Of a DNA stretch of 64,000 bases, positions 1-64,000 are shown in pieces. Source of the DNA: Trichobilharzia szidati (Eukaryota > Platyhelminthes > Trematoda > Strigeidida > Schistosomatidae); contig OX235277.1 of NCBI GenBank assembly GCA_944472155.2, positions 19,602,804 to 19,666,803 on the forward strand, written 5' to 3'. The notes beneath the pieces are model-generated. The model ran no database searches, was not told the DNA's origin, and worked only from the letters and a program-made list of their open reading frames with translations. A program made the position numbers and the translations under genes. Numbering within the stretch: the stretch's first letter is position 1; every line of letters begins with the position of its first letter.

Positions 1-1630
1 AGGTCATGTTCAAAAAGATACGGGGAAAGAGAGATTAAGAAAAATTGCATTACATCACTTAGATAAACAATTAGACATTAGAAAATTTAACAAGAATTGC
101 AAACCGAGTAATATCAGTAGTAATAGTTATAGTAACAATAATAATAATGTTGAAGTGAGTTAAGATAATCTGACTGATTAAGGAAAGTTTTAAATGAATC
201 AAGAATAATAATAAGAGGTAGAATAATAAGTAAAACGTATTACCATGGTAGATTCAGAGTCTCGACCATCTCCCTTTGTACACAGAGACCTAGTTAATAA
301 ACTGGAATTGCACAAGCCTCTGCAATTGCAAGCATCTTCTTGTTTCTTTGTCTGCTGACAACAGTGAATGACTTGACCACGCCGATGTCAGGTCCGTAGT
401 CCACAAGTTGTTTTGTTATTTAGGATTTTAGCACGTTGCACTCAGCTGTTTTCAACCATTTTGGAAAATGTTCCATCCATGTATGAAGAATATTCAGCTG
501 ACGAGTTCTACAGAAATTTGATGAATTCATTAAATCCTGTTTTTTCACCCTGTATTTTTCTTTTTTAAATTTGTCCATTTCACTAATTTTTTTAAGGAAA
601 ATACAATCAATCTGTTTGTCTCGAATCACATTATTACCAGAGAATATTATTATATATATGCATATATTTGTAGGATTATGCAGCCTGACAATTTTCATAC
701 GACGCTAAGTAGTGTTAATAAGTGTCCATCAGACAAACAACGAAAAGAGAAAGCGTTATCACACTTCCCTATTGTAATCAACCTAGAAGTCGGTTGAGGA
801 GATCAACAATTTCTCATCATGTAACTTTACACCAGTCTGGGCAATCATACATAACAAACTTAAGTGTGTATGCTGGTGTTTTTATTTCTAAGTCATTACT
901 GAATTTTTCACGTTCTAATCTAGTCTCCTAAAACGCAGGTTGGATATTTAGAACGAATACGTTTATGTAGCATACATTATGCTACGTGATTTTTACGAGA
1001 AAATGTAGCATTTGACGATCTTATTGGAATCTGATTGCTTTCTGCATTCAGAAAGACTTGAAAGTAAGGCAAATACCGGGCTTTCGGTGAATGCTTCAGC
1101 AGGAATTCACTTCAAAACAGATGCATAACACGTAGGTCTTAGACTTTACACCGGGTGAATTTCATGGTGGAAATTTCATCCTACCGCATATTTGTGTATC
1201 TTAGTGAGTTTCACATAAAGTAATGGTCACTGATCTAATAGTATGTTGAGCAGTACTTTGTGCCGCATAAATTTCATTCACACGAGACAGTCATACAGAG
1301 AAATGTTATAAGAAATCAGGTTATTCCAGTAGATTTTCACATTTAGCCACAGAGCCGAGATTCTGCTCTTTTATCAGCGCTTCATATTCTCAGTACAAAC
1401 GTGTAGATCTGATATTGATGATCGATTTAATTTCATTTGCTTTTTTACCCGAGACAATATTTATTTTTTAAGATTTTTCAAATAAGAAGCTTTTCAAATA
1501 TTGCCCCCCTGAGCTGGAACTGTACACGTCTGCTACGATAAAAGTATGTCAGAATGCGAACCACAGTGTGTGTCTAGTATTCCAATTTTTATTCTCTAAC
1601 TTCAGTGGTCAGTGTTGATGTACAATACCT
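1..1630. other. upstream flank, no firm gene
   Basis: AT-rich sequence with short ATT/AAT runs near 130-150. I see no supported gene. Two possible small exons on the + strand (1052-1063 and 1514-1543) have good splice signals but lie before the proposed signal-peptide exon, so they cannot belong to the same transcript unless a further upstream promoter is used. Confidence 0.4.
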
Positions 1631-1656
1631 ATTGGTCATGTTCAGCATATTTAAGA
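1631..1656 (+). promoter_or_regulatory. putative core promoter of the micro-exon gene
   Basis: An ATTGG (inverted CCAAT) at 1631-1635 is followed by the TATA-like ATATTTAAG at 1647-1655, about 65 nt before the ATG at 1719. A start site roughly 25-30 nt after the TATA-like box would give a 5' UTR of about 40 nt. The motifs are visible; their use is inferred. Confidence 0.35.
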
Positions 1657-1718
1657 CTTTGCATAAATGATAGTGAAGATAGCTTGTACTCATATTTGTC
1701 GATTCGGATTAAACAGTT

Positions 1719-1785
1719 ATGAAAGTTATACTGAGCCTGCTTTTCTGCTTGTTCATCATGGTGATTCACATTGGAGGTAACTCAG
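1719..1785 (+). CDS. MEG exon 1: signal peptide
   Basis: ATG opens a 67-nt exon beginning MKVILSLLFCLF, followed by a hydrophobic stretch and a polar GGNS end, a typical secretory signal. It stops after one base of a Gly codon at CAG|GTAAGT, a perfect donor. Reading through the donor soon meets stops. The phase-1 end sets the frame used by all later micro-exons. Confidence 0.75.
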
Positions 1786-4700
1786 GTAAGTTCTGATGTT
1801 TTCGGGATTAACTTCTGATTGCATGAACAATTTTTTGTATAAATATTCATCTTAATACCTATATCTATTTCATGAATGAACCCATCGGTGGAAAGAATTC
1901 CCCTGTCACTGGTATTTACATGCAAGATTTTCGTATTATGGAAGGTCATGATGCAATACAATCACGATTTATGAATAACACATGAGTAAACTGGCAGAAA
2001 CACTTAAAAGTGCAGATTACAATAAATGTTATAAATGAAGTGCCAAGCTGGCGTGTTTAAGCATCAACTCTTGCTCAAAGTATAATGATATTTCAAATCC
2101 ACACAATATATTTCGTCGGAAAATTTAGACAATAATTTGAGTTTGTGTGCTTTAACATTTCAACCTCATCTAACATCAAGGGTGCTCATTAAGGGTTGAT
2201 CAGTCACAATTTAACTCAAATTCCTGTGTTATGGACGATGAATTGTGGTAAATGTGAAAGACACTGCGTTGCATCAATCGTCAACTAAACTTAACTTAGA
2301 TAAATTATGTTTTCAAAAGAATGGATACTGAAAAAAGAGTACTCTTTTCGATAACTCCATCATCAGGCTCTACATTTATATATACTTTATAGTGAATCAA
2401 TGAATTAGTGTTATGAACAAGATTAATTGTGTTTTCATTATTATCAGTATAATGGTCCCATAAGTGTGTTGGAAATACTATTTTAAGGTGTATTTCAATA
2501 AATTGGCTTAACAGTATTTTAGTGCGTTTCGGATTTTTCAGTAACGCCTTGTTCACTCCCACTATTGTTTCTCAAAGACCTGTTGTAGTATTTATATGAT
2601 TAATGTGACTAAGGCACATTGACTAATGGACATCATACTGTAAGCTATAAGAGCACATCGTGATTATAACATTAACATTTGATGGATACAAATATTTTTT
2701 ATAAACCTTTTACAGGAAATACAGAACAAGGTATTTTATGTTCTTTAATTTGCACTGAGAGTTTTGATTTGGTTGAAGCGAAATAAACTGAATTTTTATT
2801 TTTTTATGGATCATTTCTAAGAAACTGCTTAACGAATTACTTCTACTGGAAGTGTTCCTAATTTTTGTCTGAGGCAGTGTCATTTCCGCTATGAAAATGA
2901 TCTATTCACTCTAAATGGGAAGAGTTAGTTCACTAATTTCAAAATCTTCAAGTATTTAAACATATTTCATTCATTCTCACTCATTACAGCAATACAAATC
3001 TTAGACTTTCTTCAAGCCATTATTCGCAGTGAAAGAGAGAAACATTTCTGACCATTTCTCGCTACGAAATTTTTCTTAATTCTTCATGTTTTTTATATGT
3101 CTTCATCATAAAAGCTGATTTCATCTTGATGACATTATAAGAGAAGTATCTGCATGATGGGTTAAACATTAGTCAATAATGCCTAAAGAACTTCGTAGTT
3201 CCACTAGATCTCCTGTCTCATTTCCATAAACAAAATTGAATGACATTCCGAATGCGTCTTCACAGTTTGAAGTACTTTTAATAAATACAGTTTCCTACAC
3301 AGCGTAGTGTGAAAAGAATATGGTGAAACCGAAGTGTAGCTCCACAAAATACAAACAGGAATAATTCACTTTATTTTAAATGTTGTTTATTTTCTTCTAA
3401 AACAATATAATTAAAGTAATCACAATGATCTTATACTAGATGAGAAGAGTAAGTCCAGTGGTTTGAATATCTAGAGGTGTGTTAATGTATTTCATACTTT
3501 CTTACTCATTTTGGAAATGTAATTCTTAGTCTATCCTTAAGACATTATTAGAGAAGATAAGTAAAAACACACTATTGTCTACAACAATATATTCTATTTT
3601 TGAGGTTGTATTCACCTTAATCAACGCATCATAGAATTTCTACTTATCAACAGAATAGGCGACTTAGTAGTTTGGTGTTTTTTCATCAGTAGATAATGGA
3701 CATGGAGCATGACAGTTTTGATAGATATTGTGTTCCTTTGTTGTAATCAGATGTAAAGGCATTCAGGTGGTGTCTTTCTACTTTACAGCAATCACATTAA
3801 GTGAAGCTGCCTACATTACATTGTGTGGAGGAAAATAACTAGGGATCCTTTAAATGCAGAAACTTAGATAAGTGCAGTATTAAATTTTGAATAAAATTAC
3901 GAAGCAGTCTACATATTAATTTATCGACCATGACATATATTCGAAGAATTCTGTCTGCGACCATAGTAGCAGTATAGCCTATAGCGAAATCACTTGCATT
4001 GTACTATAATTAATGTAAGGTCAAGGAGAACTGATCAAAATGAATGAGCGAAACGTTAACTAAATATATGACTCAACCGCCTGTGGATGCTGAAGGTGTT
4101 TTAAGTTAAATGTTAACGAAGACGCATCTGACGAAGTGAGTAGGCCATTCACGGTTTTTTATTTTCCACTGGTTGCACACACTCACTTTGTCGAAGTTAG
4201 TAGGTTGGCTACACAAAGCCGATTACCGCCAAACTTTATTCTCAGAATGTTCCAAATATTTTATTCTAGGTAAATAAGGCACCCATGACAATAGGCTTGA
4301 ACTCAACCACTCCTTTTATTGATGTTTTTATTTTCCTTCCATGCTGTCATTTAGTATTCTGTTTATTTTATATATTCGAGATATCTTTGCATTGGTTGAT
4401 GTATCATTCAGCATCTCATGATCGAAACCGTTAGCACTTATTCCGTATTTATTTAAACCACGTGTTAGTATTTGGATTTGCGGAATTTTATGTCTGTGTG
4501 TATACTACACTATTATCAATATTAGGGTGGTTCTAATTGTTTCACGTTGCATTTTGTCCCAATACATTTCTTACGCTAAAGTAGATAATAGTGGGACATA
4601 CTACTACTCAGGATGAGAGGCACGTTTAGATAATCTGGGCAACAGTGAGTGTATAGGTAGAATGTGCATATTAATAGCGATGGAGGGGGAAATATCTACC

Positions 4701-7700
4701 ATCAACTTGCGACTAGATAATTTAATAATAAGAGGTTAGAAAACCAAGACCACAATGCACACCTGGATCACAGTATAATATTGATAATACAGTTGGCAAC
4801 ACAAATAAAATAAAATATGACAAGATAGTATTTACAGTTGTCCAGTGTTATCAGGAGAGATAACTATTTTGAGTTGGTGGCAAAGGCCAAAGTGCACACG
4901 GAAACTCAGCAGATAAACATCATCGCGACTGCTTCCTAATGCCTCAAACCCTTCAGTCAGTATTGTTTACATTAAATCATTTTTCATGCCACAAAAGCAA
5001 ATGCATTACAGTCTGAATGACCTGGCTAGATTACTGACATTTCAGTAAACCATTCAGAGAGTTCCCTCTCATTCCATTGTCTCTGACAGAGTCCTGGAAT
5101 TTCTGTGCAATTTCATTTCTTTGGCAACCTTGATGGCCTACTTAGCTTTGTAAAATGTACGAAAAATTCCATGTCATCATGCTTAGTTTTGTTTTCATCA
5201 AAAGAAGACATTTTCGATGATTGACTTCCTAAATGTTTCCAGCAGTCCATTTCATTCCGTTCCCATGATCAAGGTGAAAACATAATTTCGCTGTTTATAT
5301 TCCATATGTGCAATCAAGTTTCTTTTGTTATTCACCTGATTTTCTTAGGTAGATTTGATTTTTTTCACTCTCAAGCCTCTTTCTCTTCTCGGAGTTAAGG
5401 CTTCATTAACAGTAGTTAATATGGTAACACCAACTGGTTTGATAGTATTGAAATATGTATCAGTTGTTGTTTGAAGAAATTAGCTCATTTTCCAATACAT
5501 GGAACTGATTATTCGGTGTCTTACACCTGCGTTGAATCCACAAGGATATCAATGGTATTTTGCCGACTCAAGTCAGTGTCTGAGATAGTCTCACCGAGAA
5601 GTGATTTTATTGTTAGTTTATATCAGTGAAATTGGTATTGGAAACAGCATCAACATGGCCCTTAAGGTAATGTCAACTAGTTACCAGGTGAATTAATTAT
5701 GACTGAAACATAGCTACTTCAAATAGAGCCAGAAAAATTCATTTTAGTGAAAATGATCCTTATTTTTCATCAAAATTGAATAACTTGAGTATTGAAAATG
5801 ATATTCCCATACTGGATGAGGAAAGTAAGTGTACAGTCCCATAAATACGGAAGTTTATAGGCATATCTCATCATTTATCACACGTTATGGAAAAGTGACT
5901 CTCAGTCTTCCCTTGAAGCGTATTTTGCAGACAAAGATACATATTTATCAACATTATTCACTGACAGATATTTAACTTTACAAACAAAGATAACACAATG
6001 TCCATGAGTTGTTGTGGTGCCATTTCAACACAGACAAACACTTTCTCCATTTGGAAACATTCTTTGGTTTATGACGAAAGCTCTCAACCTACCTGTGTTT
6101 TTCACAATGGGTTCACTAATTCTGTGATCAAGTGTATACTGACATGATAGATGTAGCCCTGTTTCATAAATTTAAATCTGGCGTCCGCTGTCCATATTTA
6201 CTGATTAATCCTTTTGTGATGTACTTTTGTTTGAATTTATGAGGAAGGTATAAATGTGACTTATTAGCAATAGTTAGGCATTGGGCTGAGGGTGATAAAT
6301 ATATGTTCGCTAAGGGTTGGAAGGGCCATTTTCTCGAATTCATTTTACGAATGTTAATCACACACTGACTGATGGTCAGTAAATCGAATCAGTTTTCAGG
6401 GAATCCTATCTTTGAAGTCGTCTAAATGAACTGTTTTGATGCTGAAATTTGATAATCTGTCTTATCCATGGACTCTTATCACAAGTGGAATTTGTTTTAC
6501 TATATGCATGACGAGGAAACGATGTAACACTTCAGTAGTTGTTTATTTGACAAAACACCAATTGATAGTGTTGTAAGGCATCAAATACGACAATTTCCGG
6601 AATCGCCGTCAATCATATTACGAGATTTCTGACAGTTTTCTGGTGACAAAATTTCTAATTTTTCATTGAATACTTAACCAATATAGTAAAATGAATAGGC
6701 TTCCATGGTGAATTCAGTGGCGTTTAATGTTTGCAACACGAAGTGAATAAAAGTTTACAGTGACCGCCAAACAAGTATCTTTCTTGCAAATTTTCCTGTG
6801 GAATGAAAATAGACTTTGTATTAAAAATAATAATTAATGATTTGCTTAAATCTAAAACACCACTGATGTCAGAGTGTTGAATTTTCAGCATTTCGTACAA
6901 TATTGCTTCTAGTTTTAACGAATAACATTGAAAACAGTTATACAGATCACATCATGGGTTGTTAACTGCGGTACTAATACTGATTATGTTGGTAAGGATT
7001 TCATTTGTACATCCGAATGTACATGTTTCGCACATCCAAGAAACACTGAATCATATGTTCAGTCACTTAAGCACTGTAAACATTTCTACTACAGATTCGA
7101 AATAATATTAAGAAACATATTTGAGCTGCTCATGGATAATTCATTTGTCATCACAAAGTCGAAATTCGTATTTAATTTCGGGTCTGGATGGGTAATACTT
7201 CTAAAAGATGAAATGATCGAAAGTGAATGTGATGATGTCACAGTGTCTGTCTATTGAGATTTATTTACATAGACTCAATATTCCCACTATGGGGTTATTG
7301 ATGAATAATATCTGTACACGATGATCATTTCAACGTAACAACAATAACAGTAGTTGCTTCATTCCGAGTGGTGTTTATATTCTCTACAGAATTTTCATCG
7401 GAAATTACTGAATAATAGTTTCGTTTTGTCGAGCATCTTCGAGTGAAATAGTAGATAGTAGATGTAAAACCGTGAATTTAGGAAGGAAATAACGATGTAT
7501 TCTGTAGCGCTATGAAGTAAACGCAATTATTATTTTTAGATTCGATACTAGTAATTTCGTACATACAATTTTATTTTCATACCGACAAATTGTAGTTTGT
7601 GAAGGTTAGCATGACAATCAGTTCTGAATTTATATTTTAATCGTATACTGATTTTCAAATGTTGGTCTCAGTATGAATCTATACGATCCATGGAAAAGTC

Positions 7701-10700
7701 AGCTTTAAGTAGCCACAGTTATAAATTCGCTGTGTATCACCAGAATCGAGGACTTGTTCGTGAAATCATCTTCTGTCTAACGTTTCAGTGAAACAATGCC
7801 CTGAATTGTGATGTGCAGTCACTTTTTGGTGTATCCATTCCAGAGAATTTCGTAATACAGCCTATTCTGCATACCTGTTGCCTATATTCAGCTGCTCACA
7901 TTGAAATTATATGCAAGACAGAATGAAGATAAATACGCCCAAACCATGTCACAGAAAGCCACGACAACGTGAAATACACCAGAGTAAAATTCAGATAAAT
8001 TCAGAATCATGAATTAGAGGATGCCCCTCCCTCCTTTGATGTATAAAGCGTAATGTAACTCAATGAAACACTTTGTGTTTACGCAGAAGCAGTAGGTAAG
8101 TTGAAATGGAGACAGTGTGACAGAAAATCCTTTCACAGTTTCATTAACATGGTCATTCCACCCGTGATTACGCAGACCTAATGGCTTTGGGATAAAGAAT
8201 CCTGGAAACCCATACAGAGTTATGCTATTACCAGTATCATATTCGATTCATCTATCATAGCAGATAATACCTTTAATGTATCCACTTAACATCCTTTGAA
8301 CGGCACTCTTCAATTTCTTATTCACTCATGAATTCGTCAATGGATCAAAACTCATTTGGATTTCATTATTATTAGTAAATCATCGGAGAATTAAATAGTC
8401 TGTGGAATGATCAAACATATCTTCAGCAACAAAGAAAATTTGTGACTTAATCGAACGACCTCTTTGTTTTCACTGCCTTCTGCGCTTTCATATCATATTC
8501 ATTCGAGGGGTATATTTACCATTGATTTCATTTATTCAATGGGTATAGCTAATCCAATTGGTCAATTAAAGCACATGTTGAGTAACACTTAATATCAGAA
8601 ACATGGGATCAGTCTTAATCGCAGAATTACATTGTACATGAAAAAATGAAAAACTATGTGCAAACCTCAAATGTTGAGGTGCCTGTGGCTAAAATCTACG
8701 AAATGCACAGTTACTTTGCGTCAATATGGAAAAACAAAATGAACAACATTCGACGGACAAGGGTAAAGAGTCAATCACATTTGAAGTAGTAATGTGGTGA
8801 GTGCTACTTATAATCCGATATAAGTAGTATAACAGAAACGAAGTAACAATATGTTTGGCACACTGGAAAGAGCAATCAAAGAAGAGAACCATGAGAAGAA
8901 TGTTGCCATATGATGCAGAATCCAAGAAGCTATCGAATGAGACGATATTCGACCAATTCGTCAAGGATGTGGTAAATGATGTGCAAATGGCCGGTTGAGA
9001 ATATGGTATACCAAATTTAGATATGTACTATAAGTTTTACCAAACAAACATTCATTCCAGCCTCCTCAGTCTTGTCTTCTCTACATTTTGAAACGTATGG
9101 TAGATAGCTAAATTTGGTATACCATATTCTCAACCGGCCATTTGCACATCATTTACCACATCCTTGACGAATTGGTCGAATATCGTCTCATTCGATAGCT
9201 TCTTGGATTCTGCATCATATGGCAACATTCTTCTCATGGTTCTCTTCTTTGATTGCTCTTTCCAGTGTGCCAAACATATTGTTACTTCGTTTCTGTTATA
9301 CTACTTATATCGGATTATAAGTAGCACTCACCACAGTAATAGTATAAGTAAGCAGACTTAACACAGATTTTATTCACATATGGACATGAATATTAGCTGC
9401 TAAGTGGAAACTCAGTAGAAACTGGAAAATGCAGATGAAAAGTGGAACTTTTTGAAAATCTATTTTATCCTCAAGTATTCGAGAGAAATGAGAATGACAT
9501 TAAGTCTCAAAGAAAATTTTGATGGTCTCCTGTCTGCCACTTGGATTTAACCTTCAGCACAAAGAATACTCTTCATATGTGATAATGTTTCAGTGGCAAT
9601 ACGTCCTGTCTCAATTCGGTACAACTCGTTACTTATACCAATCAACTCACTAGTCAAGTGTTACTTGAAAGTATCGCCGACATAAATATTTTTTAATATT
9701 CAGACCACCAAACTTTACCTGACACATGGTTTGTGCACGGAGGCCATGATTATTTTCAGATGTCCCTTTCAAATCTTATATTAATACTCTTATTTTTAGA
9801 TACCATTAGTAAGGAGGATTGTGAAATAAAATGTCCATTTCAAATTCCATTCATAAACACAGTGAAATGTATTTAATATATGAGAAATTTTCTTTTTTAC
9901 TTATTTGTGCCCCAATGTTGCTGAAAATTTAGTGGCTCTTCGAAGCTATTCTCTGCAACGAAATTAGAGGAACAGAAATGAAACTAAGAAGTTACACCAA
10001 TCATATCTTATGAAATTCATAGTATGAGAATAATTGTAAGGTTGAAAATTGAAATTTTCGATATATAAATAAGATCAGATTTGCAGCATAAAATAATATC
10101 ATTCTATTTCATATGTTCTCACGGTTCTAAAAGTTTTTTAGAACCTATTCAAGCCGACATTGTTTTCAAAAATCTCAAACAGACGTGACTAAGTGACGCC
10201 ATCAATGCAATCACATACTATCGTCGACATATCGACGATATGTTTGTTGTTTGTAAGGACATGAGTGAGGTATCCGTATTATTTAACTGCCTTAACGAGA
10301 TCCATCCAAACATTTTATTCACCATGGAATATGAAAACAACGACGAGTTCATTTTCCCGGACTTAAGAAAAAAAGAAGAAAAAGAAACGATGGACCTACA
10401 AAAGAAACCAGGACCGGACAATACCTTCACTACAAAATCGTCTGCCCTATAATCTGTACGCGGAGATTAGTAACGACATTATACAAGAGAGCTAGGAAGC
10501 TTTGTTCACCGAATAACTTGAAGGGAGAATTGCGTTTCATTTAGAAATGGCTAGGAGAAAATGGATACCGAAATGGATTCACACAAAAGTATAGCAGAGA
10601 AAAAGATGAGAAATAAAAACATTTAGCTGTAGAAAAGAAAATAGTTTCTATTTGACTTTCATTCGAAGGAGATGCAGAGGCAGAATTACTGACAAAAGAA

Positions 10701-13700
10701 TGAAAGCTGCAGCAGAATTCACAACAGTATACATTCCTATGTCTTCTACAATCCAATCGAAACTAGATAAATACCCTGCTGATGTCACCTCGAACTAAGT
10801 TTATGGGTATACGTGCACTTGAGGGAGTGAGTACATTGGAAGGACGGAAATAAGCGCTTCTATCCGGTTTTCTGAACATATTCCAAGAAACGTGTGCCTG
10901 AAATGAAGCAGATACTCTCAGAGTGCAATTAACAGACATATTGTGGATACTGGTCATTTCGTAGACATTTCCAAGTTCTTCAGAGTATTAAATAGACAAA
11001 GGACAGCACATTTACTACGATTTGCCGAAGCGATCCACTAAAGCACTTAGGCCACGCGAGCCATGAGAGTTTTTGTTTATGGAGTTGTTATGAAAACCTA
11101 CAAGATAACACTGCTTGTCTTTTTTTTCTATTTTCTGTCCTAACCTTCACTCATCTTTTCTACTTTGGAAACGTATAAACTGATGATGAAAACTTAAACT
11201 GACAATTGTAATGCTTACATTTTGAATGCGTCAATTGCTTAGTTCATCTTCTCTACTAACACTTAAACATCAAAGTATGGTATTATCATCACAATAATCT
11301 TTGTATTCTAATAGCAGTCAGCAGCCGATGAGAGCCTGTGAAATAGAATGATATAATTTTATACTGCAAATCTTGTCTTTCTTTCTCCACCAAAATTTAT
11401 CAAGGGAACCAAATGTATGACATATAGAAATCTTGATGCAATCCATGGTAAATCACGTACAGTGAGCTGAATGTTGGCATAATTATAATCTGAAAGAAGG
11501 GTAGGTCTCAACGAAATCAATATTTCAAAGACTATTAGATGTTACACGAATAAATAATCCAACGTTTATACTTAATTCTGAGAGGGCAGTGAATGATAGT
11601 CACACGACGTGGCCTGACATAATGGAAATTTCATGATATCGTTTCACTTTCCACAGAAATAAATCGCAAACCTACACAAATTGGGATGTGTTGATCACCA
11701 AATGCTATGAAATTTATCAAAATATATAATCCCGCTGAGAAATACGTTTAAAAGATGTCAACGTGTACACCTGATTGTCATCACCACTTTAGTCAGACAG
11801 AGTAAGTCGCGTTTAGCTTCATCTTTCTGTTCCATTGAAATAATATAAAGATACTCATTTAACACAAAAGGTTAATAATACAATCATCACACAGCAGAGT
11901 TTGCATTACACAGTCACCCAAATTTCGGCTCCATTTATTCCATTTCATCTACAGTGTGCAGTAACTCACTTTTTGCCCTACATTTCCGCGTGTCACTAGT
12001 ATTTTTACGAATAATCCACATCCAAGAATCAATAATGCAATTGTGGAACCTGGGCACTGTGGTTGAATGCATATCCATATTAGATAAGTCTATTTCAAAT
12101 ATCACACAGTATTAGCTATTGTGTGCCGTTTCGATCAAAACTTGTTGTTCGTAATCACGTATTTTTAGTCACACAGCTTCACAATATATCCTATACATAT
12201 TTTCCTCACCTTCTCTCAGCTTCCTCCCGTTGTTGTTTGTTGCCATCTTCCCTATCTCTAGTACAAGCGCTTCGTAATTTTGATTGCCACGTTAAATAAC
12301 ATAATAATGCTCTGACACTGAGTGGATTCTTTTACAAGTTAATAAAAAACGAGTGTGATAAGCTGAAAGTATTCGAAAGGATTGTAGTTAAGTGAGGCAG
12401 GAGGTCAGTGAATGAGTCTCTGTTAATCAATTCAACGCTGTACACGTACAATCGAAATGACACAAGGTCCACACCGGAGATAAGGAAATCGCCAACAAAC
12501 AACAAGCAGAAGAGGGAGAGACAGCAAGAGAGAAAATTTATATACAAGGCGAATTGTGAAGCCGTGTGATCAGATTGATATGATTATTAGAAATAATTTA
12601 TGCTCACAACGTTCGGCAGTTAATAATCCTGTACCACTGCTTTGTGATTTTGGAAATGAACTTGTCTTATTTGGAATAAAGCTCTAGTACCTATGAAAAA
12701 TAATACCATGCCATTGAGGAATACATTGTTAAAACGTTATAGCGTCTACAACTGATAGTCCTGACCATTTCAGTAAAAGAAAGTGAGTCACATTTTGCTT
12801 CCTTATTTGTTTTCTTTGAAGCAGTTATAAGATTCCCACTGTATGACAGAAAGTCATAAATCTAACTATTTTATCTGCAGGACAATTCCGCAGTGGCACT
12901 TTTCAAAACATTTTACGCAGTCTACTTTAAGCTGCTTCTGAACCTCAGTTATTATAACAATGATGCACATAAATTTTCTTCTTCGTTTAACTTGAGAATT
13001 TATTCCCACTTCACACGTCACCTGACGGAGTCACAAATATTAAAAATATTTTCTGGTTATTATTATTAGTTAATCATTTCGAATCATTTCTTCACTTAAT
13101 TTATAATACAAAATCCTCACTTTGATAGATGGTCAACATCATTCATGAAAACAATTTTTTTGTTTACCTTCTCATCATGTTTCACAATTATAAAAATTGA
13201 ATATTAGTCATACACTTTGAACATCAATGAGGCTAATGGAATTAAACTTCAAGTTGACAGATTAGTCAATATTAAGAAAGGTGTATATTATGATTATCAC
13301 ACTGATAACTACACGAAGATGAATATTCAACCCAGGTGATCAGTCGCATTTCATATGATATTTGTAGAAGTAGAGACGTGAACTAATACTTTACTTCGAT
13401 CGGATAGAAAATAACGTGTCAGTTCTGAAGAAATTTTGTGATACTAAGACTAATGTGTGCAGGCACAGAAAGCAGTATAACAGTGATAATAATAAAAGCA
13501 CACATAAAGTCTGTGTTTTCCGTGTTGAGGTAACGCAGGTGTATAAAAGTATCGCGTTGAATAATTTTTAACATCAACTACTTCAGTAATACGTAGAGAT
13601 TGTAGTTGTATAAACCTAGAGAACTGAGGTGAGATCTGGTTTAGAATCAGTAAGTACAAATGTTGAGTGAAAATTGTGCAGTGTATTCAGTCAGTTACTG

Positions 13701-16700
13701 TTAAGAGAACTTCAGTTCATTATCTAACAAGACTGGAAGATGTCGAATAAGGCAACAGTCATCTTCTAATTTCAGTGTATTCACAAGTGTAGATTTGGTG
13801 CAAAAATATCATGTAAATGTTTGATGATTGCATGTTAGCACATTTTCGGATAAATCATAGGAATATATTTGAATAGACCTCATAAGTGTCAGTGGATATA
13901 TTTATGGCCAACAGCAGTTCAACTCAAAGTAACCACTAATAAGCTTTGTGAAAATGGTGAGTATTTATTTCACACAGAGCGAAGTAAGTTAATAAACGCA
14001 TGAAATCTTTGTTTACAACAATGAAGACATAATGAATGGGAACAATGTAAAATATTTCTGAAAGGGAAGTGGTAGTGAAAAGGCATTTCAAATCTTTAGA
14101 AAGCGGTTAGTAAACGCCACCGAATGTATGGCACAGCAGTTATCAAACAGTGAAATAAAAGACATAAGCAAAAATAAAAATAAACGAAACAATTCGAAAT
14201 AACAAACCAATCATAGACAAAAAACCTCCACTGATTAAAAATTCCTAAATCAAATGAAATTATCTGTTACAAAAATAATAATTTCCTACAAACAAAAAAA
14301 TATATCTACGGATATAATGGTTTCAGTGGTTACTAACATGACGTGAAATTAAAGAATACACAACATTATTCGCAATTTCATCCAAAAAGACAATTCGTGC
14401 GTTCCAGAAAATGTACACATTTCTCAGCAGGAGACTGAGAAATTCAAACAAACAACTAATTGCGTCTAAATTGAGGGAGCGAGTGTTCGGTGCTGCAATT
14501 GTTTCACTAAACCGAACTCCTCTGTCAGCAAAATATGGTAAGTGAATGGTGACCCAGGAAAAAGCCCATCGTGACACGTCCAACTTCACGACGTAATTCA
14601 TCAATAATATCTCATCCGTGCAACGAGGTAGGCGAGTTCACATCATTTGAAGCGATTTTCTTACTTCAGTATCCTGACGTAGCGGAGATTCACCAATGAA
14701 GTCAACAGCTTCCAATAAAATCATCTTAGTCGATTCAGACCTCACATTCAGCAGGAACAATTCTTATATTTGAACCCCTTTACCCGACCTTGTATGAATT
14801 CCTATGTGTCTGTCCAACTGTACTTTGTCATTCTCACCTGCTACATCAGAAGCATATCGGCTGTCACTCTTGACGCTCGTCATGTGTTTTCAATCAGAGA
14901 TGTGTAGTACTGAAAAGTATTGAACATATTTGTGGATTCGGCTAGTGATTTTAGATGGCTCGTAAACTAGAGTTTGACTTGGTTTTATAGGCTGAGCATT
15001 TTCGAAAACTGGTGAAGAGATAGTGTGGTAGAACGCTAACTTTCCTGGAGCCTGAGAAATGGCCTTCTCTTTATTTTCCGTGTCATATGAATCGCTAGGA
15101 AAAATGTGGAGTGTTGCACAATCAATTCGACTGTAATCAACCGTGCCAATGACGTTTAATCTGTTGAATGATAAGATCTCAGATGCTTTCTGTGATGTAC
15201 TTAGAAGAATGATGTAATGTTCGCAGTGATTTTCTACAAGACTGCCATCTGAGCCCTGTTCAGGATAATTACCTCGATGACGAATAGTTCTGACAAACGC
15301 ATAACGCATTTTGCTGACATTTATTGGTGATTTGTAATTATCAGATTGGATGTCTATTATCCCTGCTCACCGATTCCGCAGAGCTAAATGTAGTTGTTTG
15401 GATTTCATCAAACTTGAATTATGATAAGTTGCATTGAAAATGGTATTGTATTTTGTATTTTGAAGAGTCTGAGGGTGAGTTGACATAATATTGAAATGAT
15501 CGTCAATTTTCCTGAATATTTGTGTGCCTATCTGTGCAAATAGCGAAATGCAAATTCAGGATCCGGTTTGTGAATGCCAGATTTGTAATAATAATAATAA
15601 TCGTATCTTTATTCTAGACAAAACATATTGTAACATATATCTCACATAGAATATCAGGGGCGATATATGTGACCGAAAATCTCGTTCACACTAAGATGTT
15701 CACTCCTCATATTTCGGTGAATAAAGAGATTTATATCACCGAAATATGTTACATGAAAAAAGTGTGTCGTTTCCCATGCGTATGTAAAGGATCACTGATC
15801 GCCACACAATCTACTGATGAAAACAAAACGCACCAGTAGGCACAAATAACGACAATCTTTCATTCAATAATTTCAATCAACAAATCTGTGAAACAGCCCT
15901 GAGATTTCGGAACTAAGTCCTTTATGATTATTTCACCGTTACGAAAATGATACGAATGTCGTTTGAATTTACATAATCTGATATACTGATTTTTGACAGC
16001 CTACGCTGTTTTGAAAAATTTTATCATCAGTGGTTTACACATACTCAAATACCGTGAAATAAATTCATTTGTAAATCACGTACTGACTCACACAAATTAC
16101 TTGCATCACCTCTAAAAAGGCTCTATGGATTCAGCCGACTTCAATTGTACAGAGTTCTCAGGCAACAATCATTTGAGTACTGTTGAGAAAAGGTCAATTC
16201 ATGGAGAATGAATTGACTGAAATATGGGTATTAGCCAATATGTGACTATCTACAGAAAAAATCTGATTTGATTTTGCTAACTTGTTTTCGAGTCAGCAAA
16301 ATACTGAGAAGAGTTAAGCCATTATTATTGCTGAAACATCAGTGAGCTAAATTATCGGTGGACTGAATTGAGAAATTCGACAGTGAACTCAAAATTGATC
16401 AGGTTCATGGGTGCAACAGAATTATTCTGCATATATTCACAGTAAGACGAGTGTTCGGTTTTGAAATACTTCCACGAAAACGAACTCCACTCTTGGCATA
16501 ATATGGTAGGCAAATGGTGACCCAGGAGATGGCCTATTGTGACACGTCCAATTCGACGAAGTAATTCATCATTAAAATGTTAGTGTATCTCATCCGAGCC
16601 AGAAAGTAGGCGAGTTTGCATCATTTGAAGTGATTTTCTTATTCTGGTCTCGTAACGTGGCGGAGATTCAACAATGAAATCAACAGCTTCCAATGAAAAC

Positions 16701-19700
16701 ATATTAGTGGATTCAGACATGATATTAAGCTGGATGAAATTTACATCCCCTGTCTGCGTGACTCTCGCTTATTTGAATTCCTGTGTGTGTTTCAAAGTGT
16801 ACTTTCTTATCCCCACTCGAAATACTTGTTATCTAAATATCCAGAGTTAATATCATGCCTCACTGGAGATAGGTCGAATTCCAGGCTAAATAATTACTGT
16901 GAGATTAAGCCTAAACTCTAGGTAACTGAATTAGAAAAGGACGAAAATATGATTTTTTTCGACAGGCGCAGTCTGTATACTAATATTTTCTATTAAATAT
17001 CCTTGAATGCAGTTGAGAATGAAGTGAACATTTATCCTGAACTCAAAATAAGAATAAGTCCTCGGATGATGAAATGTTAGTTACACTATTATGTCTGACA
17101 TCCACTCTATTCAAATTTGAAAACAAACTATGCAAACAAACGATTGCAGTGGAAATAGGATTACCGATATCCCAAATAATGGCAGACATATTTTCGGATA
17201 GTTAGGAAAACAGTTCTGCTAGAACATTTTACCCCGGCTCCTGGTGGACATATGTGGATGACACATTCAACACGTTAAAATCTGAAAAAAATCACTCAGT
17301 TTTGCACAAACATAACCTCAATAGTAGACGGAATGAAATTTGCTTCTGAGTTAGGAAACGAATGAAGAGAGTTAACCACACTAGATCGTAGAATAAAACC
17401 AAATTAAAGTAGTGGACTACATACTCCTATTTATAGGAAGCCGACTTACTCTAATCCAGAGTCCGCCTTGAAAGCTTCAGTTAAATTTCTTCATAACTAA
17501 ACCAAGAGCCTAAATAGTAGACCAGCATATTTAAATGTCGAAATCAACTAAATGGAGAAAATATTACTAGTGAAAAACTACCCACCTGAATTTATTTAGA
17601 AATGTTTGAAGTGCAAGTGTATACTCAGTCATTCTCACTTGCTACATCAGGACCACATCGGTTGTCTCATTTGGCGCTCGTGATATGTCCAGTCAGAAAT
17701 ATGTAGTATTGAACATACTTGCTGATTCGGCTAGTGATTTTCAGATGCCTCGTAAAATGGAGTTTGACTTGGTCCCGTAGTCTGAGCATTTTCGAAAACT
17801 GGTGGAGAGATTATGTGGTAGAACGCTTATCCTCTTAGAGCCTGAGCAATGGCCTTGTCTATCTTGTCGGTGTCGTATGAGTCATTAGGAAAAATGTGGA
17901 GTGTCGCACTATCTATTTGACTGCTATCAACTGTGCCAATGACGTTTTATCTGTTGAATAATAAGATCTCAGATGCTTTCTGTGATGTCCTTAGAAGAAT
18001 GATATAGTGTTCGCAGACATTATCTTCAAGACTGCTTTATAAGCCTCGCTGTTGATGATTACCTCATCGTCATGCCTATGTGATATCTGCTTGCTGAGTC
18101 AAAATAGTTTTACCTTCTTATATATATAGTAACGCATTTTCATGAAATTGGAATTTCGATACATATTTTATCAGTTTCCTAGATGAATTCTTGAATGATC
18201 TATTTTTTATTTGTATTGTTTGGTTTTCAACTCCAACTCATGTGAATTGCAATTTTTTCACAAATTTTAGGAGATGAAGCGAGTATGAAAATTGAGCTTC
18301 TAGTCATCTTCTTCAGTATATGATTATTGAAATAAGGTGATATCTTTCTGATATGGAAGATCAGGATAAAAGTTTTGCGAGTAAAATTTTCACTCGAAAT
18401 ACCACGAAATGTAGATTTTGTGTAAAACGGTACTCACTGGAATCTAGTAAGATATCCATTGGTGAAAAAAAAACTTCAACTGAAAAACATCAGTGCGGAC
18501 AAAGAAAAGTTTGGCTATGTTGTATAACTCTGATGAGCGAATTTGTGAAACAGCCGTGACTTTTATGCACTGAGTTTTACGCACAGACTTTCGTTTACGC
18601 ACGTATGATGAGGTTTTTCTTGAGTTTACTTAAGTCTTACAAACCGAACATGCATTTTTTGATAAGCAGCCATAGTGTGAATGTTTCAATCCTAAGTTCT
18701 CCTAATTAACTCCGGTATCCTGATCTCACTTACATTGAATAGATCGGCCAAATATTGTAACGTGGGTTTGGATCAAATAAAATATAATGCACAAAGTGGT
18801 CGATGGAAAGCAGAAAAGATGTTAATGTTACGCATATTCATGCGAAAACATTAAAATCCCTGGGAGAATAAACAAAACAAATGGAAAATGGGAGTTATGT
18901 TATGAAAACTACATAAACATTTCGTACATTCAAATAAATACATATACCCACATTAAGATGTCAAAGAAGACGAATATGATATGAAATTAAAGTACACATA
19001 ATAATACCCGCAATTTCATCCAAACAACAACTTATTGCGTCCAACTTGAGGAATTATTTTCTGTGGCCGAATTGAGAAATTCGACAGTAAATTCAGAATC
19101 GATCAGATTCCTGGGTGCGACAGAATTATTCGGCATATATATCCACAGTAGGACGAGTGTTCGGTGCTGAAATTGTTTCATTGTGTCGAAATACACTCTT
19201 AATAAAATATGGTAGGCGAATGGTGACCCAGAAGAAGGCCCATTGTAACACGTCCAATTCAACGAAGTAATTCATCATTAAAATGTTAGTGTATCTCATC
19301 CGTGCAACAAGGTAGGCGAGTTCGCATCATTTGAAGTGATTTTCTTATTTTGGTCTTCTGACGTGGCGGAGAATCACCAATGAAATCAACAGCTTCGAAT
19401 GAAAACATCTTGATGGATTGACACCTGACATTCAGGTGTACGAATTTTTCATCATCGATTTCCTTTTCTCGCCTTCGTATGAGTTCCTGACTGTCTTTCC
19501 AGGTGAACTTAGTCATTCTTACCTGCTACATCAGGAGCACATCGGTGGTCACTCTTGACGCTCGTGATATTTTGAATCAGTCATTTGAATTATTTAACAT
19601 TTTGGTAGTTAAGGCTTACGATTTGCGCTAGGTTCGTAAACAAGTTCGTTTATTTCACTTTAGCCCGACTGATATAGTGACATTTTTGTTTTTATTTATA

Positions 19701-22700
19701 TCTATTATTCACTTTCCTCGAATTATTACACAATACTGGTTTTCCCACTGACGTTTGTTCCCTCAAGTTTCACATCTTATTCTCAATTTATTTCACGGTT
19801 TTACGAAGTAAATAGATTCATTGGTATGTTGCAATATAAATAATTTTGGTTATATTGCGTGCTATCTTTGTGTTGAATTACTTTCAGTTGTTAGTATTTG
19901 CATTAAAATATTATGAGTACTTTGAGTAAACTCTCACACGACATGTTATAATAGGAGATAATTTATCACAGTTTTGGAAAATGAATTATGCACACAGGCA
20001 CACTTTCTTGTTTTTAAAAATTTACACAGAGCTATAACTGAAGAAAAATATTTGAGTATTTATTCAAAATATTAATCAAAGCAGTCGATGTACAGCAAAG
20101 AAAAATATAAATGAGGATTATATATAAGAATTTATTGTCTACGTAGTAGGATATGATCCTTATGTACTGTAGGTTAGACAGTCATTGGGAGGTTTGTTGA
20201 ACATGCTCAATTCATTCACATATTCCCGATCTAACAAACTACTCACCCTTCATTTTCTTCAAGTTCTTTGTTAAGCGTGGATCAGTCTGTTCACTGGAAT
20301 GACTTTTATCAAATTATGTTATCACTGAGTACAATAACTGACAGCTTACATCGTTGCATGAGACTGGAAGTACATCTCGGACTCAACCAATTTTAGTCTA
20401 GAATGCAACCTCTGTAATAAGCTCAATAATGTTATGCAGTTGAGACACAGAACTACGGTTCTAGTACTAGGATTTCTATTTGAACTGTTGACACCAATTC
20501 ACAGAAATATTAAGAGGAAAAATTTTCAGGACAACTAAGATGATTGTTTCATTGGCTTCAGATTTCAAAGGTTTATTCAACTGCATCATAGGATCTTCGG
20601 ATTTCTTGTTGATGGCAGCATGGTGGGTGTCACTGTATGGTGTTCTATTCCTTGTTAGATGATGAACATGAAAGTGCACAGTTTTGGAAGATATTGGGTT
20701 CCATTTCCGCAATCAGCAGTTAGGGCACTCAGATTGTGTCTTTTCAGTATGAGTCACTGACATTCACTGAACCTTGATTTATTATTTTGTGTGAAAGAAT
20801 ATGTTTGATGAAACTTAATTATGCGAAACCTCGGATATACTATCTAAGATTCTCTAAACTTCTTATGAATTAGTGGACACATGTTTTGCCGACTGCAGTA
20901 CCTTTTCTGAAATGTTTTTCTACAGTCATAATAATAGTGTATGCTTGAGTTGGATTTATTGTTTTCTCCTGTAAAAGCACTTTTATTATCCTACGCTTAA
21001 TTTGAACAGATTGGCCGGATTCAGTTCGAGATGGGCTGCCGCAACTGTAGACTTCTTAAATTTGATTTCATGGATTACGCATTCAGCAAATTCTTCCGTA
21101 TTCACTTTGCTGAAGATAATTGTCTCTGTACCATTTTTATATTGTTATTGGTAACGAAGTTAGTAAATAATATATTGACAGCTACCAGGGAATGACTTTT
21201 ATCTATTCGGAGGTATTGGAGGCTCCAGCTCATCAAATTGAAATTCTAAAATTGAAGATATATAATTGAATGCAGATTCACTCTTGATCGTTATTGAATT
21301 GAGATTATTGTTTCCGTTGGTTTTCTGTTGGAAGGAGTTGAGCGTATGTTCGTTGTATTATAATATTATGTATTCATTTTACTAAAGTGTACAAATTTAT
21401 TATATCACACATGTTCGCCATTACGAAATGAATAGTTTTCAGCTGCATGGAACACTTTATATACGGAATGATGAAAATATGGAAGCTGCAATAAATGAAT
21501 TCCTCTTCTACTAACCAACAAATATACACCTGAATATCAGGAGAGAGAGAGTATTTCTCAAATTATTTTGTTTAGAAACTCTGGTATTAATTGGCATTTG
21601 CCAATTTCTCTATGTGTAGGCAGCGAAGTGATAAGGAGTTTTCAGCCTTCTATTTTCTATTGTCAAGCTGATATATCGTAGGATTCGGTAGTTCAACCTC
21701 ACGAGGTAGACAAGTTGAACTTTGTAAATATCCTTCTCAATTTCATCTACATCACATAAACCATCAGGAAAATGTAGATCATTGCATTGTTCTTTCGAAT
21801 TCTAGTTATCATACCAATGTAAATGTCTCTATCTTGTGATAAGATCACAGACTCCTTATGTGTTGCAGCTACGAGAATGTTGTAGAGATTTCGATGGTTC
21901 TTCTGAAGGTTACTGTATGAGCCTTGTTGAAGATAAATATTAAAATACAACTTCTTGTTTAATACCCGTATCGAAATGAGAACAGTGACAGATACCGAAT
22001 AGGAAGTCTCACGGATTTCACTTCATGGATTCAAGGAGACAGACATAAACTGCTACTCAGAGGCTGATAACGGGCTCAGAAATACGCTTTTCACTTCCTT
22101 TAATTTTGATTATTTGAATAAAAGAGGATGAGAGAGGTATGTTTTTTTCATTTAATTTTGTCTAAACTTCCTAGACCTTATTGATGAGTATTTTATTTCG
22201 TGTTCCATCTATATTTGAGTAATTGTGTTTTGGTCGCAAATTATTGAGAAAAATATATACATCACATAGTATATCAGAAGCATTTCTGTGGACTGGCCTG
22301 TGAGTTAGACACTTTCATCTCGTCTCATCTTATTATGTTATGTAATAAGGTTATCCCTACTACCTCTAGATTTATCCTCTCGGCATCCTAATTTCCATAA
22401 TGGCCTAAAGAGATTTTGGTTGTTGGACAAATACATTTGCAAGTAAACCACTTCAGCAGTAACAAAGAATTTACTAACAGTGTATTTATCATATAGCCCT
22501 AAGAGTTGAGCCCTGCTTTATTTGCATTTCTATTCATTTATGCTGGAATGATGTGATTTTTTACTTTCAATAACATTCGCCTTTCAAACATGCCTGTTTT
22601 CGACAAATAGCCCTGGTTTGAATCCTTAAATCGTCAATTCTTCACTCATTCTCAAATATCATTATCTCGATTCCACTCAGTGGTCAGGTCAGATAACTCA

Positions 22701-25700
22701 AAAGTAACTGTTTGATCTGGGTTAATGATTTGTTCCAATCTCGAATGAGAGACACTTACTAGTTACTCGATCACCGGACAATTTTAGCAGTGCACATCTG
22801 CAGTGTGGCGAATCTAATTGAACCATGGCGAGAAGGTGAAGTGACATGGACACTCTAGATAAAATGTTTCCCGCCGGAGAGTTTCATTTGTTTCCCGACA
22901 GAGAATTGCATATCGCTAAGACATTTTGAAATCTTATTTCCGAATATCGTTTTTCCGAGCTTGTTGTGCATTTACGGCAACAGAGGCTTGAATGCCTATG
23001 TCCTGGTGTCCCCAGCAAAGTGAACTGATGAGATACCACCCTCTCGATAGGGGCTACAGATCTAGAAATAATTGAATTGTCACTCCTATGTGAGCAGATC
23101 TCCTCTGTAATTTTTTGCTCAATTTTACTGGTGAAGCATCAGTGGAGTCAGACTTTGAGTATGGTTCTGCATTTTGAGTGAAGTCGACATTTGATTGAGC
23201 ATTACTGGAAGTTCGCAGTAGATTTTGGATTCTCCCATCCATCTCCGTTTTAAATTCAGATGAAGGCCATCGCTGGTTTTTGAGGAGATTTTTTGTTGAA
23301 GGCTTGCCATGCACTGGTCAACTGAGATAGAACACAAAGAGGAATTAGTCGCTACATCACCGAATCGTTTGAATATATTATTCTTTAATGTGAAGTGGAC
23401 ACTGAATCTCTGATCTGTGGAAATCTGTATATATAGCAAATCAGTACGCAAACACGAGTTTTGTGAGATTCGGTTGAATGAAATCAAATGCATATATTTC
23501 TTCAGTGAGGGGTTAACGACGTCTAGGATGACCATTCTTTCACAGAAATGCGATAGAATGTTTTATTCAATGAGTGAAACCAAATGTGTGCTATGAGGTA
23601 AGAGTGATTAATTTCTCTTTAACTACTTCGAAATTCTCAAACAGAGACAAAATTACTGAATGATGCAGTGAATCCCTTCATGTTCCATATAGACAAGAGT
23701 GAGATTTGTTGCTTGTGCAGTTTAGGTAAGCTGCATCTGAGCGAGATTTTGGAAGCAAATGAAATACGCAAATGCGCTGATAGATATTTTACATGTTTAG
23801 CTGTGAACTACATATGTTACAGCTATGACAGTGTGACACATATTTGTTTTTCTTTTCCTTTTTAGAACAATGTAAGTGCACAAAACTGCACTTCTGATGA
23901 CTAATGTTTACGTGATTTAAATGACATGACATTGTTGCGTTTTCCAACTGTCGAAAAGAAATTTCAAGTTTTGAGCAATACCTCATTTTTCGCGATTCAA
24001 TCAAATCTCAGATGTCACTGATATCTGAAAGTGAAAGCGAAACTCAGTATCATTCATGGTGACAGGTATATGTGCTTACATGATTATTCTATTCGTACGT
24101 CAGTGTGCACTGGCTTAACAGCAGTTGATCATTACTCACAGAGAGAGCGGATTATGCATCCATTGTAACACCATGTCACATTTCAAGGTGCACATTGGAA
24201 CTCTGTAATTTATCATCATAATAACTACATTGTCAAACTGCTGAACACACATTCGTAGAACTAAGTCTCTTCTGCACAAACACACGCAGCCTGGAATAAT
24301 GCTGTTCGTCAGATCAACGTTTGGTGATCGTGTGAAACAGGGTTTCACATTCCAGCTTCATACTAACTGTAATCGTAGTCAATTTCAGTTCAACTATCAC
24401 CAAGGCTATTTCAAAGTTGACTTCTCTTGCATTTTTCAGTAAACTTTAGCGTCAAATGTGAAAACGTGTCTTAACATTACGTCCTCAAAATGACTTCTCA
24501 GTGATTTGGCTTCAAATGTATGAGTGGTCGAACTTTTTATTCATCCATTTTCCAGATTGTCCCTTGGGATTATAAACTTTCGTCATAAACTGCCTTACAT
24601 TAGCATGTTACTGCTGAGTCTATATACGTCAACTTAGCTTGTTTTACCTTAGAATCTCTTACTGTGTAAAAATACTCAGTTTTTGGAAGGAAAACAGTAC
24701 ACTGCACTCTTCTAAGAAAAAAATTAAACCTAAATGCAATAAAAAATGCAATAATAAAAGTAGATGTCGAAAGTATTCCCTTTGAGTTGAATATTGCTGT
24801 CATTATCTAGTAGAAATTGTTTCTCACTGCATTAGAGTTCCGCCTGAGGTTGGTAACTCAGGACACTGTCTCAAATAGTTACACCACTGAGTGACTGTGC
24901 TGAGTGTTTATATCACTGAAAACGCAGTTGTAAAGAGTATCGATATTGTCCTTCGAATTATTGTTAAATATGTTTAAAATTAAATATTACTAACCAAGAG
25001 AGACGAATGCGTACTTTTGAAAATGTTCTAAATTTCTTAGTTGAATTGGATTATAAAAGTAGTGAAATTGATATTTTCATCTTAGATGAAAGGCGTAAGT
25101 GCACCCATTTATTTACCTGGAATTTCACGGACATATTTCATCCTTTCAAACAAATTACGGAAATGTGATTTCTAGCCCTCCACCATACCGTTGATTGAAT
25201 GGAAACTAACAGATATGTAATAATTTTCGCTACCAGGTACTTTATTTTGAAAGTACAGACAACTCAGTCAGACATGAACTCTAGTCACATGTAACTTCGT
25301 CTGCATTACTTAAGACATTTTATGAACGGTTGATAAGCATATGTTAGACATTCAGTTGTTGATCAGTATGATGTTGATGTTTTCGTAATCTCTTTCTCCA
25401 TGTTAATCAATCACCGACTGGCGATTAGTAAATCTAGTCAATCTCCAAGCGATCTTTTATCTGAGCTGATGGAACGGACTATTTTTAGGCCAAAACTTAC
25501 TCAGCTGTCCTGACAATAAAACTCGTGGATACTTTCCATCTTAAGTGAACATTCATGAAGATATGCAAGACTTAAGAATAAATGAAACCACTTATTATCT
25601 GAAATTCATTGAATTCTGTTTATTTGATGCAACGCAGACTGACACGATTTCTCACGCACCAATGACGACAGAATTTCAAACTATCCATTGAAGACTAAGT

Positions 25701-28700
25701 TATTGCAGTAAAAATGAGTAGGCTTCACTGCTGAGTCAAAGGGGAAAGGAATTAAGACTTCCGATGACTGTCCGTCAAGTCTCACACTTGCAGAAATGAC
25801 AACAGACTATGCATTTGAAAAGATATTGCTTATTATTATTAGTTTAATTTACTCAGTGGTACTTGCAAGAAACACTGAATCATATATTCAGTCAATGTAA
25901 TCGGAATTTGTTGCAATGCTGGTATTTCTACAACAGATTAGTACATGTAGGAAAGTCCATGCGATGTTGTTTCACTCTCAGTTTCGTGGGATATACTTAC
26001 GCAAACTCATCATGGATAGTGAAGATGTAGATAATGATGGTGAAAATCTGTGTATATTCAACATAGATTCACTTTAGGAAGTTATAACATTCTCTGAAGT
26101 GTGATTACCTTTATTAAATTACATAATGATCACTTTTATACACATATATTTTTGCGAACTACCTGATTTCAGTGTGTGAATGTGAGCACAGTAAACAATG
26201 CTGAATTACTAATCTAATCATTGGTTGATTGTTAAATAAGGACCTATGGTTAAATAGATATCCCTTGGAGACTAAAGGTTAATTAGCACGTCAAGATATG
26301 CATAGTAGCAGCGTTAGAAATGGATTGGCAAATGCATTTGTGAAAACATCTCCCATTTCTAATTTCGGTGAAACTATGTCTTAAACCGCATTGTGAGGGA
26401 TTCATCCGAAAGAATTTCGTTACTGAAAATTTTATCTGCACGTTTTGATTTCACTAGCCAAGCTTTTCACTGAAGGATACCATAGCGTGAATAACATCAG
26501 AGTAAAAGCCAAATGAAATCAGTTGATCAAATTGAGAAAGTATACTAGATAAAATAGTCGCCAACCCCTTTAATATACAAAATATAATGTAACGCATACC
26601 AGAAAATTTCGTATATTGTGTTTTGCAGCAGCGCTAAGTAAGTCAAAATAGAATATTATGATGGAAAATTTTTTTGCACAGTTTCAGTTGAATTTTCCAT
26701 GTGTACCACGCTTACCTATACATGAGAACCTTGCGATCAGGAAACTTTGATACTAATACATTTCATGTAAGAATCTAGATTTTTCAGTCCTTAAATAGCA
26801 TGTCTAAATCGTTTGTTATATCAGATAATAAGTTCAGTTTATCAGTTTACTATCCTTTAAACGACACTTTAAAATTGCGTATTAACTAAGGCATTCACCA
26901 ATGGATCAAATCCCACACGAATTTGAATAATATCATATGAAACGTAAATGGACGATGGAAAAGGTAGAATTATCTGCAGTATTAGAGAAGATTCGTAGAT
27001 TAATTCAGGTACTTCTTTGATTCCAATGCGTTCTGTGCTGTAGATTTCTTATTACAAATTCGGATCAGTTATTCGATCAAATAATTTAAACACACGTTGA
27101 GTTAAGCATAATGTTCAAAACACAAAACTTGTTTTAACTACAGTACAATATTATAAATGAAATAATGAAATATAATACACAGACCTCACGTTTCGAGGTG
27201 TTAGCACAATAAGCACTCGTCACGTTAAGCGATGTAATAACGGTGACAATAACGCAACAAATCATTCTTACCAGTCCACTCAGTCGTCAAGAGTTTCCTA
27301 AAATTATTCTTACAAAATGTTTATTTTAATATCCAAGCTATTCGACTTAACCATAATCGTAACCTATGCACAAACGCCAGTAATATGTTTGGATTTCTCT
27401 TTCATGTTTTACTATGTATATCACCACGTTTAGAAGGTTTGGGTAAGGAGAATAGTGACGTCTAAACTAAGAAACACTTCATTTTTGCATAAAATTACAT
27501 TAAATAAAGTGCTGGGTTGTCAAGTAGTCAGTGCATTGAATGAATTCCATGAATGTGTCAGAGTAACATAATAAGGTGAATAATTTATTGAATGAGTTAT
27601 AATCAGGTTGCAAATTGAAACTGTGTAGAATAAGGAGATACTTAAATATTTAGAATATTTCCATATTTTCATATTTCCTTTCATGCCAATTCCCATCCTG
27701 ATTACTGTTCATTCGTTACATTTTTCCTCTTACTGCATAACCTAAATACACTTATTCAACTCCTCTGAAGCACTGACAAATATTAGAACTGTGTTTGTGA
27801 CGACTCATTTTTCAAACAACCATCTCTCATGAAGAAATTATATTTCGATGACATGAGACAGTTTATATCATTCACCACTCGCCTATACTATATTTCTCAG
27901 TCCAAGTCGGCTTTCAAATTTCTTAGCGAAACGAAACTAAAAACACACGGTTTATAGTGTTACGTGAAGTTACGAAGATCAGTTTCATTGAAAAGCTAAA
28001 TATTATTACGGAAATTGCAATGCAGAACGCCGCCACTCCAGGCTAATCAAAGAGAGATATATATTCTTTACAAATTGACACGTACTGTAACAATATAAGG
28101 CAAGACACGGATGATAAGGTATATTTTCTGATGAATATATATATGTATATATGTATATATATATATATATATATATAGTTTCATATTCTTCAACCAGTCA
28201 CTGAGCATGTGATTTTGGTTAACGTCAAACGACGTGAAATAGAATGTTAAAATATATACATATTATTCTGTTGCTAAAGAACTAATGAACTGTGTTAATA
28301 TATGAGAACGATTTTCCATTGAAACACATTGTCTTTATCACTTCGTCATAGTGCAATAGTTACCGACTTGAAACTAAAAGTAAACTGAAAGATATTATGC
28401 GGGATTCAAATGTGCAGCTGTTTGATGGTAATAATATATCATTGGATTCGCTGAGTTTGAAATGAAGATAAAGTCTGAAATGTCAGCCTGCATGTAATGT
28501 ATTTCAAGGTAGATGTGTCATTTCAGGTGCATCTTCTAATATGACCAGTCTATATCCCTTTCTAAATCACATTGAAGATAAACGTAAGTACCTACCAAAC
28601 AGACCAGATGTTCATTAACGATGACGTCTTTCATCACGCGTAATAAATGACATGATTTTAATATGATTATTCCCCATCAAAGAGATGTTCCAACTTGCTG

Positions 28701-31700
28701 TTTTGTGATATCTACTGATTTCTTTTAATGTATATTTATATTTATATTTAAGACCGAATAAGTTCGCGTTCATTCTGAAGTGAATCATCTGTTTCAACGC
28801 AATGTTTTAAACTGGTTAACCCAATGAGGAGAATGAGAAGGCAGTGTTACACTTTATAGCACTACTCATTCTATGAAATGAATTACCTTATAAAATAACC
28901 AAGAAGTTTAAATCTTCGGGTTGATTCGGATCCATGTTATTATTAGGCAAGATTGTCTCCTGCTGTGAAAACTCTTTCTTAAACTCCATGTTTCTTCTGT
29001 GTAAGACCGCCTATATAGGAGGCAGTTTGACAGTTTCAGGTCATAGCACTGAGAAAATGGTTTGGTGACATGCTATATACAGAATCCATTAAAGTATTCC
29101 GGTGGGTGCGTACTGCTGAAGAGTCCCAAACTAGGACGAAACAGCTGCCCAGTACTCCCAGGTTTTCCAATGGTTCTCTAACGAATGTCAGCTCATGATG
29201 AAAACCTGTAACCAATCAAATCCCTACAAACCAACACCTGAATATTCTGAAAATACTTTCTACATGGTGTTGATTGTTGGTGGAAATCGCAGCAATATCT
29301 GGACCATTACTATAGTTTGTCTCCTAGATAGCTAGGTTACCTGAACTACCATTTAGAAGCGCCAGTTACAATTTCTTATCACGCACCAATTCTTATTGTA
29401 ACGTTTTGGCAGCAACTCGGTTGTTTAATTATTTTGTGTCAGTATCGATGCTTAGCCAGTGTCCGAAAAGTTTCACTTCAGATATTGTTGAGAATTTCAG
29501 ATGAGTACAGCGTCACTCATGACGCTGACAATATTCATGCATTTCGTAAGATGGGATCGTTTCTATAATTCCTACAGTTACCCTCAAAATGATTCTCATC
29601 TCCAGTTAGTGATCAAAGTGAGTTTCAAATGCAGTTGTTTTGATTCTGCTTATCATTTTTATCATTAATATTATTAATTTAAGGACTTCTTTACTATTTA
29701 AACTGAAAAGAAGATATCCAGTGTTTACACCAGGTCCATAAAATTTATTACTCTTCCATATACTTCCATTTCTTATTTGCCTGGGATTTGATTAGCGGTT
29801 TAAAAGAGACATTTTGTTGTAGCCGTTCATTCAAAATATCATTGAAACTAGAAGATTCTCATAAAGAGGTCACGAAATAATAAGAAATCAATTCTCGATA
29901 TTCAAGCGTGTTTACTACCAGTAAACGTAATTCATGGAAGTTATACCCACTATTATTTGAAAATTTCTTGTGGAATATAAATTTGGTTTTCGTTTGACAG
30001 ACAATACATTTTCGCCAGCCGTCGTGCTATTTTGCGCAGCTGAGCCAGTCATCAACAATCCCTGAATATTTTTATCAGTAATATACATTGAATCTTGTTT
30101 TCCAATTACATTTTGTGAATGAAAGACATTCAAATTCAGTTCAGTTTCACTTCATTATCAATGACTCGGTTACATTCCTATCTCAGTATGAACTGAATTG
30201 TGTTCATTGTTTGATTAAATCAGAAGATAAAGGTATGTTCATTTAGTCAAAATGAAAAGGAGTGATTTTGTTGAAGTATAACTGAAAACAAATTTACTAA
30301 ACGATAGTACATTACAATTGGCGAAATTATACACTAAGCTGAACAATGCAGCTAATACAGATTTCTGTCGTGTACACTTTTATTTTGTATTATCAGGTGA
30401 ATTCTCGAATGCAGTTAATATTAGCCTAAAAGGAACTAATCTATTTAAACGTGATGACTGAAGAAAAATCAAGATATAGATGAATATTTTTATTGTGTTG
30501 TCTATTTAGGAATTGCGCCACTCTCTCGGTCAACTGTTCTGAAAAAACTTTCCAATTTATTGAGAAGTCTTTAAAACAAACTTTGTGAACTCCATTTTAA
30601 TGTCAGGGTGTTAATAGTAACATAACCTGAGACTTTAGTCAAAAAACTATGGGAGTCGACATGTTTGGTTGCATTCCAGCCTTATTATATTTCCTGTCAA
30701 GTAGTTGGATCAAATCACATAGACCACATGTTCACTCATTTATCTCCTTAATACTGCAAGTGTAATACATCAAAACGTTTGTAGTTCAAAATAAACAGGT
30801 TGGAAAAAGTAGTTGTTTTATTGTTTAAATCTATGTGAGACACAAATCACAGCCGTAATTACTCAACTTATATGGCTCCGGAATATTCATGCATATTACA
30901 AATCTACTGTGTTATGAAAGCTATGATGACAATTCACCGCCTTAAAATTTTATCGTAGACTGTATCTGGTTAAACTACATGAATCGAAGTTGTGAATTAT
31001 ATTTACACTGGTTTTATACCACTTACCTTATAGTACTTTCTCATCAGTCAGGTTAGGAGACGAATCTACTGTAAAAAGATCTGCGATTCTCTTGAGCATC
31101 GCAGGTGACATCAGATGGAACAGGAGTGAAACTTGGGTTGACCTGATTGGATGTTTACTACTTATTCTAACAAGCGACTTTTGAAAGTGATGTGGCGTTT
31201 GATAAATTCAAGTAAGTGAGGGTATCAGCAAAATCCAAACAAAAGACTTCAAGTTAGAAGCAGGTTGTTCTTCCACACAAATGTCATGAACAATCCAGTT
31301 ATCCTCTACTAATGTTGCAGCAATTATCGTGATAAACACACTGCTGTGACTCAAGGAGTGATGCCTAACACCTTGTCAGTAAGCATTCAAACAACAACCA
31401 ATCGGATCTTCTCTGATCATTTAGAATGATGCGAAATCAGATGTCAAGCAGAAAGGGGTTTTTAACTACAGTGATAGATTTAGTGAATTGTGTAACAGGT
31501 TGATGAATTCGTTTTTTGGCCTATATTTTTGTTTCAGCTTTGTGTAAATAATCGTCAAAGACACGCTCTGCAAATTATTCTAAATTTCATGGTTTTCCGT
31601 TCCCAGCTGGCACTGACATATTCAACTTGTTGTTATTCCCAACAAACTTGGGAATTTTGTTATGCATTGGACGAAAACAGAGAAATATAAATGATTTTCA

Positions 31701-34700
31701 TGTATTTCGTGTCATAAAAATGGCATTTTTTTGCATCACTTCAGAAGAATTTCGTACGTCAAACTATAGGAATTTTGAAAACGAATTTGCGATATTACAT
31801 AAAGGTCGAAATTTGTTTTCTTGTATATAATGGTCTGCAGAAGTGACTGCACTATATTTGAAAAGGGGATTTCGGGAAACCGTCTTTTAATAAATATCAG
31901 CTTTATTTAGTATTATGTACATCCATGCATGCATGGTGCATAAACCGTGCAATAAAACTCGTCCCCTTGAAAGAGTTTGAATGATCCAATCAGATTATCT
32001 TCAAAGAATGCTTAAAAATAGTTGAAGCATCGGTTTTGAATATAAGGAGCTGAAGTGAATCAGGCGGGAGGCAACGTCAGTAGTTCGTAAGTCTGAATGA
32101 ATTCGCAGTAGCCTTGCCGTCAAATAGTTTTAGTCCTATGATATTTATTTCAATAATCAACTGTTAATATTGAGACTATCCGATTGAAATGTGCTTAGGT
32201 TATTCAAAGGTTTCATGCTCACGTTTATGGCAATAAAGTCATGAGTAACTTCAGATTTACTTTTTCATATTTTTGTATTTTAGGAAGACTGTGTGAGTAC
32301 GACGATAATGTGAAAACTAAAACAATTTGTCCCTTTGATAAATTTGAATATGGCATTTAGAAGATAAATTCCGTGAGATGATTTCATCTCGTAATTTCAT
32401 TACAAATGCTCTACAACAAACATGTTTCATAATAATGAAACAAAATGTATGACAATTACTCAGTTATCTAAGACAACGGTGCATACTGATGACCAATCAA
32501 ATTTAAATAGGTCGAGTAGTCCATGGTGGGCGAAGGTTGAGGACGATTGTGTTTTGTACACATAGTTTAGCATGTATGTGATTGATCCATTATGTTGCTC
32601 TTCTTAATAAATTTTGCCCAAATATCCCAGTGACTTCCTTATTCGAATTGAATGACAAACTGGCTTTCTTCAATATTTCAGTGGTCAGGAGAGACAATGG
32701 AACGAATAAGTTATCTATATTTCGTAAGCAGACATGAAGTGAATTGAGCAGCGCTATGAAATAAAAAGTACGGTTTGCTTATTTGTGCGAAAACTCCTAC
32801 ACTGATTTTCAAGTTTTAAGTGGCGCATGGTAAAAAATAAACCGGAATTGAATCCAACCAAATCACATTGATGATTCGGAAGAGTGTTGTATAACTGAAC
32901 TGCAAAATATTGATTTCTAAAGTTTACGTAGCTCAAATAACAATGTTGACTGCTTGCTTATCCCCGAGTGCCGGTCTTACAGTACGCATGACTAAAGAAT
33001 ATGATTTTCTCCACTGCGGTTTAATATTTTCCAACAGAGTAAACTTTAAACGTCATTGCTGTTTAATATATGAATAAATACACCACAAAAACATCCGGAC
33101 AAAATATGTTTTCTGATTATTGTGTTTTCCATAAATTTTTCCAATGAGGGAAATGTACTTTGATTTTGCGAACAAGTAAATTCCGTCGTTTTGGACATTG
33201 TAGTGAGAGAATGTGAGATGATTTGCTTCACCGTTTGTTCTAACTTCAGTAATATAAAATGTATTTCTGTTTTGTTTCATAAGAAATAAGAGAACCATCT
33301 CATGATTATGAGATATTGATTATGTTTTCAATCTATTAATAAATTATACACACCACCAAAATTCTGACTAGACTGAGTAAAAACACCGATTGAGATATTC
33401 AGTTTAAAGGACGACGTCTGTGTAAATCGACAAAATTCACAGCTTATGATTATGTTAAGCATATTAAAAGAGAATCGAATGGTAGGTCTTCTCCTCAGCG
33501 TTTTGTTGGTCACTTTCATCTATTTTACAACAAGTAGCAAAGTCATTTATTTAAAAAATCATTATTGATTCACTTTAAAAGTTTTCTTTGGTGACACTGA
33601 CTACACGGAATACGGAGACATATATATATATATATGTACATGGGTATACAATTAGGAATAACAAAGTATAATTATTAAATTGATTTGCACAAAACTTTGA
33701 ATCCTTTACACTTGCCAAACTGTTACTTGTACGAATATTCTTTTTTAATAGATCCAAGTGAGTCATCAATTTCAGTTTGATGTGTATTCAATAAATCAGT
33801 TCATAACACAGATTTCAAACAAATTTGAAAGCAGACGCCTAAATCGACAGTGATTTTGACCTACTGTGTGAGGGATAGCAGTATAACATGGTGAAAAATA
33901 CGTTCATAGTTGGAGAAAGGATCAGAAAGCTAACCTTACAATGAGATGATGACTGACCTAGTGGTTTGATTCGAAACATTTATGCGACACATATTCCTTC
34001 ATTTAGTGACATGGTAATCCACTGTCTCAGGGGAAAACTATGAACGTGAAATCCACTTTCGTACAGTAAAAGTTAACTGAATAATAAACAATAATGTTTA
34101 CAGCTAAGTGCAATAACCTTCACACACTTAGTAAATCACAGAAATTACCTTGAAAAAATCGCAGCAAACATGAATTTCTAGTTAGATGGGATGTTATTCT
34201 TTCTAAGTGTCGCAACCATATGTTTCGGGATATCGTTCGGAAGCAGTGCATAACAGTGAATTCGATCAAGCTGCAAAATATCAATATCAGCATATCAAGG
34301 GCTAAGTGAACAGTTTACGGTGGTCACTTCTTCATACTAATATCATTGGAAGTATCTGACAGTGAGGTATGTGAAGTAATTTTGTAGTCTACAGAAAATT
34401 ATCATGGGACCACTAAATTATGTTTACACAAATTCATGACATTTGAGCCTATGACGTAATAGTAAAGTGCTGTCATGTTTTAAGTTGCATTTCAAGAATC
34501 CTAATACTGTGATTGTCGAAACAAAGATTCGTTGCGCATCTGCATTTTGAACTCAGATGACAGCAGTCATTCAGTTTGTCGCCCTCGGTTGCATAAGAAT
34601 CGCAGAAAGATTTCTTTGCGCTGTTAGATTACAAATATTTGACGTTATTGCTGGTGAAAATACTGAATTTCTTAATTCCTTAATCTCTTCCAAGAAAGAA

Positions 34701-37700
34701 ATAATCGAAAACCTCTAATTTCATGCTTAAATCAGTAATTTCATTGAGTATTGTGACCACAGATAATCATGACGGAAAAAGCATTAGATCGACCTCAGAT
34801 ATCATCGGCACTCGAAGGAAAAATTCGACTTTTATATGATCGCAATTTAATACATTCCTATCATATATCCCAACTCCATGCGATAAATATGTGAAGTGAT
34901 TGAGAGAATTACATCATGTAGAGATCTTCTAAACTTTCAGCAGTACGAATAAGTCAGATTTGAAGTTGTATTAAAAAGACGTTGCAGGTTAAGAAAAATT
35001 TGTGTCCGAAGATTCATTTCCGTAAGCTCTACATTCGTAATTAGGTTAAACATAGAATTACTGAGAAAAATCAGTTACCGGTAAATTTGTTCTAGAAATT
35101 TTAGTACCTAATGTAAGATGCAATCTACGAGGGGATGAATCATCGGAAATTAGAGAAAGGAGGCAGAATTTTGGATGACCTGAAAATGACTTGTCAATAA
35201 ACTTGCATAAAGAGAACACAATTTTGTGGGAGGATTATGAAGCGTGACCATATAATCGGAAAGAAAATTCAATGTTATCAGTAGACAGTAATACGGTGAT
35301 AATAAAATAAGGATGTCGAGTGTAGACAAAGTGTTTGAAGATGGATCTACTGGTATTCAACTATTTTTGTGTAACTAGACAGGCTAGAGAGTGCGTTGTG
35401 CAATATATTTATGGACTTGACACTGTGTACTTAGCCGATGCACTAAGCTCTATACGGACAACCAAATGAATAAATACACAGTGGGGTTGCTAGAAACGGT
35501 GCCTTTTCCTTAGCGCTTGACATAATTATTCGTCTGCTGGAGATATTGATACGTAAGGTGGCTGATTGAAATGACTTCGCCAGAAATTTAGAAAGTTCGT
35601 TTCAAAGGATTTCTGCCTCACTTCAACCTATGCGTTTAAGGTTCGTGAGGACAATCTTCTTAGTAGCAGCTGCAACTTTCAGTAAAGGAGGTATTTTTTT
35701 CTGAGTGGATAGCCGCTCTCCAGCTGGCTTTCTCCTAGTGTCTTCAATTCACTGTTTATCTTATCTTTCGAACAAAGTTTTCGAATCCTCCAGGATAATA
35801 CACGTACCAAGCTTTGCTTCTGCATCAGTGTGAAGTGGCTGTCAAAGTTTGAATAACGCGATCTTTAGCATAATAATTTCTCTTTAGATTGCATTAGTCA
35901 TTAGCAAAATATTAACAAAGAGATGATTTGCATTGATCTAAATCGCATTCATAATCACATCGAAACTAATATGGCGAACATATTTTATTCAAGACGTCAT
36001 TCAGCAAACAATACCGAATGGCTGTTTGATACATGCAACAAGCAAATCTATAGTGAGTCATATGCTATCAGTGTGCCACAGTTTTCAGTGAGCGTTAAGG
36101 TCATCATTTCATTATTTCCATATTCCTACTACAGTACGGTATCTCAACGACGCTATATTCGTCCCTGCAAATCTACAATATACCGTTTTAAATTTTATAA
36201 TGTCCTTCAAATTACCTTGAGTCCACACGTCAGAGAAGCAATCATATAATGTTCGTTGACTGTGGACCATTAAACACTATTTTTCTTTTAGTTAAAGATT
36301 TTATTATGTGAGAAGCCTATTATTATCACAGCATGAGAAATGCATAGCCCTTTAATCAACGATTCTATTTTTTGTACGTTCAAGTAATTCGTCGCCTTGA
36401 GTTCATTCTGATATCTCATGAGCACAGTCATCGAAGATTCATGTTGTTAGAAAGGAATTCAATTTACTTTTTCACGTCTCTGTGTTTAATTCGGAAAAAA
36501 TAGTGGCTCTTTGAATTCAAACCAATATGAATCTGCATAATTCCCATGCATTTCAATATTAGTGAAGAATTAACATTCAGCTCATACTAGACAATAAATT
36601 CATTGCTTAGTTGATTTTTGTTCCATTTAGGGGATTTTTGTAAGTTAGAACTTTAAAATACGATGAAAGCCAGAATCCAGCGAACACTGCACAAAGCTAT
36701 GAAATGCCTTAAATAATAAAGATAGGAATTTATGAAATGTTTCAAGTTTATGATTAGGCTCATGATATTTGCTCTGTTGCTTGATCAACTGATTTGTTGT
36801 GCGTACATCAATGTTTTCTTCTTTCGTATAATCACTGAAATAGTTAAGAAGCAAACTATATCCTGGCTGAAGGACATCAGTGCAACATCGATATTACGGA
36901 GTAAGAATGTTCAAGAAAAATTCGATGGAAACTGAAGTTTACTCTATCATTTATTAGACCAAATATTCACTTTTATTTCTATTTAACAACGTTAATAAAT
37001 TGATCATTGCATAGCTTATGCTCGATTCTCGGTTACGCATTGTCACAATGGTAATCCTGCATGAGACTTCCAACACCTAACATATAATTTTCCATGTATT
37101 CAATGCTACAGTCATTTATAACATGAAACATGCAAGAAACCCTTGAGTAATGGATCACATAATACTGGCTACTAGTCGTGAAATATACAATTCAGTATAT
37201 TAAAGGCTTCGATCTTTTTATCTGACGTGATTTAGATGCACTTCCATCGGATGACGCGTGCAATTGTGTCGATTTGATAGCTAGTGCATGTATTATTTAC
37301 TACTGAAGATAAGCAGTGGACCAGGTTTCTCTTTCTTGACAAATATATATAAGTATAGAATTTCCTGTATTGACCATTCCATGTTATTTCCTGTTCAATG
37401 GACTGTGAGGAGGTGTATCAGCGAAGAATGATGTCTGCGACACCTCATGTCCTGCATCACCATTCCGCTGACTCAATCGGATTCAAGGTGTTTGTAGAGA
37501 TCCATTTCTCATACTGACCATTCTGCGTCCCTCCGTAGTCATACACGATTTATTATCCGATGATTTTAAAGATATCCAGACATACTTAATGTCTCCAGCT
37601 TACCTTGATGTCTTTACTGTTCATGGATAATCCTCATTCAGAAAATAATAAAAAGAAAACACTAATTCAACGAAGAGTCTCTTTTTGGAAAATTCAGTCA

Positions 37701-40700
37701 CTTAGCTGTGCAGTCGCATTTGTACATAATTGTTTTTGAAGGTGTTTGTACATTGGGATATACGTCGAAAGAACCTTTCTGAAATGGTTGTTACTCCTTA
37801 TAATATTTGTAAATTTTTAGAACACTTATTTAATTCCATACTTTCTTCGTTTCCATGTGAATCCTAATCACAACTCACTCAATAAACCATTCATCTTACT
37901 ACGTAACTGTATTAAGCTTATTCAAATTCTTTTATGCGCTTATTATCATCAGTAACAGTTTTTGATTAAAACATAACTGCAACCCTTTTGTCAATCTTCA
38001 CCCTCCCTACTTACAATTTCATTACCCATTGCGTATTTTAGATGTCTGGACAGCAATAACCCACCTAATTTCTATTCTTATCAGAAATATCGAATGTACA
38101 CACATACAAAAATAAGTAAATATAATTGCGATTGTAGGGAAAAGTGAATGAATTCGCCAAAGAGACTCTTCGTTGATCTGCACTATTACGGAATATGTGT
38201 GTTCAGCTTTAATTGCAGTTTACTTCTGGCTTCTGTCAAATGCTTTCAAGTTGACCTCAATATTTCTTCCATTAGATAATAATATATCACTCACTGAGTC
38301 CTCTTCTTGATTCTTCGTTCAGCAGAATGCATCTTAACTTTCTTGTGTTTGAGGTGACGTTTACTGTTCTCAAACACTGCAAAAGGGTGCTTTTCAATAA
38401 ATGATAAGACTTCTAATGTCGTCTACCTGCAGTCTGGCTTCATATCGTCTATCAGAAATCGTTGACATCGTTTCATGGTCTAATCCAAGACATTTCACAG
38501 TTATCCAGAGTAGTCTTCTTTGTTTTGTTCATCAATGTTATTTGTAGTACCTCGGTGTTTTACGTGTTGTACCTGATTTTTGATGTCATCGGTGGCTGCT
38601 TTTCCCTGAGTTAGGTAGTTGACTTCACGCCTAACACTCACCTGGTTCCTGGCTTAACAACATTTCACTTAGAAACTGATGAAGCTATTGATGGAAATAT
38701 TCCGTATAAATTATTTCATTGAAAACGCAACATAGTGAAGCAGTACCATTCCCTGAATAACGTCTGAAGTAATAGTCACGTTTCATAATATTATCAATGG
38801 ATATGACCGGATTGCATTGCACTAATTCATAAGTCCAAAATATCTACTTTATACACAGGCATTGATAAAAAAAGATGTCTGAAATATCATGTGATCCAAA
38901 TGGTGTGGATTATAATTCATTTAAATAGCTATGACGAAAAATTACCTTATATTTTGAATGTTTTTCAATGTCATATTTTCTTATTTAGTGGATAGACGTG
39001 AGTGACAACTCAAACTTAATTCTGTTATTTCTTCGCCTATGTGATACAGTGATCCAGGTTTATTTACTATAAAATAACTAACAGTAGAGTATTAGTTACT
39101 GACAGTCTTAAGTAGCCTACGAAAGACTGAACAAATATTCGGAGTCAATTGGCTCTCAATACATACGTTTTCATTTGTAAATGCGAGATCAGGTGTGCTT
39201 TCAATAGTACAATGCAAATGTTGAGAAATTGATGATTGGTGGGTTACTCTCGATTAACTATAATTTTTTCAAGCCAGTGGTACGTGCAAATTATTTGTTT
39301 AGAATAATGCTCTTACTATTCATATGAAGAATATGTTATACGTGCCATGTCCCCTCTGCAAATTTTGTCTCTATTGATGGGAGGCAAATCAGATGACTAA
39401 ACTCAGGAAAACATCTACTTGTCCAAACTATTTTTGCTTAAATTCAGGAGTCGTTTCCATTGTGGAAGTTGAAATAGTTTATTTAACACTTTGTACCATC
39501 AAATTATTATCCATATTGTTTCATAAATATGTGTTCGACGAAAGTACAACGAAGTAAATCAGTAGTGTCTACTGGTTGGTGTTTTCCAAAAGAAATGAAT
39601 TTTTCGTGATGATATTAACAAAAGGCGTGATATGATATGCAATGTTCAACAATGTTCACCTTTTACACAGACATTATTCCAAACATGAATGAGTTTTCAT
39701 ATCATCTACTGAATTTGGACAAGGCTTTCGATAATAAACCACAATAAACTACTGAGTCATTGTGAGCGTTTTCGGCTAATATGTGATCACATTAAGATTT
39801 GGGTCGTAAGTTGAAGTCCAAATTTAATTTAATATTTCCACTGTAAAACTAAATAGTAGCTAATGTTTATTTATCACAAAATATTTTTAGAAATGTGTTG
39901 AGAATTTACATTTGTGTAACATGTAGACAGATAAGATTACAAATATAAGGATAAAACTTGGGCACTGTATAACCCTGTGTGATTTGATCAAAATACTATT
40001 TTATCCACAATGAAATAAAGACTACAAATGTTTAATAAGTTGATTTTATATTTTTAAGATTGTCGTTTTGAAATGTTGAGTCTTTTATTTTGCCATTCAG
40101 AATGATGTTCTTGATTGGGCGTGACTCACTAACTTATCGTAACTGTTTCGCTGCCTAGCACTCCACTACACCGTAATTAACAACTTCACCATTCTCTATA
40201 AATCTGTTAATCCACTCAAAGAAATGTGAATGTATAGATTCTTGACTTGATTATGTCACGGGGAGTAGAATGTCAGAAAACGTATTGTTTGCTATCAGTT
40301 ATTTGCACATAATTACCACATTCCAGTTAGGAGTGGTGAGTTGTTTATATTCATAAACAATTTATATTCTTCACAGGTATTTAAAGAATAACTGTGCATT
40401 GTTGATTCCCAACATTTATATATCAAACAAGACATATGGTACAACTATACAGCTGAAACTCAAATTGAATTGCCGAAACGAACTTGTCATCAAGTGAAGT
40501 GACCAATTAAGCCTACGCACGTGTACTACTTAAATTTTTATCCAATTTATTGCATCTACCTTTTCCTTATTCTGCCCACTAAAACCATTTACTTACGTCG
40601 TTTGATAGCAACATAAATTGTCGTGGCTTCCAAATTATGAATGCCCTCTTGAAGTACAAGACGAATAAGACAACTCGTGTAAGACTTAGTCTTGTTTCAG

Positions 40701-43700
40701 ACAGCATAAAAGTTCCACAATCTGAAACTCTGTGTATGAGTATTTAATTATAGAATTTATGTTAGGAGTACAGTTTTTACAAAAGATTTAATTCTAAATT
40801 TTGCTAGACAAGCATTTCTAGAATAAAACTGTTATTATAATTAGAATTGCTATAGTTCACCTGTCAGAAGAGAATGAAAACTAATAATTTAGAAATGTGA
40901 AAATTTAATGCACCGAACATGAACAGAAGGAGACACATACACGAAATCAATGTAGTCATATCATCTAAATTCCACTGATAAAAATACATAACGACTTGAC
41001 AAACCGTTTCGCAACTTGATGGTTATATTTTTTCAAAAAGACTGAAACCAGTCTCGCGATAACCACTGATATTTGGAGAAGCTGAATTCGATTGAAGTAA
41101 CTAACTATATGTAGAATAGATTTCAGTTTTACCTAGTGTCTTAAAACCTTCCGCTGGTTCACGTGCTGCCATTGTGACAGAGAGTGACTACAGTTTGGAT
41201 CCAGTAGGTGAACTTTCTCCTATTTTGCACTCATACGCCGACTTCCACGCATTTCAAATGAAACAATAAATGTTAAGTCTCTTTATAAAAACTTGCGATT
41301 CACTGCTGAACTGACGACATAAATAATACGGAGTTATGTTTCTCTTAATATATGAGCTGAAAGAAACGAATAGATTCATTTACGATATAATCATTAGAAA
41401 ACTCATCAGGGGAGAAATACATCACCTGCGAGATTGGAAGGGAGCTTGTCCTTGACTAGAATTAAATGAAGTGGGAAGAAGATAAGGAAAGTGACTATTA
41501 ATTTCTTCATGCTTCTTTTTGTACAGAACAATGATCAGTCCGTTTTCATCCCAAAGCCACTTTTGATTCAACAAAGTGGTCACAATTCATATTGGTCACA
41601 TAATTCACATCGTTAAGTATTCCTATTAATTTATAAGGAAAAACACAGTTTTTTTCTAAATTAAAAGTCGTTTATCTAAATATATTGAACCCTTCTTTAT
41701 GCAGATGCCTAACATTTAGTATTTATCAGCCGAAATATGATCAGACAGTGCATCAGTGATAACGTAATGTTCATTTACACCTCTGTGTGCATATGCTCAT
41801 TTACGGGCTTGTGTGCAGCTAACGATATAGGGTTAGCATAGAGTGACTAAGTCTTCAATATTTGAATAACATCTGCACTCTAGTGATCATCTTCATGTGA
41901 TTTATCCTGCACAAGACTAAATCCAACTAATTCAAATTCTTACTTTTCCTCCACCTATGCAGAGCGAAACCCAAATTGTTCTCAAAAACAATTTTCATAC
42001 CTCTTTCTTTACTTTGGTCATAATAATGCTATTTTATTTTATTCTCTCTACCACTTATTTTCATTCCAATTCACCTCAAATTCACTGTCTTTATTGTTTG
42101 TTATCATCGTTGTACACTTAGCCAACTGCTTTCAAAAAACTAATAATAGTTCACTTATTTATGAATCTTTAGAAGTTTTGTGATTCATCCATGTTCAACT
42201 TCACTCTCCTGATATGTCATGTTAGTTATATTTATTCTTATCTAATGTATTGACTAAGTGATTTGTAGGGCCACTTAATGCCTTTTTCTGTAATATCACT
42301 GCGACTAATTAGCTTGAAAAGAAAGTCGTTGGAAAGAAATATTTCTTCACCGAGCATAGTTCATAGTTAACACTAAATCGAGAATTGATACCTTGTTTTC
42401 ATCCCATTCTCTTTTTCATTTCACTAATGCTGTCAATTTGTCAACTTTAAACTCTCTTCGTTAATGCAGAATATAGAAGTATGTCTGTAATTTGAAATTT
42501 GTTGTAGCACACAATATATTAGATGACTCGGATTAGTAGCAAATAACTAGAGCGAAATTGAGTGTATTATGTAAATAATTTGCAACTTGACCCGGCACAT
42601 ATTACGTATGAGATTTGGAACAGATAGTCATAACATTTACTTCAAAAATATTAGAGGGAGAAAATGACATATCTCTGATAACTTTTCAGTAGCACATCAA
42701 ACTATTTTTTTAAATCAGCTTGTACTTCTAGAATCAGTTTCACATACAAAGAATACTTCGCTATGTCATTTATTCATACATTTCAGAACACTAAAATAAA
42801 CAAAATACGTTTATGCAATCTGTTTGTTAGAGGAGATTTAATGGTTCTTTCAGGCAAGAGCATTCACGATACAAACACTATTTAGTAAATTAACAAATTA
42901 GACAAGCTTCTCAATCTTCCAATCTGAAGTCAATTACATCTTCCTGTTAACTGATTATGCTGGACTGGAATTTCATGTGTCACTTCACATATTCAAATGA
43001 AACTACTTCTACTGAGTTACAGCCTCATGGTAAATACTTGATATTTGTGCCTTAACTGATGGCACAAATTATTCGCATGTTCGTTTTTATCAGAAAATAT
43101 GGCTAAAAGAAGCGGAATGGTGTTTTTACGATCCTAGTATTGGTGAACATGTCAGGGAATTAACATAAACTCTTCGATTTACGAAGAAAGAATGTTGAAG
43201 ATTGGAGTGAAATTTAACAGGAATATGATTCGAAGATTCACCAATAGTTACCCTGTGAAGAATAATAGTTACACTATATCAGAAAATTCATTTCATTCTT
43301 AAAGACACATTTTATCCCACATTCCGGTCACAATTCATTTAACTAACATAATTCACGGTTTACACCGAACACATAATTTTTATATTGTGTTTATCTCTCA
43401 TTCTCTTTCATTTCACTAATATTATTATTTTCTCAACTTGGAACTTGCTTCACTAATCCAGGAGACTTTGGTATGTTTATGTCCTGAAATTTATTGTAGC
43501 ACGTTATTTATTGTGTGTCGCGCATTAGAAACAAATAACTAAAAATAGTGAATTGATGAGCGTAGATTAGTCGCAACCTGATCCAGCATAGTACATCCTT
43601 ATTATGTCTGATATGTGCGAAAATTGATAATAACATTTATGTATAATGATGACAAATGCGGAACCTGACATATCTCTGACACTTTCCTGTTTCACATAAA

Positions 43701-46700
43701 GCATTTTCTTAAATCAGCTTCTGTTTATCCGACTAGTTCTACATATGTCGAATACTGCAGTTACTCTATTTATTCTCACGTTTTAGTCTAGATATTTTTA
43801 GGCAAACTATTACTCAAAAATGAATTACTGGTCTTTGGGTAGAGGTAAATTTGCAACAGAAATACTCTCTGATAAAAGATGAATTCGGAGAAGAATCTCA
43901 CTGTTTTTATTCTGAGGAAATTTGCACATTCTCGGTGATAACTTTTATAGCGAATGTGTTTTCTGTTTCTACTCATATCTCTTCATTTTGAAATATAAGT
44001 GTACTTCTCTTTGGATCCTCTTTTTATGAAGATCAATCTTTGTTAGCAATGATCCTGCATTTGTCTAAGAAACCATTAACGTGTGCACTGAATTCTACCA
44101 ACGTCATATTGTATCATTCAGGCGACATGAGTAAGTAGAAGTGAACATTGAATTCTACTGTCTGCATCCTTTAACGACACAGTAACTTCCCCTTATTTTT
44201 AATAAAAGTGATTCTTAGTGAAGTACGCAAGAGGATTACGTATTCAAAATATTTGGGCGTATATATTAAGGTTTTCACTTCTCAATGTGAAGTTTATTGT
44301 CTTTTCAGTGAAGGAGGACGCAAACACAATGAGAATTTTACTGAATAGGATGTTTTGTAAAAATTAACAAAGTGAAATGCAGATGTCTTAAATTTACACA
44401 TGTATAAGTATTTTTTCGAATAAGTCATTCACAAGATATTGACTAATACAGTTTCAGAATAGTTTTCAACGAAGTATTAGGATACAGTTAAACAGATCAC
44501 TCTTTCGTGCTGTACAGATTAGTGTTGAACATGAAACGTAGACGGAAATTTCAGAATAGAGACAAGTAAACAATATCTATCGCATCCATTCTTCCTCTCA
44601 CTCCAAATATCTTAATCCCACTCACTTAAAGATGTATTGTCAATTTCCGTATAATAAATGAAAAAGTTTATAAACGTGTCTGGGCACTTGAATCCACTAT
44701 AGTATTAGTTGATATAACTCAGAGGAAACATTGTCCCCATCTGCCATCTGAGAGGTGTTGGAACTGTGAAAATATTAACTTATTCAGCTTTAAGCAAGAC
44801 GGTATGTAGGTAAATTCATAGTGATGCCGCCTACTACACTATCGTTTACCACATCAGCTCATCGAAGAAAAACCTCAAGAGTCTTGATTTGGGCTCAGAT
44901 ATCATAGTTCTGCTTGAACAAAAATCAAAATGCCTATCTGCAAATGTATTTATAAATTATAAACTTATACCGTATGCGTACATAAGTAACTCCTGACTAC
45001 AAATGAAACAGGGAATAAATAATTGAAAGTATATTTGATTATGAGAACGTACGTGTACTCGAAATCTGTGCCATGAATTCGGAGCAGAGCATTTGAAGCA
45101 GTGGAATATGTACAAATACTTCTTTTAATCCAGGTGAAGAAGGTGAGTTTCACATATGATCACTGAAAATATACAAAAGAGTACTAGAAGTTGTCCAGCT
45201 AACAATGTATTCAGAGGTAGCATGAATACATATGACGAAAATTCGAATCAAATTACCTCACGGAATAAATGGTCTAACGCCTCAATTGAGCATCAATTTG
45301 AATCATACCACCTCTTCTATCAATGACCAGCGGACACATTCAGGTGTATAATGAATATCATTCCTTCAAATTTTTGAGAATACAAAATTGTTAAATTGGG
45401 TGGTATCGCATTTAGCATTTTTGTAATGATACCTTACACGATAAGGCTGAGGCTGTCCCTATATTAATAAAAGAAGACGGATTCGATAATGTGACCAAAT
45501 TTTCAGATATTTAATACTCTGGTTACTTCATGAATCTACACATTCCAGCAAAATACAATAATTGACATGCTTTTATGCCGATTTTAATTCAAATGAAGAC
45601 TTAATAGGGCTTTCAGGGGAGCATATACATTTCACTATTCTTTTCCAGTAAAGGATACAATTAGGCGAAGTATCTATACTTTGTTTCTGAAATCACCTGC
45701 ATTTTTGCATTTCATGACTACTTTGCTCAGAAACATTCAGTGTGTTTTGTGATACTGGCTCCTAGTTTATATAAATTGATGATATTTTAGGACTGAGATG
45801 AAAGCAGGTAGTGAAGCGCAATATTACTCTGTATGGTACTGGTCATCTGGGTACGACTACATTCCCAATAAAACAATGTTTTCAGAGTACTATTCTCCAT
45901 GCAAACACTTTTGATTCTATTTCATATAAACTTCAAAATATTTCAGCATGTCAAATGTCAAAATGAGAAAAGTTTTACTCATTGTACTCCTCTGAACCTA
46001 AGTATACACATACATAGGTTTCTGTACAGAGGAGTTGCGACTATCAGTGAATAGTGCCATTATTTCGTTTGATATACTTATTGCAGGAGTATACGAGCTC
46101 CTCGCCGGTTTTATTTCATGTTGAGGAAATAAATCACTAGTATAGTGAAGTTGCACTTTCAGTTGTTCATCGGTTTCTATGGATTTTGCAATAATATTCA
46201 ATAAAGGTTTCCTGGCCACAATAGCTGTTGAATGTTGTTTGGTGTTACAAGTGATAAGTCGTTATAAGAGACGACTGTTCGTAACATCGTGTCCCGTACA
46301 CAAATGACAACAACGACAGTGACACTGGAAACCGGAATCGCTTTTCTGTTATTAGAACCATTTAGCAACTAATCAGGTATCGAAACTAATCCTTTTTATG
46401 AGGGTGAACGACGACTAAACTGAGACAATGTAGAGACCAGTATGAAAATATTGTTTCAGTAGGACTAGGCGTATTCCCTCGTCCAGAATACATATTTGCA
46501 GTACGAATAAGGTTGTGCTTCGACACTGAATTCTTGCCGTAAGGCGATGGAATCAGTTTTTGCGAATTATAACTCTGAGTGCTTTCTGCCTCAATACTCT
46601 TGATTGTTTCCATCATACATTGTATTTCTATTCACTTTTGATTCATTTTATTGAGTCTCTTTGTTTTGCATCAAATGCGCAGATCTGAGTATGTTCAAAT

Positions 46701-49700
46701 TTAGAAATTTTCGAAGTGTACAATTCATTATATGATGTCGATGAATGACGAATAATTGCAAGAAAATGAAGCTCGTGCGCAATACAACTCCACAGAATAT
46801 GCTCACCTGTTACGTTTTTTATGTACAATATATGGTAAAAAATTTTGTTAGAATAAAGTTAAACGTACTACTTGACATATGTCTGACATCTTTTAAGTTT
46901 CATATCAAGCGTTTTCTTAGTTCAACTTATATATATATATCGAACTAAACTTTCGATGATGGACACGGTTTACCTGATTCCAATTGAATGCAGTCTCAAA
47001 ATGCATGAATCTCCATATCTGCCTTTATTAATTGCTGTTGCAGTAATTCTTAGCAAGTGAATTCCCTTATTCAGTATGCAAGGGAGGTTTATATCCGGTG
47101 GTGGCTTTTCAAGCAGTTTTGTTTTTTAAATAAATTTTCATTTCAGTATATTGTAGTTGATCAATTAGGTTAAAGGATATCTTCAAGTTGGTTATCAAAT
47201 CACAAAAATGATTGTCATTATGAAAATTAGTGATGGACACACCTTGTATTCATTGAACAGTTGTGTTAGTTTGGTTGCAGGCAGGTGCTAGGAAGGTGAC
47301 TGCTCATAAGTCTTTCCAAGAATTTCATCTACAAATCAAAGAAGATGAACAAAAGAACGAAAATAAAGGAACCTTATTTCTCTTATAAAATATTCAGATG
47401 ATTCTTATTAGATTGGTATATACGCATATACGCAAACAACAACCAGCACCATGTCAACACCGACGCTATTTCAAGTATGAAGAAATTGTTGTGTCTTTGA
47501 CTTACCAAGCGAGGCAGCGTTTACGCCAAGAAAGTCCGGAATGACTATCTGAAAGCCGAGATTTGAATACAAATCGTTCAAAAATCTGAATTTGGTATGC
47601 AGACCTACACACGTGGAAGGAAACAAACGCTGAATATTTACCATCGACATCGAATCACCACTTCCTATTTGAGTCATCAATAACAGCATTCCCAATAGCT
47701 GGTGATCAACTTCATCCAAATATGCTCTCGATCAACAGTGAAGATGAGAAGGCAGTCCAGAAACGGTAGTTAGCAAAGAAACCTACCATCTAACGAAAGA
47801 AGAACCTACCTCTGAACAAATACTCACAGCAAAATGGAATAACTTTGGTTCATGCCTAGAAGACAATTGAATAATATCAAACGTGACACCTTCACATGGC
47901 AACAGATTCTGAAATGATGAGTAAAGTGTCTAGATTTGATGTTGAAGATACCAAATGATATGGAAACAAGAAAATACGGGTTAATGAAGAACCAGCTTTA
48001 AATGACTGCAGACCAATGAGTGCGATGGAGGACTGGTGCTGAGGCCCTTTTTTCCACTCGGAATTCAAAAGAGAAATAAAAATAACATCCGCATGTAAAA
48101 TTATTGTCAATATTACTAGGGCTATATATTCTATTGGGCCATATGAAGTTATTTTCACCATCCTGTTGACACTGAAAAGTTGTTGTATGCTCCTTGATGT
48201 GTATGCTAATTCTTACATTTTGAAACCTGTTTGTGACTCTCACTCAACTGTTTGCATTTTCAAATGTATCTCTTGTTTTCAGAAGGATTATGTAAGTATA
48301 ATATTTCTGTGTTATAATGATAAGCATTAACTTCACATTAAAATGTAATGTCGACAGCACAACATGTATCAGTATGGGAAAGATATACTAATATTTGAGC
48401 ATGAAACACATTGGAGTACAAATATTCCTAAACTATTAATCCATAGACTATTGTCCTCAATAATTGAGCCATCAAGAATTATGTTTCTCCTCCCATAGGG
48501 GCTCAGTAAAGTTTAAAACTGAACAGTATATACATTAGGTTACTGGATATTTATTAAATAAATGACCATCTAGTTAGAGTGTAATATTTTGATGATTTTG
48601 GAGGAGAAACATACGCTAATATAAATATTATTCCCGTTTAAAGACAGCACAAGAAATATTGGATTTATAATCAGTGCACTTCTATTAAATGCACTGTTGT
48701 TTATCACTCGGGTGCCCAGGGTTTCACCACTTATCGATTAGTCATCTATGAAATTATTCATGCATTTATTCTGTGTGAAAAACATTCATCATCGTCTTCT
48801 TTGTTATTCTGAACGTGATTCTTGACGGTTTTTATTGATATGTTATGTCACTTAAGTGAAGGAATGTAAGTCTGCATACCGTCTTACGACGGAGAATCTA
48901 CTGTTTGCCCCACAATCTCTCAGATTTGTAAATAACATTGTTTAATATGATAACGAATATCTTTGTGATGTAAGTGATTCGAGAATAACGCAGAATGAAA
49001 TAGTGTTAACACCAATGATCAATACTTTTTCATGGTGAGGTGTACTCACCTTAATTCGCCTAATTTTTAAAATCCGATTATTACCGGCCTCAAAAATATA
49101 CGTTATCATTTAAGTTAAGGAGAGTAAGTGAATTTTAAAGTTTCTGAATTTGAATTTCTTGGATAGCTGCTTAATTTCTCTGGTTCGTATGTAACATCAA
49201 TTGGTATACTCAACAGAGTTCTCTCAGTTCCGCTTATAGAATCAAGTCTAAGAATATCGTATTTGCTACTGAAGTGAGGTCGAAATCCTCTATAACAATA
49301 ACCTACGCTTTCCACGTTTCATATTATCAATAGTGCCCTATCTTATTTGTAGTCAAGGAGCCAACGTCAACGAGTGAGTGAAGAGTCAGATAGTTTCATT
49401 GATACGCCTACTTTCAGTTTTCACATTTACTTTATTTAGAGAAACCAAACATCATCTCCAATATTTTCGTTTGAGCACCACGAATTCTTTTAAAAAATGT
49501 GCTAACATTGAAAAGACTCAAAATTAGGTGATACCATGAAACGTGACACATGAACTTAGGTTAGTATTTGCAGTAGTAGATGTCTAATCGCAGTGCAATA
49601 AGTTTTTATAACAACTGAGTTGAGTCATTCAGCCAATAAAACAATCAAGACCTTGTTAGATGAGGTCACGAAATGGTAAAGAGCACTCGCCAATGTCAAA

Positions 49701-52700
49701 AACGGTGAATTGATGGCTCCGCAAAACGATGAATGACAACCTCTGAATTCAAACTCCAGTTTACCTTTTTATACAAGAGCAACAATTGTGTTTTCAATTT
49801 AGACAGTGAGCAAATTTATGTACCTAATTCTGGAATTAATGAAACAGCCGAGATATCGTCAAGCTTATTGATGAGATGTCAGTGATCAAATATCGAATGT
49901 GTGGACCATCGAACGATTATTTTCCGATTAAAGCCGCATCTGAATAGATGCAGTACACACAAGTGAGTGTGTGTAGAACCACACTTTCCAATACAGTATG
50001 AAGAATGTATTTTGTAAATCAAAAATTGCATGAAGCCACAGATTCAGTGAAACCGGATTTATTCATCTGCAACAATACGTCTAAGAAGGACATTGCTCTT
50101 GCATTAAGTGTGTCCACATGCACATCATTGGATGTAAAAACAAAGTATTCACACTGTCACCCGTCATCTTTCGAAGGTCACACTATGAAAGTTTTGCATT
50201 CCTATTCTGATTACATTTAATGGTGGTTTAGAAAATCATCGCTTAATTTATATGTTATGTGAAATTCCCATTGTAACATATAGAAAACCAAAACAAGTGA
50301 TTCAGTGAAGAGACTCTTTTCAACGAATTTATCATCAAGCTGTACAATCGTATATATATGGGTTTTTAAGAAGTTATATCCGGTGAAGGAAGTGAATCAT
50401 AGATGTGAATGCATAAAATAATAATAATAGTGTGAAATGCAGTTAAAACTAAAATGTTTGTGATTATAATCATCGATAAATGTCAAGTGGCCATACAATT
50501 AATGTCATATATAGAATGATTCATTGGATGGATAGAACTTGAAAAGGGTGTGCAATTATAGGATTAGTAGACAGATCGAATCAAATAAAAGCGTTTCGTA
50601 ATATTGTGTGAAATTTGACAGATTAGAATTTTATTGTAGTTGTTAATTGCATGAGTGTTTCATCATGTCATCAACCACTGGACTGAATACTCTTCATCAG
50701 AACGCCCGGATTCGAACCAGACCTTCTGGTTACAAGGCGAGCTCGTAGACCATTGAGCCACTGACGATCCAGTGTTTGAATTCTAATTTCTGCCAGTATC
50801 CAGATTAGAATTTAACGATGTAGAAAAGAATTGATTTAGAATAACAAGTAGAACAAGTGACATAATACTGGGGACAGTTCAATGTATGTATGGGCCACAT
50901 TAAAATGGAACACCAACAAGTCGCCTACACAATCTGCACATGATTGAGATATATTTTGATAGTAATTTGTAGTAAGCTTGGAATAAATCTGAACTAAACT
51001 TAATAAAAAACAAACAGGAGTCAGAAATGAAACTAAAAATGCCTCATTGATTTCCTGAGTATTGCAAATATTTCGCAAGTGATGCTTCCAATCAATCATT
51101 CTTGTGATCTTGTTTAGAATAACCCTTGTTCTGCTTCAGTTATGCAACACTAACTAACACACACTTTTCTACTCCCAGCATATTATACTTCTCAATATAA
51201 ATTGTGGATTGTATAGCGTACATATTTATGCAAACGTCATGATTAAGATTATGTCACAATAAGTTCACCTGATGAAATCGAGTGAAATTTAGCCAGTACT
51301 GAGAAATCGGGACAATTGAATCACTTGTAGTATACTGCATTATATATTACATCAGTGTTTGAACGCACTACGTGAACACTGGGATGTTAAAATCGCTGCG
51401 CATCACTGTTATCACGAATTTCTTGGTGTCTACTTAGTCGATAAAGCTCAAGTAACTAGTGAAATCAGTGGGTCAATGATAGTGAACTACACCTTTTCTC
51501 CCTCTCATGACACCAATTTCTCAAGGCATTGTTGACATCCAACGGTATAAGCTCTAAGAACCAGTAATCACTGGATTTTACGTTTGAAAACTGACAAAAC
51601 TCTGGCACCTGGCAAATTTGCATTTGATTAATCTGAGTCAGTTCAGTCATCGTCTGCTGATATCATTAAATCACTTTTATCATCATGGAAAAGCCAAGCT
51701 TTAAACAAATGCAAAAATATACATTTAAGCTATTGAATATATGAATGTACGTCAGAAATCACAACAGATGTCTGAAATTCAAACAACGTTTGTCTACATT
51801 ATGAGCATTTCATGGTGAAGGTAATTCACATCATCAGTTAATAGTTCATTTTTATGGCACCCTTTGAGAAACACAGAAAGAGAAATAATGGAAAAGAAAT
51901 GACATGGCAGGCATTAACACTTTCCATGCAAAAAAATTCTCTCCACATATTCAGAGCAATTCTTATCTGGCTCCACACATTACTTTTCCAAATTCCAGGT
52001 ATCATTACACTACCCAATGGGAAACGTAAGTCTAACATAAAGATATATATCATTTACTGAAGCCATGATATCAATCTCCCTAGACAATAACATTTAAGGA
52101 AATTGAATTCGACTTCAATATCATAGTTAATAATGTGTAGATAATTATTGCACATCATAGTAATACAAGATTTCATATTAATTCCCTATTGTATATATAA
52201 CAGAAGTAAATAATACTACACAGTGCATGATATCGTTTCATTGTGTGATACATTCACTGAGCAAATTATTGTACATTTGCATCTAAGCCTAATACATGAA
52301 ATGAAGTAAAGTAACCTCAAGATAATATAAAAACGAAAAGTATCCAAACAACCACATAAACGTTCTCATGCATGTTTGGTGTCAGTTATTATAAACAAGT
52401 ATTGCACAGGGAAATGATACCACGAAAATCCTATTACATAGTTCAAAATCTCAGATTAAAAGCTGCGATTCCAGTGTTAAAGTAATATTTACTAAATACA
52501 CATAATTTTATTGAAATAACTGATACAACTTAGTGTTCAATTTCCTTCTAGAATAAATAGTCCCTTCAAATACTCATATTTAACCTCAAATAGAATTTTA
52601 AGTAGCATATGTCCTCCCGTGTGTATTTCACTGCTCTAAAATCTAATGATAAATGTTCTAGGGTTAAGCCCTACTAATATAAAGAATCAAGCAGGACTAA

Positions 52701-53513
52701 AAGAGGAATCTGTGATCACACGTTTTTATAGACTGAAATGAATATCCATGTCAAATAGTATTCTTTTGTCTAATATACACTCATGAACTGATAATCTGCT
52801 CAGTAATAGTTTCGTTATTTCTAGAAATAACTTGTCGCAATGACCCCTGAATCAATTGATGCGGTAGGTTGTTTCGTCACATGGTTTGTGTTGTACACAC
52901 TAAACATTTACTTGACGAAGTGAATATCTATGAGTGATTTACAGTTTCGGTTATCCATGTTGGTAATACCTGTCACATTCATGTATCACTGTGTAACATA
53001 ATGCAGGGATGAAAACTGTTTGATTCTCCCTGACATTCTACAACAGATCCTGGATAATGTTTTGTCAAGTTGCGTGACATCTCCATCACTGTCTTCAACA
53101 AATATATGATAATATGCCAACAATGAAGTATCGAAACAGAAAGTTTTTTAAATGCATTCTTCTTCAACCATATGCACACGTATTATTGAATATCACGGCT
53201 TCTACTTTAATATACGATAAATTAATGCCTTTGTGTATCACAAGTAACGTTTCACAGTCACAGAGTTGTGATCAAGAGTCTGGGTAAACAATTAGTGACT
53301 TAATTATAAAAAGAGAAATTGGGGACAACAGTTCACTGGAGGATAATTTGAGTTATTGTAATGCAAAATGAATAACGAGAAACATAAGTCTATTTACCAC
53401 GTGAAATTCTCACATTCATTTTTGTATTACTATGGTTACAACTGTTTGCACTCCTCCCTAAAAATATTCTGATTTGTCTTTTAGGTCACGGGAAGGACGC
53501 TTTCTCACAATAA
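1719..53513 (+). CDS. micro-exon gene (MEG-like), secreted protein; join of about 32 exons
   Basis: Proposed split gene encoding a secreted protein of about 150 residues. Exon 1 encodes a signal peptide and ends in phase 1. About 30 internal micro-exons follow, all multiples of 3 nt, and a terminal exon supplies the stop at 53511-53513. Core exons start at 1719, 2716, 3440, 8087, 9800, 11793, 12774, 15466, 21335, 23693, 23866, 25086, 26629, 27434, 28527, 30224, 32284, 33752, 36631, 38989, 39797, 40327, 42470, 43462, 44122, 45134, 46683, 48283, 48857, 49115, 51999 and 53485; lengths sum to 453 nt. Joined in order they stay open throughout. Schistosome MEGs are known for runs of symmetric micro-exons, secretion and alternative exon skipping; the family assignment rests on that architecture, not on similarity to a named MEG. 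Several exons may be skipped or inactive, and more than one gene could be involved. Confidence 0.7.
2716..2730 (+). CDS. MEG micro-exon, 15 nt
   Basis: Acceptor after a T-rich tract (CCTTTTACAG) and donor AAG|GTATTT, weaker than most here. In phase 1 it reads GNTEQ when joined to exon 1. Confidence 0.45.
2915..2923 (+). pseudogene. decayed 9-nt micro-exon copy
   Basis: ATGGGAAGA followed by GTTAGT sits in a context like the live exon at 3440 (ATGAGAAGA|GTAAGT), and downstream intron sequence is also similar. The acceptor reads AA instead of AG and the donor is weakened, so it is probably dead. Confidence 0.4.
3440..3448 (+). CDS. MEG micro-exon, 9 nt (DEK)
   Basis: AG|ATGAGAAGA|GTAAGT. It reads D-E-K in phase 1. 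Flanking intron resembles that of 25086 and 5816. Confidence 0.6.
4630..4644 (+). CDS. possible MEG micro-exon, 15 nt
   Basis: AG|15 nt|GTGAGT, open in phase 1 (DNLGN), but the pyrimidine tract is weak. Not in the core model; could be chance or an optional exon. Confidence 0.25.
5816..5824 (+). pseudogene. 9-nt micro-exon copy with lost acceptor
   Basis: ATGAGGAAA|GTAAGT keeps a perfect donor, but the acceptor dinucleotide is GG. Its paralogues 3440 and 25086 have AG at that place. The next upstream AG would give a 35-nt exon that breaks the frame, so it is probably skipped. Confidence 0.5.
8087..8095 (+). CDS. MEG micro-exon, 9 nt
   Basis: TTTACGCAG|AAGCAGTAG|GTAAGT. It reads K/E-A-V depending on the preceding exon. 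Its paralogue is the exon at 26629, with similar flanks. Confidence 0.6.
   Translation, partial: KQ
8794..9334. repeat. perfect 227-bp inverted repeat, 87-bp spacer
   Basis: Arms 8794-9020 and 9108-9334 are exact reverse complements by manual alignment, both 227 bp. A transcript would fold into a long uninterrupted hairpin. The left arm on + and the right arm on - share an open stretch of about 57 codons rich in K, R, D and E, with part reading KKRTMRRMLPYDAESKK, not recognised. The outer flanks do not match. It lies in the intron between micro-exons 8087 and 9800. Confidence 0.9.
9800..9808 (+). CDS. MEG micro-exon, 9 nt (DTI)
   Basis: Strong T-tract (CTTATTTTTAG) before ATACCATTA and donor GTAAGG. 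Open in phase 1. Confidence 0.5.
10200..11045 (+). mobile_element. Penelope-like retroelement remnant (RT end plus GIY-YIG)
   Basis: An open stretch beginning near 10219 reads YRRHIDDMFVVCKD, matching the YVDD-type catalytic motif of Penelope-like reverse transcriptases, and continues with FNCLNEIHPNILFTMEYENN. Later frames give LVTTLYKRARKLCSP, the usual linker, then EYIGRTEISASIRFSEHIP, the GIY-YIG endonuclease signature, and HIVDTGHFV..FAEAIH near the end. Several frameshifts and stops show that it is dead; the N-terminal RT is missing. It is an insertion in a MEG intron. Confidence 0.75.
11680..11960 (+). repeat. tandem micro-exon unit, copy 1
   Basis: Resembles 12660-12900, about 980 bp downstream. 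Both have an ATAC(G/A)TT..AAAA start, a 9-nt exon followed by GTRAGTC, and then a GC(T)T-rich stretch (TTTAGCTTCAT versus TTTTGCTTCCT) leading into TTCCATTGAA / TTCTTTGAA. Confidence 0.5.
11793..11801 (+). CDS. MEG micro-exon, 9 nt
   Basis: CACTTTAG|TCAGACAGA|GTAAGT. Open in phase 1 (I/V-R-Q). Paralogue of the exon at 12774. Confidence 0.55.
12169..12575. mobile_element. foldback / MITE-like element
   Basis: Imperfect inverted arms of about 90-100 bp (about 12169-12262 and 12472-12575) share TCACAC(A/G)GCTTCACAAT at the outside and GTTGTTTGTTG.. further in; the centre is about 210 bp of AT-rich DNA with no coding. Terminal inverted repeats without a gene fit a non-autonomous DNA element. It lies exactly between the tandem units at 11793 and 12774. 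Confidence 0.55.
12660..12900 (+). repeat. tandem micro-exon unit, copy 2
   Basis: Diverged copy of 11680-11960; see that entry for the shared pattern. It carries the micro-exon at 12774. Confidence 0.5.
12774..12782 (+). CDS. MEG micro-exon, 9 nt
   Basis: CCATTTCAG|TAAAAGAAA|GTGAGT. Open in phase 1 (I/V-K-E). The peptide resembles the exons at 48857 and 49115. Confidence 0.6.
13978..13983 (+). CDS. possible MEG micro-exon, 6 nt
   Basis: TTTATTTCACACAG|AGCGAA|GTAAGT has good splice signals, but a 6-nt match is easier to get by chance. Not in the core model. Confidence 0.3.
14330..15315 (-). repeat. unrecognised coding-like repeat family, copy A
   Basis: Minus-strand coding-like sequence, most intact of three copies. 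The open part at 14890-15309 (139 codons) includes QGSDGSLVENHCEHYIILL, then LNVIGTVDYSRIDCATLHIF. A second open part at 14323-14604 includes SRWAFSWVTIHLPYFADRG. Between them another conserved stretch reads LLEAVDFIGESPL..RKSLQMM with stops. I do not recognise a domain. Amino-acid-level conservation among the copies suggests it was once protein-coding, a gene family or a transposon protein; the frames are now broken. Confidence 0.5.
15466..15474 (+). CDS. MEG micro-exon, 9 nt
   Basis: GTATTTTGAAG|AGTCTGAGG|GTGAGT. T-rich tract upstream, open in phase 1 (K/E-S-E). Lies just after the minus-strand repeat copy A. Confidence 0.4.
15587..15601. repeat. short (TAA)n repeat
   Basis: Five TAA units. 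Confidence 0.9.
15708..15748. repeat. 13-bp perfect hairpin
   Basis: CATATTTCGGTGA (15708-15720) and TCACCGAAATATG (15736-15748) are exact inverse copies around a 15-nt loop. No function inferred. Confidence 0.8.
16360..18150 (-). repeat. coding-like repeat family, copy B, split by an insertion
   Basis: The two parts 16360-16818 and 17618-18150 align in order with copy A (14330-15315). The second part keeps NRLNVIGTVD-like and FENAQ-like stretches with several stops. About 800 bp carrying Penelope-like RT remains interrupts it at a point where copy A is continuous. Confidence 0.6.
16819..17617 (+). mobile_element. Penelope-like RT remnant inserted in repeat copy B
   Basis: The + strand gives EIGLPISQIMADIF (the G..SP..ADI RT motif), then WWTYVDDTFNTLKSE (catalytic YVDD), then GLHTPIYRKPTYSNPES (usual Penelope-like RT region), broken by stops and frameshifts. 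Possible imperfect flanking duplication of about 20 bp: TGTACTTTCTTATCCCCACT at 16799-16818 and TGTATACTCAGTCATTCTCACT-like sequence at 17618-17639. No endonuclease region seen. Confidence 0.7.
18965..19580 (-). repeat. coding-like repeat family, copy C (truncated)
   Basis: Aligns with copy A from its start until about 19580, then diverges. Open minus-strand parts: 19286-19516 (includes SFEAVDFIGDSPPRQKTKIR) and 19032-19262 (includes SSGSPFAYHILLRVYF). The part corresponding to 14890-15309 of copy A is missing. Confidence 0.55.
20200..20800 (+). repeat. intron segment similar to about 3600-3830
   Basis: 20640-20740 resembles 3670-3775: both have TGGTGT..AGATAATG/AGATGATG..GACATG/AACATG..CAGTTTTG..AGATATTG..GTTCC, then a (C)AG..GTGTCTTT tail. 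Further sign of intron-block duplication inside the MEG. Confidence 0.4.
21335..21343 (+). CDS. MEG micro-exon, 9 nt (GVE)
   Basis: Long pyrimidine-rich lead (TTTCCGTTGGTTTTCTGTTGG) then AAG|GAGTTGAGC|GTATGT. Open in phase 1. Confidence 0.5.
21735..21960 (-). repeat. coding-like repeat family, diverged copy D
   Basis: Minus-strand frame reads YLQQGSYSNLQKNHRNLYN followed by ILSQDRDIYIGMITRIRKN, aligning residue by residue with QGSDGSLVENHCEHY..ILSFNRLNVIGTVDYSRID of copy A (shared QGS, NH, ILS, R, IG, R, A, IF). Much more diverged than copies A-C, so probably older or a separate paralogue. Confidence 0.5.
23693..23725 (+). CDS. MEG micro-exon, 33 nt, cysteine-rich
   Basis: CCCTTCATGTTCCATATAG acceptor and TTTAG|GTAAGC donor. 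Phase-1 reading is (H/D)KSEICCLCSL with three cysteines, the only internal cysteines in the proposed protein. A competing AG 28 nt in would give 5 nt and break the frame. Confidence 0.4.
   Translation, partial: TRVRFVACAV
23866..23871 (+). CDS. MEG micro-exon, 6 nt (EQ)
   Basis: One of the best acceptors in the window (TTTGTTTTTCTTTTCCTTTTTAG), then AACAAT and GTAAGT. Two codons. Confidence 0.6.
25086..25094 (+). CDS. MEG micro-exon, 9 nt
   Basis: TTTTCATCTTAG|ATGAAAGGC|GTAAGT. D/Y-E-R in phase 1; paralogue of the exons at 3440, 5816 and probably 38989. Confidence 0.7.
26173..26181 (+). CDS. possible MEG micro-exon, 9 nt
   Basis: CTGATTTCAG|TGTGTGAAT|GTGAGC. Open in phase 1 (V-C-E). Donor slightly off consensus; not in the core model. 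Confidence 0.3.
26629..26637 (+). CDS. MEG micro-exon, 9 nt
   Basis: GTGTTTTGCAG|CAGCGCTAA|GTAAGT. Phase-1 reading P/A-A-L; the TAA is out of frame. Paralogue of the exon at 8087. Confidence 0.6.
   Translation, partial: QR
27434..27442 (+). CDS. MEG micro-exon, 9 nt
   Basis: CACGTTTAG|AAGGTTTGG|GTAAGG. K/E-G-L; the exon at 48283 (AAGGATTAT) reads the same. Confidence 0.45.
28136..28177. repeat. (AT)n / (ATATGT)n microsatellite
   Basis: About 42 bp of AT dinucleotides with three interspersed TG steps. Confidence 0.95.
28527..28583 (+). CDS. MEG exon, 57 nt, with N-glycosylation sequon
   Basis: GTCATTTCAG acceptor, 57 nt, then GTAAGT. Phase-1 reading GASSNMTSLYPFLNHIEDK has no stop and contains N-M-T, a sequon. 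A later AG at 28576-28577 would give a 6-nt exon (ATAAAC) in the same frame, so short and long forms could both exist. Confidence 0.5.
30224..30232 (+). CDS. MEG micro-exon, 9 nt
   Basis: TTGATTAAATCAG|AAGATAAAG|GTATGT. Q/E-D-K. Confidence 0.5.
31188..31211 (+). CDS. possible MEG micro-exon, 24 nt
   Basis: AAAG|24 nt|GTAAGT, open in phase 1 (VMWRLINS), but the pyrimidine tract is poor. Not in the core model. Confidence 0.2.
32284..32292 (+). CDS. MEG micro-exon, 9 nt (GRL)
   Basis: TTTTTCATATTTTTGTATTTTAG, then GAAGACTGT, then GTGAGT. Strong acceptor. Confidence 0.65.
33619..33636. repeat. (AT)n microsatellite
   Basis: Eighteen bases of alternating AT. Confidence 0.9.
33752..33757 (+). CDS. 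MEG micro-exon, 6 nt
   Basis: ATATTCTTTTTTAATAG|ATCCAA|GTGAGT. Y/D-P. Confidence 0.5.
36631..36639 (+). CDS. MEG micro-exon, 9 nt (x-D-F)
   Basis: TTGATTTTTGTTCCATTTAG, then GGGATTTTT, then GTAAGT. Encodes the same D-F as the exon at 43462. Confidence 0.65.
36732..36900 (+). CDS. possible alternative signal-peptide exon
   Basis: ATG starts MKCFKFMIRLMIFALLLDQL, a basic N-terminus then a hydrophobic core, signal-peptide-like, with CC next. The frame stays open to CGGA|GTAAGA at 36901; using that donor the exon is 169 nt and ends in phase 1, the phase of every downstream micro-exon. It could be an alternative first exon for the 3' half of the locus, or a chance open frame. No clear TATA box seen. 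Confidence 0.25.
37667..38176. mobile_element. MITE-like element with terminal inverted repeats
   Basis: Left end TCAACGAAGAGTCTCTTT (from 37668) and right end AAAGAGACTCTTCGTTGA (to 38176) are inverse copies, and similarity continues inward (GGAAAATTCAGTCAC versus GTGAATGAATTCGCC). About 510 bp, AT-rich, no coding. A similar AGAGACTCTTTTCAACGAA stretch occurs once more near 50308. Confidence 0.6.
38989..38997 (+). CDS. MEG micro-exon, 9 nt
   Basis: TCATATTTTCTTATTTAG, then TGGATAGAC, then GTGAGT. V/L-D-R. Upstream intron resembles that of 25086. Confidence 0.65.
39797..39805 (+). CDS. MEG micro-exon, 9 nt
   Basis: CACATTAAG|ATTTGGGTC|GTAAGT. Perfect donor but weak pyrimidine tract. Confidence 0.35.
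40327..40335 (+). CDS. MEG micro-exon, 9 nt
   Basis: TTACCACATTCCAG|TTAGGAGTG|GTGAGT. L/V-R-S. Confidence 0.55.
42380..42800 (+). repeat. tandem micro-exon unit, copy 1 (of 3)
   Basis: Aligns with 43390-43790: shared CATTCTCTTT..CATTTCACTAAT, a 9-nt exon with GTATGT, TTGTAGCAC, AAATAACTA, GACATATCTCTGA and TTTTTTAAATCAGCTT-like stretches in the same order. Part also aligns with 46800-46920. Confidence 0.7.
42470..42478 (+). CDS. MEG micro-exon, 9 nt (EYR)
   Basis: TCTCTTCGTTAATGCAG|AATATAGAA|GTATGT. Same position in its unit as the exon at 43462. Confidence 0.6.
43390..43790 (+). repeat. tandem micro-exon unit, copy 2 (of 3)
   Basis: Diverged copy of 42380-42800, about 1 kb downstream; carries the exon at 43462. 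Confidence 0.7.
43462..43470 (+). CDS. MEG micro-exon, 9 nt (x-D-F)
   Basis: TTGCTTCACTAATCCAG|GAGACTTTG|GTATGT. Encodes R/G-D-F. Confidence 0.6.
44122..44130 (+). CDS. MEG micro-exon, 9 nt (GDM)
   Basis: TATTGTATCATTCAG|GCGACATGA|GTAAGT. The in-line TGA is out of frame in phase 1. Confidence 0.6.
   Translation, partial: AT
45134..45142 (+). CDS. MEG micro-exon, 9 nt (x-E-E)
   Basis: ACTTCTTTTAATCCAG|GTGAAGAAG|GTGAGT. Confidence 0.6.
46620..46950 (+). repeat. micro-exon unit, copy 3 (of 3)
   Basis: 46870-46925 (GACATATGTCTGACATCTTTT..CATATCAAGCGTTTTCTTAG) matches the ends of the units at 42380 and 43390. Its small exon is at 46683. Followed by an (AT)n stretch at 46928-46940. Confidence 0.55.
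46683..46688 (+). CDS. MEG micro-exon, 6 nt (DL)
   Basis: CTTTGTTTTGCATCAAATGCGCAG, then ATCTGA, then GTATGT. Sits where its sister units have 9-nt exons, so one codon was lost or gained. Confidence 0.5.
   Translation: M
47506..47604 (-). CDS. orphan exon resembling dienelactone hydrolase / carboxymethylenebutenolidase
   Basis: On the minus strand, TTTCCTTCCACGTGTGTAG precedes a 99-nt open exon that ends at CTTG|GTAAGT. It reads GLHTKFRF, then LNDLYSNLGFQIVIPDFLG, then VNAASLG. The pattern 'R..aD.l...Gy...vPDf..G' is typical of the dienelactone hydrolase family (alpha/beta hydrolases). Both ends are phase 1. I could not find neighbouring exons, and the catalytic Cys, Asp and His would lie in other exons. 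It may be part of a gene on the opposite strand within the MEG, or a stray copy of an exon. Confidence 0.4.
48283..48291 (+). CDS. MEG micro-exon, 9 nt (x-G-L)
   Basis: GTATCTCTTGTTTTCAG|AAGGATTAT|GTAAGT, near-ideal splice sites. Same peptide as the exon at 27434. Confidence 0.7.
48857..48865 (+). CDS. MEG micro-exon, 9 nt (x-K-E)
   Basis: TTATGTCACTTAAG|TGAAGGAAT|GTAAGT. Same K-E as 12774 and 49115. Acceptor AAG is less usual. Confidence 0.5.
49115..49123 (+). CDS. MEG micro-exon, 9 nt (x-K-E)
   Basis: GTTATCATTTAAG|TTAAGGAGA|GTAAGT. Only about 250 bp after the similar exon at 48857, so one may be a copy of the other. Confidence 0.5.
50699..50770 (-). repeat. tRNA-derived sequence (SINE head or tRNA pseudogene)
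   Basis: On the minus strand an A box TGGCTCAATGG (50750-50760) and a perfect B box GGTTCGAATCC (50708-50718) are spaced as in a tRNA. A T-arm with wobble pairs can form, but no good 7-bp acceptor stem is present, so it is not a functional tRNA. Confidence 0.6.
51999..52025 (+). CDS. MEG exon, 27 nt
   Basis: TTACTTTTCCAAATTCCAG, then 27 nt, then GTAAGT. Reads x-IITLPNGK, no stop. Joins in frame to the terminal exon at 53485. Confidence 0.65.
53485..53513 (+). CDS. MEG terminal exon with stop
   Basis: CTGATTTGTCTTTTAG is a strong acceptor. Joined in phase 1 to the 27-nt exon, it reads RHGKDAFSQ and stops at TAA (53511-53513). The coding part is 29 nt, restoring the frame of the whole model. 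The 3' UTR would run to about 53700. Confidence 0.55.
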
Positions 53514-53676
53514 AATTACCACTAAATTTTTCACAAACTCAAGTGATAATTGATCTACACTGACATTTTCTGGTTCATTAAATGTGTGAATCTTGCGTTT
53601 TCCGCTCATACTAGAATTTCTGTCTAAATTCTCTTTATAAATTTTTAATTTGTTTGTGTTAATAATGTCATAACGA

Positions 53677-53682
53677 AATAAA
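53677..53682 (+). terminator. polyadenylation signal AATAAA
   Basis: Canonical AATAAA about 165 nt after the proposed stop codon. A further AATAAA lies at 53509-53514 but overlaps the stop. Confidence 0.4.
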
Positions 53683-53699
53683 TGCGAATTATTTTAACA

Positions 53700-54700
53700 A
53701 ACAAATGTGTATTTTTTATCATGGATTTGGACATCCAATAAATCTCTCACATTAAAGCTGGCTGTTATTGTGAAATCAGTTATCAATTAATAACTTTCCC
53801 TCAGACGAAACGAAAAGCGACAATGTGAAATAAATCTCACTGATGAATTAGTTTTCACAGACTTTAATAACTGAAATTGAAATAATAGCAGTGATTGATG
53901 GTTGAGGGTTGAAAGGAAACGCATTGAATTCATTGGAAAATAGCAGAATTTTACTTCATTCAAGAGGGAACGAACATTTACTCACTTGTTGTTGTAGACG
54001 GAATGTTGATGCTGCTTGTTTCCTGGAAAATCCTTTTGAAATTGGAAATTTTAGTCTCTTTCCGCCGGCTACTAGTCAATACAATGTTTATATATTTTAG
54101 TGTACTTTGCAACCATCAGTGGGGCTTTAAATTATTTTTTCTTCTATGAGGACTATAGCTTTCTTATTGAGGCCTTATTCTGTTAAGCCAACTCTAAGTT
54201 GATTCACGTATGTAGTTGGATACCAGTGGAAACAATTAGTGATGCTAACTAGCCAGGACAAAGTGACCTATGAACTGTACGGCCATTTCGCTCACTTGGA
54301 TCCAAGAGCATTACTACTGCTCATCTGAGGGGGCTGAAACACTTCAAACAGCCTGAATACTGGCAGGTCAAACTATGCCTTTGATGTTTATTGCCAAGTG
54401 ATTTGCAAACTGAGGTCTGAATACATCAGAAGTATTTCTTAAAAAGTATAAATGCAAAGTTAGGAATGAATATTTATGACACCAGTATTCTGTGAAGAAG
54501 AATTCGTCCATAATATTTCAGTTGGCAGTTTAAATAAGTGAACTGAATCTTTTCATTCTGAGTTCCACTTTGTAACTATACTAAATTTTGCGAACCTCTA
54601 TTTGCGATTTACAAGATTGGAATAATGTCGACTACAGTCACTCAGTTGATGGTCAGTCTCATACTAGGCATTTAAGTTGCAGTATATGACATGCATGACA
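53700..54700. other. intergenic, nothing supported
   Basis: No gene seen. One 9-nt AG/GTATGT match at 54199-54207 lies beyond the proposed gene end and is treated as chance. Confidence 0.4.
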
Positions 54701-54706
54701 AATTTT

Positions 54707-56400
54707 CTATGTGAGTTTAACTAGTACGACACTTAAAATATTCAACAAACACTGATGACGAGGAGCTTCGATTTGATCAGCACATGATTTGCCTTTCCTG
54801 AAACCAGCTTGTTTCGGTTGACGGAGTTCTGTATCCACTGTATCCCTTATTCTCCACAGGAGGATGTGACTTAGTATTTTACTTGGCTTGTACAAGAGCA
54901 CTGTTCTACTCTAAGTCTTGCACAGGGCTGAGTTGCCCTTCTTTGGCCCTTCCACCAAACGGTGAGCACTTTTCCATAACTTTGCAAACTTTTTGCAGTA
55001 ATGGAGTGAGAACATCTGCCGTAATCTCTGGAGCCATCTTAAGCGCTTCGGGGAGAACTACGTCTGGTCCAGCTGCCTTCCCAGCCAGACTTTAGTAGCT
55101 CGATCGCATTCAGGATTTCTTTTGTTGGGGAAGTGGCGTCCATTGTCAGGTATTTCCGTGTGTGCTTTTGGTGGTATTTCTGGGCGAGTCGCCGGTGGTG
55201 GTCGATTCAAGAATCCACTAAAGTGATCAGTTCATTATTTGATTTGTTCCTCCTCCTTGGTGATCAGCCTCCCTTGAACATCTTTTGTTGGTTTCATCAT
55301 CTAGGTTGATCTCTTTCCGGACTGAGACTTGGTTATCTGATATAGTGTCCTGATGGTTCATTCACCTGCGCCATGCCTGTTCTCCTTCAGTTGCCAGTGT
55401 GTCGCAGAATTTTCGTTTGTCTTTTCTAGCACTCTTCTTCACTTCTTTATTCAGTGCAGTGTACAGTGAACTCAACTTCTCCTTCTGTTGTCCATCTTTG
55501 CATTGGGTCATCCTCTCTGTCACCATCCTTTTCCCCTTGATTAGCTCCCAGGTGTCCAATGACAGCCATTCATTTTCTTCTCTCTTCCTTCCTCCTAGAA
55601 CAGTTGTACACGTTTCCTTAAATATTTTTCTCAGAGAGTTCCAGTGTTCTGCCACACAGGTTTCCTCAGTGATGCCATGTCGTGTGTTCGACTTTGTTCT
55701 GATATCTCTAACGAAGGCATCCCTTGTAGTGTTTTCCTTCAATTTTTGAATTTTGAACTTGAATTGTGGTCTGTCTCCACTTGTTTTCATGGATTTCAGC
55801 TTCACCTTGAAGGTTCATCGAACTAGATGATGGTTTGAGTTCACATGTGCTCCCTTTCTCGACTTTATCCAGCAGGCTGCTTCTACACTTTCTTGAGCAA
55901 CATTGAGATGAAATCTATTTGGTTTGTGGTATATCCGTGAGGAGAAATCTATGTTGATTAGTGTATGTCCTTGTATTTGTACACGCTCCGTCCGATCACC
56001 AAATCACAGAAAGATCAGAAGTCTGGGAATAATTCACCTTTCTCTATCAGTTGTAATTCTCGAACCAAGGTGAGTTCTCTTCTTGTATTATCTGCTCATA
56101 GTTTGACATTCATAACACCCATAAGGATTTTGATGTCACCATTTGGGATGTCGTCCATTACTGTTTGTAGTTGTCTGTAAAAATCTTCCTTCTTCTCCTG
56201 TTCCGCATTGTTTGTAGCATTGTGCGTAGCATTGGATAATTGTTACCTTCCTTTCTTTCCAGTTGAATTTTGTTGTCATGATCCTGCAGGATGAAGTTGG
56301 ATCCCACTGCATTAGGACTTTGGCTGACACTGGTGACATCATGATAGCCACTCACTGCATCACTGTGTTAGTGGTTGTCATCTAGGTGACCGGAGTAGAT
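54707..56400 (-). mobile_element. decayed RTE/SR2-type non-LTR retrotransposon
   Basis: Read on the minus strand, fragments follow the RTE order. Endonuclease part: FNWKERKVTIIQCYAQ (about 56150-56270) and NQIDF near 55920. Linker ORF of 147 codons at 55362-55805 (KTSGDRPQFKFKIQKLKE start). RT start: RPPPATRPEIPP, a degenerate 'aaGPD' region near 55070, then KPSKILSHILLWRIRDTVD and PKQAGFRKGKSCADQI at about 54780-54895. Several frameshifts and stops. Nothing of the RT palm (YxDD) or the 3' end is visible beyond 54710, so the 3' part is missing. Probably the SR2-related family described from schistosomes. Confidence 0.8.
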
Positions 56401-56699
56401 TAATGACCTCCTGTCGACAATGTTGTCAGTCCACATTCATTCCATCTGCTCTCTCACATAACCAGTACTTCTAAGCCATATATTTGCTTCACTTTAACTA
56501 CCTGGGCAGCCTTCTCAGAATGCTTCGTATATGCTAAGGACATTCCGCGTACATATTCTTACTCTTGCTTTCATCGACAGAAGACACACTAGCTGACCTA
56601 CTGGCTTCCTGAAGCCTTTCCTCAGCCTGCGTCATTGTGCCTCTCCGATTCCAGAAAAGAATAAGATTTTGCTGTAGGTATTTGGAATAGTAGACGAAT

Positions 56700-59600
56700 G
56701 AAGTGACAGTGGAATGAGTTCATCACACTCATCCTATGCCATTGTTACTATAAATAAAGCTCTTGATGTTGCCTATTATTGTATGCAATCAAGTCATTTC
56801 ATTTATTTCTCTCAAGCTGCCTACTGCTGGTTCAATAATTCAACAATCGGTAACTCAGTGTTATGAGTGCGAGATATTAGATATCTGTCATCAAACACCT
56901 TGGTGTTAAATCGTCTACCTTACTGCATGATTAACTGTATTCTAAATGAAAACGAATGAAACTGTGAGACACTTTCAGTAGATACAGGCAGGTTGTTGAT
57001 TGCACTGAAAGCCTGTTGTCAACCGCAGGCGAACTAGTAGCAGTAACAAAACACAACTCAGTGTGAAAACAGTGAACTATTATATCAGCACATTATATTA
57101 CAGAACAATAAATAACAAAGCCTTCAGTAGTACTAGCCAATCGCACTCACACATTAAATCGTTATTATTGTTAAACAGTGCCACAGATTCTATCGTAAAT
57201 AACTAAAGTGTGTATACCATCAGCAGATTATAGGACTGTGCGTTACCCAGTACTTTTAATCACCTATATAGAAGAACGCATCAATTGGTCCACTAGTCAC
57301 AATTTTTCGATCTTCGTCGTAGCCGCTTTTGTATAAATTGCATGCATGACGTCTCTCAGTAAAGTCAATACAAATCGAAATTGTAAGTGAACCTTATTCT
57401 TTCATCTCATGGATAATCGGAACACAGACAACGCTGAAATTTCTTCACTTGTTTTTTTATATAATGTTACCGTAATTTAGGTAAAGGAACTTCACTTCAC
57501 ATGTATCTACAGAAACCAAAATCTCTCCTTTGGGTTTCGGGAGGAAATTTTATGATTCACTATTGCTGAGAACTACAGAACTTGTTTTAGGCTCGCCTTG
57601 GTGTCGGTTATGCCACTATTTGCATAGCGATGTATAAGGTAATTAATTTGACAATTAAAACATATTCATTCATCAAATATTAAACTTGCTGTGGATTTAT
57701 CCAGTGTTCTTTTATATTGTGACATGGATTATTCAATTTTAATTTATTTAAATTTTCAATGATTAAAACATTAACAGCCTATCAAAGGACTGACTGACTA
57801 ATATTGCCACTATGTGCTGTTATTATTCTCTGTCATATCAGTAGAAATTTTAAGTAACTGCTGAAACTACTGTCACTGTTTACTCATTCTTAAATTGTAT
57901 TTAAAAAATATATATCTACTAGGTATTAGATATATACCATCTAACGTTTTCAAATCAGTATCAATGCTATTGAACAAAAGTTTTTTGACTGCTGTCACAA
58001 AGTCAGCTCAGTTGATTTCAATATTTCTGTCTGACGTTCCAAGACTTTTGTATTCTCAAAATTGCTTCTTATCTCTTTTCTGTCTCAAAAAATTAGACGC
58101 TAAAATATGCCTTATATAAGATATTATACCATTTAGAGATAACTTTTTAAAACTCTGTGGAGTAAATTTATGTCTCTGATGTCACCTCGCTGTAGATTCA
58201 CTATTTTGATATGAATCAAAAAAGGGGTGTATCCAGCAAACTCAATAACTTAGTATTGTGTTATAGAATAACTTTTATATCGATTGACATCATGAGTCTG
58301 AAAAAAAAAGATTCTAGCTTAGATAAAGTAGATAGCGTCTCAATCAGTCTCATATTTACTTTGTTTTACCAATGTACGAAACTTCTGATAGTGATGAGAT
58401 GAGACATACATTTTGAAGAGAATGTCGTATACATACAGATATATGGAATTAGCAGTAAGTGAGCTAGAATAAATAATATTTTATTGACAGCTTTATTCTG
58501 AATATGTTCGAATATGGTCAGGAAATTTCAGTGTAAGTTAACGTATCACATTTGTGGAGTTCCTAAGTAAGAGAGTAATCTACCGTCTAGAGTAGGCTTC
58601 GACTTTCAGCTAAGTAAACTCTTCAAAGAAGACTGTCGAAAATATGCGTGAGAACAGATTGATCATCAAGAAAGTAGATAATGTTTGAAAAAGTAGAGTC
58701 AATGATATTTGAGTCATTATTCTCTTTGACAGAGTAGATTGTTCAGTGATTTTAGCAGCTGATTCAATGAAACCTGATAAATTAATAGTCATGCAAGACA
58801 GAAGGTTTTATAACATTATGGCAGTCCAAGAGGAAATGAATCCTTTTCTAGGATAAGCTTGTTGATACAACGAGTGAAATATAACACCTTGGATCTGATG
58901 TATGAAACTACAGAGAACATCTCCTTTCCAACGATCATGGATGAGTGTGAGACACTCAGCAACAATATTGAAGAAAACTAAGGGTAAAATGGTTGCAAGG
59001 TTTGTTGATCGACTTGGAATAAAAACTTCATAGGGAATTAAGAAAAGAATATTTAAAAAGCAGTGAATACTTGTGGACAGACACCTTTAGGCAGATAGGG
59101 TAAAGTGATTAACTGTTGAGAGATTCAGACTTGTGCAGTCACCATTATTGAAAGAGCCTGAACAAAACACTCAGGTATGAAGGTGCAGTACGCTGTTACT
59201 TGCACATTCACATGTATGTTGAATACTGATATTCTAAATTATTCTATTGGTTCTGTTTAACCTATTTTAAGAAGCTTGGAATTCCAATGAATTCTCTATT
59301 GGTGGAAAAATCAAACTCGTTGAGTCCATATACGGAATGATATTGTGAACGTAACATGAGAGATTCTGGCATTTCATATTATTTTTGTATGGGATAAAGA
59401 TAGCTGGGATATGGGCTCTGTATTGCTCTCACTTAATTGGGCTGTTTCAGTGATAAAATATACTTCGTTAATTGTTGCATAACATTCGATGAGGTATTCT
59501 CTATATACTGAAACTCGACTAGCAAAAGTTGTAATTAATGTTGCATATGATGTTTGACCAAAAGCCATTTAAAAAAATAATTATACTCCTCTGGTACAGT

Positions 59601-59930
59601 GATGTGATGATTCTTAGAGAATTTTCTCCTTCACAACAGTACGGATGTGATAGAGCGAAATGCATTAATGTGATTGGATTTACTCGAAATGCAGAGGCAG
59701 TTGATATTATTATGCAAATTATTTGAAATATAAAGAAATTAGATCAGTAATAATATCAAATTGATGCATTCGAAAACTTACCGAATTTCGTGCGAATGAA
59801 TAACTCATTTATGAATAACGTACTTGACACGAACATAGAATGTACAACAGCTCTTCTTAGTAATAACTCACACTGTATTATTACGAATACGCTGACATTA
59901 TTCTTTTTTTCCCTCATGTTCCCCAGTGGA
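56700..59930. other. intergenic, nothing supported
   Basis: AT-rich, with only short open frames (up to 74 codons) on both strands lacking recognisable motifs or good splice context. Confidence 0.4.
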
Positions 59931-59935
59931 ACATA

Positions 59936-60131
59936 GGGCTTCAAGCTGGTGGCTTGAAGCTTCTGTAGCAGTGTTTATTATACAGAATGGGGTTGCTAGC
60001 CTCATGCCCAACCTTTCCTATTCACCAGCATTATTTCTGGCTTAGTGAGGTAAAGGAGTGCGTCGGCCGGCGATCGAACCTCGGACCATGTTCATGCTCG
60101 GCGATCGTCCTAACCGCTTTTCCACCGACGC
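59936..60131 (-). mobile_element. tRNA-derived SINE-like element
   Basis: The minus-strand head (60060-60131) has an exact 7-bp tRNA-like acceptor stem (GCGTCGG / CCGACGC), an A box TGGAAAAGCGG (60114-60124) and a B box GGTTCGATCGC (60070-60080). The D and T stems are poorly paired. The tail runs to about 59936 and includes a 9-bp hairpin (GCTTCAAGC / GCTTGAAGC, 59938-59960). GC-rich against AT-rich surroundings. Confidence 0.65.
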
Positions 60132-60149
60132 GCTAGACACTATTCTGCT

Positions 60150-63100
60150 CACCATAAAATCGTAAAAGAGATCTGAAATATTTGTTGTCGCATTTTAAGG
60201 TATGAATTATGCACATGCATTTCATGTAGGAGTTCTGAAGCTGTTTGAATTTATTTACACACATATCTACAAAATAACAGTATATGTTTGGATATTACAA
60301 ATGTCAACATACATTTTAGGACAGACTTTGTGCTCTTATACGTATCTGGCAACTTTATACTTAGATCTCGAAAGTTACTCGAATAAGGTCAAATAAATGA
60401 TCTGCGTACAGACATTCAACAAATTTTAACAGTGAAAATTATCATCCCGACGGGTTCATTTTTATTCCTTTACAATCATAATTACATATGGCTTACAAAA
60501 TTGAAATTAACCAGTCAGTGATCTGTTGCACTGTGAGACTATTGGTTAAGATTGCTAAGAAGTATGAACTGATCAGAAATATGAATCAGTAAATGGTATC
60601 AAAAAGTACGAAGGATTGAACAGATGATAGGATTTCGCAACGAGAATTTTCTCATTTGTGAGCATAAATTTATAGACATTAAGAAATGAGTAGCATTACG
60701 TTAATAAAATAATTGAGACTTTCGAATGCGATAACGTCGAATGTGAAAATGTTCTATGACTGATATTGCACGCATTTTCTATTAGCAAAGCTTCAACGGT
60801 TGTTTCTCTGTTTCCCTCATTTCAAATAAATTCGAGTAAAATTAAGATCTTGTATGATCTCGTCTTCAGATTCATGCAGGCACCAAACATTTCAATAATT
60901 TCTATGAATCTAAGTTGAATAATATCTCAGTGGGAAACTTTATACAGACAAGCGAAGAATCGAATTATCAATCGGTAAAGTTGAATTAATTTAAGAGCGT
61001 AGTAAACTGCGAAATCTCAGAGAAATTGTATCAAATTACCATTTCGCTGACTAAAGCTCCGTTCAAATGATTCACATGGCAGTCTATCATTAAATCTGAA
61101 CTAAATGATTGAGCCAAAAGATAGACCACACGGCACTTGGAAGTTACCATTACTATTCTAACAACTGAATTCATAATAGTCACCACATTTATAAGAAAGG
61201 CTTCTTGCTATCGATTAAGTTTACATCTTGGTGTTCGCTCAAAGAAGCTGTGACGTTTTCACAGAACGAAACATTCGTGAGCTGCATAAGATTAAGGAGT
61301 TTTGGAAAGCAGATTCAAATAATGACGGAATGCTTTCGTTTCACAAATCAATTTCAAATAAGTTACACTCTGTCTTGAAACATTTCTTCTTCAGATTCAG
61401 TCGTGAACTTACCAGTTTAGTAGTTTCATTTAAAACTTCTAATAACCTCATTTGTATTTTATCTCATTGTGAAATTTTACTCAAAGAATTATGAAGAACT
61501 CAATTACCAATCAGTTTAGTTGAATTAATCGAAAGGCGTAGTTAGCTGCAATATCTTAAGGGAACTGTATCAAATAGACAGTTTTCTGTGTAAAACTGCC
61601 ATTCGTCTGATTCACATAGCAGTCTGTCATAAAGCTGGAAAACATGCGAACGCCACAAGCTATTATTCTCTTAAATTCACCATCGAATATTCTGCGTAAA
61701 TTCGCAGAACGTGACCATCTGTCGTGGTATCTTGCTAAAATCATTCGACGATCTATTTATCCACAGAGCAAAATAAGTCAAAGTCAGTCAATTGTGGTTT
61801 GTTTTAACAAATTTTCACGTCCTTGAAAATGAATGTGAACACACATGCATTTGGAGTTTATCTTTCATCACAAAAACTTCTAGCATTTACCTGTTCGACC
61901 GAAAATACACCCAATGTCGTTCTTTGGATTGCTGCTCCAATTGAAGTTTCCGCAAATTTAGAAGTCAAAGATAACATAAAAATTCTGTAATAATATTTTC
62001 AGAATGAATGCAGTACTATTGAATGTAGAAAGCTAAAAATGAATCATAACGTTCTTCTATTCGGAATCATCTTCAGATGGCTAAAACGACTCATCTTTTC
62101 AATTTCAGAAGAATCATGTATTGTTGATAGTTCTCGGAAATACAACAAAGTGAGTGTGATGTTGTGTGGAACCTCTTTCAGTTGACCTGAGGTAAAATCG
62201 TTGTCTTACAACGTGATGAAGTCAGCTGATATAGAATGTATTCAACAAGACAAGTTATTGAATTTACTGAACACACTTCATTATTTGATTTACATGAAAG
62301 CGCTTATTTTACAATGGAATAACTGGAAATGGATATAAAAATATTCCATATAATTTTAGAAAGTAAGCTTCGGTGTTTCTCTCAAACAGAAAAGAAATAA
62401 AAGTCTCAAAACGTTAAATTAAATGAATCAAATTAGCAGAAGTGACAATGTTGCATCAATCAGTGTAGGATTTATCGTGGGAGTCCAATATTTTTGATTT
62501 TAAGATGCTAGGGGTAGCTTTCGCTCTGTTCTCATGATACATTATTCAGAATAAATTATGAGTAGATCTCAACTATGAACTGTTTTGGAATGTGTAAATT
62601 TGTTTATCTCTGTGGCGAATTTCACCACTATCATTCAGTCAAGCTTTGTACTGTTTACTCGTGTATGAAATGAGGTTTACGTTCAAAATTTTATTGATAA
62701 ACTACAGTCACTTTGTAAGCATCTAATTGCACTTATCACAAATATGCCTCACCTCAGAGATGTAGACACTATTGCAAGTGTTCCGCTAATTTGAAATACA
62801 ATATGCTACAATTGTCACGAGAAATACCACTTCGAATGAAGCGAAGCACGGAAATAAATATCGGTGACATTTTATGAGCCATGGCATGATACTTTCTGAT
62901 TTGTGTATAAATATTTGAAAAGGACACAGATTTGGCACCATGTGAGGAGAATCAATCTGATAGCGTTCTTTCTGAGTTTTTTAACAACGTTTCAAGCAAT
63001 GGAGAAACATTTTAAAATAAAAATTTGGTGTTTTGTTGATTGTGTCAGTTTTGATCACCGACTGATATCAATCGAGGGAATAGCAGAAAATTGTTTTGGA

Positions 63101-63820
63101 TTAATCAGCAGCATATGCTTATGGCATTATCAGAATCTTCAGACTATGCGTTGGGCACTTTGGTCATTCACGGACCTGGAGAAATTGTAGTGTCGCTTGA
63201 TTTCTAGGTTGTATATATATTAAAAATAATACACCGAAAATTTCTTCTCCATGACAGCAACTTAGGCTTCTCAGTTGTTAGTTCATTGTGGGAGTCGTGT
63301 AAATGGAGTTGAAAATATTATTTTGGTTCGTTTCGCGTACTGAAATTATTGACGCCGAGGGATTCAACGAGATCATTGAAAATAGTTTTTGAACTACTAA
63401 CTAGTAGTATATATATTTGTGCGAATTTAAGGTCACATCTCTTCGTAAAATTTTTATAGTAGATTAATTAGATTGCTTTTATTTATTTATTTACAGACCG
63501 TTAGTTGCCACTATATAAATGTCTTTTATCACATTAAAATCACAAGCATTTGTCTGAAAATCTGATTCTTAAATCCTGTCCAGCTGTATTTACTTTTTGT
63601 ATTTCAAATATATTCGTAAAGCAATACTTCACATCCTGGAATACGTTAACATAAACATTTTGAATATTCATTTAGCAACGGGACCAAGATGCCAGAAGTA
63701 CAGCCATAAAATCAACTCGAATATATCTGAATTTTTTTCTATTTCTGGTAGATTTTTGAATTTTTCACTATTTGGAAACATTTCACTATTTGATTTGTAG
63801 GCAGTTAATTTATTTTTCAA
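60150..63820. other. intergenic, nothing supported
   Basis: AT-rich, open frames under 100 codons, none with recognisable features. 61000-61080 and 61530-61620 share a diverged stretch (TTAAG..GTAGT..CTGC.A.ATCT..AG.GAA.TGTATCAAAT), suggesting a small local duplication. Confidence 0.4.
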
Positions 63821-63829
63821 TTTGACTGC

Positions 63830-64000
63830 GGATTGATATCTTTCAGAGGGGTAACATGTGAAAACCAGGGAGTCCACAACAGCGATTTTGTCGTGGATTT
63901 GGACTCTAGCGAAATAATCTGAAGCTCCCTAGCGACTGGCCTCCTGAGTGCGTTTCTCAGGGTTCTGTTGAGATTTCGCAACCAGTGGGGTCCAAACTGC
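63830..64000. repeat. edge of a GC-richer repeat
   Basis: Composition changes sharply near 63840 and remains GC-richer to the window end (CCCTAGCGACTGGCCTCCTG.. and CAACCAGTGGGGTCC). It looks like the end of a dispersed element continuing outside. Not identified. Confidence 0.35.

Follow-up and report, generated by a model that had tools for sequence, protein, structure and literature searches.

A predicted schistosome-type micro-exon gene with mostly nine-nucleotide internal exons in Trichobilharzia szidati

One schistosome-type micro-exon gene (MEG), predicted from the sequence, very probably occupies the plus strand of the analysed window (the whole stretch of 64,000 nucleotides) between approximately 1.65 and 53.7 kb. 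Micro-exon genes are a known yet poorly understood type of parasite gene. The working chain consists of a signal-peptide exon, 29 internal exons, all in phase 1 and 23 of them 9 nt long, and a stop exon. It comprises 369 nt with the stop codon and encodes 122 amino acids; spread over 51.8 kb, coding bases make up about 0.7%. The exon signal, the frame, the charged composition, the duplications and the fossil exon copies can be read in the DNA itself. Beyond these, the gene is presumed to be transcribed and spliced, with exon skipping, and to yield a secreted product with a role at the host interface.

A preliminary description of the locus had proposed about 30 internal exons, mostly of 9 nt, and this figure holds. 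Its signal-peptide exon, its micro-exon candidates and its stop exon with AATAAA were recovered, with a corrected exon list. The joined frame of 453 nt without an internal stop did not come back in its exact form: the working chain has 369 nt, a chain with two further 9-nt exons has 387 nt (31 internal exons), and one with all 13 optional exons encodes 171 amino acids (42 internal exons) without an inner stop.

Structure of the predicted gene

The ATG of exon 1 lies at 1719 on the plus strand, and the signal peptide, judged by eye from the translation, is coded mostly by this 5' exon. The acceptor ag of the last exon occupies 53483-53484, and copies of AATAAA are found at 53509, 53677 and 53737 on the plus strand. 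The ends of the gene are the following:

1648..1654, plus strand: TATTTAA box, 71 bases upstream of the ATG, a putative promoter element
1719..1785, plus strand: coding part of exon 1, MKVILSLLFCLFIMVIHIGGNS and one further base; terminal phase 1, followed by gtaagt
53485..53513, plus strand: coding part of the last exon with stop, HGKDAFSQ, ends in TAA
53677..53682, plus strand: AATAAA, probable poly(A) signal

Internal exons were sought as AG-n-GT candidates (n nucleotides between AG and GT) on the plus strand of 1650-53750, with the minus strand and dinucleotide shuffles as controls. The generic splice-site matrix was not trained on this organism; a second matrix was derived from 19 of the exons themselves, every one of them being scored leave-one-out. 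The 23 nine-nt exons are the 21 open candidates with a leave-one-out score of at least 10, to which 7596 and 11793 were added on grounds of homology. Exon 7596 was retained because it is collinear with the homologous 26173 (this piece by itself has a BLAST E of 0.39). The exons of other lengths (2716, 13978, 23866, 28578, 33752 and 51999) were hand-picked before any joined translation had been seen. The internal exons, with one optional exon, are:

2716..2730, plus strand: 15-nt exon GNTEQ, generic score 17.7, leave-one-out just 7.3
3440..3448, plus strand: 9-nt exon DEK, score 10.2, leave-one-out 12.0; related to 25086
7596..7604, plus strand: 9-nt exon ICE, weak, score 9.0, leave-one-out 1.9; collinear homology to 26173
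8087..8095, plus strand: 9-nt exon EAV, score 18.0; homologous to 26629
9800..9808, plus strand: 9-nt exon DTI, score 13.2; matches 27434 by a neighbouring hit (E 0.003) and alignment
11793..11801, plus strand: 9-nt exon IRQ, score 9.4, weak acceptor; homologous to 12774 (E 1.45e-6)
12774..12782, plus strand: 9-nt exon IKE, score 10.9, leave-one-out 13.8
13978..13983, plus strand: 6-nt exon, score 13.6, leave-one-out 14.6
15466..15474, plus strand: 9-nt exon, score 17.6
23866..23871, plus strand: 6-nt exon, score 20.9
25086..25094, plus strand: 9-nt exon YER, score 12.6; homologous to 5816 (E 7.5e-4)
26173..26181, plus strand: 9-nt exon LCE, found via homology to 7596, leave-one-out 11.1
26629..26637, plus strand: 9-nt exon SAL, score 16.2; homologous to 8087 (E 2e-4)
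27434..27442, plus strand: 9-nt exon KGL, score 11.3; matches 9800
28578..28583, plus strand: 6-nt exon, score 10.6, leave-one-out 13.0
30224..30232, plus strand: 9-nt exon, score 15.0
31745..31753, plus strand: 9-nt exon, score 11.9, leave-one-out 13.4
32284..32292, plus strand: 9-nt exon, score 16.4
33204..33212, plus strand: 9-nt exon, score 10.3, leave-one-out 11.5
33752..33757, plus strand: 6-nt exon, generic score 15.9, leave-one-out just 7.0
36631..36639, plus strand: 9-nt exon, score 14.9
38989..38997, plus strand: 9-nt exon, score 14.6
40327..40335, plus strand: 9-nt exon, score 14.2
42470..42478, plus strand: 9-nt exon EYR, score 13.4; homologous to 43462 (E 6e-24)
43462..43470, plus strand: 9-nt exon RDF, score 15.5; homologous to 42470
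44122..44130, plus strand: 9-nt exon, score 13.5
45134..45142, plus strand: 9-nt exon, score 20.7
46683..46688, plus strand: optional 6-nt exon, score 9.0; in the third copy of the 42470/43462 unit
48283..48291, plus strand: 9-nt exon, score 16.1
51999..52025, plus strand: 27-nt exon, score 17.4, leave-one-out 16.6

Comparable candidates outside the working chain are 29606 (12 nt, leave-one-out 14.9), 45649 (21 nt, 14.3) and 23693 (33 nt, generic 15.2, leave-one-out 10.4); 35379, 40701, 44788 and many lower-scoring candidates are also left out. At least 13 exons are treated as optional: 3789, 14529, 18271, 21335, 22125, 29606, 39274, 45649, 45731, 46683, 49353, 49954 and 50963. Two of them, 14529 and 21335, belonged to the first joined sets and to the 25-exon set used for composition, and were made optional after the translation had been seen, the former because of its weak sites and the latter because of its low generic score of 9.2 (leave-one-out 10.5). 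Candidates 13620 (9 nt), 47281 (15 nt), 14991 (21 nt), 42787 and 52825 were rejected for an in-frame stop. Further exons, or a break, may be concealed in the working-chain introns 3449-7595 and 15475-23865, the second of which is 8391 bases long.

Excess of nine-nucleotide candidates

At a generic score of at least 12, the plus strand holds 17 candidates of 9 nt, compared with none of 8 nt and none of 10 nt. The minus strand holds one of 9 nt, and 60 dinucleotide shuffles give a mean of 1.17 and a maximum of 6. At a score of at least 15 and lengths of 6-39, the ratio 3n:3n+1:3n+2 is 14:0:0 on the plus strand versus 2:2:3 on the minus strand; length 3n was a selection rule for the exons, yet the 3n excess itself exceeds the controls. 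The 27 nine-nt candidates that score at least 9 are open in phase 1 in 26 cases, in phase 0 in 21 and in phase 2 in 17. The trained matrix, at a threshold of 10 or more, finds 22 nine-nt candidates (21 open in phase 1), and its controls amount to none at 8 nt, three at 10 nt and two of 9 nt on the minus strand.

Charge and helical period of the product

Composition played no part in picking the exons. The interior codons of 25 nine-nt exons specify D, E, K or R in 54% of cases, and AG-9-GT decoys do so in 20% (149 on the plus strand and, likewise at 20%, 133 on the minus strand); none of 20,000 draws from each decoy set reached 54%. The 78-residue core of the working chain is 53% charged, versus a mean of 18.5% and a maximum of 30.5% in 2000 decoy chains. 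The decoys in all these comparisons were AG-9-GT pieces of any splice score and were not score-matched. A chain of the 21 nine-nt exons chosen by rule only is 56% charged, against a decoy maximum of 34%.

The predicted protein is probably alpha-helical, with an alpha-helical hydrophobic period. In the working chain, the helical moment is 0.495 with a peak at 90-100 degrees, a value reached by none of 5000 shuffles (maximum 0.470) and none of 2000 decoy chains (maximum 0.413). It rose from 0.46 once 14529 and 21335 were made optional. Added singly, 12 of the 13 optional exons lower it (0.399 to 0.491), and only 45649 raises it, to 0.506. The rule-only chain has a weaker period of 0.39, with a broad peak at 80-110 degrees; this level is also attained by 66 of 5000 shuffles and by 4 of 2000 decoy chains. 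The sharp period depends on the hand-chosen 6-nt exons and on those included for homology, and a helical period is supported to the extent that the exon list is correct.

Duplicated and decayed exons

BLAST and alignment within the gene reveal duplicated exon-plus-intron units that carry AG-9-GT at matching positions. A four-exon block at 5816-9808 recurs at 25086-27442; one block reads DEK-ICE-EAV-DTI and the second copy YER-LCE-SAL-KGL. The third copy of the 42470/43462 unit, around 46683, aligns at 62% over 357 columns. Repeats of 72-81% identity occur in the stretch of 14.3-19.6 kb, with exon copies that lack acceptors; 14529 sits in a repeat whose two other copies have no acceptor. Two fossil copies, both lacking the acceptor AG, lie near the 5' end:

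2915..2923, plus strand: fossil derived from the 3440 exon unit
5816..5824, plus strand: fossil derived from the 3440/25086 exon unit

Donor positions +3 to +6 are conserved at 22 of 24 sites across six intact pairs, compared with 27 of 54 exon bases and 86 of 156 ungapped bases in the flanks. Changes in the duplicated exons affect 11/18, 6/18 and 10/18 sites at codon positions 1, 2 and 3; there is no excess at the third position, hence no indication that the peptide is under purifying selection. Gapped flanks hinted at exons evolving faster than introns (27/54 vs 446/649, P 0.006), but this idea was dropped, as the ungapped flanking bases show no such difference (86/156 identical, P 0.53). 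A search for a shared intronic enhancer near 25 nine-nt exons yielded no outstanding 6-mer (best P about 0.002 among many).

Alternative explanations

The locus might instead comprise at least two shorter genes, or one gene and a decayed part, with, for example, the exons up to 15474 and those from 23866 in different transcripts and some exons disused. Such a division is improbable. It would agree with the gap of 8391 bases between 15474 and 23866 in the working chain and with the repeats and acceptor-less exon copies at 14.3-19.6 kb. However, a single frame and phase is kept throughout, the four-exon block recurs across the gap, and an unsystematic look noticed no second signal-peptide exon or terminator in between.

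Still less credible is a pseudogene, that is, a former micro-exon gene that has lost expression. Several exon copies without acceptors and the lack of a third-position excess in duplicated exons would suit it, but donors are conserved between duplicates. The working chain is also open from end to end, an argument that is circular to the extent that candidates with in-frame stops had been dropped. Chance can be almost entirely discounted. An AT-rich stretch of 52 kb might always yield joinable AG-3n-GT pieces, and weak AG-n-GT candidates are present here at every length, but the 9-nt excess and the charge lie far beyond the controls, the charge even in the rule-only chain.

Possible mechanism and significance

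A TATA-type promoter would give rise to a pre-mRNA of about 52 kb, from which GT-AG splicing would assemble the mRNA: first the signal-peptide exon, then some 29 and perhaps as many as about 40 symmetric phase-1 micro-exons, for the most part of 9 nt, and last the stop exon. The product would be small, secreted, highly charged and probably alpha-helical, with roughly 120-170 residues. Since all internal exons are 3n in length and share the same phase, any one could be skipped without loss of frame. A skip of three residues would rotate the rest of the helix by about 60 degrees (3 x 100 = 300), so that isoforms would show different faces. The gene probably expanded as exon-plus-intron units were duplicated within it, either one at a time or four exons together, and loss of the acceptor probably put some of the copies out of use. 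A more speculative and rather unlikely proposal makes the three-residue exon the working unit: amphipathic helices would be written in steps slightly under one turn, and skips, each turning the downstream face by about 60 degrees, would create a large library of helical variants, with units gained by duplication and lost by acceptor decay within one locus.

Should transcripts confirm it, the gene would count among the most finely split protein-coding genes in the literature searched (369 coding bases in 51.8 kb) and would test how the spliceosome finds 9-nt exons dozens of times per transcript. The locus would then preserve legible traces of how micro-exons are born, duplicated in blocks and lost, and would bear on the origin of these parasite gene families. 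Single units and a four-exon block are visibly duplicated inside one gene, which may be compared with the suggestion in PMC5825161 that duplication and shuffling of micro-exons are a source of new MEGs.

Relation to known genes

The operational definition of MEGs in the excerpt of PMC7653826 comprises at least seven exons, with exons shorter than 70 nt and divisible by three making up at least half. The working chain has 31 predicted exons, and all 29 internal exons, which form one run, are of this kind (6-27 nt). The claim of a schistosome-type MEG, extreme in exon number and uniformity, is thus borne out by the 3n, phase-1 internal exons behind a signal-peptide exon; further support comes from the charged residues, from the duplicated blocks of exons and, with less weight, from the helical period. 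Schistosome MEGs are described as starting with a signal-peptide exon, which is followed by a central series of short symmetric exons; their introns are long and their product is small and secreted (PMC10526429, PMC4671649, PMC4699917, PMC5825161). The predicted gene would share these features. Exon number and size set it apart from the MEGs described in PMC10526429: those have 10 to 20 exons of mostly 15 bp, their introns reach about 5 kb, and the longest of their proteins has 189 residues; a MEG-2 gene with 12 exons is given in PMC3499410. The working chain has 29 internal exons, of which 23 measure 9 nt, and one of its introns spans 8.4 kb if no exon within it has been overlooked. No statement of a MEG with mostly 9-nt exons was found in the literature searched, a body that excludes the founding DeMarco 2010 paper.

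The gene is placed in no named MEG family. A word-based protein search, which misses distant relatives and whose database may cover only some MEG proteins, gave no hit that would link the joined product to a named S. mansoni family, and the consensus with Trp after the signal peptide, reported for these families in the excerpt of PMC10526429, has no counterpart in the 122-aa and 171-aa products, both devoid of Trp. Amphipathic helices are also predicted for the small secreted products of MEG-12, MEG-26 and other MEGs (PMC4671649, PMC5825161). Theirs, as far as these excerpts go, are short helical peptides with a hydrophobic face, whereas the present product has a 78-residue core, 53% charged, from mostly three-residue exons, and protein searches found no sequence relation between them. 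Very small symmetric exons are shared with SmVAL6, which is alternatively spliced (PMC7957364); Group 2 VAL genes have up to 38 coding exons, and VAL-6 has a MEG-like portion (PMC4350168). The Pfam scan of the joined product reported no SCP/TAPS domain, unlike SmVAL6, among five families, all below the cut-off. The best of these, IL4 (E 0.013, 16.1 bits versus a cut-off of 23), was taken as a chance match because it is absent when the signal peptide is left off. Tapeworm MEGs (Hymenolepis, Echinococcus) share the operational definition, but the N-terminal motif of one family, as given in the excerpt of PMC7653826, is by eye not that of the present product.

Protein database searches with the joined product returned four candidates each, none at E <= 1 in one search and none at E <= 10 in the other, and the start of the exon 1 peptide, searched as text, was absent among the literature matches listed. 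The suggestion that the gene has no hit and may be undescribed therefore stands as far as protein searches reach. Against the PDB, 10 matches reached E <= 5, the best of them (0.0087) to chain CSD20f3B. Two further features of the window fit a schistosomatid: a type I hammerhead match, and an open stretch with matches among the proteins of Trichobilharzia regenti.

Structure of the predicted gene

The preliminary description proposed a 52-kb gene on the forward strand, with a signal-peptide exon, about 30 internal exons of mostly 9 nt, and a stop exon. This arrangement is present, and both end exons, read directly in the sequence, agree with that account.

1719–1785, forward strand: exon 1, with ATG at 1719, coding up to 1785 and followed by gtaagt
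53485–53513, forward strand: last exon, with an acceptor upstream and the stop codon at 53511–53513

The working chain, which joins these two exons through 29 predicted internal exons, spans 51,795 bases, of which 369 are coding, and would yield a product of 122 residues. Its introns measure 447 to 8391 bases (median 1204.5), and every internal exon is symmetric and in phase 1, so the frame survives skipping. Twenty-one nine-nt exons were picked by rule and the eight others by homology or by hand, while at least 13 candidates are optional. The 453-nt frame proposed earlier is not reproduced exactly; its length falls between the working chain and the full optional set (171 amino acids).

Excess of nine-nt exons and coding evidence

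Pairs of AG and GT enclosing n nucleotides were scored between 1650 and 53750 with a generic splice matrix. On the forward strand, 17 nine-nt pairs scored at least 12; each of the 24 lengths within 4–38 nt that are not multiples of three gave at most four, with none at 8 and 10 nt. At the same threshold, the minus strand of this region gave one nine-nt pair, 60 dinucleotide shuffles a mean of 1.17 (maximum 6), and the flank 53750–64000 none on either strand. Sorted by remainder of three, lengths of 6–39 nt scoring at least 15 were distributed 14:0:0 on the forward strand, as against 2:2:3 on the minus strand. A second matrix, trained on 19 exons and used with leave-one-out scoring, returned 22 nine-nt pairs at 10 or more, phase 1 being open in 21.

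With the reading frame set by exon 1, its phase is open in 26 of the 27 nine-nt candidates scoring at least 9. The charged residues D, E, K and R make up 54% of the interior codons of 25 nine-nt exons and 20% of those in decoys, i.e., other nine-nt pieces between AG and GT of unrestricted splice score (149 forward, 133 minus); 54% was matched by none of 20,000 draws from either decoy strand set. The 78-residue core of the working chain is 53% charged, compared with a mean of 18.5% and a maximum of 30.5% in 2000 chains joined from decoys. This signal is robust, because a rule-only chain of the 21 nine-nt exons chosen by score and open frame keeps 56% charge (decoy maximum 34%).

Intragenic duplications

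Self-comparison revealed old duplications inside the gene. A block of four exon positions, named by their first bases 5816, 7596, 8087 and 9800, recurs in collinear order at 25086, 26173, 26629 and 27434; it was assembled from short matches with E-values of about 1e-11 to 0.4. All intact units lie on the forward strand.

5816/25086: E 7.5e-4, self-comparison
7596/26173: only E 0.39, self-comparison
8087/26629: E 2e-4, self-comparison
9800/27434: neighbouring match with E 0.003, plus alignment
11793/12774: peptides IRQ and IKE, E 1.45e-6
42470/43462: peptides EYR and RDF, E 6e-24
near 46683: third unit of 42470/43462, 62% over 357 columns, alignment
2915, 5816, 16497, 19203: acceptor-less fossil copies, self-comparison

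Position 5816 lacks the acceptor AG and has an intact copy at 3440 (E 4e-7). Intact exons of the first set encode DEK, ICE, EAV and DTI, those of the second YER, LCE, SAL and KGL. Comparison of six intact pairs shows conservation of the splice dinucleotides at 24 of 24 positions, partly by selection, as pairs were taken with both AG and GT. In these pairs, donor positions +3 to +6 are conserved at 22/24, versus 27/54 exon bases and 86/156 ungapped flank bases. Exon-pair changes at codon positions 1, 2 and 3 number 11/18, 6/18 and 10/18, with no third-position excess.

Helical period

At 100 degrees (window 18), the hydrophobic moment of the 78-residue core averages 0.495, a value matched by none of 5000 residue shuffles (maximum 0.470) or 2000 decoy chains (maximum 0.413), and the working-chain spectrum peaks at 90–100 degrees. 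An earlier chain with two more exons (14529 and 21335) gave 0.46, with none of 2000 shuffles as high; the moment fell when the order of this chain was shuffled three residues at a time (P 0.002 at window 18; 0/2000 at window 11). Omitting real exons would break the helical register, as would a wrong exon list, and 12 of the 13 optional exons, added one by one, reduce the moment. The rule-only chain reaches 0.39 and peaks broadly at 80–110 degrees; that moment is equalled in 66/5000 shuffles and 4/2000 decoy chains. Since the period of this chain is weaker, the sharp period depends on the 6-nt exons, 7596 and 11793, all picked prior to any look at helical period. The period was given less weight after this check; confidence in the gene reading is unchanged because it is based on the nine-nt excess, charge and duplications.

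Relation to known micro-exon genes and proposed splicing

In its predicted structure, the gene falls under the operational definition of a micro-exon gene (MEG) in PMC7653826. In the 35 Schistosoma mansoni genes described in PMC10526429, exons number 10 to 20 and are mostly of 15 bp, introns extend up to ~5 kb, and the longest protein has 189 residues. Compared with the MEGs described there, the predicted gene has more exons, a different commonest exon size and, unless exons were missed, one longer intron. Exon number alone has precedent, since up to 38 coding exons are reported for VAL genes (PMC4350168). Two protein searches with the joined product, word-based and thus prone to miss distant relatives, found no relative, and the reported MEG consensus with Trp is absent from the product; the gene is therefore placed in no named MEG family. 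As PMC7653826 puts the number of MEGs in one S. mansoni release at 109, the gene may already carry some annotated identifier.

Published MEGs produce protein variants through such splicing, according to PMC4699917 and PMC4350168, and exon skipping would by analogy do so here; a 3-residue skip within a helix would turn the remainder by ~60 degrees. Six nine-nt exons (8087, 26629, 27434, 30224, 31745, 48283) start with AAG or CAG, which could give 6-nt alternatives via a second acceptor and may equally stem from Glu/Lys codons. No common intronic motif emerged among 6-mers near 25 nine-nt exons. In the C-terminal part of the predicted product, encoded by exons 51999 and 53485, the final eight residues are directly preceded by Gly-Lys-Arg, a run that resembles a peptide-processing site.

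Other features in the window

29110–29155, forward strand: hammerhead type I ribozyme match within an intron of the gene, 44.7 bits (Rfam gathering score 34)
14275–19600: partial repeat copies (72–81% identity) in long introns
14890–15366, minus strand: 158-aa open stretch in this repeat region, no Pfam match
10071–10121 with 11329–11379: short inverted repeat, 51 bases, 86% identity
37667–37754 with 38093–38176: short inverted repeat, 88 bases, 76% identity
55362–55814, minus strand: 150-aa open stretch, no Pfam match
60897–61637, downstream of the gene: two adjacent copies of ~200 bases, 72% identity

The stretch at 55362–55814 has two protein matches, both in Trichobilharzia regenti (one with 75% identity across 35% of the query, the other with 49% across 59%); together with the hammerhead match, they are consistent with a schistosomatid fluke. 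By its look this stretch is presumably a non-LTR retrotransposon remnant, and a precomputed PF08385 label is attached to one of the two matched proteins.
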